Shown here piece by piece: positions 1 to 64,000 of a stretch of DNA of 64,000 bases; the first letter of the stretch is position 1; each line of letters begins with the position of its first letter. The position numbers were made by a program, and so were the translations under genes. This stretch comes from Rhodococcoides kyotonense (GTDB lineage: Bacteria; Actinomycetota; Actinomycetes; Mycobacteriales; Mycobacteriaceae), in NCBI RefSeq assembly GCF_900188125.1, contig NZ_FZOW01000006.1, positions 62,001-126,000 of the forward strand, written 5' to 3'. The notes below the pieces were generated by a model that ran no database searches, was not told the origin of the DNA, and was given only the letters and a program-made list of their open reading frames with translations.

Positions 1-825
1 CGCCGTCGCCATCAGATTCGTCAGAATCGAACCCGACGCACCGACGATCATGCCCGCCACGATCATCGCGGTATTGTTCAGCGCCAAACCAGCTGCGGCA
101 GCCGACAATCCAGTCAACGCGTTCAGCAGAGAAATCACGACAGGCATGTCCGCGCCGCCGATCGGGAACACCACGAACAAGCCCATCAGACCCGCCGCGA
201 TCAACACCACGACGATGGTCCACCACGCCGTACCACCACCCGGGGTCGCTTCGATGCCGATGTAAATCGACACCGCGACCGCCAGCACCAACAACACGAT
301 GTTGGTGAGCTGGAAGATGCGCGCGTTCTTCACGAACGCCTTCTCCACGTTCTTGTTCAGCAGTTCCTGCAGCTTGAGGAACGCCACCAGCGAGCCCCAG
401 AACGACACCGAACCGATGATCGCCGCGAACAACGAACCGACGACGATGTGGACCGTCGGCTCCTCACCGTGATGGAACACCGAGAACCCGTCGGTCTCGA
501 TGAATTCGGCCCACGCGATCAACGCGACGGTGCCGCCGCCCACACCGTTGAACAGAGCCACCAACTGCGGCATCGCCGTCATCTTGGTGCGCTTGGCCGG
601 CGGAACACCCAACAGCACACCGATCCCCAGACCGGCCGCGATGAGAATCCAGTTGATCGCGGCCGCGTCGCGCACCTCGATCAGGGTCGCGACGACGGCG
701 ATACCCATACCGACCGCCGCGATCCAGTTACCGCGCACCGCGGTCTTCGGGCCCGTCAGACCCATCAGACCGTAGATGAACATCGCAAACGCGACGATGT
801 AGAGAATGTTGACCAGGTTGTTCAT
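1..825 (-). CDS. pntB: NAD(P) transhydrogenase beta subunit PntB, partial
   Basis: The minus-strand frame starts at ATG 825 (MNNLVNILYIVAFAMFIYGL) and stays open to the left edge, so only the N-terminal membrane half is present and the C-terminal NADP-binding domain lies outside. Repeated hydrophobic segments are visible, with the family-typical stretches GLMGLTGPKTAVRGN and LFNGVGGG. PntB is the proton-channel and NADP(H)-binding subunit of the membrane transhydrogenase, which uses the proton gradient to drive hydride transfer from NADH to NADP+. Its start overlaps the stop of pntAb in an ATGA, so the two are translationally coupled. It is the third gene of a pntAa-pntAb-pntB operon. Confidence 0.93.
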   Translation of the reverse strand, partial: MNNLVNILYIVAFAMFIYGLMGLTGPKTAVRGNWIAAVGMGIAVVATLIEVRDAAAINWILIAAGLGIGVLLGVPPAKRTKMTAMPQLVALFNGVGGGTVALIAWAEFIETDGFSVFHHGEEPTVHIVVGSLFAAIIGSVSFWGSLVAFLKLQELLNKNVEKAFVKNARIFQLTNIVLLVLAVAVSIYIGIEATPGGGTAWWTIVVVLIAAGLMGLFVVFPIGGADMPVVISLLNALTGLSAAAAGLALNNTAMIVAGMIVGASGSILTNLMATA

Positions 826-1154
826 CAGGAATCAGCACCCTTCTCGACTGCAGCGGCAGGTGCCTTCTTGGACTTGAACATTCCCAGCATGCGATCGGTG
901 ACCAGGAAGCCACCGACGACATTCAAGGTGCCGAAGATCAACGCGACGAACGCGATGATCCGCACACCCCACGACGCATCCTCCGGCAACCGGCCGAGCA
1001 CGATCAGAGCGCCGAGCACGACGATGCCGTGAATGGCGTTGGTACCCGACATCAACGGCGTGTGCAGCGTGTTCGGGACCTTGGAGATGACAGCGAAGCC
1101 GACGAAGCCGGCCAAGACAAGAATCGCGATGTTCGCGAGCAGAGAGGTGTACAT
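825..1154 (-). CDS. pntAb: NAD(P) transhydrogenase alpha subunit part 2 (PntAb)
   Basis: A 109-residue protein starting MYTSLLANIAILVLAGFVGF. It has three hydrophobic segments (about residues 5-25, 38-55 and 65-90) and a charged tail. This is the membrane part of the alpha subunit, which is a separate polypeptide in actinobacteria and many alphaproteobacteria but fused to the NAD-binding part in E. coli. With PntB it forms the proton-translocating core. It is coupled on both sides by ATGA overlaps: with pntAa upstream (1154-1156) and pntB downstream (825-827). Length and motif PNTLHTPLMSGTNAIHGI agree well with the family. Confidence 0.95.
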   Translation of the reverse strand: MYTSLLANIAILVLAGFVGFAVISKVPNTLHTPLMSGTNAIHGIVVLGALIVLGRLPEDASWGVRIIAFVALIFGTLNVVGGFLVTDRMLGMFKSKKAPAAAVEKGADS

Positions 1155-2281
1155 CAGTTCTCGGCCTTCCGGGTGACGCAGGACTGCGCGAGGACCTCGT
1201 CCGAGAAGTCGGGCGCCACAGCCCCGTTCTCGTCGAGCAACAACTCCAGCAGCGCGGACACGTTCTTCGAATACAGCTCACTGGCATGCTCGGGCATCGT
1301 CGCCGGCAGATTCAGCGGCGAAGCGATGGTCACGTCGTGCTTGACGACGGTCTGCCCCGGCTCGGTCAACTCGCAGTTACCGCCCGTCTCACCGGCAAGA
1401 TCGACCACGACACTGCCAGGCTTCATGCCCTCCACCGCAGCAGCGGTCACCAAGCGCGGCGCGGGACGACCCGGCACCAACGCGGTGGTGATCACGACGT
1501 CGAAACCCTTGATCGCCTCTTCCAGAGCCTGCTGCTGCTGCGCACGCTCGTCCTCGGTGAGCTCACGGGCGTAACCGCCCTCACCGGCAGCGTCGATACC
1601 CAGATCGAGCCACTGCGCACCGACCGAGCGGACCTGATCGGCCACCTCCGGGCGCACGTCGTAGCCGGTCGGGCGGCCACCGAGCCGCTTCGCCGTCGCC
1701 AAGGCCTGCAGGCCAGCGACACCGACCCCCAGCACCAGGACAGTGGCCGGCTTGACGGTGCCGGCCGCGGTGGTGAGCATCGGGAAGAACCGCGTCGACT
1801 CCGACGCCGCGAGAATCACCGACTTGTAGCCTGCGACATTGGCCTGCGAGGACAACGCGTCCATCACCTGGGCGCGGGAGATACGCGGAATCGCCTCCAC
1901 CGCGAACGCCTGCACACCCGCATCCGACAACGCGCCGATCTTGTTGTCGGCGTTACGCGGCGCCAGGAAACCGATCAACGTAGACCCGGACTTCAGCTTG
2001 GCGATCTCCGCATCGGTCGGAGGCGCGACCTTGACCACTACATCGGCCGACCACGCATCACCGATCTCCGCGCCCGCCGAGGCGTACAGCTCGTCCGGAA
2101 TCAGCGCCTGCACACCCGCGCCGGACTCGACGACGACATGCACACCCTTGCCGACCAACGACGCCACGACCTTCGGCACCAACGCCACCCGGCGCTCGCC
2201 ATCTCCGGACTCGCGCACGACGCCGACACGCGTCGTCACCCCGCTGCTCGTCCCGCTCTCTGTGCTCTGCGATGTATCCAA
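1154..2281 (-). CDS. pntAa: NAD(P) transhydrogenase alpha subunit part 1 (PntAa)
   Basis: A 375-residue soluble NAD(H)-binding subunit. After a short polar N-terminus comes RVGVVRESGDGERRVALVP, typical of the alanine dehydrogenase/PntA N-terminal domain. The Rossmann nucleotide-binding loop is VLVLGVGVAGLQALATAKRL (about residues 180-200). The conserved segment VVITTALVPGRPAPRLV follows. The protein binds NADH and passes hydride to NADP+ held by PntB. It is first in the operon; its promoter should lie in 2282-2549, shared with the divergent gene at 2550. The start at 2281 could instead lie some ten codons downstream, because the first residues are low complexity. Confidence 0.94.
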   Translation of the reverse strand: MDTSQSTESGTSSGVTTRVGVVRESGDGERRVALVPKVVASLVGKGVHVVVESGAGVQALIPDELYASAGAEIGDAWSADVVVKVAPPTDAEIAKLKSGSTLIGFLAPRNADNKIGALSDAGVQAFAVEAIPRISRAQVMDALSSQANVAGYKSVILAASESTRFFPMLTTAAGTVKPATVLVLGVGVAGLQALATAKRLGGRPTGYDVRPEVADQVRSVGAQWLDLGIDAAGEGGYARELTEDERAQQQQALEEAIKGFDVVITTALVPGRPAPRLVTAAAVEGMKPGSVVVDLAGETGGNCELTEPGQTVVKHDVTIASPLNLPATMPEHASELYSKNVSALLELLLDENGAVAPDFSDEVLAQSCVTRKAEN

Positions 2282-2549
2282 TTCTCCGACTTTCCTAAGT
2301 TGAATGGTGCCTGTGGATCGGCGAACGGGGGTAACCGTGCGGCGAAGAGGCGGAGCCCAGCGTCAAGGCACAAGGTCACTGATGATAGCCAGAGTAGGCA
2401 TCCCTTAGGTAACCCACGCCACAGAGTTTTCGACTCTGAATCGAATCCGAAGCGGCCCCACGTGCGCCTAAGCAGCATGTTGTGATCGACATCATACGAC
2501 GCGAAGCATCTACAGTTGCGGCCGTGGCCCACAACGAGGAGGACGACCG

Positions 2550-3173
2550 GTGAAGCTGTTCCTGGCGTCGTACCGCTTCGGCGCGCATGCCGAGAAATTC
2601 GTCGCGATGACGGGAACGCCCGGGCGCATCGCCGTCATCGCGAATGCCGCCGACAGCTGGCCGGATGCAGCGCGCGCATCGGCGGTCACGAGTGAAGTGC
2701 GGGGCCTTCGAGAACTCGGATTCAGTCCCGAGGAGCTCGATCTGCGGTCCGGCGACGTCGAATCCGCGCTCGATTCCGTTGCTGCAGTGTGGGTTCGAGG
2801 CGGGAACACGTTCGTGCTTCGGTCACGCCTTCGTCTCTCCGGGGCCGACGAAGAGATTGCCCGACGCGTCCGCGACGGCAGGCTCGTGTACGGCGGCTAC
2901 AGCGCCGGCGCGTGTGTCGCGTCGCGTTCGCTGCGAGGAATCGAGGCTGCCGACGACCCGAACGAGGTTCGGCCCACGACCGGCTCCGACGTCGTCTGGG
3001 ACGGGCTCGGATTCGTCGACGTGGCGCTGATTCCGCATTTCGGATCGATACTCGACGACACGCAGACGGGTGCAGTGATGGTCGACCGATACAGCCGCGA
3101 CGGGACGCCCTACCTCACTCTCGACGACGACCAGGTCTTGCTCGTCGACGGCGATCGCCAGGAGAGGCTCTAG
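2550..3173 (+). CDS. Peptidase S51 / dipeptidase E-like (class I amidotransferase fold) protein
   Basis: A 207-residue protein starting at GTG 2550, preceded by a strong AGGAGG at 2537-2542. It resembles the S51 family (PepE, cyanophycinase): VWVRGGNTFVLR is the strand-loop before the active site, GGYSAGACV carries the likely nucleophile Ser118, and LIPHF carries the likely His163. PepE hydrolyses Asp-X dipeptides, but many actinobacterial members have no proven substrate, so I call only the family. It is cytoplasmic, with no signal peptide. It ends in a 4-base overlap with the convergent gene at 3170-3481. A TACAGT sequence at 2511-2516 is a plausible -10 hexamer. Confidence 0.8.
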   Translation: MKLFLASYRFGAHAEKFVAMTGTPGRIAVIANAADSWPDAARASAVTSEVRGLRELGFSPEELDLRSGDVESALDSVAAVWVRGGNTFVLRSRLRLSGADEEIARRVRDGRLVYGGYSAGACVASRSLRGIEAADDPNEVRPTTGSDVVWDGLGFVDVALIPHFGSILDDTQTGAVMVDRYSRDGTPYLTLDDDQVLLVDGDRQERL

Positions 3174-3481
3174 CCGGACTGCGCGAACGGTGCCAGACGG
3201 TCGAGCGAGATCCACGCCATGTCGCAGCGCTTGCGGGTCATCTCGTCGGCGTCGACGAGAAGGATGTCGAGCAACAAGCGCGGTTGACGCTTCCACTGAG
3301 TTCGCGCGTCGGCGATGGTTGCACCGTCGAACAGCCCCGAGTGCTCGAGCGCCTCCACCCATTCGCGGACGTCGCCGCGGTGCAGAGTTTCCAGGGTGTC
3401 GTAATCGATTCCGCCGCCTTGGAATTCGTACGAGAACATCGCGGCCACGTAATCCCACGACGTGCTGTGTGGATTCATCAT
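3170..3481 (-). CDS. Small conserved-looking hypothetical protein
   Basis: A 103-residue protein with two adjacent ATGs (3481 and 3478) behind a good ribosome binding site, AAGGAGG, at about 3488-3494. The sequence is acidic and Trp-rich (STSWDYVAAMFSYEFQGGGI; DMAWISLDRLAPF) with no signal peptide or membrane segment. I do not recognise a domain. Codon use matches the neighbours and the start signal is strong, so it is probably a real gene. Its 3' end overlaps that of the S51-like gene by four bases. It lies divergent from the lipoprotein gene at 3651, so the 169-base gap between them holds two promoters. Confidence 0.6.
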   Translation of the reverse strand: MMNPHSTSWDYVAAMFSYEFQGGGIDYDTLETLHRGDVREWVEALEHSGLFDGATIADARTQWKRQPRLLLDILLVDADEMTRKRCDMAWISLDRLAPFAQSG

Positions 3482-3636
3482 GCTGGGCCTCCTTCATTCC
3501 ACTTGCTGGGACGCTAGACCCCCGAGCCACACGATTCCGTGTCGTCGCCGCATCGATCAGGTAACAGAAGTGACTGATGTGACGATTGGGACTGACGCGC
3601 GGCTCGATGCGTCGGGCAGATCCGGCGTCGAATCGG

Positions 3637-3642
3637 TAGGGT
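3637..3642 (+). promoter_or_regulatory. -10 hexamer for a leaderless lipoprotein gene
   Basis: TAGGGT fits the actinobacterial TANNNT -10 pattern and ends eight bases before GTG 3651. That puts the predicted transcription start at or next to the start codon, which supports choosing 3651 over the upstream in-frame ATG at 3462. Confidence 0.5.
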
Positions 3643-3650
3643 CACTGCTC

Positions 3651-4172
3651 GTGTGGAAGCGTGGAATTCGCGTCGGCGCCTGCGTGCTGGTGGTCGTCGC
3701 GGCCGGATGCGGAACCTCGCCGCAGGACTCCGAGGACACGGCAACGACAACCCGGGTGCCGACACCCTCCACCGAGGAACTGTTCGTCGGCGAGTGCGGG
3801 TCGATGACCGACGCGCAACTATCCGACATCACCGCAGTTCCCGGCCTCACCGCGATTTCCAAGAACGGAATTCGGTGCCGCTGGGAAGCCGCCGACAGCG
3901 GCGCGTACGCGATGTTCACGTGGTACCGAGGCAGCCCTATCGCCCGCGAACGCACCGTCGCCCAATCCATCGGGCGCGAGATCGGGGTCATCGACGCCGA
4001 CGGGCACCCAGGGTTCACCGCGAAGGGCAACGACGCATCGTGCGAGGCCGGGGTGGAATCCGGAGACGGGTTTCTGCATTGGTCGGTCAACTACGTGTAC
4101 GCGACGCCTCCACGCGACATCTGTGAGGTAGTCACCGATCTCGCCCGTGCCACCGTGGCCAACGCGAAGTAG
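3651..4172 (+). CDS. DUF3558-type lipoprotein 1
   Basis: A 173-residue protein from GTG 3651. The N-terminus is a lipoprotein signal: WKRGIRVGACVLVVVAAGC with lipobox VAAGC, so it should be lipid-anchored on the outer face of the cytoplasmic membrane. The mature region has a Thr/Pro-rich linker and then a small domain with paired cysteines (LFVGECGSMTDAQL, GIRCRWEA, DASCEAG, RDICEVV). This layout matches the DUF3558 lipoprotein family of mycobacteria and nocardiae, whose function is unknown. The frame is open further upstream to ATG 3462, but that extension lacks a signal peptide and would bury the lipobox. A paralogue follows 11 bases downstream. Confidence 0.72.
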   Translation: MWKRGIRVGACVLVVVAAGCGTSPQDSEDTATTTRVPTPSTEELFVGECGSMTDAQLSDITAVPGLTAISKNGIRCRWEAADSGAYAMFTWYRGSPIARERTVAQSIGREIGVIDADGHPGFTAKGNDASCEAGVESGDGFLHWSVNYVYATPPRDICEVVTDLARATVANAK

Positions 4173-4183
4173 GAGCGCCGGAC

Positions 4184-4690
4184 ATGAAACGCCTTCTGAT
4201 CGCAGCCGCGTCGTCGATGGCTCTGCTCGCCGGCTGCAGCACTGCCATCACCGGAACACCGACAGCCGAGGGCTTCGGACCGAACCCGGAATTCGACAAG
4301 CTCCTGCAGGAATGCACGGCCGTCCCCGACGACAAGATCGCCGAAACCGTGCAGGCGGACGCGGTGTTCCAGTACTTTTTCGGGGCCGTGTGCATGTGGG
4401 ACGGCACCGGCCCGTCGGGGATCGTCGACGTCACGTTCGCATGGTTCGAGAACAATTCCCTCGGACGCGAGAAAACCCTGGCAGAGGAAGTCGGATACAC
4501 CGTAGAGGACGCCTCGGTGGCCGGTGCCACTGCGTTTCTGTCGCGACGACCTGCGGATCCGGCGTCGTGCGGCATCACCGCGGCATATTCCGGGACGATC
4601 ACGTGGTGGGTTCAGTACCGCAGTGGCGCGGGCGACCCGTGCGGCGCCGCGACTCGGCTCGCAGAATTGACGCTCCAGCGAAACCAGTGA
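4184..4690 (+). CDS. DUF3558-type lipoprotein 2
   Basis: A 168-residue protein starting at ATG 4184, with AGGAG at 4171-4175 formed across the previous stop codon. The signal is MKRLLIAAASSMALLAGC with lipobox LLAGC. The mature domain again has the DUF3558 pattern of cysteines and Trp residues (LLQECTAVPDD, GAVCMWDG, DPASCGITA, GDPCGAATRLAEL) and the shared motif of a large residue plus REKTLAEEVG. It is probably a tandem duplicate of the gene at 3651 and co-transcribed with it. Function is unknown; an envelope role is inferred only from the lipid anchor. Confidence 0.78.
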   Translation: MKRLLIAAASSMALLAGCSTAITGTPTAEGFGPNPEFDKLLQECTAVPDDKIAETVQADAVFQYFFGAVCMWDGTGPSGIVDVTFAWFENNSLGREKTLAEEVGYTVEDASVAGATAFLSRRPADPASCGITAAYSGTITWWVQYRSGAGDPCGAATRLAELTLQRNQ

Positions 4691-4710
4691 CGCCGTACGG
4701 CTCCTGCCAA

Positions 4711-4716
4711 TAGTGT
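4711..4716 (+). promoter_or_regulatory. -10 hexamer for leaderless FAD-linked dehydrogenase
   Basis: TAGTGT lies eight bases before ATG 4725, the spacing expected when transcription starts on the start codon. No ribosome binding site is present before 4725. Confidence 0.5.
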
Positions 4717-4724
4717 TTCTTCAC

Positions 4725-6101
4725 ATGACGCACTCTTTCGACGCGGCTCTCGCCGAGCTGCGAGACCTGCTCGCCGACGGGGCCGTGCTCGTCGATCCCG
4801 ATGTGACCGAGCGCTACCGCCAGGACTGGGCGAAGGACCCGAACGCAGGTACCCCGATCGCCGTGGTCCGGGCGCGCACCACCGCCGACGTCCAGAGCGT
4901 CATGAAATGGGCAGGCACACATGGCGTTTCCGTCGTACCGCGTGGTGCCGGGTCCGGATTGTCCGGCGGCGCAACGGCAGTCGACGGTGGCATCGTGTTG
5001 ACGACCGAGTTGATGCGCGACATCACTGTTGATCCGGTGACGCGCATAGCCGTCGTACAGCCTGGTCTGTTGAACGCCGAGGTGAAGAAAGCCGCAGCCG
5101 AACACGGTCTGTGGTACCCACCCGATCCGTCGTCGTTCGAGATGTGTTCGATCGGTGGCAACGCGGCGACCAACGCGGGCGGTCTGTGCTGCGTCAAGTA
5201 CGGCGTGACGACGGACTACGTTCTCGGCCTCGAAGTCGTGCTTGCCGACGGTACCGCCGTGCGCTTGGGCGGGCCGAGACTGAAAGACGTTGCGGGACTG
5301 TCGTTGACGAAACTGTTCATCGGTAGCGAAGGCACGCTGGGGATCATCACCGAGATCACCGTCCGACTGATTCCCGCGCAGCCGCCGGCGAGTACCGTCG
5401 TCGCGTCGTTCTCGTCGGTGCGGGATGCGACGACGGCCATCCTCGCCATCACCCGATCACTTCGTCCCGCGATGCTCGAATTCATGGACCGCGCGTCGAT
5501 CGGTGCCGTCGAGGACGCGATGAACATGGGACTCGACCGCGACGCGCACGCCATGCTGATCGCCCGCTCGGACTCCCCCGGCGCCGACCGTGACCGCGAG
5601 ATCGAGATCATGGCCAGCGCCTGCACCGCAGCCGGAGCGTCGGACGTCTTCACCACCGACGACCCGGAGGAAGGCGAAGCGTTCGCTGCCGCACGACGTT
5701 TCGCGATTCCGGCCGTCGAACGTCTCGGCAGCCTGCTGCTCGAGGACGTCGGAGTGCCGCTACCCGCGCTGCCCGATCTCGTCGAAGGGATCGAACGGAT
5801 CTCCGAGAAGTACGACGTGCTGGTCGCGGTCATCGCACACGCCGGCGACGGAAATACGCACCCGCTCATCGTGTTCGACCCGTCGGACGCGGACATGGAA
5901 CGGCGCGCGAACCTCGCGTTCGGGGCGATCATGGATCTGGCGATCTCGTTGGGCGGCACCATCACCGGCGAACACGGCGTGGGTCGACTCAAGAAGGCGT
6001 GGCTGCCGGATCAGGTCGGCGAGGACGTCATGAAGCTAACCCAGCGAATCAAGACGGCCCTCGACCCGGACGGCATCCTGAATCCGGGGGCTGTGCTGTA
6101 G
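4725..6101 (+). CDS. FAD-linked 2-hydroxyacid dehydrogenase (GlcD/D-lactate dehydrogenase type)
   Basis: A 458-residue flavoprotein of the PCMH-type FAD-binding/FAD-oxidase C-terminal family. The FAD-binding half has VSVVPRGAGSGLSGGATAVDGG (about residues 70-90) and GGNAATNAGGLCCVKYGVT. The C-terminal half carries AHAGDGNTHPLIVFDP and GGTITGEHGVGRLKKAW, the usual substrate and flavin motifs. Members oxidise glycolate, D-lactate or D-2-hydroxyglutarate; the substrate cannot be told from sequence. ATG 4725 is preferred to ATG 4713 because TAGTGT at 4711-4716 is a -10 hexamer that would make 4725 leaderless. The stop is 12 bases before the palindrome at 6114. Confidence 0.88.
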   Translation: MTHSFDAALAELRDLLADGAVLVDPDVTERYRQDWAKDPNAGTPIAVVRARTTADVQSVMKWAGTHGVSVVPRGAGSGLSGGATAVDGGIVLTTELMRDITVDPVTRIAVVQPGLLNAEVKKAAAEHGLWYPPDPSSFEMCSIGGNAATNAGGLCCVKYGVTTDYVLGLEVVLADGTAVRLGGPRLKDVAGLSLTKLFIGSEGTLGIITEITVRLIPAQPPASTVVASFSSVRDATTAILAITRSLRPAMLEFMDRASIGAVEDAMNMGLDRDAHAMLIARSDSPGADRDREIEIMASACTAAGASDVFTTDDPEEGEAFAAARRFAIPAVERLGSLLLEDVGVPLPALPDLVEGIERISEKYDVLVAVIAHAGDGNTHPLIVFDPSDADMERRANLAFGAIMDLAISLGGTITGEHGVGRLKKAWLPDQVGEDVMKLTQRIKTALDPDGILNPGAVL

Positions 6102-6113
6102 GCAGCTTCGCTG

Positions 6114-6159
6114 CATGTGCATGGAAATACGTAGCCCTCTATGTATTTCCATGCACATG
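6114..6159. repeat. 46-base HVHENT palindrome, copy 1
   Basis: The 21-base arms 6114-6134 and 6139-6159 flank a 4-base centre (ccct). They pair with one mismatch (CGTAG against CATAG). The copy lies between convergent genes, 12 bases after the stop of the FAD dehydrogenase. On the minus strand the arm 6139-6159 reads HVHGNT-stop in the frame of the LLM oxidoreductase and is its actual C-terminus. Related copies are at 40135, 41257, 50554, 55473 and 61166. Confidence 0.93.
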
Positions 6160-7158
6160 GGGTATTACCTTCTCCCCGTAGGCCTCCAGCGTCTCGGACT
6201 TGTTGTCGTGCTGCAGGTAGACCGCGAACTGATCGACGCCGAGCTTCCGAAGATCCTTCAGCTTCGCCACGTGCTCGGCGGGGCTGCCGAGGAGACAGAA
6301 CCGATCGATCACCGAATCCGGGACGAACTCGGCGTGGGTGTTGCCCGCCTTGCCGTGCTCGCTGTAGTCGTAACCGGTGCGCGCGTCTATGTAGTCGGTC
6401 AACGCGTCGGGCACGCCGCCACCGTGGTGTCCGTAGCGGGCAACGATGTCGGCGACGTGGTTGCCGACCATGCCGCCGAACCACCGGACCTGATCGCGTG
6501 CGTGGGCCAACGCCTCCTCACTGCCGTCGGTGACGTACGCGGGTGCCGCGACACAGAACTTGATCGACGACGGGTCCCGCCCGGCCGCGTCGGCAGCAGC
6601 GCGCACCCGGCCGATCATCCACGACGCGATGTCGGGGTCGGCGAGCTGCAGAATGTAACCGTCGGCGACCTCGCCCGTCAGGTCAAGCGCTTTGGGCCCG
6701 TAGGCCGCGACCCAGACGTCGAGAGTCGACCCGTGAGCCCACGGGAAGTGGACGCTGGTGTCACCGAGGTTCACGGTTCGCCCGTTGGCCAGCTCTCTGA
6801 TGACGTGGATCGACTCACGAAGCGTCGCAAGAGTCGTCGGCTTCTCACCGAGTGTCCTGACGGCCGAATCACCCCGGCCGATACCGCAGATCGTCCGGTT
6901 GCCGTACATCTCGTTGAGTGTCGCGAACGTGGACGCCGTGACCGTCCAGTCTCGCGTTGCGGGATTGGTGACCATCGGCCCGACCATCACTCGACGCGTC
7001 TCCGCGAGAATCCGGCTGTGAATGACGTACGGCTCCTGCCACAGCAGGTGCGAGTCGAACGTCCACACGTGCGTGAATCCGTGTGTCTCTGCACGACGAG
7101 CGAGATCGACGACGCGCGACGACGGTGGCGTGCACTGAAGGACCACTCCGATATCCAT
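6139..7158 (-). CDS. LLM-class (F420-dependent-type) flavin oxidoreductase
   Basis: A 339-residue luciferase-like monooxygenase family TIM barrel: MDIGVVLQCTPPSSRVVDLA, FTHVWTFDSHLLW, GNRTICGIGRGDSAVRTLG and the C-terminal LLGSPAEHVAKLKDLRKLGVDQF. In actinobacteria this subfamily mostly uses coenzyme F420 and is often encoded beside dihydropyrimidinase. Here it is last in an operon with ureidopropionase and dihydropyrimidinase, starting three bases after the hydantoinase stop, so it probably acts on a pyrimidine or hydantoin-like compound. The last six residues (HVHGNT) and the TAG stop are encoded by one arm of the palindrome at 6114-6159, so the native C-terminus was probably different before the element arrived. 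Confidence 0.85.
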   Translation of the reverse strand: MDIGVVLQCTPPSSRVVDLARRAETHGFTHVWTFDSHLLWQEPYVIHSRILAETRRVMVGPMVTNPATRDWTVTASTFATLNEMYGNRTICGIGRGDSAVRTLGEKPTTLATLRESIHVIRELANGRTVNLGDTSVHFPWAHGSTLDVWVAAYGPKALDLTGEVADGYILQLADPDIASWMIGRVRAAADAAGRDPSSIKFCVAAPAYVTDGSEEALAHARDQVRWFGGMVGNHVADIVARYGHHGGGVPDALTDYIDARTGYDYSEHGKAGNTHAEFVPDSVIDRFCLLGSPAEHVAKLKDLRKLGVDQFAVYLQHDNKSETLEAYGEKVIPHVHGNT

Positions 7159-7161
7159 GTC

Positions 7162-8580
7162 TCACAACAGATTCTGCGCTAGGGAGCGCTTGACGAACCG
7201 GCCGTGGCCTGCGCTGCCACGATATTCACCGTCGTCGACGATCACCCTGCCTCGGGAGATGACGGTGTCCACGTGTCCGTCGATCTCGAATCCCTCGTAC
7301 GCGGAATAGTCCATGTTCATGTGATGGGTCTTCCCGAGTCCGATGCTGGTGTGCCCGTTCGGGTCGTAGATCACGAGATCGGCGTCGGCCCCGGGTGAGA
7401 CGATGCCCTTCTTCGGGTACATGCCGAACATGCGCGCGGGCGTCGTGCAGCACACCTCGACCCACTTCTCGAGGCTGATCTTGCCGCTGACGACACCCTG
7501 ATACATCAGGTCCATGCGATGCTCGACGGACCCGATTCCGTTGGGAATCTTGGAGAAGTCGCCGATGCCGAGTTCCTTCTGGTCCTTCATGCAGAACGGA
7601 CAGTGATCGGTGCTGACGGTCGAGACGTCACCGGTGCGCAGATAGCGCCACAGTTCGTCCTGATGCCCCTCGGCGCGGGCACGCAGCGGCGTCGAGCACA
7701 CCCACTTCGCGCCGTCGAAACCCGGCGCGCCCAACTGTTCTTCGAGTGAGAGGTAAAGGTACTGCGGACATGTCTCACCGAACACGTTCTGCCCGTTGCC
7801 TCGTGCGCGTGCGATCTGCTCCAGCGCCTGCTTGGCCGACACGTGGACGACGTACAGCGGCGCGCCCGTGACGTTCGCGAGCATGATCGCGCGGTGCGTG
7901 GCTTCTTCTTCGAGTTGCCACGGTCTGCTCGTGCCGTGGAAGTAGGGCGCCGTGTCCCCGCGAGCGATCGACTGCTCGATCAGAACATCGATCGCAATTC
8001 CGTTCTCCGCGTGCATCATCAGAAGCGCGCCGGTGTCGGCGGCCGTCTGCATCGCGCGTAGGATCTTCCCGTCGTCGGAATAGAAGACGCCCGGGTAGGC
8101 CATGAACAGCTTGAAGCTCGTCACACCCTCCGCGACGAGCTCGCTCATGGCTTTCAAGGAATCGCTGTCGACGTCACCGATGATCTGGTGGAATCCGTAA
8201 TCGATGGCGCAGGACCCCGCGGCCTTCTCGTGCCATTGCGCGAGCGTGTCCTGAACCCGTTGTCCCGGAGTCTGAATCGCGAAGTCGACGATGGTCGTCG
8301 TGCCACCCCATGCCGCCGCGCGTGTCCCCGTTTCGAACGTGTCGGATGCGAACGTTCCGCCGAACGGCATCTCCATGTGGGTGTGGCCGTCGACTCCGCC
8401 GGGCAGAACATATTTGCCCGACGCGTCGACGACGGCGTCCGCGGACTCCGTCAAGTCCGCCGCGAGCGCTGTCGAACCCGGTTGCAGCACAGCGACGATG
8501 GACTCGCCGTCGATCAGGACGTCGAGCAGTTGCGAACCGGTCGGCGACACCACCGTGCCACCGCGGACGAAGGTGATCAC
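7162..8580 (-). CDS. hydA: Dihydropyrimidinase / D-hydantoinase
   Basis: A 472-residue amidohydrolase-superfamily enzyme starting at GTG 8580 (VITFVRGGTVVSPTG). The metal-binding motif GGVDGHTHMEMPFGG is near residue 60. TSFKLFMAYPG includes the lysine that is normally carboxylated to bridge two zinc ions. YVVHVSAKQAL and VSTDHCPF supply further ligands. It hydrolyses cyclic amides such as dihydrouracil, dihydrothymine or hydantoins to N-carbamoyl amino acids, which the upstream amidohydrolase would then cleave. The GTGA overlap at 8577-8580 couples it to that gene. The frame is open upstream to 8934, but that region overlaps a better-supported coding frame. Confidence 0.93.
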   Translation of the reverse strand: MITFVRGGTVVSPTGSQLLDVLIDGESIVAVLQPGSTALAADLTESADAVVDASGKYVLPGGVDGHTHMEMPFGGTFASDTFETGTRAAAWGGTTTIVDFAIQTPGQRVQDTLAQWHEKAAGSCAIDYGFHQIIGDVDSDSLKAMSELVAEGVTSFKLFMAYPGVFYSDDGKILRAMQTAADTGALLMMHAENGIAIDVLIEQSIARGDTAPYFHGTSRPWQLEEEATHRAIMLANVTGAPLYVVHVSAKQALEQIARARGNGQNVFGETCPQYLYLSLEEQLGAPGFDGAKWVCSTPLRARAEGHQDELWRYLRTGDVSTVSTDHCPFCMKDQKELGIGDFSKIPNGIGSVEHRMDLMYQGVVSGKISLEKWVEVCCTTPARMFGMYPKKGIVSPGADADLVIYDPNGHTSIGLGKTHHMNMDYSAYEGFEIDGHVDTVISRGRVIVDDGEYRGSAGHGRFVKRSLAQNLL

Positions 8581-9416
8581 GGCTCCACCAGGGGTCCATA
8601 GGCATCCGGTCTGCGGTCCCGGTAGAACGCCCAGCGATCGCGTACGACCTTGATCAGGTCCATGTCCAGATCGCGGACGAGCAATTCGGGTTCGGTGTCC
8701 GATGCGACATCGCCGACGAACGAGCCCTCGGGATCGACGAAGTAGCTGGTGCCGTAGAAATCGTCGTCGCCGTAGTCGGCCTCGACACCGACACGGTTGA
8801 TCGCGCCGATGTAGTACTCGTTCGCGACGGCGGATGCAGGCTGCTCGAGCCGCCACAGGTAGTTCGACAAGCCGCGCGACGTCGCCGAAGGATTGAACAC
8901 GATCTCCGCTCCTGCCAGTCCGAGTGCGCGCCACCCTTCGGGGAAGTGCCGGTCGTAGCAGATGTAGACACCGATTCGGCCGACGGCGGTGTCGAACACC
9001 GGCCAGCCGAGATTGCCTGGCCGGAAGTAGAACTTCTCCCAGAACCCGTTGACGTGCGGAAGGTGGTGCTTGCGGTATTTGCCGAGGTACGTGCCATCCG
9101 CGTCGACGACGGCGGCGGTGTTGTACATGACACCGGGCATCTCCTGCTCGTAGACCGGCAGGATCATGACGATGCCGAGCTCCTTCGCCAACGCCGCGAA
9201 CCTGTCGACGGTCGGGCCTGGAACGGACTCGGCGTAGTCATAGAAGGACGCGTCCTGCAACTGGCAGAAATACGGTCCGTAGAACAGCTCCTGGAAGCAG
9301 ATGACCTTCGCGCCCTGTTCGGCGGCGCTCCGGGCGTAGTCCTCGTGAGCTTTGATCATCGTTTCTTTGTCCCCTGTCCAGTTGGTCTGGACCAGGGCCG
9401 CTCGAACCGTCGACAT
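8577..9416 (-). CDS. N-carbamoyl-beta-alanine amidohydrolase (nitrilase family)
   Basis: A 279-residue nitrilase-superfamily protein. The catalytic triad motifs are clear: FQELFYGPYF (Glu), KYRKHHLPHV (Lys) and ICYDRHFPEGW (Cys). The sequence strongly resembles beta-ureidopropionase, which converts N-carbamoyl-beta-alanine to beta-alanine, CO2 and ammonia, the last step of reductive pyrimidine breakdown. ATG 9416 (MSTVRAA) is preferred because GGAG lies eight bases upstream; a GTG at 9425 in the same frame sits too close to that site. It is first in the operon 9416-6139. No dihydropyrimidine dehydrogenase is present in the window. Confidence 0.9.
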   Translation of the reverse strand: MSTVRAALVQTNWTGDKETMIKAHEDYARSAAEQGAKVICFQELFYGPYFCQLQDASFYDYAESVPGPTVDRFAALAKELGIVMILPVYEQEMPGVMYNTAAVVDADGTYLGKYRKHHLPHVNGFWEKFYFRPGNLGWPVFDTAVGRIGVYICYDRHFPEGWRALGLAGAEIVFNPSATSRGLSNYLWRLEQPASAVANEYYIGAINRVGVEADYGDDDFYGTSYFVDPEGSFVGDVASDTEPELLVRDLDMDLIKVVRDRWAFYRDRRPDAYGPLVEP

Positions 9417-9489
9417 ATGCGTCACTCCATCCTCAGCTGGCTGGCCTCCTCAACATAGGCACTCGGCGAGACAAACGTCGGTGCAATCG

Positions 9490-9499
9490 TGTTACAACA
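9490..9499. promoter_or_regulatory. Possible operator upstream of the hydantoinase operon
   Basis: TGTTACAACA is a small inverted repeat (TGTT-N2-AACA) about 75 bases upstream of the first gene of the pyrimidine/hydantoin operon. A TATGTT on the minus strand nearer the gene could be the -10. Short palindromes occur by chance, so the assignment is weak. Confidence 0.2.
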
Positions 9500-9529
9500 T
9501 GGCTCGATCGGTTTCGGACGGGTAACACC

Positions 9530-11041
9530 TCACGACGGCAACAGCGCGCGGACGGCGTCGATGGTGTCGGCTTCCGCATGCGTCTTGTCGGGCCGATACC
9601 GCAGAACCCGCGCGAACCTGAGCGCAACACCGCCGGGATAGCGAGAGCTGACCTGGACTCCGTCGAGTTCGATCTCGACGATCAAATCCGGTTCGAGGTA
9701 CACCGTGTGCTCGTCGCGACTGCGTTCGTGTTTCGGGAATTCGTCGGTCTGCCACTGCAACAGGGCATCGGTGAGTCCCTTGAAGGTCTTGCCGACCATG
9801 ATGGGATCGCCGCCGTCGGGGTCCCTCGCACCGAGGTGAAGGTTCGACAACCATCCTGTCCGACGGCCGTATCCCCACTCGGCACCGAGGACCACCAGAT
9901 CCAGCGTGTGCTCGGGTTTCACCTTCTGCCACGTCCGGCCGCGCCTGCCTGCCGCGTACGACGACGACAGCGCCTTGATCATGACACCCTCGTGGCCTTC
10001 CTGGAGAGCCTGATCGGCGTGTGCGGCGGCCGCGTCGGCGTCGGGCCTGATCAGTGCGGGAATCCGATGCCGAGGCGCGACGCGCTCCAATGCGTCGAGC
10101 CGACGTTCGAGTGGTTCGTCGATTAGGTCGACGCCATCGAGATGGATGCAGTCGAAGAAGTACGGCTGCAGAAGGAGGTCGTGCGCACTCTGCGCGCCGA
10201 ATCTGCTCATCGTCTCCTGGAACGGCCGCGGCCGACCACTGTCCGTCAATGCAAGCGTTTCACCGTCGAGGACCACACTGGTACAAGGTAATTCGCGGAT
10301 CAGCTCGACGAGTTCCGGCACGCTCGACGTGATGTCGCGCAATGTGCGGGTGTAGACGTGCACGTCGTCGCCCGACCTGTGAACCTGGATGCGCGCGCCA
10401 TCGAGCTTGTACTCGACACTGACGTCACCACCGAACTCCGTCCAGGCCTGCGACAGCGACTCGGCGGGCGAGGCGAGCATCGGGCGCACCGGCCTGCCGA
10501 CCGTCAGGACGAACTCGGCCAGCGCCGACTCACCCCCGGTCAGTGCGGCCGTCGCCGTCACCGACAGATGTCCGGACAGCATGAACGCGCGTCGGACAGG
10601 CTCGACTGGCAGGCCCGCGGCCTTGGCGATGGCGTCGGTCATGACACCTTCCAGCGCTCCCTGACGGAGCTCGCCTGTCATCAGTCGAATCAGGAAGTCA
10701 CGTTCTCCCCGCGTGCAGCGACCGAACAGGTCGGTGAGCAGGTCACGGCGACGTGTGGTGGACCCGGCACCCGACGTCGACGCCACCGCGGTGATCGCGT
10801 CGTGAACCTCGGAGACCGTGAGGACTGCATCGTCCGTGGACGGCGCATCGATGTCGGAGAGGGTGCGCCAGCCGATACCGATGCGGCCTTGCGTCATCTC
10901 ACCGGACAACCACGCGACGACGGTCTCGACCTCGGCCGGCTCCGCATCGGCGAGCACAGTCTGCAACGCCTCGGTCTTCGCCTTGCGTGACCGCGTCGCA
11001 CCCACTGCCGCGGACGTGTCGACGATTCGTGTGAACAGCAC
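9530..11041 (-). CDS. ligB: ATP-dependent DNA ligase, LigB type
   Basis: A 503-residue ATP-dependent ligase close in length and motifs to mycobacterial LigB. An N-terminal DNA-binding domain (about residues 1-180) precedes the adenylation domain. Motif I is EYKLDGARIQVH with the AMP-accepting Lys212; others are VLDGETLAL (III), EGVMIKALSSSY (IV) and WQKVKPEH (V), with GKTFKGLTDALL in the OB fold. It seals nicks in DNA and is non-essential beside NAD-dependent LigA in mycobacteria. No Ku or polymerase/nuclease domain is nearby, unlike LigD. GTG 11041 follows TACGTT (minus strand, 11048-11053) by six bases and has no Shine-Dalgarno, so the mRNA is probably leaderless. Confidence 0.92.
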   Translation of the reverse strand: MLFTRIVDTSAAVGATRSRKAKTEALQTVLADAEPAEVETVVAWLSGEMTQGRIGIGWRTLSDIDAPSTDDAVLTVSEVHDAITAVASTSGAGSTTRRRDLLTDLFGRCTRGERDFLIRLMTGELRQGALEGVMTDAIAKAAGLPVEPVRRAFMLSGHLSVTATAALTGGESALAEFVLTVGRPVRPMLASPAESLSQAWTEFGGDVSVEYKLDGARIQVHRSGDDVHVYTRTLRDITSSVPELVELIRELPCTSVVLDGETLALTDSGRPRPFQETMSRFGAQSAHDLLLQPYFFDCIHLDGVDLIDEPLERRLDALERVAPRHRIPALIRPDADAAAAHADQALQEGHEGVMIKALSSSYAAGRRGRTWQKVKPEHTLDLVVLGAEWGYGRRTGWLSNLHLGARDPDGGDPIMVGKTFKGLTDALLQWQTDEFPKHERSRDEHTVYLEPDLIVEIELDGVQVSSRYPGGVALRFARVLRYRPDKTHAEADTIDAVRALLPS

Positions 11042-11089
11042 GGTGTCAACGTAACCCGAAGCACCGACACCTAACCCCGCGTTCTTCGA

Positions 11090-12649
11090 TCAGCTGAAGC
11101 CGAGCACCCTGTCGCCCCACGCAGCTCGCAGCGCGGCGTCGGGATCGTCGACGAGTTGATCCTGTGAGTCGATCACCAGCGTCGAACGGGTCGGTTCGGC
11201 GTAGGGAGCCCAGTGCTTGGCCCCGTCGAGCGTCGCAGGCACGCCGTGACGCGCGAACGCGACCCACCGCTTCATCATGCGAGCCGACACCGCCATCGCG
11301 GATTTCCTGCCGCCGAGCCAGAACGTCGGATCGCGGTTCAAGGTTCCGAAATTGCCGAACACATAAGGCAATTCGGTCGCATGGCCTGCGCCGATGCGCG
11401 CCGCCTTCAACATCGGAGTCGCGTGGTCGAAGCGGTACATCCAGACCGGCGCGTGCCTACTGTGCGCGTCGGCGATCCACAGACTCGGCATTCGGAAGCC
11501 TGCATCGCGCGACATCGCCAGTGCGCCTGCGGTTTTGGACCGGTCCGGGTATGCCGACATGATCTCGGCGACGCGGAACGCCGGGAGATCCGCGTGGTCG
11601 TTGGCGATGGCACGAAACATCTCGGACACGGTGTCGGACGTGACGGGCATCAACGGCGATTTCATGAGCCGAAAGATGGACGCCTCGTCGTGATTCGTGC
11701 CGATCATCAACGGAATTCGATGCGCGTACCCCTTCTGGAACGCAGCCACCGGGTACCGCGGCACTACGTCACCGTCGACGACGGGTGCAAGACCGAGCGT
11801 TCCCGGCGCGCGCGTCGGGACTTCGTAGCAGAGCGTGTCGCTCGCGGCGACCAGCGTCATGAAGTCCATCGTCTTCAGCTCGTGGATGCGCTCGGGTGTG
11901 ACGTCGATCAGTTCGAGAAAACGAGAGGCGACGACGGCAGCTCGCTCCGGCCCGTAGACGGACGTCGCCGGCGCGCTCTGAACGATGGCCTGCGCGAACA
12001 GCCCTTCCGCCTTCGGTGAGGTCATGAGCGACGTGATCGATGCGCCACCCGAGGATTCACCGAACACCGTGACCTGCGCCGGGTCTCCCCCGAACGAGGC
12101 GATGCACTGCTGCACCCACTGCAGCGCGGCGATCTGGTCGCGGAGGCCCAGGTTGGTCTCGAAGACGTCGTCTTCGGTGGAGAACGACGACAGGTCGAGA
12201 AATCCGAACGCGCCGACGCGGTAGTTGACCGTGACGAGTACGAGATCGCCGAGCTCGGCGAGGTGTCTGCCGTCGTAGACGCTTTGCGCCGACGACCCGA
12301 TGGAGTACGCGCCGCCGTGGATCCAGACCATCACCGGCCGCGGCGTGCCGTCGGGCTCGGGTGCCCACACGTTCAGGGAGAGGCAGTCCTCCGACATCGG
12401 GATGGACTGATCGATCGGAACGGGACTGTTGCGGCTCTGCGGCGCGATTGCTCCGAAAGAGCGGCAGTCACGCGGTTCCGTCCACGGCTCCGGCGGGCGC
12501 GGTGCTCGAAAGCGATGTTCGCCGTCGGGCGCGGCCGCGTACGGAATGCCCTTCCACGCGAAAACGTCGCCGTCGCGGTGGCCGATCGCCTCCCCGTACG
12601 GTGTGTTGACCGACCGCGTCGTCTCGTGAGTTGTTTCGACTTCGGTCAT
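11090..12649 (-). CDS. Type B carboxylesterase (para-nitrobenzyl esterase family)
   Basis: A 519-residue alpha/beta hydrolase of the carboxylesterase/lipase type B family. Visible motifs are FAWKGIPYAAAPDGEHRFRAP near the N-terminus, EDCLSLNVWAPE, the oxyanion-hole segment VMVWIHGGAYSIGSS, and the nucleophile elbow FGESSGGASI with Ser199. IGTNHDEASIF probably includes the acidic member of the triad. It would hydrolyse carboxylic esters; the substrate is unknown. There is no signal peptide, so it is cytoplasmic. It lies 48 bases upstream of ligB on the same strand and divergent from the secreted protein at 12726. Confidence 0.88.
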   Translation of the reverse strand: MTEVETTHETTRSVNTPYGEAIGHRDGDVFAWKGIPYAAAPDGEHRFRAPRPPEPWTEPRDCRSFGAIAPQSRNSPVPIDQSIPMSEDCLSLNVWAPEPDGTPRPVMVWIHGGAYSIGSSAQSVYDGRHLAELGDLVLVTVNYRVGAFGFLDLSSFSTEDDVFETNLGLRDQIAALQWVQQCIASFGGDPAQVTVFGESSGGASITSLMTSPKAEGLFAQAIVQSAPATSVYGPERAAVVASRFLELIDVTPERIHELKTMDFMTLVAASDTLCYEVPTRAPGTLGLAPVVDGDVVPRYPVAAFQKGYAHRIPLMIGTNHDEASIFRLMKSPLMPVTSDTVSEMFRAIANDHADLPAFRVAEIMSAYPDRSKTAGALAMSRDAGFRMPSLWIADAHSRHAPVWMYRFDHATPMLKAARIGAGHATELPYVFGNFGTLNRDPTFWLGGRKSAMAVSARMMKRWVAFARHGVPATLDGAKHWAPYAEPTRSTLVIDSQDQLVDDPDAALRAAWGDRVLGFS

Positions 12650-12713
12650 GACACCTCCCCCTTCGGACCGACGTTCGCCAACGTACCAACTCCGGCCGAC
12701 ATGACGATCTGTT

Positions 12714-12719
12714 TAAGCT
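12714..12719 (+). promoter_or_regulatory. -10 hexamer for leaderless secreted protein
   Basis: TAAGCT fits TANNNT and ends six bases before ATG 12726, so transcription would start on the start codon. This favours 12726 over GTG 12720, which the promoter would leave outside the transcript. Confidence 0.45.
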
Positions 12720-12725
12720 GTGACG

Positions 12726-13379
12726 ATGTATCGACGTCAGGTTCACGGTTGTACCGCGGCAGCCGTGTTCGCGGTACTTCTCGCTGGATGCGGCGGAAGC
12801 GTCGACGGCAGCGCGACGGCCCCGTTGGCCACCGTCGATACCGATCCGCCGTCGGTCGTTCGCACGACGACACCGCATGTCACGACGACTCCCCCGAGTA
12901 CGACGGCACCCTCGACGACCAGCCCGACGACGAGCACGACGACAACCACTTCGGCACCTCGGACCGCCGACGCCTCCCGATTCCAGGCCCAGCCGGGCTT
13001 CTACTTCTTCACCAGCCCGAGCGGCAAGTTCGAATGCGGGATCGCCGTGACCGACACCTCGGTTGCCGGATGCCACGGCGACTTCCCGTCGACCGCCCCG
13101 CGGGTGGAAGGAAGCGGCGCACCGGGTTCGACGGTCGCGCCGAACACCGTCGAACTCACCGTAGGGTCCCCCGCTCGCTTCCTGAGTTCGGGCGATCCGC
13201 GGTTCCATCGGTTCGACGGCGCCGCAGCCGCGCTCGACTACGGCGACACTCTGTCCATCCCCGGAAGCGGCGAGTCGAACGGTCTGTACTGCCGCGTCGA
13301 CGAGAAGACCGGCGTCACGTGCCGAGATCAGGTCGGGCACGGATTCACGGTGTCCGACTCTGCATTCGAGCTGAAGTGA
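12726..13379 (+). CDS. Thr/Pro-rich lipoprotein of unknown function
   Basis: A 217-residue protein with a lipoprotein signal ending in the lipobox LLAGC (residues about 17-21). A long Thr/Ser/Pro linker follows (about residues 40-80), then a folded domain with FYFFTSPSGKFECGI, VAGCHGDFP, GLYCRVDEKTGVTC and GHGFTVS. The cysteine pairs suggest disulfides outside the membrane. Similar domains are common in mycobacterial and rhodococcal secreted proteins of unknown function. It stands alone between the divergent esterase and the MFS porter downstream. Confidence 0.72.
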   Translation: MYRRQVHGCTAAAVFAVLLAGCGGSVDGSATAPLATVDTDPPSVVRTTTPHVTTTPPSTTAPSTTSPTTSTTTTTSAPRTADASRFQAQPGFYFFTSPSGKFECGIAVTDTSVAGCHGDFPSTAPRVEGSGAPGSTVAPNTVELTVGSPARFLSSGDPRFHRFDGAAAALDYGDTLSIPGSGESNGLYCRVDEKTGVTCRDQVGHGFTVSDSAFELK

Positions 13380-13495
13380 CGGTGTTTCGCACAGCGAACT
13401 ATCGGGCATAAGGTGACTCGGTGCGTCGAACTCGGCGTGCACACTTGTCGCGGCCGAGAGCGCTGAGCTTCCCGACCGGGAAGGAGAGCATCCCC

Positions 13496-14905
13496 ATGTC
13501 AGAGCAGCCGACGCGCCCCGCAACGGGCAATCACAGTGCGAAGGTCATCGGCGTCAGCGTGGCCGCCGCGGTCGGTGGATTTCTGTTCGGATTCGACAGC
13601 TCGGTCATCAACGGAGCCGTCGACGCGATCGAAGGACGCTTCTCGCTCGGGTCGTTCACCACCGGATTCGTCGTCGCGATCGCACTCGTGGGTTGTGCCG
13701 TCGGCGCGTGGTTCGCCGGTTCGCTGGCCGATCGGTGGGGTCGCAAGAAAGTAATGGTGCTCGGCTCGGCGCTGTTCACCATCTCGTCACTCGGGTCCGG
13801 TCTAGCGTTCAGCGTGCCGGACCTGATGCTGTGGCGCATTCTCGGTGGCCTGGGCATCGGTATCGCATCCGTCATCGCACCCGCGTACATTTCCGAGATC
13901 GCGCCGGCCAAGTGGCGTGGCAGCCTCGCGTCGCTTCAGCAGCTCGCGATCACCGTCGGCATCTTCGCGGCGTTGCTGTCCGACGCGCTGCTTCAAGGTG
14001 CGGCCGACGGCGCGTCGAACGACCTGTGGCTGGGCCAGGAAGCATGGCGCTGGATGTTCCTCGTCGGCGTCGTTCCCGCCGTCGTGTACGGGCTGCTCGC
14101 AGTGACCATTCCCGAGTCGCCCCGCTTCCTCGTCGGCAAGCACCTCGACAAGGAAGCAGCCGAAATCCTCGCCAACATCACCGGCGAACTGCACCCCGAC
14201 GAGCGCGTCCACGAGATCCGACTGACTCTCCGCAAGGAAGAGCGGTCGTCGATCCAGGACATCCGCGGACCGAAATTCGGGCTGCAGCCCATCGTCTGGG
14301 TGGGTATCACGATGGCCGTGCTGCAACAGCTGGTCGGTATCAACGCGATCTTCTACTACTCGACGACGCTGTGGAAGTCGGTCGGCTTCAGCGAGGACCA
14401 GTCGTTCGCGACCTCGGTGATCACGTCGATCATCAACGTGACCATGACGTTCGTCGCCATTCTGTTCGTCGACCGAATCGGTCGACGAAAGTTGTTGCTG
14501 GCCGGGTCGATCGGCATGTTCGTCGGTTTGCTGATGGCAGCAGTGTCGTTCTCCCAGCAGATCGGTAGCGGCGACGACGTCTCACTCCCCAGCCCCTGGG
14601 GTGCAGTCGCGCTGATCGGTGCCAACCTGTTCGTCATCTTCTTCGCCGCAACGTGGGGTCCCATCATGTGGGTTCTGCTGGGCGAGATGTTCCCGAACCG
14701 CATGCGCGCCGTCGCCCTCGGCATCGGTACCGCAGCGAACTGGGTCGCCAATTTCGCTGTGACGCTCGCATTCCCGCCGCTGACGCAGGCAATCGGGCTG
14801 TGGGCCATCTACGGCTTCTTCGCGTTGATGGCGGCGGTGTCCTTCTTCTTCGTGAAGTCGAAGATCCCGGAAACCAAGGGCATGGAACTCGAAGACATGA
14901 AGTAG
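13496..14905 (+). CDS. MFS sugar porter (SP family)
   Basis: A 469-residue membrane protein with about 12 hydrophobic segments. Signature motifs of the sugar porter family are GGFLFGFDSSVINGA in helix 1, DRWGRKKVM after helix 2, PESPRFLVGKH before the central loop, QQLVGINAIFYYST in helix 7, DRIGRRKLL and PETKGMELEDM at the C-terminus. It probably imports a hexose, pentose or polyol by proton symport. The start at ATG 13496 follows AAGGAG at 13481-13486; the frame is open to GTG 13421, but that extension has no ribosome binding site. No catabolic gene for a sugar is next to it. Confidence 0.92.
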   Translation: MSEQPTRPATGNHSAKVIGVSVAAAVGGFLFGFDSSVINGAVDAIEGRFSLGSFTTGFVVAIALVGCAVGAWFAGSLADRWGRKKVMVLGSALFTISSLGSGLAFSVPDLMLWRILGGLGIGIASVIAPAYISEIAPAKWRGSLASLQQLAITVGIFAALLSDALLQGAADGASNDLWLGQEAWRWMFLVGVVPAVVYGLLAVTIPESPRFLVGKHLDKEAAEILANITGELHPDERVHEIRLTLRKEERSSIQDIRGPKFGLQPIVWVGITMAVLQQLVGINAIFYYSTTLWKSVGFSEDQSFATSVITSIINVTMTFVAILFVDRIGRRKLLLAGSIGMFVGLLMAAVSFSQQIGSGDDVSLPSPWGAVALIGANLFVIFFAATWGPIMWVLLGEMFPNRMRAVALGIGTAANWVANFAVTLAFPPLTQAIGLWAIYGFFALMAAVSFFFVKSKIPETKGMELEDMK

Positions 14906-14911
14906 GACGCT

Positions 14912-14930
14912 GCCGACGGTTCTTGTCGGT
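14912..14930 (+). terminator. Weak hairpin after the MFS porter
   Basis: GCCGAC and GTCGGT pair around a seven-base loop a few bases after the MFS stop. There is no U-run, so termination is only suggested. Confidence 0.25.
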
Positions 14931-14960
14931 GGTGGGTGAGGGAGGTCCGGGGAAACTCCT

Positions 14961-15362
14961 TCACCCGATGCCGGGGATGAATCCTGGGTAGACGAAGTGC
15001 TGCGGACCTCCGCCAGGCAACGACGAACCGGTCACGTTCGGGAAATCGAACGGCAGCGAGATCAGTTTGTGCGGGTTGCCGTTGCTGTCCGCCTGCCAGC
15101 ACTCCAACAGCACACCGTGGAATCCCGTGCACACGATTCGCGTGCTGTTGCCGTACGGCGACGTCAGACGATTCGCGGCGATGAAGGGGTTCCAGTAGTC
15201 GGGATCGGTCGGCGTCAGAAACCCGGTGACGTCCATCGGCGCAGTGGGGCTCGGGTACGGCGGAACGGGTGGCCACTCGTCGGCAGCAGCCACCCCGCTC
15301 CCGGCGATCATCACTGCTCCCGTGAATCCCAGTGCCGCCGCGAGTTTCGTCCACGTGCGCAT
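14961..15362 (-). CDS. Small secreted protein
   Basis: A 133-residue protein with a clear Sec signal peptide (MRTWTKLAAALGFTGAVMIA, cleavage near AAADE). The mature part is Pro- and Gly-rich (WPPVPPYPSPTAPMD) and contains a cysteine pair in STRIVCTGFHGVLLECWQA. ATG 15362 was chosen because the longer frame to 15542 has no signal peptide. It resembles the many small exported proteins of rhodococci without known function. Confidence 0.68.
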   Translation of the reverse strand: MRTWTKLAAALGFTGAVMIAGSGVAAADEWPPVPPYPSPTAPMDVTGFLTPTDPDYWNPFIAANRLTSPYGNSTRIVCTGFHGVLLECWQADSNGNPHKLISLPFDFPNVTGSSLPGGGPQHFVYPGFIPGIG

Positions 15363-15580
15363 AGTGCTGCCCTTCGTCGTCGGGATGACGTGCCTACCGT
15401 ATGCCTCACCGACGGACCTCCGCAGGATATCGAGCACCGCCGGAAAGTACTCCTTCGGCCAACGTCTGCACCGAACAAGCCAGAACGACCGATTTCGGCG
15501 ATCGGAGCATGACCGGGGCCCGGTGCACGCACTAACTTCCACTCGGTAGCTCGGATTCCACTAGAGAAAGTCGGCAACGG

Positions 15581-16594
15581 ATGCCATCCTCGTTCCGCGT
15601 CAACGCCTCGTTGGCCCTACTCGCCGTCGTCGGCCTCTCGCTCACCGCGTGCAGCTCCGACACCGGCGACACAGCTGGCGTGCAGTCTCCGGCCTCGAGC
15701 ATCACGGAGCCCGGCGCGTATCCGGCAACCATCGAGCACGCGTACGGGTCGACCGTCGTCGAGGAGAAACCCGCCCGCGTCGTCACGATCGGGTGGAGCA
15801 GCCAGGACGCCGCCCTGGCGCTCGGAACCATTCCGGTTGCGATGGAACGGTTCTCCGGTGACGGAATCGAGAACGACGTACTCCCCTGGGACGCCGAGAT
15901 CATCGGCGACGCACCCGTCGAGCTACTGACCACCAACCCGGACGTCCCGTTCGAGCAGATCCTCGGCCTCGAACCCGACCTCATTCTCGCCGTCTATTCC
16001 GGAATCAGCGAGGAGGCATACCAGCGTCTGTCCGACATCGCTCCGACGGTCGCGTTCCCCGAAAGCCGTTGGGAGACGAGCCTCACCGACCAGACAACGA
16101 TGATCGGTGCAGCCCTCGGCCGCCCGGCCGAGGCACAGAACCTGCTCGACGGCGTCGACGACTACCTCGCCGACGCAGCCGCCTCGCATCCCGAATTCGC
16201 CGGCAAGACAGTCACTTTCGGTATGCGAACGGATGACGGGCTGATCGTGTTCTGCCCCAACGATCCCCGCATCGAACTGCTGGGACAGCTGGGGATCGTC
16301 TCGTCGCCAGGCGTCGTCGCGGCGTGCAGTTCCGGCGACTCGTCGGTATCCGTTGCAGGCGAGGAGGTCGACACACTCGATGCCGACGTCCTCGTACTCG
16401 TCGACGCCGACGGAACGAATCTCGACAAGGCGATGGCATTCGCACCGTTCGCGAGATTGACCGCCGTCAGCGAGGGCAGGCTGGTACGTCAGGTCGGTAT
16501 GGATTACGCGATGGCCGTGTCCGCTCCGACCGTCCTGAGCATTCCGTACGCTTTCGACACCTTCATCGGGCAACTCGAGGACGCGCTTGCCTGA
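15581..16594 (+). CDS. Siderophore/iron-type ABC substrate-binding lipoprotein
   Basis: A 337-residue protein with lipobox LTAC at about residues 21-24. It has the class III binding-protein (FecB/FepB/BtuF) layout: EKPARVVTIGWSSQDAALALG, LEPDLILAVYSGISEEAYQRL, DQTTMIGAALG and the C-terminal YAFDTFIGQLEDAL. It should capture a ferric siderophore or other iron chelate outside the membrane and pass it to an ABC permease. No permease or ATPase is adjacent, so it is an orphan component. I see no IdeR-like box upstream. It is a distant relative of the protein at 35093-36106. Confidence 0.82.
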   Translation: MPSSFRVNASLALLAVVGLSLTACSSDTGDTAGVQSPASSITEPGAYPATIEHAYGSTVVEEKPARVVTIGWSSQDAALALGTIPVAMERFSGDGIENDVLPWDAEIIGDAPVELLTTNPDVPFEQILGLEPDLILAVYSGISEEAYQRLSDIAPTVAFPESRWETSLTDQTTMIGAALGRPAEAQNLLDGVDDYLADAAASHPEFAGKTVTFGMRTDDGLIVFCPNDPRIELLGQLGIVSSPGVVAACSSGDSSVSVAGEEVDTLDADVLVLVDADGTNLDKAMAFAPFARLTAVSEGRLVRQVGMDYAMAVSAPTVLSIPYAFDTFIGQLEDALA

Positions 16595-16599
16595 ATCGG

Positions 16600-17247
16600 T
16601 CAGCCCAGGGCGTCGGCGATCGGTGTCTTCCCGTTGTCGAACTCGATGAATCGCCGTGCCGTTCCGGGGCTGTCGATGGTGGCTGCCACGGCGGCTGCGA
16701 CGTCGTCGCGCGTCACCGACGACCCGGTCGCACCGGCCTCCTTGGTGTCGATCAGGCCAGTGCCCGGATCGAGCGTCAGTGCACTCGGACCGAGGATCGT
16801 CCAGCTGAGCGACGTCGACTTCAGATAGTCGTCGGCCTCTGCCTTGGCCTGCGCATAGGCGTGGAACGCATTCTCGGAGTCGACGCCGTGGTCGAGGCCG
16901 GCACCGAAGTAGGAGACCATGACGTAGCGCGAGATACCTGCTCTACCTGCGGCGTCCATCGACCGGATCGCGGCATCACGATCGACCGCGTACGTCCGCT
17001 TCGGGTCACCGCCACCGGCACCCGCCGACCATACGGCGACGTCGTACCCCTCGACCAACGCGGCGATCTTCGCGACGTCCAGGTATTCGATGTCGGCCAC
17101 GATGGGCGTCGCACCAGCGTTTGCGACGTCACCGACGTGCTCCGGATTCCGCACGATCGCGCCGACCTCGTGGCCTGCTGCGACCAGCAACGGCGACAGC
17201 CGGAGTGCCACTTTCCCGTGACCTCCGAAGATGACGACTCGTGACAT
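16600..17247 (-). CDS. NAD(P)-binding atypical SDR (NAD(P)H-binding family)
   Basis: A 215-residue Rossmann-fold protein with the glycine motif VVIFGGHGKVALRL at the N-terminus, followed by AIVRNPEHV, ADIEYLDVAKIAALVEGYDVAVWSAG and FHAYAQAKAEADDYLKSTSLSWTILGPSALT. This is the YwnB/YtfG-like atypical SDR pattern, in which a Tyr-x-x-x-Lys is replaced by YAQAK. Likely a small NADPH-dependent reductase or redox sensor; substrate unknown. ATG 17247 has AAGGAG seven bases upstream and excludes the longer frame to 17646, which overlaps the helicase gene. Confidence 0.8.
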   Translation of the reverse strand: MSRVVIFGGHGKVALRLSPLLVAAGHEVGAIVRNPEHVGDVANAGATPIVADIEYLDVAKIAALVEGYDVAVWSAGAGGGDPKRTYAVDRDAAIRSMDAAGRAGISRYVMVSYFGAGLDHGVDSENAFHAYAQAKAEADDYLKSTSLSWTILGPSALTLDPGTGLIDTKEAGATGSSVTRDDVAAAVAATIDSPGTARRFIEFDNGKTPIADALG

Positions 17248-17315
17248 GAACGCTCCTTCGACGACGAATGGGACCTCGGGTCCACGGTAGCCGACGATCA
17301 CACGCGACCACGGCC

Positions 17316-20300
17316 TCACCGTCGTCGATCGACTCCCCCGTCGTGAAATCCGTTGATCGGCAACTCTTTCGAGCCTTTCGGTCCGGACGGCATGGTCCAC
17401 ATCTCGGTACCGACGCCGTCGCCTGGAGACGTCTTCCTGTCCGCGTCGGCAGCCAACCACCCGTTCCACGCCCCGGCCCGAACCTCGCCCACCGTCGCGC
17501 GACGGGCCGTCGGCAGTGGTGAGTCTGCGAACAACTCCTCCTGCGGCGGATCGAGGTCGACGGGCGCCCAGTCCGACACCGTCGTGGTGCCAGGATCGAC
17601 GGACACGGATCCCGGCTCGATCTCGAGCGCCTCCAACATGGTCCACAGGCTGCTCATCGCGGCTGTCGGATCGAGCCAGTACTCGGATTCACGCACCCGC
17701 CAGAACGTCCATCCGCATCGCTTGAGCTCCTGCTCCCGCTGCAGGTCGGCCACCCTGCGCTCCGGGGTGGTCAGCACGACGTCACCGTCGCATTCGACCG
17801 CCAACCTTGCGGACTGCCCGGTCACGACGAGATCGATTCGGCGATTGTTCACCACCACACCCGAGTTGACGTGGTACCCGCGGTCGCGCAGTTCGACGAA
17901 CACCTGTTGCTCGAACAAGGTGTCGAACTCGGGGTGGCGTGTCTCGGCGGTGACCGACTGCGGCATCGGGTCGGCGGGGGTCGGTGACGTGGACGACATG
18001 TAGCCCAGAAGCGAGTTTCGCAGATCGGCCCGCTTCAACCGGTCGACGGTCACCGAGTGGAACAGCCACAGCTGATCCTGCGCCCGCGACGCCGCGACGT
18101 TGAACCGCCGCTTGTACTGATTGGCCGTCAGCGCAACGAAGTTCTGCGCCGGTGCGACGACCATCGACAGCATGACGACGTTGCGTTCGTCGCCTTGGAA
18201 GTCCGGCGGTGTGCCGATCCGGAGCCGCCGATCCTCCCACTGCTCGATGCCGATGCGCTTGATCAACTCGTTTCGGATCTCGTCGACCTGTGCCGTCCCC
18301 TGCAACACGACGACGCCGAACGTCTTGCCGTCGTACACCGGATCGGCGAGGCATTTGACGATCTGCCCGACGATCGCGAGCGCTTCCGCACGGTTGATCA
18401 ACGAAGCTCCCGATCCTGCGACCTCGGCGAAGGGTACGAACGTATGACGCAGCGGCGGAAGCCGATTCGCTCCGAACTGCCTCACCGGCACGAGCGGCGA
18501 ATCACCGTAGAACTGCTGCGACGACCAGTTGATGATCTCGGGCATGGACCGGAAGTGCTCACGCAATCGGACGACCTGGCCGAAGCGTGTCCGCAGCATC
18601 GAGAACAAACTGGAACGCGGCGTGAGCGTTGCACGAACATGCTCGGGCAGGTCGGGAAGATATGCGCCGAGCCTCGTGAACACGTCCTCGAGCGACCCGG
18701 CCTGCGGGACATCGGCTGGGGCACACTGCCGATCGTCTCCGACGACGATCACGCGCGGCGCGAGGTACAGCAGGAACAGGCTACTGATGTCGGCCTGACT
18801 GGCTTCGTCGACGATCACGACGTCGAAGCTGTCCTGAATCGGCGGAATCGACGCCAACACCTGCTGCAACGGCATGACCCACGCCGGCACCGCGGTCTGC
18901 GCGTCGCCCATCGCCGAACGCGCTGCGCTCCTGAAGGTTTCGGCGTACTTCCCGGCGCCCGCGCCGATTGCCGACACGTGCTCGCGATACGTCTGCAGCG
19001 CCCTGACTTCCACGGCCGTCATGCGTTCGAGGCAGTCGCGCCACGCCATCGCCGCAGCCAACCGGCCGGTGAGATAACCGATGTCGGCGTCTGCGGCGTT
19101 CAACTCCGCCTCGAGCTTCTGCTCCAGCCCACCCTCGTGCTGCTCGGTCACCCATTCGCGTGCCCGCCGCCACGCCCACGCCTTCGACATCTGCCAGCTG
19201 AGTTCGTCCCAGTCCGAGTCGCCGGCTGTGTCGACGACCAGGTCGTACAGCGCGGGCGCCGCCTCGGACAGCGTGGTCGCGAGTTCGTCCTGCTTCTGCT
19301 GGTCCTCCTGCTCCTGACAGGCAGCGTTGTAGGTCGCGACGGCGTCGACGACGGCGTCCTCGTCGGCATCGCTCAATGCCGTCACCAAGGCGGTCCCTTC
19401 GGGGGACGGCCCGGAATCGATCTGCGTGGCAAGCGAATACATCGCCTGATCGAGTTCGGCGCGTGCGACGTCGGCGTCGATGCGGGTCGCGATCGCGCCT
19501 GCGGATCCCGCGAACGCGGACGCGTCGTCGAGGCTTCTGATCCACGGCGCCGACGGTGACACGGCGTACAACCGCTCGACGAGCGCATCACGTGCGTGCA
19601 GCGCTGCCGCTACTCGTGTCAGTTGGCTGGTGACGAGCCCGAGGTCATTGACCTGCCGCGAGCGAGAACCTTCCGTGGACACGGAGATTCGCAGATCGGC
19701 CAGCAGGACCGCTGCCGTCGCGACGACGTCGAGAGCCCGAATGTGTTCGGCAACGAGCCGTGCCGCGAGAGCGGTGGTGGGCGCCATGCCGTCGACAGAC
19801 GCGGTGATGCCGATATCCTCGACGGCCTTCTGCTGCTCGCTCTTCCTGAAGCGACCCTTCCACTCGATTCCCGATTCCAGCGCCACCGCAAGCGATTCCA
19901 TCGCCTGCAGCGCCGCCGTCGTCGTGGACGAGCACTGCACGTCGTGCGCTCCGACGAAGCGGTCTGCCCGCGCGGCGGTGTCGACCATCGACACGATGCC
20001 ACTGACCCTCGACCACAGATGCGCGGATTCACCGGACAGCACGGAATCGGTGAGCTGCCGGTACACCGCGTCGAGCTCGAGGACGTCGCGCACCCGCGCG
20101 TCGAGCTCGTCGCACAGTCGTTTGATCTCGAACGCAGCCGCGGGATCGACGCCGCCGAGGAACTCGACGAGGTGTGCGGATTGCTCAGATCCCGTGGCCA
20201 CGCGTGCGCTCGCACGCTGGCACAGCGACCGTAGTTCGGCAGAGTTGGGCAGCACCGTCTCCAGCCGAGGGAGCGACTGCCGCGCCCTGAGGGTCCGCCC

Positions 20301-22040
20301 GTTCGGCGCGGTGGCGACGAGTGTTCGCAGCGTCTCGACTTCGGCGCCGGTCAGCGGCGGCCGATCGGTGAACAGCGGACCGGGGAGCCACTCGTGTGCC
20401 TCGCGCGTGAGCACCATCTTGCGCACGACCGCGGCGGCGGTGCCCTCGAATCCGTCCGACACGAAAGGATGTACGACGGTTTCGGCCTCTCTCAGCTCGG
20501 ACACCGACTGCAACAGACCGGTGCGTCGTGCCAGCGCTTCTTCTCGTCGCGCGCGCAGCGACTCGATCTTCTCCGACTCGTCGACCTCGTTGTACGACGC
20601 CTTGCGATCGGCGATTCGAGAGACGCTCCGGCTGAGCTCCTCGGCTCCACCGCGGGACAGGTCGGTGATCGCGACACACAGTTCCTGCAGCTCGGGAGGC
20701 AGTTTGTCACGGAGGACCCGCAGAGCCTGTGACTTCTCGCTGGTCACGAGAACGCGCTGACCTCGAGCCAACAACGCGGACAGCAGGTTGGCGATGGTGT
20801 GTGTCTTGCCGGTGCCGGGCGGCCCCTCGACCACGACACCGCTGTCGCTGCCCAGTCGGCGGACGATCTGCGACTGTTCGGCGTTGGCAGGCAGCGGGAA
20901 CAGCGGATCCTCGGCCAGTGACGTCGCGTCGGCAGACCCGGTGCGCGCAAGCCACGCCAGCCGATCCTCGGGTTCGATGGGCTCGACCAGCTGCGCGAGA
21001 CCGAGCGGGACACCCGCGTCGGACGCCTCGAGGTCGGCGATCATCCGCTCGTAGTAGTCGCGCAGCGCGAACGAGTCCCGCTTGCGCAGGACGAGCGCGG
21101 GAGAGGCGGTGAGCGTCGTACGATCAGGCGTGCCGAATGTCGTCGGCCGATCCAGGTCCGGTCGCACGTCCACCGGGAACGCGAGAGTCTCGTCGGCCCA
21201 CTCCACGAGGAACGGAACGACCTCCGGCGACACAGGCGATGCGACGCGTGTGCCGAGCGCCTGCTGCAGTTCAGCTGACCGCGACGCGTCGAATCCTGGT
21301 CTGCCGGTGAGCAGCTGCGTGTCCTCGAGCCGAGGCTGACTGTTCGACGGCAGCTTGACCAGCAGATCTCCGGTGCGCACGTCGCGTTCGACGGTGGCCG
21401 TCTGCGTGACGAGGTGGGTACACACGTCCGAGCCCGAGTCGGCCGACGCGAGTGTCAGCAGGCCCGACGCGATGACGAGTTCGACGGACTCGGGCCGCGT
21501 CGACAGCTCGTGCATCATCAGTTGGAGGCTCTCGTAGAGCGATGCCTTGGGCCGCGACACCCGATCGGTCTCGGCCCACCGGCGCCACTGCGCCGAATAC
21601 GCAGCGAAGGCAGTGCGGATCTCGTATGCCCTGCGTACGTCGAAGTCGGCGTCGGATTCTGCGTCGTCGGTGGTCGACGGTAGCGCCGACTCGGTCAGTT
21701 CGAGGGCACGGTACCTGCTGTCGGTGACCATCGACGGCTCGATGGACCCGACCAGGACGTCGGGCAGCGCGGGTGGCTCGGTGACCTCGACGGGTCGCAC
21801 CCGAAGCAGCACACCTCCGGGCTCGACGGACGAGTCGACGCTCGGAGTGGACGCCCCGTCGTGCAGCCAACGCGTGCGGAGATGGCTGTCGAAATGCAGG
21901 ATCGGTTCGGTGCGGGCGACGACGATCTCGCGGAGGAACCGCAGCAGACGCAGCACCCTGCCGTCGACGTCCCCACCCTCGGCATCACCTTGCGCGCGGG
22001 CGCGAGTGGGCTCGGGGCCTGGAACCGATGCAGTCGACAC
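17316..22040 (-). CDS. SF1 helicase with C-terminal REase-like nuclease domain
   Basis: A 1574-residue protein from GTG 22040. Residues 1 to about 390 form an unrecognised N-terminal region. Walker A, GPPGTGKTHTIANLLSALL, is near residue 407; Walker B, VVIVDEASQADISS, near 1077; then VVGDDRQCAP (motif III), LREHFRSMPEIINWS (IV), DFQGDERNVVMLSM (V) and NVAASRAQDQLWLF (VI, near 1318). A helical insertion of about 600 residues separates the first two motifs. The C-terminal region (about 1375-1475) has NNRRIDLVVTG, ARLAVECDGD and LKRCGWTFWRVRESEYW, typical of the Vsr/MTES_1575 endonuclease-like fold. This domain order is shared with large Upf1-like helicase-nucleases, some of which act in phage defence. 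Function here is inferred; it stands alone. Confidence 0.82.
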   Translation of the reverse strand: MSTASVPGPEPTRARAQGDAEGGDVDGRVLRLLRFLREIVVARTEPILHFDSHLRTRWLHDGASTPSVDSSVEPGGVLLRVRPVEVTEPPALPDVLVGSIEPSMVTDSRYRALELTESALPSTTDDAESDADFDVRRAYEIRTAFAAYSAQWRRWAETDRVSRPKASLYESLQLMMHELSTRPESVELVIASGLLTLASADSGSDVCTHLVTQTATVERDVRTGDLLVKLPSNSQPRLEDTQLLTGRPGFDASRSAELQQALGTRVASPVSPEVVPFLVEWADETLAFPVDVRPDLDRPTTFGTPDRTTLTASPALVLRKRDSFALRDYYERMIADLEASDAGVPLGLAQLVEPIEPEDRLAWLARTGSADATSLAEDPLFPLPANAEQSQIVRRLGSDSGVVVEGPPGTGKTHTIANLLSALLARGQRVLVTSEKSQALRVLRDKLPPELQELCVAITDLSRGGAEELSRSVSRIADRKASYNEVDESEKIESLRARREEALARRTGLLQSVSELREAETVVHPFVSDGFEGTAAAVVRKMVLTREAHEWLPGPLFTDRPPLTGAEVETLRTLVATAPNGRTLRARQSLPRLETVLPNSAELRSLCQRASARVATGSEQSAHLVEFLGGVDPAAAFEIKRLCDELDARVRDVLELDAVYRQLTDSVLSGESAHLWSRVSGIVSMVDTAARADRFVGAHDVQCSSTTTAALQAMESLAVALESGIEWKGRFRKSEQQKAVEDIGITASVDGMAPTTALAARLVAEHIRALDVVATAAVLLADLRISVSTEGSRSRQVNDLGLVTSQLTRVAAALHARDALVERLYAVSPSAPWIRSLDDASAFAGSAGAIATRIDADVARAELDQAMYSLATQIDSGPSPEGTALVTALSDADEDAVVDAVATYNAACQEQEDQQKQDELATTLSEAAPALYDLVVDTAGDSDWDELSWQMSKAWAWRRAREWVTEQHEGGLEQKLEAELNAADADIGYLTGRLAAAMAWRDCLERMTAVEVRALQTYREHVSAIGAGAGKYAETFRSAARSAMGDAQTAVPAWVMPLQQVLASIPPIQDSFDVVIVDEASQADISSLFLLYLAPRVIVVGDDRQCAPADVPQAGSLEDVFTRLGAYLPDLPEHVRATLTPRSSLFSMLRTRFGQVVRLREHFRSMPEIINWSSQQFYGDSPLVPVRQFGANRLPPLRHTFVPFAEVAGSGASLINRAEALAIVGQIVKCLADPVYDGKTFGVVVLQGTAQVDEIRNELIKRIGIEQWEDRRLRIGTPPDFQGDERNVVMLSMVVAPAQNFVALTANQYKRRFNVAASRAQDQLWLFHSVTVDRLKRADLRNSLLGYMSSTSPTPADPMPQSVTAETRHPEFDTLFEQQVFVELRDRGYHVNSGVVVNNRRIDLVVTGQSARLAVECDGDVVLTTPERRVADLQREQELKRCGWTFWRVRESEYWLDPTAAMSSLWTMLEALEIEPGSVSVDPGTTTVSDWAPVDLDPPQEELFADSPLPTARRATVGEVRAGAWNGWLAADADRKTSPGDGVGTEMWTMPSGPKGSKELPINGFHDGGVDRRR

Positions 22041-22456
22041 AGTTGAACCTCTGAACTCTTCGAGATGACCTAGTCTTCGAACGGGGACGGAGCTTGCGTG
22101 CTCGGATCAGACTAGTGCCATGGACTCGTTTGTTCACGATCTCCGAACCATCGGTTTCTTTTGTCGTGGTTTTTCACAAGAACGACGCGGTTACGGCGGT
22201 CCGTCGTCACAGCCGAACGCGGCCACGGAAGGGCACCTCGAGGGGCTTAGGGCGTCGAACATGCTCGTGGGCTCGAATCATGTTGCATCGGAGCCGAATT
22301 CGGACGAAAGCGACTCGTTCGGCCACAGGACGGCGCGGAACCGCCCGAACGACCGTGTTCAACAGGCGCGTCGGAGAGGTGCGAAAAATACCCGGAGTCC
22401 CGTCGTCGCGCAAATCGCGTACCTGCCGTCGAGCAAGTATCGAATACACGAACCGA

Positions 22457-22483
22457 TACCGAGCGGTAACGTACCCACCGGTA
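22457..22483. promoter_or_regulatory. Double TACC-N4-GGTA operator
   Basis: Two 12-base inverted repeats, TACCGAGCGGTA (22457-22468) and TACCCACCGGTA (22472-22483), lie three bases apart, centres 15 bases apart. Paired operators of this form are typical for TetR-family repressors. The position fits control of the carboxylase at 22931. Which regulator binds is unknown; none is encoded nearby. Confidence 0.5.
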
Positions 22484-22682
22484 AGTAAAGACATGACGCG
22501 GAGCGCGAAATGTCAATTCCACCAACGCTACTCGTCAGTATTCCGTCAAGAGTTCAGTGGCTTTTCACAAGCAATCCGTCGATACTCGGTGAAAATCACT
22601 GTGGTGGTTCATCTTTGAACGAAGCGATATCAATCACACTTTGCCCGAAAGCCGTTGACATGGAAAAACACGGTCGAGCCGC

Positions 22683-22688
22683 TAGAAT
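22683..22688 (+). promoter_or_regulatory. -10 candidate for the carboxylase gene
   Basis: TAGAAT matches a strong -10. TTGACA lies at 22655-22660, but the 22-base spacing is too long for a standard promoter, so the -35 is uncertain. A start near 22695 would give a leader of about 235 bases before TTG 22931. Confidence 0.4.
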
Positions 22689-22930
22689 GAGTTCTCGTTC
22701 AGCCAGCGCCTGAAGATTTCGCGGGGCAGCGGGGAGAGAACCGAATCGGATGGACGGCACGAGCAGATAGAGGGTTGCAGGGGGACAGCGCCGGGGTGAT
22801 CCACTCCCCGCACTCTCTACTTCTGCTTTCTCGGCTCGTACGTGCGTGCGTCGACGATTCACTTCGTCCCCGGGGCTGGCGGTCGAACCTCGACCGACGA
22901 CGATTCCACCACCTGACGAAGAGAGACACG

Positions 22931-28396
<5,466 letters not shown>

Positions 28397-28410
28397 GTAG
28401 TTCTACTCCC

Positions 28411-28442
28411 GCACCCCCGGCCTCGATGAGGTCCGGGGGTGC
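28411..28442 (+). terminator. Strong GC hairpin terminator after the carboxylase
   Basis: GCACCCCCGG (28411-28420) pairs perfectly with CCGGGGGTGC (28433-28442) around a 12-base loop, 15 bases after the stop at 28396. Only a short T-rich tract follows (tgtcgttt), common for actinobacterial terminators. Confidence 0.75.
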
Positions 28443-28545
28443 TGTCGTTTCCGAGGGATTCGGCTCGGCACAGGCGCTCACCATGTGGTCAGACGCACGC
28501 CCACTGGCTAGCGATCTGGCGTGCGCCTGACGAACAGGTGAGCAC

Positions 28546-29433
28546 CTACCCTGCGAGGCTGCGGCGGCTTTCGAATCGACGACGCGCACCGGTGATCGGG
28601 TCGTCGAACTCGACCGCGCGGGCCAGGAGCTGGAGTGGATTACCGAAGTCGTCGGCGGGCGTTCGGGTGTACACCGGATAGTACGGGTCACCCTTGATGG
28701 GGATTCCCAACGAAGACAAGTGGATTCGCAACTGATGGGTGCGACCTGTATGCGGGAACAGTCGGTAGCGCGCGTCGTCGCCGAGCGTCTCGATCAGTTC
28801 GATGCGTGTCTCGCTGTTCGGCTCACCCGGCTCCTCCCTGGCCACCATGACGCCGTGATCCTTGAGGATGCGACTGCGTACGACGCGGGGAAACTCGAGC
28901 GACGGATCGTAGCCCGCGACCGCCTCGTACTCCTTCGTGACCTGCCGCGACGAGAACAGCTCCTGGTACGGCCGTCGTAATTCCTTGGTGCGGGTGAAGA
29001 TCAGCACGCCCGCGGTCGCCCGGTCGAGGCGGTGCGCCGGCGTCAGATCGGGGCAGTCGAGGAGGCGTCGCAACCGCACTGTCGCAGTTTCGGTGACGTG
29101 CATGCCCCGTGGGATCGTCGCGAGGAAATGCGGCTTGTCGACGACGACGATGCCGTCGTCGTCGAACAGCACGTCGAGTTCGAACGGTACCCGCACCTCG
29201 GGAGCCGGTTCACGATAGAAGTAAACGAAACATCCTGCTGCATAACGTGATTCGACGCCCCACCGTCGACCTTTCTCGTCGACGACCTCACCGGCCTCCA
29301 TCGACGACGCCCAGTCGTCGTCGGGGTGCTCACGGACCAAGAACTCGATCAACGACGCGGCGGCATCACCGTGGGGGAGTCGAATACGCAACGGCGCCAA
29401 ACCGTCTCGATAAGGAAGGGGTTCAGAAGGCAC
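28546..29433 (-). CDS. RluA-family pseudouridine synthase
   Basis: A 295-residue RNA pseudouridine synthase. The catalytic motif [17 protein letters not shown] carries the essential Asp; [53 protein letters not shown] are the other family motifs. It converts specific uridines in rRNA or tRNA; the target cannot be predicted. GTG 29433 is preferred over the upstream ATG at 29466 because it gives the usual N-terminus and overlaps the trhO stop by 11 bases, indicating an operon with trhO, another RNA-modifying enzyme. Confidence 0.9.
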
Positions 29434-30268
29434 AGTCAGTGCACACCAGACGCAGGCCGCGACCATCGTCGTCGTCGAAATCCTGGTAACGCGACGTGGG
29501 GTTGGCGCATATCGTGCAGCGCCCGATGACCTCCGTGTGGTCGGAGAAGTTCATCGTCATACGCTTGTCGAAGACGTAGAGCGAGCCCTCCCACAATGCG
29601 TCGTCGCCGAAAGCTTCTCCGTACCTGACGATTCCACCGTCGAGCTGATAGACCTCCTCGAACCCGCGTGAACGCATCAGCGAGGAGAGCACCTCGCATC
29701 GGACGCCCCCGGTGCAGTACGTGACGACCGGCTTGTTCTTGAGGTGGTCGTACTCGCCGGAGTCGAGTTGGCTGACGAAGTCCCGGGTGGTGTCGACGTC
29801 GGGCACGATCGCGTTCTTGAACTTGCCGATCTGCGCCTCGAACGCGTTGCGACCATCGAAGAAGACGACGTCGTCGCCGCGCTCACCGACCAGTTCGTGA
29901 ACCTGATGCGGGCTGAGGTGTACTCCCCCGCCGACGACGCCGTTCGCGTCGACCTTCAGCTCCTCGGGTGCACCGAATGTGACGATCTCCGAGCGAACCT
30001 TGACGCTCAGCCGCGGGAAGTCGTCGCCGAGTCCCTCGGACCACTTGATGTCGGCATCCTTGAACGGCGCGTAGCTGCGAGTGCCGCGGACGTACTTCTT
30101 TACGTCATCCAGGTCACCGCCGACCGTCGCGTTGATCCCGTGTTCGGAGATCAGAATCCTGCCGGTCAGGTCGTTCGACGCGGCAAGGGTGTGCTGCCAG
30201 AGCCGAATGGCCTCGGGATCCGGCAGCGGGGTGAACACGTAGAACAGGACGATTTTCGGTACAGCCAT
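29423..30268 (-). CDS. trhO: tRNA uridine 34 hydroxylase TrhO (rhodanese family)
   Basis: A 281-residue protein beginning [15 protein letters not shown]. An N-terminal UPF0176-type domain has [14 protein letters not shown]; the central rhodanese domain has [15 protein letters not shown] and the active-site loop [17 protein letters not shown]. The C-terminus holds CTICAN and CTDCAF, a probable zinc site. TrhO/YceA enzymes hydroxylate U34 of certain tRNAs using oxygen. ATG 30268 matches the family start; the longer frame to 30328 is unlikely. It is first in an operon with the RluA-type synthase downstream, and the palindrome at 30314 lies just upstream. Confidence 0.93.
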
Positions 30269-30313
30269 GGTGGCAAGTATGCCGTGGGCGCCCGAAGCAC
30301 CCGAACCTAAGGT

Positions 30314-30364
30314 GAGCGAGGGCCTCATTCGGTCACTCTGAGTGACCGAATGTCACATTCGCTC
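30314..30364. repeat. GAGCGAATGT palindrome, family 2, copy A
   Basis: ATTCGGTCACT and AGTGACCGAAT form a perfect 11-base stem around CTG, extended outward by GAGCGA/TCGCTC after a mismatched segment; arms 30314-30337 and 30341-30364. The right arm is nearly identical to that of the element at 51792-51846. It lies upstream of trhO and downstream of phoD. Confidence 0.75.
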
Positions 30365-30367
30365 CGA

Positions 30368-30447
30368 TCGGGGGGTGGGGCCGAACGGGGGTGGGCTGAA
30401 CGGGGGGTGGGCCGAACGGGGGGGTGGGCCGAACGGGGGGTGGGCCG
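30368..30447. repeat. G-rich tandem repeat array
   Basis: About five tandem units of roughly 16-17 bases, consensus GGGGGGTGGGCCGAAC, with small length changes in the G-run and one C-to-T variant (GGGCTGAAC). The plus strand has at least ten runs of three or more G and could form G-quadruplexes. It begins immediately after the phoD stop and abuts the family 2 palindrome. Unit number may vary between strains. Confidence 0.85.
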
Positions 30448-30448
30448 G

Positions 30449-32122
30449 TCAGGCCCTCATCGGCAGGGGAGCCACCTCGACCCGCGGGACCCCGTTGGCG
30501 ACGGTGAACCCTGCACCCCAGTAGACCCCGGTGAGCGGGTCTTCCTTTGCGTCGAGGTACCAGTGATCCATCTGCACACCCTGAGGCGTCACCTCGAAGA
30601 CCCCGAAGCCGTGGCTGTCGAGGTCGACGTAGCGGATGTGCCGGTTCAGCGTGGTCAGCGCCCCTTCGGCGACGCGGCCGAGGGTGTGCGGCGGGGTCTT
30701 GGTCAGGTCGTCGACGTTGGCCGAGGACACCGATGTCACGACCAGTTCGGTGGCGACGCCTCCGGTCTCGAAGTAGCGCGACGCGTCCTGCGGGATGTCG
30801 CATGCCCATGAGGAGTGGATGTCACCGGTGATGAAGACGGTGTTGCTGACCCCGTTGTCGGCGATCGCTCCGAGCAAGCGCTTCCGGTCGGCGGTGTAGC
30901 CGTCCCACGGGTCGGCGTTGTACGGCAGTCCACCTGTGGGGATGTTCAGCAGAGCTGTCACCGCTCGCGCGGCTTCGCTTTCGAGCGGAGGCAGCAGGAC
31001 CGGCGTGATCATGACGGGATTGCCGACGATCTTCCAGCGCGTCGGCGAGCTCACGATGCCCTCGGTGAGCCACTCCATCTGGTCCTTGCCGGTGATGGTG
31101 CGGTTCGGCGAATCGACGTCGGCGCCCTGGAACGGCAGTACCTGCTGGGAGCGGTAGGTACGCAGGTCGAGCATCGACAGCTCGAGCAGGTTGCCGAAGC
31201 GCAGCCGTCGGTACAGGTGTCGGTTCTGCGGCGTGCCTGCAGCGCGGACCGGCATCCACTCGTAGTAGGCCTGCACCGAGTTGGCCTTGCGCTCGGCCCA
31301 CGGTCCCTCGGTCTCGGGCTGATGGTTCTCGGCGCCACCGTCGTACGCGTCGTTTGCGCTTTCGTGGTCGTCCCACGTGCAGATCCACGGCACCCCGAGG
31401 TGCGCTGCCTTCAGATCCGGGTCGCTCTTGTACTGACCGTGACGGGTTCGGTAGTCGGCGAGACTGACGATCTCATGTGTCGGATCATGTTGGCGGACAA
31501 CACCGTTCTTGCCCGCGAAGCCACCTGTCTCGTATTCGTAGATGTAGTCGCCGAGATGGACGATCGCGTCCAGGTCACCGCGCGCCGCGAGATGCCGGTA
31601 CGCCCCGAAGTATCCCGACTCCCAGTTGGAGCACGAGACGACGCCGAAGCGAACGCGGTCGAGGTCGGCGTCGTTGCTCGGTGCGGTCCGCGTGGTCCCG
31701 ACGGCCGATTGAGTGCCGACGGCCTCCCCGCTCTGGATCTCGAAGCAGTAGTGGTACGTCGTCGCGGGCGACAAGCCGTCGACATCGATCTTGACGGTGT
31801 GATCGGAGTCGACATCGGTCGTGACGGTTCCGCTGCGCACGAGCATCGTCAGTTCCGGATCCGTCGCCACACGCCACCGGACGGTGGTCGCAGGCCCGAG
31901 GCCCGACCCGGGCGTCGCACCTGGAACCGGGGTGACGCGGGTCCACAGGATCACGGCATCCGGCGTCGGATCACCGGAGGCGACGCCATGCTGGAACGGA
32001 ACGAACTCGGTTCCCTGCGCATGGGCGACTGCAGGGAGCGCCGAGGCTGCCCCTGCCGCTGCGATGGCTACGGATGACGAGCGGAGAAATCCTCGCCTGG
32101 ACACACCCTGTCTGTCGCGCAC
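30449..32122 (-). CDS. phoD: PhoD-type alkaline phosphatase/phosphodiesterase, Tat-exported
   Basis: A 557-residue protein with a twin-arginine signal (SRRGFLRSSSVAIAAAGAAS, cleavage near AHAQG). The mature N-terminal domain (FQHGVASGDPTPDAVILWTRV) and the metal-binding core (RFGVVSCSNWESGYFGAYRH, AIVHLGDYIYEYE, CTWDDHESANDAY, VFITGDIHSSWACDIP) are those of the calcium/iron-dependent PhoD family, which release phosphate from extracellular phosphodiesters and monoesters. Folded export by Tat fits the metal cofactor. Sixty-six bases separate it from the acetyltransferase upstream on the same strand. The G-rich array starts directly after its stop. Confidence 0.92.
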   Translation of the reverse strand: MRDRQGVSRRGFLRSSSVAIAAAGAASALPAVAHAQGTEFVPFQHGVASGDPTPDAVILWTRVTPVPGATPGSGLGPATTVRWRVATDPELTMLVRSGTVTTDVDSDHTVKIDVDGLSPATTYHYCFEIQSGEAVGTQSAVGTTRTAPSNDADLDRVRFGVVSCSNWESGYFGAYRHLAARGDLDAIVHLGDYIYEYETGGFAGKNGVVRQHDPTHEIVSLADYRTRHGQYKSDPDLKAAHLGVPWICTWDDHESANDAYDGGAENHQPETEGPWAERKANSVQAYYEWMPVRAAGTPQNRHLYRRLRFGNLLELSMLDLRTYRSQQVLPFQGADVDSPNRTITGKDQMEWLTEGIVSSPTRWKIVGNPVMITPVLLPPLESEAARAVTALLNIPTGGLPYNADPWDGYTADRKRLLGAIADNGVSNTVFITGDIHSSWACDIPQDASRYFETGGVATELVVTSVSSANVDDLTKTPPHTLGRVAEGALTTLNRHIRYVDLDSHGFGVFEVTPQGVQMDHWYLDAKEDPLTGVYWGAGFTVANGVPRVEVAPLPMRA

Positions 32123-32188
32123 CGAGTCAGTTCATGCGATCGCGGCCCCGCGGTCAAGTCGACCTGGCCACCGGGGTGGGAAGTTCAC

Positions 32189-32905
32189 TCAGCCGACGAC
32201 CGGAGTACGTACCGACGTGACGTGCGATCGCTTGCGCAAAGTGAATCCGATGCCGAGATACAGGCTGATCGCGGTCGTGTTCGACGCCAGGGCATGCAGA
32301 AACGGAACCTCTCCACGCGCCCGGATGCCTGCCCCGACGTCGCGCACGAGCCTTGTCGCCAGACCGCGACCACGAAACGCGGGATCCGTGCATACCGCGC
32401 TGATCTCGGTCCAGCCCGGTGGGTGCAACCGCTCGCCTGCCATCGCGACCAGCCGGCCGTCGACGCGGATGCCGACGTAGCGGCCCATCTCGATCGTGCG
32501 AACTCGGTACGGACCGGGCTTGGTTCGCTCGACGAGATCGAGGATCTCCGGGACGTCCGACGGCCCGAGCGCGACGGCGTCCGCGTCGTACGCGATGTCC
32601 AGCCCACTGCCGTCGAGCTGCACGGAATCGAACCCACCGAGCGTCTCCCACCCGGCAGGCACCTCGTGTCCGAACCCGCGTACCGACGTCTGCTCGCCCG
32701 GCCCGACCAGCGCGGCGAGATCGGTCCAGTCCTGCGCCTCCAGTGCGACCGGATGCCCGAGATGACCCGCGACCTCCGGGTCGTACCGCCCGATCCGTCC
32801 CGACCACTGTGCGAAGCGCGCATGCTCGCCCAGCAGAGACGTCCGGACGGCGTCGTCGAGCGGGTGGGTTGTGGTATCCGGCGTTGGCTGGAGATCGACA
32901 GTCAC
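32189..32905 (-). CDS. GNAT-family N-acetyltransferase
   Basis: A 238-residue protein. The C-terminal half has the GNAT core with the acetyl-CoA loop AFRGRGLATRLVRDV preceded by ISAVCTDP and followed by FLHALASNTTAISLYLGIGF, the FR47-like arrangement. The N-terminal half is less conserved. Substrate unknown. GTG 32905 follows TACCGT (minus strand, 32914-32919) by eight bases, suggesting a leaderless mRNA. It is divergent from the photolyase gene and upstream of phoD. Confidence 0.85.
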   Translation of the reverse strand: MTVDLQPTPDTTTHPLDDAVRTSLLGEHARFAQWSGRIGRYDPEVAGHLGHPVALEAQDWTDLAALVGPGEQTSVRGFGHEVPAGWETLGGFDSVQLDGSGLDIAYDADAVALGPSDVPEILDLVERTKPGPYRVRTIEMGRYVGIRVDGRLVAMAGERLHPPGWTEISAVCTDPAFRGRGLATRLVRDVGAGIRARGEVPFLHALASNTTAISLYLGIGFTLRKRSHVTSVRTPVVG

Positions 32906-33028
32906 GCTTGGACACGGTATCGACCGCGTCCTGCGACGTCACCGGTTGCAATCAGCGAGATTCTTGCCCCGGGTCTGTACCGTCGACGGCGGGTTTGCCG
33001 GGATGACGATGTGAGCATCCTCGATGCC

Positions 33029-34507
33029 ATGACCTCCCCTCTGTGGCTGTTCGGAGATCAACTCGGACCGCATTTCCATTCGACCGAAGAGCATCGCCGA
33101 CGCGACGTCCTGCTGGTCGAGAGCGCGCGTGTGCTGCGGAGCCGCAGGTTCCACCGGCAGAAGCTGCATCTCGTGTTGTCGGGGATGCGTCATCTGGCCG
33201 ACGAGTTGGGTGACCGTGCGACGTATCTGCGCACCGAGACCTATCGGGAGGCGCTCGAAGAGTTCGGCAGACCCGTTCTCGTGTTCGAACCGACATCGCA
33301 CGCGGCCGAGCGATTCGTCGAGAGGCTATTCGAGGAGGGCCTCGTCGAAGATGTCCTGCCGACGCCGATGTTCGCTCTCTCGCGTGCCGATTTCGCCGAA
33401 TGGGCGGGTAACCGCAACCAGTTCCGCATGGAGACGTTCTACCGCGATCAACGACGGCGATTCGATGTGCTGATGAAGGGCGACGACCCCGTCGACGGCA
33501 GGTGGAATCTCGACGAGGACAACCGCGAGCCGCCGCCGAAGAAGCGCGTCACGCTCGGCGTCGATCCGCCGTGGTGGCCCTCGGAGGACAAGATCGACGA
33601 GCAGGTGCGCGCTGACCTCGATGCCATGAAGCTCGACACCGTCGGCTCCGACGGGCCACGACTGTTCGCGGTGACGGCATCCGAGGCTCGAAAAGCTCTG
33701 CAGCACTTCGTGTCCTACCGTCTGCCGGACTTCGGCAAGTACGAGGACGCCGTCATGACCGACGACTGGACGATGGCACATTCGCTGTTGTCGGTGCCGT
33801 TGAATCTGGGGCTTCTCCAGCCGCTCGATGTCGCCGAGACTGCCGAGAAGGCGTGGCGCGACGGCGATGCCTCGCTGGCGTCGACCGAGGGCTTCATCCG
33901 GCAGATCCTCGGCTGGCGCGAATACGTGTGGCATCTGTACTGGCATTTCGGACCCGAGTATCTCGACCGGAACGAACTGAAGGCGCACGAGCCGTTGCCG
34001 GGGTGGTTCCGAAATCTCGACGGCGACGAGCCAATTGCCGCATGCCTGTCGCACAGCCTGTCCGAACTGCAGAAACGCGGCTGGGTGCACCACATTCCGC
34101 GGCTGATGATCCTCGGCAACTTCGCGCTACAAAGGGGCTACGACCCCAAAGCGTTGACGGAATGGTTCGCGACCGCGTTCGTCGACGGCTTCGCATGGGT
34201 CATGCCCGTCAACGTCATCGGCATGAGCCAACACGCGGACGGCGGCCTGATCGCGACGAAGCCGTACGCGTCGGGCGGGGCGTATCTGAACCGTATGACC
34301 GATCACTGCGGCGGCTGCGAATACAACCCGAAGAAACGCCTCGGACCGGACGCGTGCCCGTTCACTGCGGGGTACTGGGCCTTCGTGCATCGGCATCGAG
34401 ATCGGTTGGCGCAGAACCACCGAACGGCGAGGCAAGTGTCGTCGATGAACCGGCTGGCAGATCTGGATCAGGTGCTCGAACAGGAAGCACAGCGCGACAC
34501 CTTCTGA
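33029..34507 (+). CDS. Iron-sulfur (FeS-BCP/PhrB class) photolyase or cryptochrome
   Basis: A 492-residue protein starting LWLFGDQLGPHF, typical of the photolyase-related family. Four cysteines, C339, C427, C430 and C443, have the same spacing (88, 3, 13) as those holding the [4Fe-4S] cluster of Agrobacterium PhrB. The FAD-binding helical part includes STEGFIRQILGWREYVWHLYW, KRGWVHHIPRLMILGNFAL, NVIGMSQHADGG and KPYASGGAYLNRM. PhrB repairs (6-4) photoproducts with visible light, so DNA repair or light sensing is likely. ATG 33029 is used; GTG 33011 in the same frame is the alternative. The frame extends to 32222, but that part is antisense to the acetyltransferase gene. Confidence 0.88.
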   Translation: MTSPLWLFGDQLGPHFHSTEEHRRRDVLLVESARVLRSRRFHRQKLHLVLSGMRHLADELGDRATYLRTETYREALEEFGRPVLVFEPTSHAAERFVERLFEEGLVEDVLPTPMFALSRADFAEWAGNRNQFRMETFYRDQRRRFDVLMKGDDPVDGRWNLDEDNREPPPKKRVTLGVDPPWWPSEDKIDEQVRADLDAMKLDTVGSDGPRLFAVTASEARKALQHFVSYRLPDFGKYEDAVMTDDWTMAHSLLSVPLNLGLLQPLDVAETAEKAWRDGDASLASTEGFIRQILGWREYVWHLYWHFGPEYLDRNELKAHEPLPGWFRNLDGDEPIAACLSHSLSELQKRGWVHHIPRLMILGNFALQRGYDPKALTEWFATAFVDGFAWVMPVNVIGMSQHADGGLIATKPYASGGAYLNRMTDHCGGCEYNPKKRLGPDACPFTAGYWAFVHRHRDRLAQNHRTARQVSSMNRLADLDQVLEQEAQRDTF

Positions 34508-34561
34508 AAACGGTCGTGGCACACTCTTCTTCGTCGTGGATTGTCGGGAGAAGGGATGGGG

Positions 34562-35029
34562 ATGTCCGAGCAGTTTCCGGACTGGTTCGTCGAACGCTTC
34601 GCCGATTACTGGCAGTCCGGCGGCGCGTCGCGCATCGAGGGCCGCATCATGGGCTACCTGCTCATCGACGAAACCCCCGGCGTCAGCGCTGCGGAACTGG
34701 CCGAGGCGCTGGGCATTTCGCGCGGTTCGGTCTCGAGCTATGTACGACGACTCATCGCCCGTGGCTTCGTCAAACAGGTACGACGACCGAAAGACCGTGT
34801 GCACTACTACGTCATGGATTCCGACGTGTGGGGCGGGTTCCTCGAGAACGAACACGCGTATCTGGAGAACCAGCGTGCGCTGGCGACGGAAGCGCTGAAA
34901 TACGCCGACCCGAGTGGGCCGGCGTACCTCCGCGTCCTGAACATGCGCGACTACATGGGGTGGATCATCGACAACCGGATGCTCCGCAGTGAATGGAATC
35001 GGTTCAAGCAGGAGCGGGACGGGCGCTGA
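34562..35029 (+). CDS. GbsR/MarR-type transcriptional regulator
   Basis: A 155-residue winged-helix regulator. EGRIMGYLLIDETPGVSAAEL and AEALGISRGSVSSYVRRLIARGFVKQVRRPKDRVHYY form the helix-turn-helix and wing typical of GbsR-like MarR proteins. ATG 34562 is preferred because GGGAGAAGG lies about eight bases upstream. It follows the photolyase on the same strand by 54 bases and is convergent with the iron-binding protein, with the hairpin at 35034 between them. Its target is unknown; the adjacent photolyase is one candidate. Confidence 0.82.
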   Translation: MSEQFPDWFVERFADYWQSGGASRIEGRIMGYLLIDETPGVSAAELAEALGISRGSVSSYVRRLIARGFVKQVRRPKDRVHYYVMDSDVWGGFLENEHAYLENQRALATEALKYADPSGPAYLRVLNMRDYMGWIIDNRMLRSEWNRFKQERDGR

Positions 35030-35033
35030 CGCA

Positions 35034-35079
35034 CCCGTGAGTGCATAGTTGGCCTCTGGACCAACCATCCACACACGGG
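35034..35079. repeat. 46-base imperfect hairpin between convergent genes
   Basis: CCCGTGAGTGCATAGTTGG (35034-35052) and its partner at 35061-35079 match at 16 of 19 positions around an eight-base loop. Total length is 46 bases, as for the HVHENT family, but the arm sequence is different. It lies five bases after the regulator stop and 14 before the iron-binding protein stop, so a bidirectional terminator role is possible. Confidence 0.6.
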
Positions 35080-35092
35080 CGGCGCAGCCGCA

Positions 35093-36106
35093 CTACAACT
35101 TGCCGACGGCCTCGTCGATCATCGGCACATAACGCTCGAGTGCCCACGGGACGGTCAGCGGATTGATGATCGACGACCCCGTCACGAAGGGCTGCTCGGT
35201 CGGCGCGACGACGGATCCCCTGGAGACAGCCGGGATCTGGTTGTACGCGGGCTGCGCCTCGGTCTCCGTGCGGTTTTCGGGGTCCGAATAGAACGTGAAG
35301 ATCAGGTCCGAATCGTTCAGCAGGTTCGCGTTCTCCAGTCCGATGACGGACGAGTCGGTGCCCTCGGTCTCGTCGAGCGTGTAGACGACGGGATCGACCT
35401 GGAGGCCGAGCGCGCGGACCATCGCCACTCGCTGCTCCTCGGCGAGGAACACGCCGAGCGTCCCCGGACCCGTGTTGTAGATGTAGGAGAACGTGACGTC
35501 CTTGTACTCCGGGTGAGCCGCGGTGGCGTCGTCGAACTGGGTTTTGATCTTCTCGATCTCGTCGGCGGCCTTGGCTTCCTCACCCATGGCCTTGCCGATG
35601 ACGGAGATCTGGTCTTCCCACGTGATCGTCCACGGCTGCTCCTCGTAGGCAACGACCGGCGCGAACGCGTTCAGTGCGTCGAACTGCTGCTGTGTGATGC
35701 CGGACCACGGCGCGAGGATCAGATCCGGGTCGAGCGCGAGGATGGCCTCGATGTTCAATTCGGTTCCGCCGGTGAACTGTTCGGGCAGCTGGTCGTCCTC
35801 CAGGGCCTCGTCGATCCACGGCAGGTAGCCGGACTCGTCGCTCCCCCACGGATATTCCTCGACGCCGACGGGCACGGTACCGAGCGCGATGGCCGTCTCC
35901 GCGGAACCCATTCCGAGGGTCACGATGCGCTCGGGCTTCTCCGTGATGACTGCCTGGCCGAGTGCGGAGTCGATCGTCACCGTCTCGAAACTGCTGCCCG
36001 ACGCGTCGGCGGTGGCCTCGTCGGTCGACGAGCTGCACCCCGCGAGTACGAGGGCTGCTGCCATGAAGCCGGACACCGCTGTGCGCCGGAGGAGGAGGTG
36101 TCGCAT
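35093..36106 (-). CDS. Iron-siderophore ABC substrate-binding lipoprotein
   Basis: A 337-residue class III binding protein with a lipoprotein signal and lipobox LAGC near residue 24. Family motifs are VITEKPERIVTLGMGSAETAIALG, LALDPDLILAPWSGITQQQFDAL and PWTITWEDQISVIGKAMG, with the C-terminal helix ALERYVPMIDEAVGKL. It should bind a ferric siderophore at the outer membrane face. No permease is encoded nearby. An IdeR-like box at 36173-36191, upstream on the shared divergent promoter region, suggests repression under iron-replete conditions. A divergent copy of the palindrome family lies in its 5' untranslated region (36125-36166). Confidence 0.88.
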   Translation of the reverse strand: MRHLLLRRTAVSGFMAAALVLAGCSSSTDEATADASGSSFETVTIDSALGQAVITEKPERIVTLGMGSAETAIALGTVPVGVEEYPWGSDESGYLPWIDEALEDDQLPEQFTGGTELNIEAILALDPDLILAPWSGITQQQFDALNAFAPVVAYEEQPWTITWEDQISVIGKAMGEEAKAADEIEKIKTQFDDATAAHPEYKDVTFSYIYNTGPGTLGVFLAEEQRVAMVRALGLQVDPVVYTLDETEGTDSSVIGLENANLLNDSDLIFTFYSDPENRTETEAQPAYNQIPAVSRGSVVAPTEQPFVTGSSIINPLTVPWALERYVPMIDEAVGKL

Positions 36107-36124
36107 CGAAACCCTTTCGCTAGT

Positions 36125-36166
36125 CGTGAGTGCTTATGTATAGCCCTCTATACATTTCTGCTCACG
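36125..36166. repeat. Divergent relative of the HVHENT palindrome
   Basis: Arms CGTGAGTGCTTATGTATAG (36125-36143) and its partner (36148-36166) pair except for five internal positions, around the same ccct centre as copy 1 at 6114. The inner part (TATGTATAG/CTATACAT) resembles the family core but the outer part is GTGAG rather than CATGTGCAC. It lies 19 bases upstream of the iron-binding protein start. Confidence 0.6.
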
Positions 36167-36172
36167 AGGGGT

Positions 36173-36191
36173 TTACCCTAGGCTTACCTAC
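36173..36191. promoter_or_regulatory. IdeR/DtxR-like iron box
   Basis: On the minus strand GTAGGTAAGCCTAGGGTAA matches about 15 of 19 positions of the DtxR/IdeR consensus TWAGGTWAGSCTWACCTWA. It lies 67 bases upstream of the siderophore-binding protein gene and 49 upstream of the divergent SDR gene. One half-site is good, the other weaker. Confidence 0.55.
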
Positions 36192-36239
36192 CCCGAAATT
36201 TCAAATACTGTGAAACTTCACGCCCGCTACGGTGGATCC

Positions 36240-37049
36240 ATGAGCCTGCCCACTCCAGCCCCCGATCGCACCGCAGTGGTGACCGGCGCGTCGTCGGGAA
36301 TCGGTGAAGAAATCGCGCGCGAACTCACCCGCCGTGGCCACGGCGTCACCCTCGTCGCGCGGCGCGAGGACAAACTGGCCGCGTTGGCCGCCGAGCTCGG
36401 CGACCGCGCTCACGTTCTGGCGGCCGATCTGTCGAACAGATCGGAACGCGCCGGCCTGCTCGGTCGGGTCGAGGCCCTCGGTCTGACGCCGGACATCCTG
36501 GTCAACAACGCGGGCTTGTCGACGCTCGGGCCCGTCGCCGCGTCCGATCCCGACGCAGAACTGAACATGATCGAGGTCGACGTCGCATCCGTCGTCGACC
36601 TGTGCAGCCGTTTCCTGCCCGGCATGACTGCCCGAAAGCGCGGCGCCGTGCTCAACGTCGCCTCGACCGCCGCGTTCCAGCCGCTGCCCGGCCAGGCCGG
36701 ATACGCCGCGTGCAAGGCGTTCGTGCTGTCCTACACGCAGAGCCTGACCGGCGAGCTGAAGGGCACCGGCGTGACCGCGACCGCATTGTGCCCCGGCCCC
36801 GTCGACACCGGATTCGGTGAGGCTGCGGGCTTTTCGAAGGAAGACGCCGACGCGGCGCTGCCGAAAGTCATGTGGGTGCCCGCCGACGTCGTGGCGAAAA
36901 CCGCGGTCGACGGCATGGACAAGGGTCAGATGGTCGCCATACCGGGAACCGTCAACCGTGTGGCATCGATATTCGCGTCCATGACGCCCCGTACGTTGTT
37001 GGTACCCATGCTCGCTCGCAACCACCCAGGACTCCGGAGGGGACAATGA
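36240..37049 (+). CDS. Short-chain dehydrogenase/reductase
   Basis: A 269-residue classical SDR. TGASSGIGEEIARELTRRG is the coenzyme motif, ILVNNAG the structural motif, NVASTAAFQPLPGQAGYAACKAF holds the catalytic Ser, Tyr and Lys, and CPGPVDTGF follows. The Arg after the second strand (VARRED) favours NADPH. ATG 36240 follows TACGGT (36228-36233) by six bases and is probably leaderless; the ATG at 36210 lies upstream of that promoter. It is translationally coupled by ATGA to the SRPBCC gene. Confidence 0.88.
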   Translation: MSLPTPAPDRTAVVTGASSGIGEEIARELTRRGHGVTLVARREDKLAALAAELGDRAHVLAADLSNRSERAGLLGRVEALGLTPDILVNNAGLSTLGPVAASDPDAELNMIEVDVASVVDLCSRFLPGMTARKRGAVLNVASTAAFQPLPGQAGYAACKAFVLSYTQSLTGELKGTGVTATALCPGPVDTGFGEAAGFSKEDADAALPKVMWVPADVVAKTAVDGMDKGQMVAIPGTVNRVASIFASMTPRTLLVPMLARNHPGLRRGQ

Positions 37050-37546
37050 CCCGTGAGATGACCGTCTCGGACAGCGTCGTCGTGCATGCCGACGCCGAGA
37101 CTCTGTACGCCGCGATCAGCGATCCGACTCGAATGGGAACCTGGAGTCCGGAGAACCTCGGAGCCGTCGTCACCGCACCACGCGAGAGCGCTTATGTGGG
37201 TATGGAATTCGTGGGCCGTAACAAACGCGGAGGAGCGACGTGGGTGACGCGCTGCACCGTCACGGTCGCCGACCCGGGTAAAGCGTTCGAATTCCGCGTC
37301 CATGCGATCGGGGTCAAGAAGCCGCGGCTGAACGCCGCCAACGCAACTTGGCGCTACGATTTCGAGCCCGCGGACGGCGGCACCAAGGTCACCGAGACCT
37401 GGACCGACGATCGCCGAAAGTGGCCCGACGCAGCCGCATTGGTATTCGACAAGATCGTCACACGCGGCAAGACGTTCCCACAGTTCCAGCGTCGAAACAT
37501 CCGGAAGACGCTGGACAACCTCCGGCAGGCCTACGCCCGAACGTAG
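37046..37546 (+). CDS. SRPBCC (START-like) family protein
   Basis: A 166-residue protein: VVVHADAETLYAAISDPTRMGTWSPEN at the N-terminus and AANATWRYDFEPADGGTKVTETW in the middle are characteristic of the SRPBCC/polyketide-cyclase-like fold, which binds hydrophobic ligands in a deep pocket. It is coupled to the SDR gene by ATGA (37046-37049), suggesting a joint role on a lipid or polyketide-like substrate. Its 3' end overlaps the convergent TetR gene by 16 bases. Confidence 0.82.
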   Translation: MTREMTVSDSVVVHADAETLYAAISDPTRMGTWSPENLGAVVTAPRESAYVGMEFVGRNKRGGATWVTRCTVTVADPGKAFEFRVHAIGVKKPRLNAANATWRYDFEPADGGTKVTETWTDDRRKWPDAAALVFDKIVTRGKTFPQFQRRNIRKTLDNLRQAYART

Positions 37547-38190
37547 CCGTCGACGAGGAAGTCGATGCCCTGCATGTAGGTCTCCTTCGTGGCGGCATCG
37601 GGCCGATCCTCGATCGCCGCAACGAGATTCGGCAACTGCCCGGCACCGATGCTCCACACTCTGACGGTCATCGGTGACGGGTCGCTGTCGGGCCGCGGTG
37701 CCGTCGCCGACAGATTCAGAATCGCGCCGAGCGTGTAGTTCCACAACGCTCGGTACATGATCATGCCCTGACTCGGCGTCATACCCAATTCTGTTGCAGC
37801 GCCCAGGATTCGGTCCACAAGCCACAGCGCGCCCGCCCCTCCCCTGTTGCCTGTTCGCAGCACGTCCGCGATCCACCGGTCACTCGCGAGGACGTCGAAC
37901 ACGTCGCCGATCAGAGTCCTGATGCGTTCGCGGGGATCCTCGGGGAGCTCGATCGACGGAAACGACGTCGACACCTCGTCGAGCACGAGCGACAACAGTT
38001 GCTCGCGATCCCCGACGTGCCGATAGATCGCCATCGGCGATACCCCCACGTCCGACGCCAACGAGCGCATGCTGAAACCGTCGACCCCTCCCGACTCGAG
38101 TTGAGCCTTGGCCGCTGCGACGATCTGCTCGCGTGTCACCGTCGGCGGCCTGCCGCGTCGGGGCGTTCGGGGAGTCACGTCTGCAGTCAA
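37531..38190 (-). CDS. TetR-family transcriptional regulator
   Basis: A 219-residue regulator. The N-terminal helix-turn-helix is VTREQIVAAAKAQLESGGVDG then SMRSLASDVGVSPMAIYRHVGDREQLL. The C-terminal ligand domain (about residues 70-210) resembles TetR C-terminal class proteins. It is divergent from the MFS exporter at 38235, and the 44-base gap holds a palindromic site at 38210-38228. Local control of that exporter is the simplest reading; the C-terminal end overlaps the SRPBCC gene. Confidence 0.88.
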   Translation of the reverse strand: MTADVTPRTPRRGRPPTVTREQIVAAAKAQLESGGVDGFSMRSLASDVGVSPMAIYRHVGDREQLLSLVLDEVSTSFPSIELPEDPRERIRTLIGDVFDVLASDRWIADVLRTGNRGGAGALWLVDRILGAATELGMTPSQGMIMYRALWNYTLGAILNLSATAPRPDSDPSPMTVRVWSIGAGQLPNLVAAIEDRPDAATKETYMQGIDFLVDGYVRA

Positions 38191-38209
38191 TCACGGTTGC
38201 GTCTCAGTC

Positions 38210-38228
38210 GTAGGTAAGGTAAACCTTC
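38210..38228. promoter_or_regulatory. IdeR-like box or TetR operator before the MFS gene
   Basis: GTAGGTAAGGTAAACCTTC matches about 15 of 19 positions of the IdeR consensus, and AAGGTAAACCTT within it is an inverted repeat. TAAGGT (38215-38220) could be the -10 of the MFS gene, so binding here would block transcription. It could equally be the operator of the divergent TetR. Confidence 0.5.
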
Positions 38229-38234
38229 TTCATT

Positions 38235-39641
38235 ATGAGAGACCGTCCACTAAATCCAAGCCTGGTGCTGACCGCAGCCGCACTGGCCCAGTTCCTCGTC
38301 GCATTCGACATGTCCGTCATGAACGTTGCACTGCCCGATATCCAGTTGTCGCTCGGCTTCACCGACGCCGACCTGTCGTGGGTCGTGGGCGCCTATGCGC
38401 TCGCGTTCGGCGGGTTGCTGCTTCTCGGTGGGAGGTTGTGCGACCTCGTCGGCACCCGTCGGGTATTGCTGGCAGGTTTCGCCGTGTTCGGCGTGGTCAG
38501 CGCCCTCGGCGCGCTTGCGACCGAGCCGTGGATGTTGATCGCGGCTCGCGCAATTCAAGGTCTCGGGGCGGCACTTATCGCGCCGGCTGGACTCGCTGCG
38601 TTGAGCGCGACCTTCCCCACGGGCAAGGAACGCGCCAAGGCATTCGGCATCGGAGCGATGGCGTCGGCAGGCGGCGGTGCGATCGGCGTCGTGCTCAGCG
38701 GCGTGCTCACCGACGCCGTCGACTGGCGGCTCGTGATGTTCTCGGCGGTGCCGTTCGTCGCCGTCGCGGCGATCGCGGCCTACGTCGGAATGCCCGCGCA
38801 CGCCTCGGCGCGCACCGGGACGCTGGATGTCGCCGGGGCCGTGCTGGTGACCGCGGCCTTGGTGATGCTCGCGTACACCGTCATCCAGACCGAGGACCGC
38901 GGCTGGTCCGACGGGCTGATACTCGCCGGATTCGCTCTGACCGTCGTACTGCTGGTTGCTTTCGTCGTCGTCGAGAATCGCGTCGCCGAGCCGTTGGTGC
39001 GGTTCGAGACTCTGAGGCGCCCCCGCATCGCCATGGCGAACGTCATCATGTGCGTGCTGTGCGCCGCGCAGTTCAGCGGCTTCTTCTTCGTGTCGCTGTA
39101 CTTGCAGCGTGGGCTCGGATATTCGCCTACCAGAACGGGTCTCGCATTTCTGCCGTTCTGCGTCGGGCTGGTCGTCGCGATCATCGCCTCGACGAAGTTG
39201 CTACCACGCGTAGGTGCGAAGCCGTTGTTGACGGTCGGCACCGCGATGGCGTCGGTCGGGCTGTTCTGGTTCTCCCGCATGGACGTCGGCGGCGACTTTC
39301 TCGCGACGCTGCTCGGCCCGTCGCTGATGCTGAGCCTCGGCGTCGGACTCAGTTTCATGCCGTTGTCCAACATCGCCACCGCCGACCTGCCCGCCGACGA
39401 GGTCGGGATGGCGTCGGGACTGCTCAGTACGTCGCGGCAGATCGGCGGCTCGATCGGCTTGGCGGCGTTGGTGTCCGTCGCGGCGGCGGCGACGGCGCGC
39501 TACGACGGGCCTGCCCTGGACGGACTGGTCGACGGCTATGGCGCCGCACTGCTCGCGTGCGCCGGGCTGCTCGCCGTCGGGTTCGTGCTGTCGCTTGTGT
39601 TCCCGAAAGCTCAGGTCCTCTCGGACAGCCCGCGCACGTAG
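38235..39641 (+). CDS. MFS exporter, DHA2 (14-helix) family
   Basis: A 468-residue integral membrane protein with about 14 hydrophobic segments. FLVAFDMSVMNVALPDIQLSLG is the DHA2 helix 1 motif, GGRLCDLVGTRRVLLAGF the loop 2-3 motif, and RAIQGLGAALIAPAGLAAL the helix 4/5 motif. Such proteins export drugs, and in some actinobacteria siderophores. It is divergent from a TetR gene, with an IdeR-like palindrome in the gap, and iron-related genes lie close by. The 3' end overlaps the convergent DinB-like gene by 31 bases. Confidence 0.9.
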   Translation: MRDRPLNPSLVLTAAALAQFLVAFDMSVMNVALPDIQLSLGFTDADLSWVVGAYALAFGGLLLLGGRLCDLVGTRRVLLAGFAVFGVVSALGALATEPWMLIAARAIQGLGAALIAPAGLAALSATFPTGKERAKAFGIGAMASAGGGAIGVVLSGVLTDAVDWRLVMFSAVPFVAVAAIAAYVGMPAHASARTGTLDVAGAVLVTAALVMLAYTVIQTEDRGWSDGLILAGFALTVVLLVAFVVVENRVAEPLVRFETLRRPRIAMANVIMCVLCAAQFSGFFFVSLYLQRGLGYSPTRTGLAFLPFCVGLVVAIIASTKLLPRVGAKPLLTVGTAMASVGLFWFSRMDVGGDFLATLLGPSLMLSLGVGLSFMPLSNIATADLPADEVGMASGLLSTSRQIGGSIGLAALVSVAAAATARYDGPALDGLVDGYGAALLACAGLLAVGFVLSLVFPKAQVLSDSPRT

Positions 39642-40117
39642 GCCGCCTGGCCCGCGTGTTGAAGGTCGTCGGAGATGACCGACACCAGACGCGTACCGAG
39701 TGTGACCGGCGGATCCCAATTCTCGTCGACGACGCGGTCGAGGTCCTCTGCCGTCAACGATTCGACGTAGGCTGTCGTCTTCGCGTGCACGGCGTCGTGG
39801 TAGTTGCGCAGCAGATCGGCGCTGCTCGTGACCGCCGCGACGTCGTCGGAGCTCTGTCCGTAGCCGATCGCGTCGTCGTCGAACGGCAGAGCAAAGCGAT
39901 CGTTCCAGCCGTCGGCGGTCCAGACCTGCTCGCTGCCTGCGACCCCGGCGACGTGGTCGTCCTGCACTCGGGTGAGGTGCCAGATCAGCCAGGCGACCGT
40001 ATTGGCGTCGGGATCCGGGCGGTAGGTCAGGGCTTCGGCGGGGATGTCGTCGAGGGTGTCGTGGACGACGCCTTTGATGCGTTCGAAGGCGTCGGCGAGT
40101 ACTGCTGCGTGGTTCAT
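39611..40117 (-). CDS. DinB/DUF664-type putative mycothiol-dependent transferase
   Basis: A 168-residue four-helix protein of the DinB superfamily. WLIWHLTRVQDDHVAGV supplies two histidines and VISDDLQHAGQAAYVRGL a third, the usual triad for a divalent metal. Actinobacterial members include mycothiol-dependent S-transferases and maleylpyruvate isomerase; the reaction here is unknown. The start at ATG 40117 follows AAAGGAG (minus strand, 40122-40128). The palindrome at 40135 lies directly upstream, in or next to the promoter. Confidence 0.82.
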   Translation of the reverse strand: MNHAAVLADAFERIKGVVHDTLDDIPAEALTYRPDPDANTVAWLIWHLTRVQDDHVAGVAGSEQVWTADGWNDRFALPFDDDAIGYGQSSDDVAAVTSSADLLRNYHDAVHAKTTAYVESLTAEDLDRVVDENWDPPVTLGTRLVSVISDDLQHAGQAAYVRGLSERT

Positions 40118-40134
40118 CGGGCTCCTTTCAGTCG

Positions 40135-40180
40135 CATGTGCACGGAACTACATAGCGGGCTATGTAGTTCCGTGCACATG
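40135..40180. repeat. 46-base HVHENT palindrome, copy 2
   Basis: Perfect 21-base arms (40135-40155 and 40160-40180) around cggg. Compared with the other copies both arms have matched changes (GGAACTACATAG with CTATGTAGTTCC), so pairing is kept although the sequence differs. It lies between divergent genes, 18 bases upstream of the DinB-like start. Confidence 0.95.
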
Positions 40181-40230
40181 GGGTACCCGGGTTCGGAATT
40201 TCCAAGACCGCCGGTCCCGTTGCACAAGAA

Positions 40231-41244
40231 ATGAAGGCAATCACCTATTCCGAGACCGGCTCCTCCTCCGTCCTACACCTCGTCGATCGAGAGCCGGGTG
40301 AGCCAGGGCCGGGTGAGGTCAGGGTGAAGGTCGCCATCTCCGGCGTGAACCCGACCGACTGGAAGAACCGCTCCGGCGCCACGGGATCACTGGCATTCGA
40401 CGAGGCCGTACCCAATCAGGATGGCGCGGGCATCGTCGACGCGGCGGGTCCGGGTGTGGAGGGCCTGGCCGTCGGCGATCGGGTGTGGCTGTATTTGTCG
40501 CAGTACCAGCGGCCGACCGGAACGGCGCAGGAGTACACCGTTGCCCTCGCCGAGCACGTCGTACGACTACCCGAGGGCGTCTCGTTCGACGTCGGTGCCA
40601 GCCTCGGCGTTCCTGCCATGACCGCGCACCGTGCGTTGACGGTGTCCGAGGACGGGCCGTCGCGTCTGCACCCGGGAGCATTGCAGGGCAAGACCGTGCT
40701 GGTCGCGGGTGGTGCGGGAGCCGTAGGACATGCGGCGATCCAGCTGGCCCGCTGGGCAGGCGCGACGGTCGTGACGACCGTCAGCGGCCCGGAGAAAGGC
40801 GCGCTCGCGACGGCAGCAGGTGCCCATCACGTCGTGAACTACAAGACCGGCGATGCGGCCTCCGAGATTCGCACGATCGCACCGGACGGCGTCGACCTGA
40901 TCGTCGAGGTCGCGCCTGCACAGAACGCTGAGTTGAACGCGTCGGTCGCCGGTCCCCGTGCGTCGATCGCGGTGTACGCCAACAACGGCGGCGATACCGT
41001 CACCCTGGACGTCCGGCCGAACATGGTCTCGAACGCTCGCTACCAGTTCGTGCTGTTGTACACCGTCGGCGACGCGGCGTTGAAGGCCGCGCAGGACGAC
41101 GTCAACGAAGCGGCTCGAGCGGGTGTACTCGAGGTCGGGGAAGCGGCAGGCCTTCCACTACACCGCTATTCGCTCGCCGACACCGCAGCTGCCCACGACG
41201 CCGTCGAGAACGGCGCCGTGGGGAAGGTGCTGATCGACATCTAG
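40231..41244 (+). CDS. Zinc-independent NADPH:quinone reductase (MDR family)
   Basis: A 337-residue medium-chain dehydrogenase/reductase of the quinone oxidoreductase/zeta-crystallin type. VKVAISGVNPTDWKNRSG and PNQDGAGIVDAAGPGVEGLAVGDRVWLY form the catalytic domain; VLVAGGAGAVGHAAIQLARWAGATVVTTV is the NADPH-binding motif. Structural-zinc cysteines are absent, as expected. It reduces quinones or enones. The stop is 12 bases before the palindrome at 41257. Confidence 0.9.
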   Translation: MKAITYSETGSSSVLHLVDREPGEPGPGEVRVKVAISGVNPTDWKNRSGATGSLAFDEAVPNQDGAGIVDAAGPGVEGLAVGDRVWLYLSQYQRPTGTAQEYTVALAEHVVRLPEGVSFDVGASLGVPAMTAHRALTVSEDGPSRLHPGALQGKTVLVAGGAGAVGHAAIQLARWAGATVVTTVSGPEKGALATAAGAHHVVNYKTGDAASEIRTIAPDGVDLIVEVAPAQNAELNASVAGPRASIAVYANNGGDTVTLDVRPNMVSNARYQFVLLYTVGDAALKAAQDDVNEAARAGVLEVGEAAGLPLHRYSLADTAAAHDAVENGAVGKVLIDI

Positions 41245-41256
41245 GGGCCTTCGGCC

Positions 41257-41334
41257 CATGTGCACGGAAATACATAGCACCCTCTGGTCGCTCCGCAGGC
41301 TACGCTCCTGCCGCTATGTATTTTCGTGCACATG
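41257..41334. repeat. HVHENT palindrome, copy 3, with enlarged centre
   Basis: Arms 41257-41277 and 41314-41334 pair with one mismatch, but the centre is 36 bases instead of four and itself contains GCAGG/CCTGC. The arm 41314-41334 encodes HVHENT-stop of the TenA-like gene on the minus strand. It lies between convergent genes. Confidence 0.92.
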
Positions 41335-41964
41335 CGGCGAAGCCGCACTCCCGTGAAACTCGTCCTCCGCCTGCAGCATTCCGGAGAACCAAGCATCGAG
41401 GGTGGCGTCGTCGATCGACTCCGGCATCGCATCGACCTCGCGCGCCAACGCCTCTACCTGTGCGACGAAGGCCGGCTCGGTGTGCATGAGAATCCAATCC
41501 TGCAGGGCCGGTTCACGTTCGACGCCGGTAGCCAACGCCTCGCGGCACCACGACAGGTACAGCGTCTCGGCCGCGAACATGCCGACGAGCGCCGCAGCTC
41601 GACCGTGCTCGCGAGCCAGGCCCAATGCGTACGTCGACAGCACCGACGATTCGGCTACCAGCGCGTCGATGTCCCCGCCGTACGGGAACTTCTCACGCAG
41701 GTCGGCGAAGTACTGGCGCTGCTCGCCGACGAGATTGGACATCGAGACGACGTGATCTTTCGCGTCGTCCAACGACTCCGATTCGGCCACGACGAGACCG
41801 AGGATGCGCACGGCGGTCAGCACGAACGCCTCCTCGATGACGAGATACCGTCGAAAATCTTTGTCGGACAACGTCCCGGCAATGGAGTCGGCGATGAATT
41901 TCACGCCGCGGGACTTCGCGAGCGCGATCTGTTGCCGCTCGACCAGCTCGTCGGAACGGCTCAT
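41314..41964 (-). CDS. TenA/thiaminase II-like heme-oxygenase-fold protein
   Basis: A 216-residue all-helical protein resembling the TenA/PqqC family: YLVIEEAFVLTAVRILGLVV, LVGEQRQYFADLREKF and MFAAETLYLSWCREAL. TenA proteins hydrolyse pyrimidine amines from broken-down thiamin, but divergent members have other roles; the role in a sugar operon is unclear. It is last of eight genes and coupled by ATGA to the amidotransferase-like gene. The final residues HVHENT and the TAG stop come from the palindrome arm at 41314-41334. Confidence 0.72.
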   Translation of the reverse strand: MSRSDELVERQQIALAKSRGVKFIADSIAGTLSDKDFRRYLVIEEAFVLTAVRILGLVVAESESLDDAKDHVVSMSNLVGEQRQYFADLREKFPYGGDIDALVAESSVLSTYALGLAREHGRAAALVGMFAAETLYLSWCREALATGVEREPALQDWILMHTEPAFVAQVEALAREVDAMPESIDDATLDAWFSGMLQAEDEFHGSAASPHVHENT

Positions 41965-42713
41965 TCGCCCGCGACCCACGTGATCAGGCCGTCGAACAGA
42001 TCGGTGTAGCCCGGCCACTGTTCGCAGAACTCGGGCGGTGCCCAGTGCGGCGAGCAATCGGAGGTGAAGACCACCGAGCGGCCCGAGCCGTACTCCCCCG
42101 CCACGACGAGCGGGTCGCCGTTGATCGTCGCAGGCACTGTCGTTCCGTCCTTCGCGACGACGCGGTTGTATCCGAGCAGCGACGGCCACTCGCCTCCGCT
42201 GCCACCGAGTGCGGCGTGCGACGGGTCGTCGACCTGGGGAGTCATGCCGCCGGGGGTTTCGACGCGATCGTCCTCCGGCAGCATCGTGACCGGAAGCGCG
42301 TCGGCCAGCGCGGTCTGACGGAACGCGCCGCGCGCTTGGAACCCGGAGAACGACAGGTACCCGCCGATCATCATCAACGCGCCACCGCCCGACACCCAGT
42401 CGCGCAGTGCGACGAGCCGATCCTCGCCTGCCTGGAATCTGTCGAACACACCGGGCGCCAACTGAATCGAGTTGGCGCCGATGTCGGACAGTACGACGAC
42501 GTCGTACTCGGACAGCGCCTCGGCGGTGCCCGGAAACTGCGTCGGCACCAGATGGGCCGGCATGTGTACGACGTCGTGTCCGCGGGACGTCAGTGCGTCC
42601 TTCAGCGGCCCGACACCTTCGACGTAGGAATGCACGGTGAACTCGTCGACGCCCTTGACGTGCGTGGATGTGGTCATCCAGCTCTCGCCTGCGATCAGAA
42701 CTTTCTTGCCCAT
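41961..42713 (-). CDS. Class I glutamine amidotransferase-like protein (DUF1355 type)
   Basis: A 250-residue protein with a flavodoxin-like class I amidotransferase fold: MGKKVLIAGESWMT, LSEYDVVVLSDIGANSIQL, WVSGGGALMMIGGYLSFSG and a C-terminal GEYGSGRSVVFTSDCSPHWAP. It resembles the family sometimes called putative cytoplasmic glutamine amidotransferase. The expected nucleophile elbow reads GGYLSFSG and has no cysteine, so amidotransferase activity is doubtful. It is part of the sugar operon, nine bases after the phosphotriesterase-like gene. Confidence 0.75.
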   Translation of the reverse strand: MGKKVLIAGESWMTTSTHVKGVDEFTVHSYVEGVGPLKDALTSRGHDVVHMPAHLVPTQFPGTAEALSEYDVVVLSDIGANSIQLAPGVFDRFQAGEDRLVALRDWVSGGGALMMIGGYLSFSGFQARGAFRQTALADALPVTMLPEDDRVETPGGMTPQVDDPSHAALGGSGGEWPSLLGYNRVVAKDGTTVPATINGDPLVVAGEYGSGRSVVFTSDCSPHWAPPEFCEQWPGYTDLFDGLITWVAGE

Positions 42714-42722
42714 CAGTCTTCT

Positions 42723-43751
42723 CTATCCTTTTCCGGCGTGCTCGAAGAGCGCCCTGGGGTTGTCTCGCATCAGCGAGGACACGTGCTGTGGGTCCATTCC
42801 GCTACGCACGAGGCGCGCAGCGAAAGAGACAGGTACATAGGCGAATCCGTTGCCACCGTGTTTCCGGAGCATCGATTTCAGAAAGAGGTCGTGGCTCAGC
42901 AACAGCTGTTCCCGATAGCCGCCGCCGACCAGGCCCTGAATCGCGAGTGCTGTTTCCGCTGGATGCGGCGATTGCCCTTCTCCTGGGAATTCGAACGGCA
43001 TTCCGATCATGTCGAATTCGAGGTAGACCCCGCGGTCGGCGATCGAGCACTGGTAGTCGGGATCGCTGCCCGACGGGTCCATGTGGCACAACACGACCGC
43101 GGACGGATCGACGCCCATTTCGTCGACGACGATATCGAGGACGTCGTGGCCGAATCTCTTCCATCCCGGAAGGTGAACGAACAGAGGAACATTCACTTCG
43201 CGCTGCGCAACACATGCAGCTCGCAGTGCCTTCGCTTCGTTCGGCGTGAACGACGGCGACACACCGATCTCTCCGATCACACCCGGGCTCGGCAGGTCAC
43301 TCGGCGCGAATTCCTCGATCAACGACGCGGCCAGCATGTCGACGCCGAGCTCGTCGACCTCGGCAGGGTGAGTGGATTCCAGGTACCACCCGGATCCCAT
43401 CACGACCCGTACGCCGGAAGCCTCGGAGTACTCGGCCAAGACCTCGGGTCGACGCCCGATCCCCGGCGGGGTCAGATCGACGATCGTCGTTCCGCCGATG
43501 TCCGCGAACCGTTTCAGGTCGTCGAGCACCGCTGCCGCGTCGTCGACCCGGCAGTTGTCGAGGCTGTTGTACGGATTGTCGTGCAGCAGCCACGCGTCTT
43601 CTGCTCTCACCTGCCCCTTCAACGTGCGTGCGACGACCGGATCCAGCGACTCGGTGTAGGCAACCGACGCGTCGTTGTGCAGATGTTCGTGCGGCAGAAC
43701 GAGTCCGAGCTCGGACGAATCGATCGGGCCGGTGACCGTCTGCACTCTCAT
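42723..43751 (-). CDS. Phosphotriesterase-family hydrolase (lactonase-like)
   Basis: A 342-residue TIM-barrel metal hydrolase. LGLVLPHEHLHND carries the first histidine pair, TTIVDLTPPGIGRR the region before the bridging residue, GVIGEIGVSP and PLFVHLPGW follow, and VLCHMDPSG and LLSHDLF supply the other ligands. Despite the family name, most bacterial members act on sugar lactones or acylated sugars. Here it is coupled by ATGA to the sugar permease, so lactone or ester hydrolysis in the pathway is likely. Confidence 0.85.
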   Translation of the reverse strand: MRVQTVTGPIDSSELGLVLPHEHLHNDASVAYTESLDPVVARTLKGQVRAEDAWLLHDNPYNSLDNCRVDDAAAVLDDLKRFADIGGTTIVDLTPPGIGRRPEVLAEYSEASGVRVVMGSGWYLESTHPAEVDELGVDMLAASLIEEFAPSDLPSPGVIGEIGVSPSFTPNEAKALRAACVAQREVNVPLFVHLPGWKRFGHDVLDIVVDEMGVDPSAVVLCHMDPSGSDPDYQCSIADRGVYLEFDMIGMPFEFPGEGQSPHPAETALAIQGLVGGGYREQLLLSHDLFLKSMLRKHGGNGFAYVPVSFAARLVRSGMDPQHVSSLMRDNPRALFEHAGKG

Positions 43752-44782
43752 CGGCGCCCCGGTGCGCTCTGCAGGTGCTTCCACAGGTGAGCGAGCGAGT
43801 GTCCACGCATGTTGATCCAGATCGCCACCAGCAGAACGATTCCCGTGATGATCGGCGTCAGGAACGGGCTGACGCCGAGCAGCGTGAGGCCGTTGGCGAT
43901 GATGCCGGTCAGTACCGCACCGATGACCGTGCCGACGACGGTTCCGCGTCCACCGAACAGGTTGGTGCCGCCCAGCACGACGGCCGTGATGACCGTGAGT
44001 TCGAATCCGTTGGCGGAGTTGGCCGATCCCGATCCGAGGCGCGCAGCGATCAGCAAGCCCGCGATTCCGGCGGCGAGGCCGGTGAACACGAGCGTCATCA
44101 TCAGCACGCGGCGGGTGTTGACGCCCGAGCGTCGCACGGACTCGACGTTGGAACCGATGCCGGTGACGTAGCGCCCGAACCTGGTGCGATTCAACGCCAC
44201 TGCGCCGATCACGACGACGATCAATGCGATCCATGCGCTCGCCGAGAAGCCGAGCCACGATGCGGTGCCCAACTTCGCGAAGGCGGTTCCCGGCGTGATC
44301 GGAACGGAGAAGCCCTCGGTGCGATACAGCGCGATGCCGCGAATGATCGACAGCGTCGCGAGCGTGACGATGAACGGCGGAATGCCCTGGTACGCGGCAA
44401 GCCAACCGTTGACCAAGCCCCACGCCGCGCCCATGAACGGCGCGGCGACGAACACTACCGAGGAGTCGACGCCTGCCTGAATCAGTTCGGCGCTCATCGC
44501 GGCGACGAAGGCCACCGTCGCGCCGACCGACAGGTCGATCTGGCCGGTGGTGATCACGAACGTCATCGCGACCGCGATGATGAGCACCGGCGCAATCTGC
44601 GTCGCGAGGTTGGAGATGTTGGTGAACGTCAGGAACGACGACGTAGTCACCGAGAACACCAGCGCCACAGCCACTGTCACCGCGAGCATCGCGAGCGTCG
44701 GCTTGTTCAGGGACTGCCAGAACGTGGGCCTGGCCGCCAGCTTCTTCACCGACGGCTGCGCGTTCTTGTCGAGGGTGATCAT
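43748..44782 (-). CDS. Sugar ABC transporter permease (RbsC type)
   Basis: A 344-residue integral membrane protein with about ten hydrophobic segments and the family motif MTFVITTGQIDLSVGATVAF followed by GGTNLFGGRGTVVGTVIGAVL. It forms the channel for the sugar taken up by the binding protein at 45525-46535 with the ATPase at 44779-45525. It is coupled by ATGA on both sides. The motif set places it in the ribose/galactose/autoinducer-2 CUT2 group. Confidence 0.93.
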   Translation of the reverse strand: MITLDKNAQPSVKKLAARPTFWQSLNKPTLAMLAVTVAVALVFSVTTSSFLTFTNISNLATQIAPVLIIAVAMTFVITTGQIDLSVGATVAFVAAMSAELIQAGVDSSVVFVAAPFMGAAWGLVNGWLAAYQGIPPFIVTLATLSIIRGIALYRTEGFSVPITPGTAFAKLGTASWLGFSASAWIALIVVVIGAVALNRTRFGRYVTGIGSNVESVRRSGVNTRRVLMMTLVFTGLAAGIAGLLIAARLGSGSANSANGFELTVITAVVLGGTNLFGGRGTVVGTVIGAVLTGIIANGLTLLGVSPFLTPIITGIVLLVAIWINMRGHSLAHLWKHLQSAPGRR

Positions 44783-45525
44783 GATTTTCCTCCCTGCGGA
44801 ACAGGTGTGCGGGTGATCAGCCCGACGAGCGATTCGATGTTCAGGTCGCCGATGGGAACGTCGTCGACGCTCTCGCCCTCGTACATGACGGTGATGCGGT
44901 CACAGACACGGAACAAGTCCTGCAACCGGTGTGTCACGAGGATGACACCGACGCCCTGTGCGGCGACGTCGGTGATCAGCTTCAGTACCGACTCGACCTC
45001 GGCGACGGCGAGTGCTGCCGTCGGCTCGTCGAGGATCAGCACGTCCGGCTTGAACGACACGGCGCGAGCGATCGCGACGGTCTGCCGCTGCCCGCCGGAC
45101 AGTTGGCCGATCTCCTGGTACGTCGACTTGACCTTGACGTGCAGGTCGGCCAGGATCTCCGCGGCCTTGGAATGCATGCCGTGGCGATCGAGGAACGGCC
45201 CCTTCCTCGGCTCGCGGCCGAGAAAGAGGTTGCTGGCGACGTCGAGCGTGTCGCACAGAGCCAGGTCCTGATAGACGATGCCGATCTTCTTCTGCTGTGC
45301 GTCGAGAGGCGTCGAGAACCTCACCGGCTCTCCGTCGACGCGCATCTCTCCGCCGTCGTGTTGGACGGCGCCGGCAAGGATTTTCATGAGCGTCGACTTG
45401 CCGGCGCCGTTGTCTCCGACGACCCCCAGCACTTCACCCTTGGCGAGCCGAAGATCGACTCCGCGAAGGGACTTGACGGGGCCGTACGATTTGGTGATTC
45501 CCGACAGCTCGATGAGAGGTGCCAT
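44779..45525 (-). CDS. Sugar ABC transporter ATPase, single-domain CUT2 type
   Basis: A 248-residue ATPase: Walker A GDNGAGKSTLMKILAG, signature LSGGQRQTVAIARA and Walker B VLILDEPTAALAV are all intact. CUT2 systems usually use a double-length RbsA; this one has one domain and probably acts as a homodimer. ATG 45525 directly overlaps the upstream stop; GTG 45528 is an alternative giving one more residue. It energises sugar uptake with the adjacent permease. Confidence 0.92.
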   Translation of the reverse strand: MAPLIELSGITKSYGPVKSLRGVDLRLAKGEVLGVVGDNGAGKSTLMKILAGAVQHDGGEMRVDGEPVRFSTPLDAQQKKIGIVYQDLALCDTLDVASNLFLGREPRKGPFLDRHGMHSKAAEILADLHVKVKSTYQEIGQLSGGQRQTVAIARAVSFKPDVLILDEPTAALAVAEVESVLKLITDVAAQGVGVILVTHRLQDLFRVCDRITVMYEGESVDDVPIGDLNIESLVGLITRTPVPQGGKS

Positions 45526-46535
45526 CACTTCTCCAGGTAGTAGAGGTAGTCGTCGACGTTGTCCGGGGTGACGATCTGCGTCGGGACCGGGATGTCGGCG
45601 GGTGCGCCGCGACCACAGCCGAGGTCGATCGCCGCGTTCATGGCTTCGTAGCCGAACTCGAAGGTGTTCTGCTGCACGACGCCCTTCAGCCAGCCTGCGT
45701 TCAGTGCGCTGACTGCCTGATCGGACAGATCCCAGCCGACGGCCTGGACACGGTCTTGCGCGCTCTGGCTGTTGACGGCGGCGACGAGGCCGATCAGTGC
45801 GGGCTCACCGGTCGCGTAGACGTACTCCATGTCGGGGTTGCCGGTCAGCAGATTCTCGGCCGCGGTCTGCGCGTTCTCCTGGATGTTGCGGCCGTCGACG
45901 ACGGTTCCGACCGTCATGCCCGCGGCGGAGACGGTGTCGGTGAAGCCCTTCTGACGCTCGAGCTGGATGGTGCTGTTGAGTGCACCGACGATGCCGACCG
46001 TCCCGGTACCGCCGGACAGCTCGGTGAGCGTGTCACCGATCTGGATTCCGCCTTGCTCGTTCGCAGTTCCGACCTGAGTGGAGACGGCCGGGTCGTCGAC
46101 GGTCGCATCGACTGCGACGACGGGGATGCCGGCCGCGTCGGCCTTCACGATGGACGGCTTGATGCCGTCGGTGTCGATGGCGTCGACGATGATGGCGTCC
46201 ACTCCGGACGCGATCAGGTTGTCGAATGCGTTGGCCTGCGTGACGGAATCGTCGTTGCCGCTGATGATCTGGAGATCGACGCCGGTCTGGTCGGCGATCT
46301 TCTGGGCAGCGGTGTTGATCTGGTTGAAGAACAGCGCCTGCAGGTTGATGGTCACCAGACCGACCTTGAGCGTGCCGTTCTTGCCCTCGCAGGTGTCGGC
46401 GACGCGGGCGGGCTCCGGAATGAAGGCCGCCGCAGCCGAACCGTCACCCGAGTCGCTGGGCGAGGCCGAGTCACATGCGGTGAGCGACAACGCCAATGCA
46501 GCGCCGACGACGAGCGGAAGTGCGCGTTTCATCAT
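45525..46535 (-). CDS. Sugar ABC substrate-binding lipoprotein (RbsB type)
   Basis: A 336-residue periplasmic-binding-type protein with signal MMKRALPLVVGAALALSLTAC and a lipobox at LTAC. The mature protein follows the RbsB pattern: LKVGLVTINLQALFFNQI, NAFDNLIASGVDAIIVDAI, GIPVVAVDATVDDPAV and EYVYATGEPALIGLVAAVN. It binds the substrate of the operon at the cell surface. The start overlaps the stop of the kinase gene (ATGATGA at 46532-46535). The sugar is unknown. Confidence 0.92.
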   Translation of the reverse strand: MMKRALPLVVGAALALSLTACDSASPSDSGDGSAAAAFIPEPARVADTCEGKNGTLKVGLVTINLQALFFNQINTAAQKIADQTGVDLQIISGNDDSVTQANAFDNLIASGVDAIIVDAIDTDGIKPSIVKADAAGIPVVAVDATVDDPAVSTQVGTANEQGGIQIGDTLTELSGGTGTVGIVGALNSTIQLERQKGFTDTVSAAGMTVGTVVDGRNIQENAQTAAENLLTGNPDMEYVYATGEPALIGLVAAVNSQSAQDRVQAVGWDLSDQAVSALNAGWLKGVVQQNTFEFGYEAMNAAIDLGCGRGAPADIPVPTQIVTPDNVDDYLYYLEK

Positions 46536-47428
46536 GGGATCTCCTGAAGGTCTAGTGAGCTGTGGGCAGTGAAAGCGAGCAGTTCGGTAAGAGTCGGGCA
46601 GCCGCGTGGGCCGGCAGTCGCGCACGCCATCGCGGCCGACGCACCGGCGAGGCGGGCGGCGTCGAGCGGGGTTCTCCCGCCGTCGACGAGCGCAATGTAC
46701 GTGCCGCAGAAGCAATCTCCGGCCCCGACGGCATCGATGACGTCGACCTTGACCGCAGGTTCGGTGGTTCTTTCCCCACTCGGTGTGATGAGTGACCAGC
46801 CGCGGTCTCCATCGGTGAGGACCAGGTGGGTGTCGTGCTCGGCGGCAAGATCAGCCGATCGGTCGTCGTCGATGCCGAAGGCCCGTTGCCACAGGCTGCG
46901 GCCGACGATGACGTGATCGGCCAGCGCGAACGCACGCAACGCCGCGCCCTGATCCTCGCAGCCGTCGAGGTCGATGGCGACGCTGACACCGTCGGGCAGT
47001 CCATCGGGAAGGAATGCCGCGCGGTAGCCGTCGACGAACAGACGGCCGCCACCCGCGTCGGCGATTTTCCTGATCACCGCGGCGATGCGCGGTGCGTCGT
47101 TGGCGTCGTCCTGACTGATGATCGAGCGGTCGCCGCCCTCGGCGATGAGGACGACCGCCGTCGACAGGAACGCGTCGCGCGGTGCCCAGCTGGTGTCGAC
47201 GCCGTCGCGCTCGAGGTTGCCGAGGAACTCGTCCGAACGGACGTCGGAACCGACGGCTCCGGCGAAGCGTACGGTGGCTCCCATCCGCGCGGCGGAAACC
47301 GCGGCGTTGGCGTTCATACCACCGTCGATCGAGATGATCGACGTGGCCTGGACACGCTCACCGAGAACCGGGACGTGCGGAACCTGCACCGTCACATCGT
47401 TGTTGGCGTATCCGCAGAAGACGATCAC
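46532..47428 (-). CDS. PfkB-family carbohydrate kinase
   Basis: A 298-residue kinase. GTG 47428 (IVFCGYANNDVTVQVP) is chosen because it lies one base after the BtpA stop; the frame is open to 47470, inside the btpA gene. SIDGGMNANAAVSAARMGA is the PfkB N-terminal motif, and VDVIDAVGAGDCFCGTYIAL is the C-terminal signature with the catalytic Asp. It probably phosphorylates the imported sugar or its first product. Confidence 0.9.
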   Translation of the reverse strand: MIVFCGYANNDVTVQVPHVPVLGERVQATSIISIDGGMNANAAVSAARMGATVRFAGAVGSDVRSDEFLGNLERDGVDTSWAPRDAFLSTAVVLIAEGGDRSIISQDDANDAPRIAAVIRKIADAGGGRLFVDGYRAAFLPDGLPDGVSVAIDLDGCEDQGAALRAFALADHVIVGRSLWQRAFGIDDDRSADLAAEHDTHLVLTDGDRGWSLITPSGERTTEPAVKVDVIDAVGAGDCFCGTYIALVDGGRTPLDAARLAGASAAMACATAGPRGCPTLTELLAFTAHSSLDLQEIP

Positions 47429-47429
47429 G

Positions 47430-48272
47430 TCATTTACCTGCCGCGCGAGCGAGGGTACGGACCTTGTCACCTGCGACGCGGCCCCACCAGCGGCTGTTCT
47501 CCTTGACCGAGGACGCGATGATCGCGCCGTCGCACTCCTTCATCAACGCCGCGACGTTCCCGGCGGTGATCCCGGAACCGATGATGACGGGGAGAACGGT
47601 ATTGGATTTGATCAGCGACACCTCGTCGACCGACGCTGCGTCACCGGTGCGAGACCCTGTGGCGATGAGGACGTCGGCGTCGAAGAACTCGGCGTCCTCG
47701 GTCTGCTCGGCGATGGATCGGTCGGCGACGATGGCATGGGCACCGTGCTTGACGTGCACGTCCGCGAAGATGCGCACCGGATCGGCACCGATGCGATGAC
47801 GGAACCGTGTGGTCTTGGCGGCCTGGCCTTCGATGAAGCCCTCGTTTGCCACGTAGGCGTTGGCCCACTGGTTGACGCGTACGAAGCTGGCCCCGGCAGC
47901 CCAGGCTGCGGCGACACCGCACTCGCCTGCGTTGGACAGAATGGAGACGCCGACGTTCTTTCCGAACTCGGCGACAACCGCCGCGGTGACGACGCCCATG
48001 CTGGCGGCCGTCTCGTACCCGTGCTCGCCGGGCTTGAGGAACGGTATGTCCCAATGGTTCTCGACGATGACACCGTCGAACCCGTTGTCGATGTAGGCGT
48101 GGGCCTCCTCGACGGCGAACGCGGAGATCTCGGACACCGGCATGCCCTTGTAGTGCGGACTTCCCGGCAATGCGGGGAGGTGGATCGCGCCGATCAGGGA
48201 CGGACTGCCTGCGAACATCTCGGCGAGTGCAGATGGCTTTGCCGGGAAGACTCCCAGCGGGGACGTACTCAC
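47430..48272 (-). CDS. BtpA/SgcQ-family TIM-barrel protein
   Basis: A 280-residue protein starting at GTG 48272 with AAGGAG at 48280-48285 (minus strand). LIGAIHLPALPGSPHY, NGFDGVIVENHWDIPF, HVKHGAHAIVADRSIAEQ and LPVIIGSGITAGNVAALM are characteristic of the BtpA family, a phosphate-binding-type barrel. BtpA was named for photosystem I biogenesis in cyanobacteria, but SgcQ and many relatives sit in sugar operons. As the first gene of this operon it is probably an enzyme acting on a phosphorylated or lactone intermediate. Confidence 0.85.
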   Translation of the reverse strand: MSTSPLGVFPAKPSALAEMFAGSPSLIGAIHLPALPGSPHYKGMPVSEISAFAVEEAHAYIDNGFDGVIVENHWDIPFLKPGEHGYETAASMGVVTAAVVAEFGKNVGVSILSNAGECGVAAAWAAGASFVRVNQWANAYVANEGFIEGQAAKTTRFRHRIGADPVRIFADVHVKHGAHAIVADRSIAEQTEDAEFFDADVLIATGSRTGDAASVDEVSLIKSNTVLPVIIGSGITAGNVAALMKECDGAIIASSVKENSRWWGRVAGDKVRTLARAAGK

Positions 48273-48308
48273 GAAACGACTCCTTGGACTGAACTTCAGA
48301 ACATTGGA

Positions 48309-48322
48309 TGTAATCGATTGCC
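48309..48322. promoter_or_regulatory. LacI-type operator, proximal to btpA
   Basis: TGTAATCGATTGCC contains the symmetrical AATCGATT with the central CG dinucleotide typical of LacI/GalR operators (TGNAANCGNTTNCA). It lies 37 bases upstream of the BtpA gene start. Confidence 0.7.
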
Positions 48323-48384
48323 TTGCGTATATGCACCGTAAGCGATCGTCACCCAGTTGTGTCAAGGTTTTCTCGAGTCGTTTA

Positions 48385-48398
48385 TGTAAACGATTACC
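48385..48398. promoter_or_regulatory. LacI-type operator, proximal to the regulator gene
   Basis: TGTAAACGATTACC matches TGNAANCGNTTNCA closely. The centre is 76 bases from that of the first operator, a spacing that would allow looping between two bound dimers. The site is 67 bases upstream of the lacI-type gene, so autoregulation is likely. Confidence 0.75.
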
Positions 48399-48464
48399 TC
48401 TACTGTGTTACATGCGGGGCAGAAGACCCCGCGGTTCGCTAACGTCGCACGCGAAAGGAGGCCC

Positions 48465-49490
48465 ATGCGCAAGGCAACCATCCGTGACGTCGCGGAGCGT
48501 GCAGGTGTGTCGACGGCAACGGTGTCGAGGGCGCTGTCGGGCTCACGCCCTGTCTCCGACGAACTGATGAAGACCATCCGGCAAGCCGCAGACGACCTCG
48601 GTTACTCGGGCAACATCATCGCCAGCTCGCTGCGCCGCAGCCGCACGGACACTGTCGGCATGGTCGTACCCAGTATCGCGAACCCGTTCTTCACCTCGCT
48701 CGTCGAGAACGTGGAACACGTCCTGTCACAGCGCGGGCTTCAGCTGTTCCTGTGCGATTCACGCTCGGACCCCGACGTCGAGGCGCAGCGCCTCCGCAGC
48801 CTCGTCTCGCGCCAGGTCGACGGCATCATCATCAGCCCGTGCCACGGTGCACGCTCCGCCGAAGCAGTGCGCATCAGCGCAAAGGCGCTTCCCGTCGTAC
48901 AACTCGACAGGTTCGCGCTCGACACACACACCGACTGGGTCGGGGTCGACGACGATGCCGCACAAGCGCTCGTCATGGATCATCTTGCATCCCTTGGTGT
49001 TCGGACCGCCGCGTTCGTCAGTTCGGAACTGACCAACTCCTCGACCGAGCTGCGTCGCGCAGGATTCTTCCGGCACGCGTCGCGCGTCGGAATCGAGACG
49101 CGGGACGAGTGGACCCTGCTCGGCGCCTACTCCATCGAATGGGGACGCGACGCGTCACATGCCTTGTTGGCCAGCGACTTTCGACCCGATGCGGTGGTCT
49201 GCGCGGACGATCTGATCGCGCTCGGCGTCCTGCAGTCCTGCCAAGCCCTCGGCCTGTCGGTACCCGAGGACGTCATGGTCACCGGCTTCGACGACATTCC
49301 GTTCTCGGCCCTGAGCAGTCCCCCGCTGACCACAGTCCGTCAACCCCAGGAGCGCATCGCGATCGAGGCCGCTCGGCTGCTCGACCAAGCGATGAACGAC
49401 GCCGTCACGGGCGCGGCGCACATCGCGCTGAAACCCCAACTGGTGGTGCGTCAGTCGACCGTCGGCCAGGCCCGCGTCACGGCGGTGTAA
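48465..49490 (+). CDS. LacI-family transcriptional regulator of the sugar operon
   Basis: A 341-residue regulator with ATG 48465 after AAAGGAGG at 48454-48461. The N-terminal helix-turn-helix is ATIRDVAERAGVSTATVSRAL followed by the hinge helix region SSLRRSRTDTVGMVVPSI. The C-terminal ligand domain resembles the RbsB binding protein (ANPFFTSLVENVEHVLSQRG; VMVTGFDDIPFSAL). It is divergent from the eight-gene sugar operon and should repress it through the two operators in the gap until the sugar or its phosphate appears. The 3' end overlaps the convergent peptidase gene by 40 bases. Confidence 0.93.
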   Translation: MRKATIRDVAERAGVSTATVSRALSGSRPVSDELMKTIRQAADDLGYSGNIIASSLRRSRTDTVGMVVPSIANPFFTSLVENVEHVLSQRGLQLFLCDSRSDPDVEAQRLRSLVSRQVDGIIISPCHGARSAEAVRISAKALPVVQLDRFALDTHTDWVGVDDDAAQALVMDHLASLGVRTAAFVSSELTNSSTELRRAGFFRHASRVGIETRDEWTLLGAYSIEWGRDASHALLASDFRPDAVVCADDLIALGVLQSCQALGLSVPEDVMVTGFDDIPFSALSSPPLTTVRQPQERIAIEAARLLDQAMNDAVTGAAHIALKPQLVVRQSTVGQARVTAV

Positions 49491-50530
49491 GCATCGACGG
49501 CTGCGTCGATCTCGGCGAGCGACACACTCTCGTTCGCGGCGTGCATCAGCGCTGGGGTGCCAGGACCCCACACGACGATCGGTGCGGTCGGCGCTGCCGC
49601 CGCCAGAATCGACGCGTCCGTGAAGTACGTGACGGGGCCGTCCGCGAGGGTTGTCTGCAGTGACGTCACCCAGTCGTCGTCGGAGGGCGTGCGTACCCCG
49701 GGCAGATCGATCCGGGCCTCGACGCGATCCACTTCCGGTTGACTCGTCCACCAATCCAACAGGTTTCGGCCGTCGCCGACGGTGCGATGATCGACGACCA
49801 CGTGTGCCGCGTCGGGCACGATGTTCGGGGCCGACCCGCCGTCGATCGTGCCGACGTTGAACGTCTCCGCGCCCAGGAACGGATCTTCTCCGAGTGGCAG
49901 TTCGGCGCGCGCACGGGCAAGAACGTCGACGAGCTTCATGATCGCGCTCTCGCCCTTCTGCGGCGTACTGCCATGTGCCGCAACGCCGGTCGTCGTGACG
50001 TCCAACCACAGCGCACCGCGGTGGCCGAGGTGGATGCTGTTGCCCGTCGCCTCGGGAACGATGACGGCACCGATCTTGTTTTCTGCCACTGCATGCCTCG
50101 CCGCCTGCGCGCCCAGTGAGCCGATCTCCTCGTCGCTCGTCAGCAACAGTGCGACCGGTACGCCGCGCTCGGCCGCATCGATGACCGCTGCCGTCGCCGC
50201 GACCACGCCTGCCTTCATGTCCGACGTGCCCCGCCCCTGCAGCACGCCGTCCTCGATGGACGCGGCGAACGGGTCGAACTCCCAGTGCCCGAGGTCGCCC
50301 GGCGGCACAGTGTCGACGTGGCATGCGAAGACGAGTCGCTTCGCCGACGGCGGCGCCTCGTTGGTCAGCAGCAGCCAGGGGTGAGCGCTGTCGGGTTGAC
50401 CCTCGACCGTGACCTGCACGCGAGACGCGATCAGCGAGACGATCGTGTCCATCGAAAGACGCTGTGGGGCCGGGTCACCCGACACCGTACGTTGAGCGAC
50501 GAGTTCACGGAGCAGGCCGGTGGAATCCAT
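49451..50530 (-). CDS. M20-family metallopeptidase (ArgE/DapE type)
   Basis: A 359-residue zinc peptidase. RLVFACHVDTVPPGD carries the first His/Asp, GRGTSDMKAGVVAA the bridging Asp, LLTSDEEIGSLGA the catalytic Glu pair. VAAHGSTPQKGESAI is the dimerisation-domain motif. Members deacylate amino acids or cleave dipeptides; substrate unknown. ATG 50530 (MDSTGLL) is taken as the start. The frame continues upstream through the palindrome at 50554-50599 to an ATG at 50596 only because the usual stop codon is mutated in that copy. Confidence 0.86.
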   Translation of the reverse strand: MDSTGLLRELVAQRTVSGDPAPQRLSMDTIVSLIASRVQVTVEGQPDSAHPWLLLTNEAPPSAKRLVFACHVDTVPPGDLGHWEFDPFAASIEDGVLQGRGTSDMKAGVVAATAAVIDAAERGVPVALLLTSDEEIGSLGAQAARHAVAENKIGAVIVPEATGNSIHLGHRGALWLDVTTTGVAAHGSTPQKGESAIMKLVDVLARARAELPLGEDPFLGAETFNVGTIDGGSAPNIVPDAAHVVVDHRTVGDGRNLLDWWTSQPEVDRVEARIDLPGVRTPSDDDWVTSLQTTLADGPVTYFTDASILAAAAPTAPIVVWGPGTPALMHAANESVSLAEIDAAVDAYTAVTRAWPTVD

Positions 50531-50553
50531 GACTCCAGTATGCGGCTTCGCCG

Positions 50554-50599
50554 CATGTGCACGAAAATACATAGTGGGGTATGTATTTTCGTGCACGTG
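50554..50599. repeat. 46-base HVHENT palindrome, copy 4
   Basis: Arms 50554-50574 and 50579-50599 around tggg, with two mismatches. The C-to-G change at 50579 converts the minus-strand TAG into TAC and leaves the frame open. The copy lies between two codirectional genes, three bases after the phosphoribosyltransferase stop and 24 before the peptidase start. Confidence 0.92.
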
Positions 50600-50602
50600 C
50601 GT

Positions 50603-51082
50603 TCATGCCTTCGAGATGGTCGGCAGCGTGGACCACGGGAAATTTATCCAGCGATCGGTCTCGCGCCAGGAGAAATCCGGGGCAACGATGGACTGCGGCT
50701 TGGTATAGATGACGGCCGACTTCACGTCGTCCGTGTGCTTCTTCAACAGCTCGACGACGAGCGCGAGGGTGCGTCCCGAATCCGCGACGTCGTCGACGAC
50801 CAGCAGTCGCTTGCCGACGACCGAATCGGTGTCGAGGAGCGGTTCGAGCACGATCGGGTTCGGCAGGGTCTCCTCGATGTCGGAGTAGAACTCGACGTTG
50901 AGAGTGCCCGCAGCCTTGACTCCCATCGCGTAGGCGATCGCCCCTGCAGGAATGAGGCCGCCGCGTGCGATCGCGATGACGATGTCGGGGACGAAACCGC
51001 TGTCGACGATCTTCGTCGTCAGCTCGCGCGAGGCGGCGCCGAACGTGTCCCAGGTGAGCACTTCGCGAGCAGGTTCGGTCAT
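50603..51082 (-). CDS. Purine-type phosphoribosyltransferase
   Basis: A 159-residue type I phosphoribosyltransferase. The PRPP-binding motif is KRLLVVDDVADSGRTLALVV; VPDIVIAIARGGLIPAGAIAYAMG precedes it, as in xanthine/guanine or hypoxanthine enzymes. It would salvage a purine base with PRPP. ATG 51082 (MTEPARE) gives the usual length; the longer frame to 51175 overlaps the divergent methyltransferase promoter. The stop is three bases from the palindrome. Confidence 0.88.
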   Translation of the reverse strand: MTEPAREVLTWDTFGAASRELTTKIVDSGFVPDIVIAIARGGLIPAGAIAYAMGVKAAGTLNVEFYSDIEETLPNPIVLEPLLDTDSVVGKRLLVVDDVADSGRTLALVVELLKKHTDDVKSAVIYTKPQSIVAPDFSWRETDRWINFPWSTLPTISKA

Positions 51083-51167
51083 GGGGCGATTATGCGCCTG
51101 TAGCGTCGTGTTTGCTGAATCGGCAAACGATGTTGCGCATCGACGACAGCGCTGGCAGTCTCGTGTC

Positions 51168-51785
51168 ATGCACACACACGACGAGCAGCCCGTCTTCGAT
51201 CAGCCGTTCTGGGACAACCTGTACACCGAACAGGCGCAGCGCTGGAGCGGCAACGCCAACCCCGTCCTCGTCACCGAGGCATCCAAACTGACCCCGGGCA
51301 CCGCGCTCGACATCGGAAGCGGTGAGGGCGGCGACGCACGGTGGCTCGCCGACCACGGCTGGACCACCACCGGCGCCGACATCTCGGAGGTCGCCATCGA
51401 TCGGGCCCGCGCGGAGCAGGGCGACCGGAACATCGAATGGCTGCACCGCGACCTGCTCACGTGGGAGCCGGAGACGCAGTACGACCTGGTCACCGCTCAC
51501 TTCTTCCAGCTGCCTCCGCACCAGATCGGGCCGGCGTTCCAGCGATTCGGCAGCGCCGTCGCGCCCGGTGGCCACCTCCTGATCGTCGGACACAGCCCCC
51601 ACGACCACCTCGCATCGCAGCACCAGCACGCGCAGATGCTGTTCGGCGTCGAGGCGATCACGTCACTGTTCGACGACGCGCACTGGACGACCGTCGTCGC
51701 CGAGGACCGCCCGCGTCCCGGCATCGACCCCGACGGCACCCCTGCCGAGCGAAAGGACACGGTGGTTCTGCTGCGGCGAGCCTGA
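51168..51785 (+). CDS. Class I SAM-dependent methyltransferase
   Basis: A 205-residue methyltransferase. LTPGTALDIGSGEGGDARWLADHGWTTTGADISEVAIDRA is the SAM-binding motif; YDLVTAHFFQLPP and VAPGGHLLIVGHSP are the later strands. It resembles small tellurite-resistance-like or thiopurine-like methyltransferases in actinobacteria, but the substrate is unknown. ATG 51168 lacks an obvious ribosome binding site. The stop is six bases before the second family 2 palindrome. Confidence 0.85.
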   Translation: MHTHDEQPVFDQPFWDNLYTEQAQRWSGNANPVLVTEASKLTPGTALDIGSGEGGDARWLADHGWTTTGADISEVAIDRARAEQGDRNIEWLHRDLLTWEPETQYDLVTAHFFQLPPHQIGPAFQRFGSAVAPGGHLLIVGHSPHDHLASQHQHAQMLFGVEAITSLFDDAHWTTVVAEDRPRPGIDPDGTPAERKDTVVLLRRA

Positions 51786-51791
51786 GTGTGC

Positions 51792-51846
51792 GTGAGCGAA
51801 TGTGGCCTTCGGTCACTTGAAGTGACCGAATGTGACATTCGCTCAC
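51792..51846. repeat. GAGCGAATGT palindrome, family 2, copy B
   Basis: Arms 51792-51817 and 51821-51846 around TGA match at 23 of 26 positions: GTGAGCGAATGT then mismatches, then TTCGGTCACT. The right arm is nearly the same as in copy A at 30314-30364. It begins six bases after the methyltransferase stop, so it may terminate transcription. Confidence 0.85.
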
Positions 51847-52070
51847 AAACCAGCGCAGGTCTGCTGGTCGCAGCTCGATTCGTCGGAAGTCGGTCGTCGG
51901 TCTGACAGCGCTGCGGGGGCGATAGACTGGCCGTACGCTCCGGGGGTCCTCGGTACGCCCACCCCCTGGAAGGCTTCGACATCACACCACCGTCCTCACC
52001 CCACGACATCTATCTCGTACCGCCCGAGAACGAGTCCGAGAACTCCGTCTCCGGTGGATCCGCGCGATCC

Positions 52071-53573
52071 GTGGCACGGCTGACCGACCGCGACGACGTC
52101 ATCCCGTTCGACGGCCGGTTCGCGCTTGCGATCACGTCGACGACGCCCCACCAGGCGATGGTCGAGGACCTGCTCTTCATCCGGAACGTCCTCGACGACG
52201 CCGACATCGCGTACCTCCTCGTCCGCGGCAACGACGAACGGCCCGTCATCGCCGTGGACAGCACCGTGCGGGACGCTCTGCGCGAAGCGCTGGTCGCGGC
52301 GTGCCGAAGCGAGCCGTTCTACTGCAAGACCGTCGACGTCAAACGCGGGAAAGCAGTCCTCGTCGCCGACGGCATGCCCATCGACGCAGCCGATGCTCGC
52401 ATCTTCCGCCTGTATCGACCGCGCGCCGAACCCGTCAGCGGACTGAACTACGGCGCATCGACGGCGGTCCAGATCGAACTCTGGACATTCTCCCCGACCG
52501 AAGTCGTTCTGCCCGTCGAGAATTCGCTGACGCGTCGTACCATCGAGCGAAGCGAGGCAGTCCGCGGAACCGTCGAGCGATTCGGCAAGACGTGGCCGAC
52601 CATCGAGAACATGTTCGCCGCACACGCGTCGGACATCGATTTCGACATCGACATCGTCTTCTCCTGGGTCGACGGTTCGTCCGCGGAATTCCAGGCACAA
52701 CGGGCCCGCCGGATGAAGAACTACGTCGTCGGCGAGGGCGACGACTCACCTGCGCGCTTCCGGCAGATCGACGAGCTCAAGTACGCGCTTCGATCGGTGC
52801 ACATGTACGCGCCGTGGATCCGACGCATCTTCGTCGCAACGGATTCGGATCGACCCGAATGGCTCGCCGACGACCCGCGCGTGACGTTCGTGCCGAGCGA
52901 GACGTTCTTCGTCGACACATCCGTTCTGCCGACGCACAATTCGCAGGCGGTGGAGTGCCAGCTGCACCACATTCCTGGCCTGTCCGAGCACTTCCTGTAC
53001 TCGAACGACGACATGTTCTTCGGCCGTCCCGTCGGTCCACAGATGTTCTTCTCCCCCGGTGGAATCAGCATGTTCATCGAGGCGACGACGCGAATTGGGT
53101 TGGGCTACAACGACGCCGACCGCAGCGGCTTCGAGAACGCGGCACGCGTCAACCGTCGACTCCTGCAGGATCGATTCGGACGCATGACCACTCGGCACCT
53201 CGAGCACGCGGCAACACCGCTGCGCAAGAGCGTCATGCAGGAAATGGAGAACGAATTTCCCGACGAATTCGCCTCCACCGCAGCCAGTGTGTTCCGTGCA
53301 AGCACCAACATCTCGGTCACGAACTCGCTGTACCACTACTACGCACTGATGAGCGGCAAAGCCGTCGTGCAGCGTGACGCGCGGGTGAAGTACATCGACA
53401 CCACCTCGCACGCCGGCCTGCACGCGATGGAAGGCCTCCTGCCCAAACGCGCCATGGATTTCTTCTGCCTCAACGACGGAAGCTTCCCCGAAGTGGACCT
53501 CGACGTCCGCACCCGACGCGTCACCGAGTTCCTCGAGCGCTACTACCCGATCGTCGCGCCCTGGGAGAGCTAG
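52071..53573 (+). CDS. Stealth-family sugar-phosphate transferase
   Basis: A 500-residue protein from GTG 52071. It has the conserved regions of Stealth proteins: [12 protein letters not shown] (CR1), [30 protein letters not shown] region (CR2, about residues 225-255), [30 protein letters not shown] (CR3) and the C-terminal segment near [18 protein letters not shown] (CR4). The family transfers hexose-1-phosphate units to build capsular or exopolysaccharide. The frame is open upstream to 51906 and reads as plausible coding sequence, but it has no ATG, GTG or TTG, so the N-terminus is uncertain. No other polysaccharide gene is near. Confidence 0.85.
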
Positions 53574-54475
53574 AGCGAGACCGTCGAATGCCTTGTGCTG
53601 TCGGCGATTCGGACGCCGTTCGCTGCGAGGCGGCGCGCGACCTCGTCGGCAGGCACGTACTCACCCACCGTGTCGTACGAGCCGATCGGCACGACGGAAT
53701 GAACGACGGTGTCGTCGTACACCTGCACCAGATTGAAGGCTTGCGCGCCGTCGCGGCCGCGAATGGCTCCCGGCTCGACACCCAAGTCCTGGGTGTAGCA
53801 GGTCGCCGACGCCACCGACACCGGGATTCCGGCGAACGTCGCCGACGTCGAATAGTGAAGATGCCCTGCCAGGATCGAGCGCACATCGGTTCCACGCAGA
53901 ACGTCCGCAAGGTTCTTCTGATCCAGTAACTCGACGAGAACAGCGAGATCCAGCACCGCCGGAACCGGCGGGTGATGCATCGCGAGAATCGTGCCGAACT
54001 CGGCAGGCTCGGCGAGAACATCTGCGAGCCAGTGTAATTGGTCGTCGGATATCTCGCCGTGGTGATGGCCGGGGACCGTCGAATCGAGCGTGACGACGCG
54101 AAGCCCGTCGATGTCGTGCACTTGATCGATCGACCCCGTCGAAGGAATCTCGTCGAGCAACCGGGTGCGGAAGGTCGCCCGGTCGTCGTGATTGCCCATC
54201 GCCCAGACGATCTGGGCGCCCAGCGCTTCCGCGACTGGTTCGACCAGGGACCTCAGTGTGTCGTATGCACGAGATTCGCCGCGGTCGGTCAGGTCGCCGG
54301 TGAACACCAGCGCGTCGGGACGAACCTCCGATGCCTCGATGTTCGCCAGCACACGGCTCAACCGGGCTTCGCTGTCGACGGCACCGTAGAGGTCACCGTC
54401 GGCGATGAGATGCGTGTCGGTGATGTGCAGCAAACAGTGATTCGGCCGCGGATACTCCGCTGTCCGAGCCTTCAT
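53570..54475 (-). CDS. cpdA: Rv0805-type 3',5'-cyclic nucleotide phosphodiesterase
   Basis: A 301-residue class III phosphodiesterase. The two-metal motifs are [37 protein letters not shown] and [10 protein letters not shown]. The match to M. tuberculosis Rv0805 runs along the whole length, including the rare segment [14 protein letters not shown] and [12 protein letters not shown]. Such enzymes cleave cAMP and other cyclic nucleotides; membrane association through the C-terminus was described for Rv0805. It ends in a 4-base convergent overlap with the Stealth gene. Confidence 0.92.
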
Positions 54476-54631
54476 CGGTCTCTCGCTTCCGATTCGACAT
54501 CAGTGGTTCCTACGAGTTCACAGTAACCACCCTTCCTGAAACTAACCTTCGGAATACGGGACGAGAACACTGCGGAAACACGAAGCCGGTGCCTGAAAAG
54601 CACTCGGCATCCCCGGACACCCCGGATGATC

Positions 54632-54637
54632 TAGATT
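54632..54637 (+). promoter_or_regulatory. -10 hexamer for the secreted hydrolase
   Basis: TAGATT is 30 bases upstream of ATG 54668, which has GAGAGGAAG just before it, so this gene would have a normal short leader. Confidence 0.45.
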
Positions 54638-54667
54638 GAGGTGCACTCCATCCGAGAGGAAGTGCAC

Positions 54668-55462
54668 ATGTTGCTCACTCGATCGAAGATCGCTGCTGTC
54701 ACCGCAGCCGTAGCCGCCAGTCTGACGTTCGGCTCGGGCGTCGCCGCTGCCCAGGATCTGCCGACCGTCGTGCTCGTGCACGGCGCCTTCGCGGACACGT
54801 CCAGTTGGGACGGTGTCGCGTCCGACCTGCGGGCACGCGGCTACGACGTCGTCGTTCCCGACAACCCACTACGTGGCCCCGGCTACGACTCCGCCGCCGT
54901 CGAGAGCGTCGTCGAGGACATCGACGGTCCGGTCGTGCTCGTCGGCCACTCCTACGGCGGCACCGTCATCACCAACGTCCATGCCGACAACGTCGAATCG
55001 CTCGTCTACGTGGCGGCCTTCGTGCCCGCCGCGGGTGAGCCCGCCGCGCTGGCACTCGACCCGTTCCGGTTCGGGCTGACGTCACTGGTACCGCCGGTGC
55101 TCGGACTCGAGATCGTCGACGACTCCACCAACATCATCGGCAAGAACGTCGATTCGTACATCGACCCCGCGCTGTTCCGGCAGTACTTCGCGCCCGACGT
55201 CAGCGACGAGCAGGCATCGAAGATGATCGCGAGCCAGAAGTCCATCGCCGCGACCGCCCTCGTCGAACCGAGCGAGCCGCCGTCGTGGGCGGACACGCCC
55301 AGCTACGCCCTGATCCCGCAGCAGGACCAGATCATCCCGCCTGCATCGGAGAAGTTCATGGCCGAACGCGCGGGCGCGAAGATCACCGAGGTACCCGGGT
55401 CCCACGCAGTGCTCGTGTCGAACCCGGGTGCCGTCGTGGATCTGGTGGTGCAGGCGTCCTAG
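54668..55462 (+). CDS. Secreted alpha/beta hydrolase
   Basis: A 264-residue protein with a Sec signal peptide (LLTRSKIAAVTAAVAASLTF, cleavage near VAAAQD). The mature domain is an alpha/beta hydrolase: VVLVHGAFADTSSWDGV holds the oxyanion region, VVLVGHSYGGTVI the nucleophile Ser, and VPGSHAVLVSNPG the catalytic His. It resembles salicylate-esterase-like and haloperoxidase-like hydrolases; substrate unknown. ATG 54668 is preferred to GTG 54641 because of the ribosome binding site and the signal peptide. The stop is 10 bases before the palindrome at 55473. Confidence 0.85.
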   Translation: MLLTRSKIAAVTAAVAASLTFGSGVAAAQDLPTVVLVHGAFADTSSWDGVASDLRARGYDVVVPDNPLRGPGYDSAAVESVVEDIDGPVVLVGHSYGGTVITNVHADNVESLVYVAAFVPAAGEPAALALDPFRFGLTSLVPPVLGLEIVDDSTNIIGKNVDSYIDPALFRQYFAPDVSDEQASKMIASQKSIAATALVEPSEPPSWADTPSYALIPQQDQIIPPASEKFMAERAGAKITEVPGSHAVLVSNPGAVVDLVVQAS

Positions 55463-55472
55463 GCGCTCCGCG

Positions 55473-55518
55473 CATGTGTGCGGAAATACATAGCCCGCTA
55501 TGTATTTTCGTGCACGGG
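55473..55518. repeat. 46-base HVHENT palindrome, copy 5
   Basis: Arms 55473-55493 and 55498-55518 around cccg, with mismatches near the outer end (CATGTGTGCGG against CCCGTGCACGA). On the minus strand the right arm reads PVHENT-stop and is the C-terminus of the acyl-CoA dehydrogenase at 55498-56613. It lies between convergent genes. Confidence 0.92.
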
Positions 55519-56613
55519 CGCTGCCAGGCGCCTCAGATGATCATCCGCACCACCGAGCGTGTGCTCGATCGCCGTCAGACGCGAAACATAATGTCCGACG
55601 GGGTATTCGGCGGTCACGCCGATACCGCCGTGCAGCTGGATCGCCTCCTGCCCGAGCTTGCGCGACGACCGTGAAATCTGCAGCTTCGCCCGCGACGCGA
55701 CGACAGGATCCACCACGTCGTCGGCGAGGTTCATCGTCGCGTACAACGACATGCTCCGCGCCAACTCCAACAGCACGTACATGTCGGCCGCCCGGAACGT
55801 CAGCGCCTGGAACTTCGCGAGCGGAACGCCGAACTGCTTGCGCTGCTTCAGATAATCGGTCGTCAGGCGCAGCGCCTCTTCCATCGCTCCGACTGCCTCG
55901 GCGCACAACGCTGCCTGCGCGCGCACCTCCGACGCTTCGATCGCCGACGTCGCATCGCCTCCGTCGCCGAGTGGCTCCGCCGCCACGTCCGCGAACGAGA
56001 TCTGCGCCGCCCGCCCGCCATCGTGGGTGCGATATCCCGTGCGCGTCAAGCCGTTCGCGTCACCGTCGACCAGGAAGAGTCCGACGCCACCGCCAGGCAG
56101 CGTCGCGCTGACGACGAGCGTATCCGCGCTCGCGCCGTGGGGCACTGGATTCTTGACCCCGTTCAACGCCCAGGATCCACCGTCCTCGGTGGCCGTCGTT
56201 CCGACGGTGATGTTCGGCCAGCGGCTTCCGGTTTCGTTGTGCGCGAACGCAAGAAGCGTCGTGCCCTCGGCGACACCGGGCAGGATTCGCCGACGCTGAT
56301 CAGTGCTACCGACGTCGGAGATCAGGCCGCCGGGAACAAGGACGGCGTCGAGAATCGGTTCGGGTGCCAGGCGTCGACCCACCTCGGTCATGACGGCCAT
56401 GATCTCCACCGGACCGGCATCCATACCGCCGTCGTCCTCGGCGAAACTCAGCCCGAGCAGGCCGACCTCGGCGAGCTGCTTCCACACTGCCGTCGACCAG
56501 CCTGGGTCGTCGGCGACGATCTTGTTGCGCTTCTCGGTGTCGTAGGCGCGGGTGAGCACCTCACGAGTGGTGTCCCGGAGAAGTTTCTGTTCTTCGTTCA
56601 GTTCGAAATCCAT
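55498..56613 (-). CDS. Acyl-CoA dehydrogenase, short-type partner (FadE)
   Basis: A 371-residue acyl-CoA dehydrogenase family protein: MDFELNEEQKLLRDTTREVL at the N-terminus, TLLAFAHNETGSRWPNI and NGVKNPVPHGASADTLVVSA in the middle, and LHGGIGVTAEYPVGHYVSRLTAIEHTLGGADDH near the end. It follows a second dehydrogenase gene by ten bases; in actinobacteria such pairs form alpha2-beta2 heterotetramers acting on bulky CoA esters such as steroid side chains. Its last residues (VHENT) and the stop codon come from the palindrome at 55473-55518. Confidence 0.88.
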   Translation of the reverse strand: MDFELNEEQKLLRDTTREVLTRAYDTEKRNKIVADDPGWSTAVWKQLAEVGLLGLSFAEDDGGMDAGPVEIMAVMTEVGRRLAPEPILDAVLVPGGLISDVGSTDQRRRILPGVAEGTTLLAFAHNETGSRWPNITVGTTATEDGGSWALNGVKNPVPHGASADTLVVSATLPGGGVGLFLVDGDANGLTRTGYRTHDGGRAAQISFADVAAEPLGDGGDATSAIEASEVRAQAALCAEAVGAMEEALRLTTDYLKQRKQFGVPLAKFQALTFRAADMYVLLELARSMSLYATMNLADDVVDPVVASRAKLQISRSSRKLGQEAIQLHGGIGVTAEYPVGHYVSRLTAIEHTLGGADDHLRRLAAPVHENT

Positions 56614-56623
56614 GGCTGAAACC

Positions 56624-57799
56624 TCACAATCCGAGAATCGTCGACGCGATGATCTGACGCTGCACTTCGTTGGAGCCGCCGTAGATCGACACCTTGCGGT
56701 AGTTGAGATACGTCGGCACCGACCGTTGTGCCCAACCGGGACTGTCGATGTCGTCACCTGCCTGGTACGGCAACGAGTCCGGTCCGGCGATGTCCATCAG
56801 CAACTCGGTGACCGACTGCTGCAGCTCCGAACCGCGAAGCTTCAGAATCGACGACGCCGGGTTCGGCTTACCGTCCGATGACGACGAAATCAGCCGCAGC
56901 TGAGTCACATCGAGAGCCTGCACTTCGTTGTCGAGCTCCGCGAACCGAGCCGCGAACGCCGGATCGTCCAGGAGTGTGCCGTTGCCCAGCCTGATCGCGG
57001 CCGCGTGCTCCCTCGCCTGCTCGAGCCAGACCTTGGTGTGCCCGAGTCGCGTGATGCCGGTGCGCTCGTTGCCGAGCAGGAACTTCGCGTAACTCCATCC
57101 CGAGTTCTCTTCACCCACAAGGTTTTCCGCAGGTACGCGCACGTCCTCGAAGAACACCTCGTTGACCTCGACGCTGCCGTCGATCAACTTGATCGGGCGC
57201 ATCGTGATGCCGGGAGTCTTCAGATCGATCAGCAGGAACGAGATTCCGGCCTGCTTCTTCGGAGCGTCGGGATTGGTCCGGACGAGCGCGAAGATCCAAT
57301 CCGCGTACTGCCCCAGCGTCGTCCATGTCTTCTGGCCGTTGACGATGTAGTCGTCCCCGTCGCGCCTGGCCGTCGTACGCAGGGACGCGAGGTCCGAGCC
57401 TGCTTCCGGCTCCGAGAATCCCTGACACCACCAGATGTCGAGATTCGCCGTGGGCGGTAGGAATTTCTCCTTCTGCTCCTGCGAACCGAACGTCGCGATG
57501 ACCGGCCCGACCATCGACGCGTTGAACGTCAACGGCTCCGGAACCGATGCCAGCTGCATCTCGTGGAGCCAGATGTGGCGCTGTGTCTCGGTCCACTCCC
57601 GTCCGCCGAACTCGACGGGCCAGTTGGGCACGGCCAATCCATTGGCGTTGAGAAGACGCATCGTCGTGACCATGTCGTCACGCGTCAGTTCGATGCCCAC
57701 CCTGCTCTTCTCGCGGATCTCCGCGGGTATCTCGGTGGTGAAGAACGTCCGCATCTCCTCGCGGAATGCAGCTTCCTCTTCTGTCAGGGCAAGATTCAT
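56624..57799 (-). CDS. Acyl-CoA dehydrogenase (FadE)
   Basis: A 391-residue acyl-CoA dehydrogenase with ATG 57799 after GGAGGG. MNLALTEEEAAFREEMRTFF, WWCQGFSEPEAGSDLASLRTTARRDGDDYIVNGQKTWTT, FLLGNERTGITRLG and YGGSNEVQRQIIASTILGL are the family motifs for FAD and substrate binding. With the second gene ten bases downstream it probably forms a heterotetrameric enzyme. The frame is open much further upstream, but that part is antisense to the phosphatase gene. Confidence 0.92.
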   Translation of the reverse strand: MNLALTEEEAAFREEMRTFFTTEIPAEIREKSRVGIELTRDDMVTTMRLLNANGLAVPNWPVEFGGREWTETQRHIWLHEMQLASVPEPLTFNASMVGPVIATFGSQEQKEKFLPPTANLDIWWCQGFSEPEAGSDLASLRTTARRDGDDYIVNGQKTWTTLGQYADWIFALVRTNPDAPKKQAGISFLLIDLKTPGITMRPIKLIDGSVEVNEVFFEDVRVPAENLVGEENSGWSYAKFLLGNERTGITRLGHTKVWLEQAREHAAAIRLGNGTLLDDPAFAARFAELDNEVQALDVTQLRLISSSSDGKPNPASSILKLRGSELQQSVTELLMDIAGPDSLPYQAGDDIDSPGWAQRSVPTYLNYRKVSIYGGSNEVQRQIIASTILGL

Positions 57800-57843
57800 G
57801 AGATCCCTCCGCTTAACTTCCACATATGTCACCTCGACCGTAC

Positions 57844-57865
57844 TCCCCGGTAACTGGGATACTCT
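57844..57865. promoter_or_regulatory. Promoter and possible operator for the phosphatase gene
   Basis: TACTCT (57860-57865) lies nine bases before ATG 57875 and could direct leaderless transcription. TCCCCGGTAACTGGGA (57844-57859) just upstream is an imperfect inverted repeat, symmetric at 12 of 16 positions, and may bind a regulator. It is in the gap shared with the divergent dehydrogenase pair. Confidence 0.35.
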
Positions 57866-57874
57866 GCGGTTACT

Positions 57875-58441
57875 ATGACTTTTCTGGCGCTGGTTCGGCA
57901 CGGTGAAACCGACTGGAATCTGCACGGGCGCCTGCAGGGCAGCTCCGACATCCCGCTGAATGCGACGGGACAGGCGCAGGCACGTGAGGCCGTCTACGAA
58001 CTGGAAGGCCGTTCGTGGGACCTTCTCGCCAGCTCGCCGCTGTCCCGCGCCGCCGAGACCGCCGACATCATCGGCTCTCACCTCGGCATCGCGCGCACCG
58101 CGACCTATCCCGATCTCGCCGAACGGCACTTCGGCGAGGCCGAGGGATTCACCGACTACGACGCCTATTCCCGCTGGCCGCACGGCATGTATCCCGGCCT
58201 GGAGACACGTCGGGATCTGATGATCCGCGGCGTGCGAGCCGTCGACGAGATCGCGTCGACGCATCCGGATTCCTCCGTCATCGCCGTCGCCCACGGCGGC
58301 GTCATACGCGCAATCTTCGACGCGATCCGCGGGGTCGCGTCGCCGCGCATTCTCAATTGCGGCGTCTCGACGTTGACGCACGACGGAACCGCGTGGACCG
58401 TGGAGACGATCAACAGCGTTCCCGCACGAAGGACGTGGTGA
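57875..58441 (+). CDS. Histidine phosphatase family protein
   Basis: A 188-residue phosphoglycerate-mutase-like phosphatase. FLALVRHGETDWN contains the catalytic RHG with His9; SSPLSRAAETADII and VIAVAHGGVIRAIFDA carry the other conserved Arg and His. Members dephosphorylate small phosphates or mycothiol/vitamin intermediates; the substrate is unknown. It probably begins the operon that continues with RidA and the amino-acid transporter. Confidence 0.9.
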   Translation: MTFLALVRHGETDWNLHGRLQGSSDIPLNATGQAQAREAVYELEGRSWDLLASSPLSRAAETADIIGSHLGIARTATYPDLAERHFGEAEGFTDYDAYSRWPHGMYPGLETRRDLMIRGVRAVDEIASTHPDSSVIAVAHGGVIRAIFDAIRGVASPRILNCGVSTLTHDGTAWTVETINSVPARRTW

Positions 58442-58442
58442 G

Positions 58443-58925
58443 ATGAACATCGAGCGGAGAATCTCCGAACTCGGATTCGTACTGCCCGATCAGGCGCAGG
58501 CGCCGCCCGGATTCGAGTTCGCGTTCGAGTGGGCTCGTGTGCGAGGCAACCGCGTGTACGTGTCCGGCCATTCGCCACTCCACGCCGACGGCACACTCGC
58601 CGGGCCGTTCGGGGCCGTCCCGTCGAAAGTCACTCTCGACGCAGCCACCGACGCAGCCCGAGACTCCGCGCTCGCCGCGCTCGCGAGTGTCCGACGGGCC
58701 ATCGGCGATCTCGATCGAATCAGCGCATGGCTCACCGTGTCCGGGATGGTCAACGCCGACCACGGATTCACGCAGACGACGACGGCGATCAACGGCTTCT
58801 CCGACGTCGTCGTGCAGATCTTCGGACCCGAGATCGGCGCACATGCTCGCACCGCCGTCGGAGTGGCAGCACTCCCGATGAACAACGCCGTGGTTGTATC
58901 GGCAGAGATCGAAATCGACGGCTAG
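58443..58925 (+). CDS. RidA family protein
   Basis: A 160-residue RidA/YjgF-like protein starting one base after the phosphatase stop. VRGNRVYVSGHSPLHADGT, DLDRISAWLTVSGMVNADHGFTQ and AHARTAVGVAALPMNNAVVVSAEIEI follow the family fold of a trimer with ligand sites between subunits. RidA hydrolyses reactive enamines and imines made by PLP enzymes or amino-acid oxidases. Position before an amino-acid transporter supports a role in amino-acid breakdown. The variant active site (no RTC motif seen) suggests a subfamily with another substrate. Confidence 0.85.
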   Translation: MNIERRISELGFVLPDQAQAPPGFEFAFEWARVRGNRVYVSGHSPLHADGTLAGPFGAVPSKVTLDAATDAARDSALAALASVRRAIGDLDRISAWLTVSGMVNADHGFTQTTTAINGFSDVVVQIFGPEIGAHARTAVGVAALPMNNAVVVSAEIEIDG

Positions 58926-58937
58926 GAAGGCACTCTC

Positions 58938-60425
58938 GTGCACCGGAAAGCGTTCGCCCTGTTGGCCGCTGTTGTCGCGCTTCTGGCCGTGGCGGGGTGT
59001 GGGTCGTCGTCGGGCCCTCTTCTCGACCAGGTGAAAGAGCGCGGCGTCCTCGTCGTCGGCACCGAGGGGACCTACAGTCCGTTCAGCTATCAGGGCTCCG
59101 ACGGGCAGCTGACCGGTTACGACATCGACGTCGTCGATGCTGTCGCCGAGGAACTGGGTGTGCGCGTCGAATATGTGCAGACGCCGTTCGATTCGATCTT
59201 CGCCGGCCTCGAATCGCAACGCTTCGACCTGATCGCGAACCAGGTCACGATCAACCCGGAACGCCAGGGCGCCTACGACCTGTCCAAGCCGTACACGGTG
59301 TCCGAGGGTGAAATTCTCACCGCGGCGAACAACACGTCGATCACGTCCGTCGACGACCTTGCCGGAAAGACGACAGCACAATCGTCGACGAGCAACTGGG
59401 CGCAGGTCGCCGCCGATGCAGGCGCGAACGTCGAAGCCGTCGAAGGATTCGTGCAAGCCGTCACCCTCGTCAAGGACGGGCGCGTCGACGCCACCGTCAA
59501 CGACAGCTTGGCCGTCGCCGAATATCTGAAGACGACCGGCGACACCGGAGTGAAGGTGGCCGCCGAGACCGGCGACACCAGCTATCAAGCCTTTGCGGCT
59601 CGCAAGGACAGCGGCTTGATGGACGAAATCGACTCTGCCATCGACACGTTGCAGGCCGACGGCACACTCGCACAGATCTCGGAGAAGTACTTCGGATCCG
59701 ACACCGCGGCGCCCACCGCCGATACACAGGCGCCGACGTCGGACGCATCGTCGTCGGAATCCCAATCAAAGCTGGATCTGATTCTCGACAACCTGTGGCC
59801 GATGCTGAAAGCCACTGTCACGATGACCATTCCGTTGACGGCCATCAGCTTCGTCATCGGCCTCGTCATCGCACTCGGCGTCGCGCTGGCGCGGATCTCG
59901 TCGAAGAAGGCGTTGTCGTCGGCTGCGCGCTTCTACGTCTCGATCATCCGCGGCACTCCCCTACTACTGCAGCTGTTCATCGTGTTCTACGCGCTGCCCG
60001 AACTCGGCGTCGTGATCGATCCGTTCCCTGCTGCCGTCGTCGCGTTCAGTCTCAACGTCGGTGGCTATGCGGCAGAGGTCATTCGAGCCGCGATTCTCAG
60101 TGTGCCCAAGGGGCAGTGGGAAGCAGCCGAGACCATCGGCATGGGATATCGGACGTCGTTGCAGCGCATCATTCTTCCGCAGGCGCTGCGCACCGCCGTT
60201 CCGCCTCTGTCGAACACGCTCATCTCACTCGTGAAGGACACGTCGCTGGCGTCGACGATTCTGGTGACGGAACTGTTGCGCGTCGCACAGCTCGCGGCCG
60301 CACCGACGTTCGACTTCTTCGCGTTGTACAGCGTCGCGGCGATCTACTACTGGGTGATCTGCATGATTCTCTCGTTCTTCCAAGGCAAACTCGAAGTCCG
60401 ACTCGACAGGTACGTGGCGAAATGA
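58938..60425 (+). CDS. Fused amino-acid ABC binding protein and permease
   Basis: A 495-residue fusion. Residues 1 to about 255 are a lipoprotein-type (lipobox VAGC) type 3 binding protein: [34 protein letters not shown] and [14 protein letters not shown]. An Ala/Thr/Ser linker (about 255-280) joins it to a permease domain with several membrane segments and the motifs [16 protein letters not shown] and [22 protein letters not shown], the EAA loop that contacts the ATPase. The motifs suit cystine, glutamine or other polar amino acids. GTG 58938 has AGGAAGG upstream. It is coupled to the ATPase gene by a 4-base overlap. Confidence 0.92.
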
Positions 60426-61162
60426 CAGATTTGTTGGAGGTCCGTTCCCTGAAGAAGTCGTTCGGGACACTCGACGTTCTGAAGGACGTCTCGTTCTCCG
60501 TGCCACCGGGAACCGTCACCGTCATCATCGGGCCGTCGGGGTCCGGAAAGACAACTGTGCTGCGGGCGCTGAACGCGCTCGATCCCGCCGACTCTGGCAC
60601 GATCCGTATCGGGGATGTGTCCGTCGACTTCTCGGGCTCGACGACTCAGTTGCGGGCCTTTCGCGCCCAGAGCGGCATGGTATTTCAGCAGCACAATCTC
60701 TTTCCGCACAAGACCGTGCTCGAGAACGTCATCGAGGGTCCGGTGATCGTCCAGAAGCGGCCGAAAGACGAGGCCGTTGCCGATGCTCGCACACTGCTGG
60801 AGCAAGTCGGTCTTGCCGACAAGGCCGACCAGTACCCGTTCCAACTGTCCGGCGGTCAGCAGCAACGCGTCGGGATCGCGCGCGCATTGGCGCTCCGGCC
60901 GAAGCTGATGCTGTTCGACGAGCCCACGTCAGCACTGGACCCCGAACTGGTCGGCGAAGTCCTGTCGGTGATCAAGAGCCTTGCGGCGCAGGGGTGGACG
61001 ATGGTCGTCGTGACACACGAGATCCGCTTCGCCGAACAGGTCGCCGACGAGGTTCTGTTCATCGAGGGTGGCGTCGTCGTCGAGCGGGGTGCGCCGGCGG
61101 ATGTGTTGAAGAATCCATCCGAGGTCAGGACTCGCCAGTTCTTGCAGCGGATATTGGCCTGA
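60422..61162 (+). CDS. Polar amino-acid ABC transporter ATPase
   Basis: A 246-residue ATPase of the GlnQ type. Walker [17 protein letters not shown]-loop [18 protein letters not shown], signature [15 protein letters not shown] and Walker [17 protein letters not shown] are intact. ATG 60422 overlaps the permease stop (ATGA). It powers uptake by the fused binding protein/permease. The stop lies three bases before the palindrome at 61166. Confidence 0.95.
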
Positions 61163-61165
61163 CGG

Positions 61166-61211
61166 CATGTGCACGAAAATACATAGCGGGCTATGTATTT
61201 TCGTGCACATG
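61166..61211. repeat. 46-base HVHENT palindrome, copy 6
   Basis: Perfect 21-base arms 61166-61186 and 61191-61211 around cggg; the best example of the family. It fills almost the whole gap between two convergent genes, three bases from each stop codon (TGA ending 61162, TAA 61215-61217), which makes a bidirectional terminator plausible. Confidence 0.96.
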
Positions 61212-61214
61212 GGG

Positions 61215-63284
61215 TTACAAGTGCGGGAGAACCTTGTCGACCGTGATCGGGAAATCCCGGACCCGCACGCCCGTCGCGTGGTAGACCGCATTACCGATCG
61301 CCGCGGGTGAGCCGACGATCCCGATTTCACCGATCCCCTTGCCGCCCATGGGATTCAACTCGTCGTCGTTCTCCTCGACCCACACTGCTTCGATGTCGGG
61401 GGTGTCCGCGCACACCGGCACGTGATACTCGGCGAGATCGTGGTTGGTGAAGCCGCCGAACTCCCGGTCGGTGTTACCCGTCTCCATCAGCGCCATACCG
61501 AGCCCGAACGTCATTCCGCCGATCAGCTGCGACCGCGCCAGCCTCGGATTCATCACGCGCCCGATCCCGAACACACCGAGCATGCGTCGCACCCGAACCT
61601 CGCCCGTGTCGATGTCGACCTCGACCTCGGCGAACTGCGCACCGAACGCCATGCGCGCCAAGTCTTTCTGCTCGTCCAAGTCGTCGGAGGTCTCGACGGT
61701 CACCTCGGCCGGGCCGCTGGCGTCGTCGATGCTTCCGACTCGGTCGACGAGCGCGCGACACGCCTTCGTCACTGCCCAGCCCCACGACGACGTACCCGAC
61801 GAACCGCCCGCGCCGGGCGCCTTGGGCAGCGCGCTGTCGCCGAGCTTCAGTTCGACGCGATCCGCGGACACCGCAAGTGCGTCGGCGGCGATCTGGCGCA
61901 GCACCGTTCGCGCACCGGTACCGATGTCCGACGCGGCGACGGACACCGTGATCGAACCATCCTCGCTCAATGATGCCGACGCCGACGACGGGCTGATCAG
62001 CACCGGGTAGCTTGCCGTCGCGACGCCTGTCCCGATGAGCTTGCGACCCTCACGTCGATGTCCTGGATGCGGGTCACGCTCGGACCAGCCGAAGCGCTCG
62101 GCTCCCTCGCGCAGACATTCGACCACACTTCGGCTTGAAAAACGTTGATCGCTTGCGGGATCCACGTCCGGCTCGTTCAGTATCCGCAGTTCGATCGGAT
62201 CGATGCCGACCGCGTACGACAGCTCGTCGATCGCCGTCTCCTGCGCAATCATGCCGGGTGCTTCGCCCGGGGCCCGCATCCACCGCGGCGTCGGCACATC
62301 GAGAACGGCCAGGCGATGCGTCGTACGGCGGTTGGGTGAGGCGTATATGTGCCGTGTCGACTCGGAGGTCTGCTCGCAGAACTCGAACACATGTGACGTC
62401 TGCTGAAACGAATCATGCACGAGTGCAGACAGTCTGCCGTTCGAGTCCGCACCGATTCGGAAGTGATTGATGGTCGGCGTCCGGTACCCGACGAGGTCGA
62501 ACATCGACTGCCTTGGCAATGCCAGCTTGATCGTCCGCCCTGTTGCACGGGCTGCCATCGCCGCGAGAACAGCGTTGGGTCGGGTACTCCCCTTGGAACC
62601 GAAACCGCCGCCGACATTTTCGGAGATTACACGGACCTTCTCCGGATCGACATCGAACAACGTCGCCAGATCGTCCTGGACGCCGGACGGCGCTTGCGTC
62701 GAATCCCACACGGTCAGAACGTCATCCGCCCATCGCGCCGTCGTCGCATGAGGTTCCATCGGATTGTTGTGATTCGCGGCCGTCGAATACCACCGATCGA
62801 TCACGTGTTTCGCCGACGCGAGTGCCGCGTCCGGGTCCCCGATGGTCACGTCCGTCGGGAATCCGGCGTTGACCGATTCCGGTGCGAACAGCGACGAATG
62901 GTCCGCCGTCAGGCCGTTGTCGGGGGTCTGTTCGTCGGCGTACGTCACCTGGACGCGATCGGCGGCGTCCCGTGCAGCCTCGTACGTCTCCGCCACGACC
63001 GCTGCGACGATCTGTCCGCGGTACGACACCCGATCCGATTGCAGCACAGCAAGTTCACCGTCTTCGATGTCGCCGAGCTTCTCGGCATTACCGTGCCAGA
63101 GGAGTTCGACGTCGCCGTCGGCCATGACGTCGACAACCCTGCCTTTCGCGATGGCGGCGGGAACGATGGCGCAGTACGCGGTTGCCGCATCCTTCGGTTG
63201 GTCGACCGCGTACCGCGCGGCGCCGGTGACCTTCGCGATGCTTTCGGTACGGACGATGGGCTGGCCGATGGCTGCGGTACTCAT
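61215..63284 (-). CDS. Molybdenum hydroxylase large subunit (xanthine dehydrogenase family, YagR type)
   Basis: A 689-residue subunit with the aldehyde oxidase/xanthine dehydrogenase fold. VRTESIAKVTGAARYAVDQ starts the a/b hammerhead domain; VISENVGGGFGSKGSTRPNAV, RAPGEAPGMIAQETAIDEL and ASDIGTGARTVLRQIAADAL bind molybdopterin cytosine dinucleotide; GGKGIGEIGIVGSPAAIGNAVY carries the catalytic Glu. It oxidises an aldehyde or N-heterocycle. It is coupled by ATGA to the FAD subunit gene upstream; the 2Fe-2S subunit is expected beyond the right edge. Confidence 0.92.
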   Translation of the reverse strand: MSTAAIGQPIVRTESIAKVTGAARYAVDQPKDAATAYCAIVPAAIAKGRVVDVMADGDVELLWHGNAEKLGDIEDGELAVLQSDRVSYRGQIVAAVVAETYEAARDAADRVQVTYADEQTPDNGLTADHSSLFAPESVNAGFPTDVTIGDPDAALASAKHVIDRWYSTAANHNNPMEPHATTARWADDVLTVWDSTQAPSGVQDDLATLFDVDPEKVRVISENVGGGFGSKGSTRPNAVLAAMAARATGRTIKLALPRQSMFDLVGYRTPTINHFRIGADSNGRLSALVHDSFQQTSHVFEFCEQTSESTRHIYASPNRRTTHRLAVLDVPTPRWMRAPGEAPGMIAQETAIDELSYAVGIDPIELRILNEPDVDPASDQRFSSRSVVECLREGAERFGWSERDPHPGHRREGRKLIGTGVATASYPVLISPSSASASLSEDGSITVSVAASDIGTGARTVLRQIAADALAVSADRVELKLGDSALPKAPGAGGSSGTSSWGWAVTKACRALVDRVGSIDDASGPAEVTVETSDDLDEQKDLARMAFGAQFAEVEVDIDTGEVRVRRMLGVFGIGRVMNPRLARSQLIGGMTFGLGMALMETGNTDREFGGFTNHDLAEYHVPVCADTPDIEAVWVEENDDELNPMGGKGIGEIGIVGSPAAIGNAVYHATGVRVRDFPITVDKVLPHL

Positions 63285-64000
63285 TCGGAGGACTCCCGTC
63301 GGGTCAATTCGGTGAGGGCCTCGGTCACGAGACCACGCACCAGCGGGATCTTGAACGTATTGTCGCGCAGCGGTTTCGCTGCCTTCAATTCCAGGTCGAT
63401 CGCTTCACGGAACACCTCCGGTTTTGCTGCCCTCCCCAGCAGATCACCTTCGGCGGTGTACGCACGCCACGGCTTGTGCGCGACCCCGCCCAGTGCGATC
63501 CGCGCCTCGGTCACCTGGCCGTCCTCGACGCGCAATACGGCCGCAACCGAGGCGAGCGCGAATGCGTACGACGCCCGATCCCGCACCTTGCGGTACAGCG
63601 ACACCGTGCCCGCGGGGAGTTCGGGAATCTCGAGACCGGTCACGATCTCGTCGTGCTCGATGGTCGTGTCCGTCTGTGGAGCGTCACCCGGGAGTCGATA
63701 CAGCTCGGCGATCGGCACCCGGCGCGTCCCGTGCGGACCCGCGACATCGACGACGGTATCGAGAGCCGTCAGCGCGACAGCCATGTCCGAGGGATGCGTC
63801 GCAACGCAGTGTTCCGACGCGCCGAGAATGGCGAGATTGCGATGTTCCCCCTCGATCGCGGGACATCCCGAACCGGGCTCACGCTTGTTGCACGGCTTGC
63901 TCGAGTCCATGAAATAGACGCACCGAGTGCGCTGGAACAAGTTGCCACCGGTGGTGGCCATGTTCCGCAGCTGCCCCGAGGCACCGGACAGAATCGCCCG
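63281..64000 (-). CDS. Molybdenum hydroxylase FAD subunit (YagS/PaoB type), partial
   Basis: The frame runs off the right edge; 239 C-terminal codons are visible. GQLRNMATTGGNLFQRTRC is the FAD-binding GN motif, and CVYF, PCNKREPGSGCPA supply the cysteines of an extra [4Fe-4S] loop found in E. coli PaoB-type FAD subunits but absent from xanthine dehydrogenase. The C-terminal domain begins near LYRKVRDRASYAFALASVAA. It passes electrons from the molybdenum centre through iron-sulfur clusters and FAD to an acceptor. It is coupled to the large subunit by ATGA. Confidence 0.9.
   Translation of the reverse strand, partial: RAILSGASGQLRNMATTGGNLFQRTRCVYFMDSSKPCNKREPGSGCPAIEGEHRNLAILGASEHCVATHPSDMAVALTALDTVVDVAGPHGTRRVPIAELYRLPGDAPQTDTTIEHDEIVTGLEIPELPAGTVSLYRKVRDRASYAFALASVAAVLRVEDGQVTEARIALGGVAHKPWRAYTAEGDLLGRAAKPEVFREAIDLELKAAKPLRDNTFKIPLVRGLVTEALTELTRRESSE

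What the first reader, a model, noticed from the sequence alone, without database searches (positions are those of the whole stretch)
6114..61211. Family of 46-base palindromes encoding H-V-H-E-N-T-stop, at least six copies in 55 kb
Copies at 6114, 40135, 41257, 50554, 55473 and 61166 share 21-base arms (starting CATGTGCAC, ending ATACATAG) and, except at 41257, a 4-base centre. They sit in very short gaps: four between convergent genes, one between codirectional genes, one between divergent genes. The A+T-rich core stands out against GC-rich surroundings. Because the arm is exactly seven codons ending in TAG, it can close a reading frame entering from either side. I know of no named actinobacterial element with this sequence. 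It could be a non-autonomous mobile palindrome, a bidirectional terminator, or a protein-binding site.
Basis: partly seen in the sequence, partly recalled or inferred. Interest (0 to 1): 0.9.

Follow-up and report, generated by a model that had tools for sequence, protein, structure and literature searches.

The report
Gene-end palindrome repeats in Rhodococcoides
A 46-base DNA palindrome occurs about a hundred times in this Rhodococcoides genome, nearly always right at the end of genes, and related species carry it at some of the same places but spelled in their own version, which suggests copied elements that serve as two-way gene-end signals.

Summary
All six palindromes are at the stated places; the one at 41257 is 78 nt, with a 36-nt centre. 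The genome (Rhodococcoides, the R. fascians group) holds about 100 copies. The family was found in 29 of 37 genomes of the genus and in no other genus searched. Of 98 catalogued copies, 91 lie within 20 nt of a stop codon and 60 lie between convergent genes. At 31 gene ends the stop codon is the arm's last codon (mostly HVH-E/G-NT-TAG). Related species carry the palindrome at some of the same gene ends with a lineage-specific core (ATACATAG, CTTCGTAG, ATACGTCS, ATGTAGGC): 30 orthologous pairs at 11 sites, none shared between classes. At two window sites studied in depth, some relatives carry a different palindrome family, a terminator-like GC hairpin, or nothing. A wide-centre subtype shares an asymmetric centre at unrelated loci, so elements seem to be copied as units. 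The own genome has no RAYT match, and the three copies tested lack a T-tract. Best reading: a genus-specific, REP/YPAL-like, non-autonomous palindromic repeat at gene 3' ends, probably acting as a bidirectional transcript-end signal. Termination and the copying machinery are inferred, not shown.

The parts
6114..6159 (.). 46-nt palindrome, copy 1; right arm carries the TAG stop (6139-6141) of the minus-strand gene
6102..6113 (+). mini-hairpin GCAGCTTCGCTG between the TAG stop of the plus gene (6099-6101) and the palindrome
40135..40180 (.). 46-nt palindrome, copy 2; perfect 21-bp arms with a paired A-T to C-G change in the core; between divergent genes
41257..41334 (.). 78-nt wide-centre copy; same arms, 36-nt centre; right arm carries the TAG stop (41314-41316) of the minus gene
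41286..41312 (+). GGTCGCTCCGCAGGCTACGCTCCTGCC unit in the centre; related units occur at unrelated loci, also alone and in tandem
41245..41256 (+). mini-hairpin GGGCCTTCGGCC after the TAG stop of the plus gene
   Evidence: read from sequence
50542..50553 (+). mini-hairpin GCGGCTTCGCCG next to copy 4, on the side where no gene ends
50554..50599 (.). 46-nt palindrome, copy 4; codirectional minus genes, 3 nt from the stop of the right-hand gene
55463..55472 (+). mini-hairpin GCGCTCCGCG after the TAG stop of the plus gene
55473..55518 (.). 46-nt palindrome, copy 5; right arm carries the TAG stop (55498-55500) of the minus gene
61166..61211 (.). 46-nt palindrome, copy 6; perfect 21-bp arms, 3 nt from the stop codons of both convergent genes
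35034..35079 (.). member of a second 46-nt family (CCCGTG...CACGGG) in another convergent gap

Best explanation
This is a genus-specific family of short, non-autonomous palindromic repeats whose niche is the 3' end of genes. Each unit is a 46-nt palindrome, often flanked on one or both sides by a 10-13 nt GC mini-hairpin that begins just after, or contains, the gene's stop codon. Transcribed from either side it would give a stable 21-bp hairpin right behind the stop codon, and most likely it works there as a bidirectional transcript-end signal (termination and/or a block to 3' exonucleases). Copies spread and are replaced within a lineage, so each lineage has its own dialect of the arms, also at gene ends shared with other lineages. 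Shown: copy number, genus restriction in the genomes searched, 3'-end position, paired changes in mid-stem, lineage-specific arms at orthologous sites, different palindromes at one orthologous site, and a shared asymmetric centre at unrelated loci. Inferred: termination, mobility by an enzyme acting in trans, and the identity of that enzyme.
For: Own genome: 88 copies by tip pattern; 98 main-type copies catalogued, 91 within 20 nt of a stop codon. 60 of 98 are convergent against 152 of 764 background gene pairs, Fisher P 1.5e-16. None of the own copies was called inside a gene. In other species 93 of 97 classifiable copies lie within 20 nt of a stop codon. RNA folds of -34 to -58 kcal/mol, z -3.9 to -10.7, for the seven main-family stretches folded. 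Paired changes at positions 7-11, for example position 11 paired 0.859 against 0.526 expected. Between genomes of different core class, 30 of 30 orthologous pairs, at 11 distinct sites, keep each genome's own core (first seen in 39, 58). At site 55473 five genomes of the fascians group carry a GC hairpin instead, some with a T-rich tail. At site 61166 a CAGTGG-family palindrome stands in its place in G021 and G023, a clade nested among genomes that keep the main type. Wide-centre copies at unrelated loci share the centre. Arm positions 7-9 are homogenised in some genomes, for example AAC in 35 of 38 arms of G032.
Against: No T-tract: the consensus terminator scan of 44001-64000 called none of the three palindromes there. 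G-U mismatches are not favoured over A-C in gene sense in codirectional copies: own 15 against 17, other species 13 against 17; at positions 7-11 in own copies 9 against 4, too few to decide. No convincing solo arm or gene-bearing copy in the own DNA I held, and no consistent target duplication. Seven of 98 copies are not within 20 nt of a called stop codon; six of these are called divergent, the window's 40135 among them. One other-species copy was called inside a gene. Positions 7-9 are mixed in KRD197 (CGC 17, AGT 15, CGT 5, AGC 3 arms).
Confidence: 0.55

Rival explanations
1. The palindrome is a double-stranded protein-binding site at gene ends (a nucleoid or termination factor), and the dialects reflect co-evolution with that protein.
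For: Tips CAYGTG and the core are conserved in sequence while position 3 varies almost freely in each arm (pairing 0.685 observed, 0.639 expected), as for sequence recognition. No clear strand bias of mismatches.
Against: Mid-stem positions 7-11 vary in sequence but stay paired, and positions 7-9 are homogenised in some genomes; binding alone does not require either. Orthologous sites can hold other palindrome families or a GC hairpin.
Confidence: 0.2
2. It is a REP element mobilised by a RAYT (Y1) transposase.
For: Size, intergenic 3' position and copy number resemble REPs.
Against: No Y1_Tnp (PF01797) match in the own genome, and 1 match among the 23 same-genus genomes of that search. GTAG within 18 nt in 33 of 152 gene-side and 2 of 44 other flanks.
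Confidence: 0.03
3. It is a TA-target MITE (IS630/Tc1-like, recalled) that re-creates TAG stop codons when it inserts into stop codons.
For: Stops 10-16 nt away are TAG in 45 of 55 against 239 of 724 gene calls. Empty G027 site TTAG compared with filled TAG...CTA at 61166.
Against: TAG at 10-15 nt is rare on sides where no gene ends (5 of 44 flanks against 48 of 152), so it follows gene ends. No gene-bearing copy seen in the DNA held.
Confidence: 0.08
4. They are ordinary intrinsic terminators that look alike only because all terminators are hairpins.
For: Of 24 convergent gaps of 20-200 nt in a less targeted own sample, 14 carry a strong palindrome (score 13 or more, mean of single-base shuffles about 5), several of unrelated sequence.
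Against: Far more sequence conservation than a hairpin needs: several arm positions are invariant in 184 of 184 arms. Sequence is shared across unrelated loci but differs between lineages.
Confidence: 0.08
5. They are uptake-type signal sequences accumulated by biased transformation, like DUS dialects in Neisseriaceae.
For: Dialects between related species and inverted pairs associated with terminators are described for DUS (PMC3630211, passages).
Against: Only about 100 copies, 46 nt long, no convincing single arms in the DNA held; competence was not examined.
Confidence: 0.04

Closest known systems
YPAL / RU-2 of Yersinia (review PMC2229807, passages read)
   Same: Palindromic repeat; target spans or lies next to dyad symmetry; co-translated with upstream genes; might influence mRNA stability; empty and filled sites compared.
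   Different: YPAL is about 168 nt with target duplications of 3-26 bp; this one is 46 nt, fully palindromic, with lineage-specific cores and no consistent duplication found.
REP elements, GTAG/CGTC families (PMC3733652, abstract and passages read)
   Same: Short palindromes, mostly between convergent or codirectional genes.
   Different: No invariant GTAG or CGTC tag, no RAYT match in the own genome, longer than 20-40 nt, no G-T bias. A word search of that paper for six actinobacterial terms found none.
DNA uptake sequence dialects of Neisseriaceae (PMC3630211, passages read)
   Same: Species dialects of a repeated motif, often as inverted pairs at terminators.
   Different: Copy number, length and always-paired arms; no link to transformation known here.
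RUP and Correia/NEMIS MITEs (PMC2229807, passages read)
   Same: Small intergenic repeats with terminal inverted repeats; some have stop codons in all frames.
   Different: Those have TA at their termini; here TA/TAG is not consistent on the sides where no gene ends.

Membership tests
REP/RAYT | RAYT (Y1) transposase gene in the genome | tested here: not met
   PF01797: 0 in own genome; 1 of 23 same-genus genomes (own included) searched
REP/RAYT | GTAG or CGTC tag at one stem base | tested here: not met
   within 18 nt: GTAG 33 of 152 gene-side and 2 of 44 other flanks; CGTC 19 of 152 and 2 of 44
MITE | target-site duplication | tested here: inconclusive
   no consistent TA; one empty site (G009) with a single CACGTG between the two mini-hairpins; one TTAG empty site (G027)
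MITE | autonomous element with the same ends | tested here: inconclusive
   none seen in the window and fetched own stretches (869,588 bases,095); rows flagged as solo arms were 15-16 of 21 matches or belonged to other subtypes; the rest of the genome was not scanned for solo arms
MITE | copied to unrelated loci as a unit | tested here: met
   wide-centre copies with a shared asymmetric centre; blastn of the window copy with 500-nt flanks against L171, L193 and L222 matched the element plus at most about 20 nt, not the flanks; L223 gave no hit; L190 not tested this way
Intrinsic terminator | GC stem followed by a T-tract | tested here: not met
   none of the 3 palindromes in 44001-64000 was called; other copies not scanned
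Intrinsic terminator | transcript ends at the site | not testable with these tools
   needs RNA 3'-end mapping
YPAL | about 168-nt repeat of Yersinia and Erwinia | tested here: not met
   46 nt; found only in this genus in the genomes searched; no direct sequence comparison with YPAL was made
Rfam RNA family | gathering-score match | tested here: not met
   0 matches in the window

The most novel reading that the evidence does not exclude
Each Rhodococcoides lineage writes its gene-end palindromes in its own dialect, and an unknown trans-acting system copies or rewrites about a hundred dispersed palindromes in place, so that gene ends shared since the common ancestor carry matching new arms. 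Lineages G030 and G003 differ from their sister genomes in this way.
Probability: 0.3. Interest if true: 0.8.

Novelty: new variant of a known kind. Interest (0 to 1): 0.6.

Why it matters
Short palindromic repeats are described mostly with RAYT or IS partners (PMC3733652 and PMC2229807, passages; the emphasis on proteobacteria is recalled). Here is an abundant family in an actinobacterial genus with no such partner found, sitting almost exactly on stop codons, supplying stop codons to some genes, and showing lineage-specific change at orthologous sites. It offers a natural test of how bacterial gene ends turn over and of what homogenises dispersed 46-base repeats. It would also help annotate transcript ends in Rhodococcoides.

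Tried and rejected
RAYT partner: not found in the own genome. TA target duplication: suggested by the excess of TAG stops and by the 61166 site, then weakened because sides without a gene end rarely have TAG. RNA-strand test by G-U against A-C mismatches: no bias overall. Origin-linked placement: a first test against contig coordinate 1 in G032 gave 32 of 43 copies, P 0.002, but dnaA lies at 0.761 Mb and the recount gives 26 of 43 in the origin half, so this is dropped. Placement in G032 is still uneven: 9 of 43 copies fall in 1.35-4.17 Mb. Plasmid and phage collections: no match, one copy tried in each. Loop and positions 7-9 at orthologous cross-class sites are no more alike than shuffled (loop same 2, mean 5.3), while close pairs (flank identity 88% or more, n 42) are (18 against 9.2); this does not separate replacement from saturation. 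A search for single CAYRTG sites between mini-hairpins gave 22 rows, mostly in genes or part of known copies, with only the G009 site convincing. The classifier labelled one KB10 arm (ATACGTAG) as class B; one search counts it as A. One pair had no class (own against a CCCGTG-type copy of G032) and was left out.
Full report
Observation. Five are 46-mers; 41257-41334 has the same arms around a 36-nt centre. My gene calls agree on four convergent, one codirectional and one divergent setting. In three copies the arm's TAG is an ORF's stop codon. Gene calls here and below come from a home-made codon-usage finder trained on the window, so orientation and distances carry its errors.

Copy number and spread. 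The own genome is 6.31 Mb in 50 contigs. A covariance model from 23 copies listed 150 strand matches, which is the scoring cap, so about 75 copies or more. A loose tip pattern found 88, reversed control 0. My catalogue, made from regions chosen around copies plus the window, has 105 palindromes: 98 of the main type (a few with an ATGTATAG-like core) and 7 of a CCCGTG family. In the genus 29 of 37 genomes (own included) have matches, and 0 of 24 genomes of other genera of the order. With the tip pattern 2 of 249 genomes match, both in this genus; only three genomes of the genus were in that draw. The model was built on the own dialect, so other dialects are under-counted.

Place. Of 98 main copies, 60 are convergent, 31 codirectional, 6 divergent and 1 at a stretch edge; the background of adjacent pairs is 152 convergent of 764. 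91 of 98 have a stop codon within 20 nt. The distances cluster at -21 (31 gene ends: the arm's last codon, 30 TAG and 1 TAA), 0-5 (50) and 10-16 nt (55). In the last class the stop is TAG in 45 of 55 against 239 of 724 gene calls (P 1e-12), mostly followed by a mini-hairpin such as GCGGCTTCGCCG; in part of the 0-5 class a TGA or TAG sits in the mini-hairpin loop. In other species 93 of 97 classifiable copies are within 20 nt of a stop, but only 2 gene ends use the arm's last codon (5 edge rows and 1 inside-gene row were left out).

Structure and constraint. The stem is 21 bp. In 92 own copies (chosen by likeness to the consensus) several arm positions never vary in 184 arms. Position 3 varies almost without pairing. 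Positions 7-11 vary but stay paired above expectation. The small first alignment showed 6 pairs with changes on both sides; three of its rows were turned by me, which favours G-U at one pair. G-U and A-C mismatches in gene sense are balanced in codirectional copies.

Dialects. Cores differ by lineage: ATACATAG (own, KRD197, KB10, G032, nzgw98 with a GCGA variant), CTTCGTAG and near variants (fascians group), ATACGTCS (G030), ATGTAGGC (G003, with one ATGCGCAC copy). Of 86 distinct orthologous filled pairs, 55 join genomes of the same class and share it, 30 join genomes of different classes and in all 30 each genome has its own class; one pair without a class was left out. The 30 pairs come from 11 of 32 distinct sites, so they are not 30 independent events. 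A tree of a neighbouring coding block puts G030 next to G020 and G003 next to G032, so those core changes probably lie on the branches to G030 and G003. Arm positions 7-9 are also homogenised in some genomes: AAC in 35 of 38 G032 arms, CAC in 136 of 190 own arms; KRD197 is mixed.

Turnover. At the orthologue of 61166, G006, G008 and G016 have the fascians dialect, G021 and G023 a 46-nt CAGTGG palindrome, G032 and G005 also CAGTGG-type, G030 and G003 their dialects, G027 nothing; for the other genomes no two-sided match was obtained in the stretches fetched. At 55473, G020 and G003 have the element, G032 and G005 CAGTGG-type, G006, G008, G016, G021 and G023 a GC-rich terminator-like hairpin, and G009 only the two mini-hairpins with a single CACGTG between them; G030, G027, G031 and G001, matched through the G020 copy, have other inverted repeats there. 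In the tree G021+G023 nest among genomes with the main element, so the swap at 61166 is probably theirs. In 584 kb of own DNA not chosen around individual copies, mostly from contigs where none had been listed, there are 12 palindromes of these families, and 14 of 24 convergent gaps of 20-200 nt carry a strong palindrome.

Copying. Wide-centre copies at the window 41257 site, L171, L193, L190 (own) and L222 (G032) share an asymmetric centre with a GGTCGYTCCGCAGGCT-type unit; blastn against L171, L193 and L222 matched the element and not the flanks. L223 has a different 31-nt centre. The GGTCG unit also occurs alone and in tandem, so repeated insertion of that unit into the loop is a possible alternative.

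Reading. The simplest account is a mobile or copied palindrome family that is tolerated, and probably used, at gene ends as a two-way transcript-end hairpin. Termination is inferred from position, symmetry, hairpin strength and the terminator-like hairpins found in its place; the lack of a T-tract (three copies) argues for a factor-assisted or mRNA-protecting role rather than classical intrinsic termination. The copying enzyme is unknown.

Literature. Searches listed no paper that describes this family, judged by titles and abstract starts; one search returned no paper. Passages were read of PMC3733652, PMC1590033, PMC2229807 and PMC3630211.

Noticed in passing
window 35034-35079; L149:18145, L143:9960, L155:2479, L162:9842, L187:542, L191:6882, L266:3809 and 8809: Second 46-nt palindrome family CCCGTGCGTGCATAGTTGG-n8-CCAACTATGCACGCACGGG, mostly in convergent gaps.
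   Followed up: partly
L128:4115-4207, L097:7809, L134:1750, L164:11362, L228:9665: About 27-33 nt repeat GGTCGTTCCGCAGGCTCCACTCCTGCC, alone or in tandem in several Rhodococcoides genomes.
   Followed up: partly
window 30326-30352; L197:8517, L142:9518, L156:2733: Another palindrome family with core GGTCACTCTGAGTGACC or close to it.
   Followed up: no
window about 51776-51905: 55-nt inverted repeat GTGAGCGAATGTGGCC...GACATTCGCTCAC behind the plus gene ending at 51785.
   Followed up: no
G006:C1 about 1-82700 (L048, L053): Matching hits at mirrored positions (3383/79336, 15586/67133) suggest a large inverted duplication or assembly artefact.
   Followed up: no
L113:4102-4137: Tandem duplication of mini-hairpin and tip (TGAGGGGCTTCGCCCACG / TGAGGGGCTTCGCCCATG) beside a copy in R. 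kyotonense KB10.
   Followed up: no
L211 and L213 (G031, G001): A 37-nt palindrome CAGGTGAGTGGGAATC...GATTCCCACTCACCTG (or close) near the 55473-equivalent gap.
   Followed up: no
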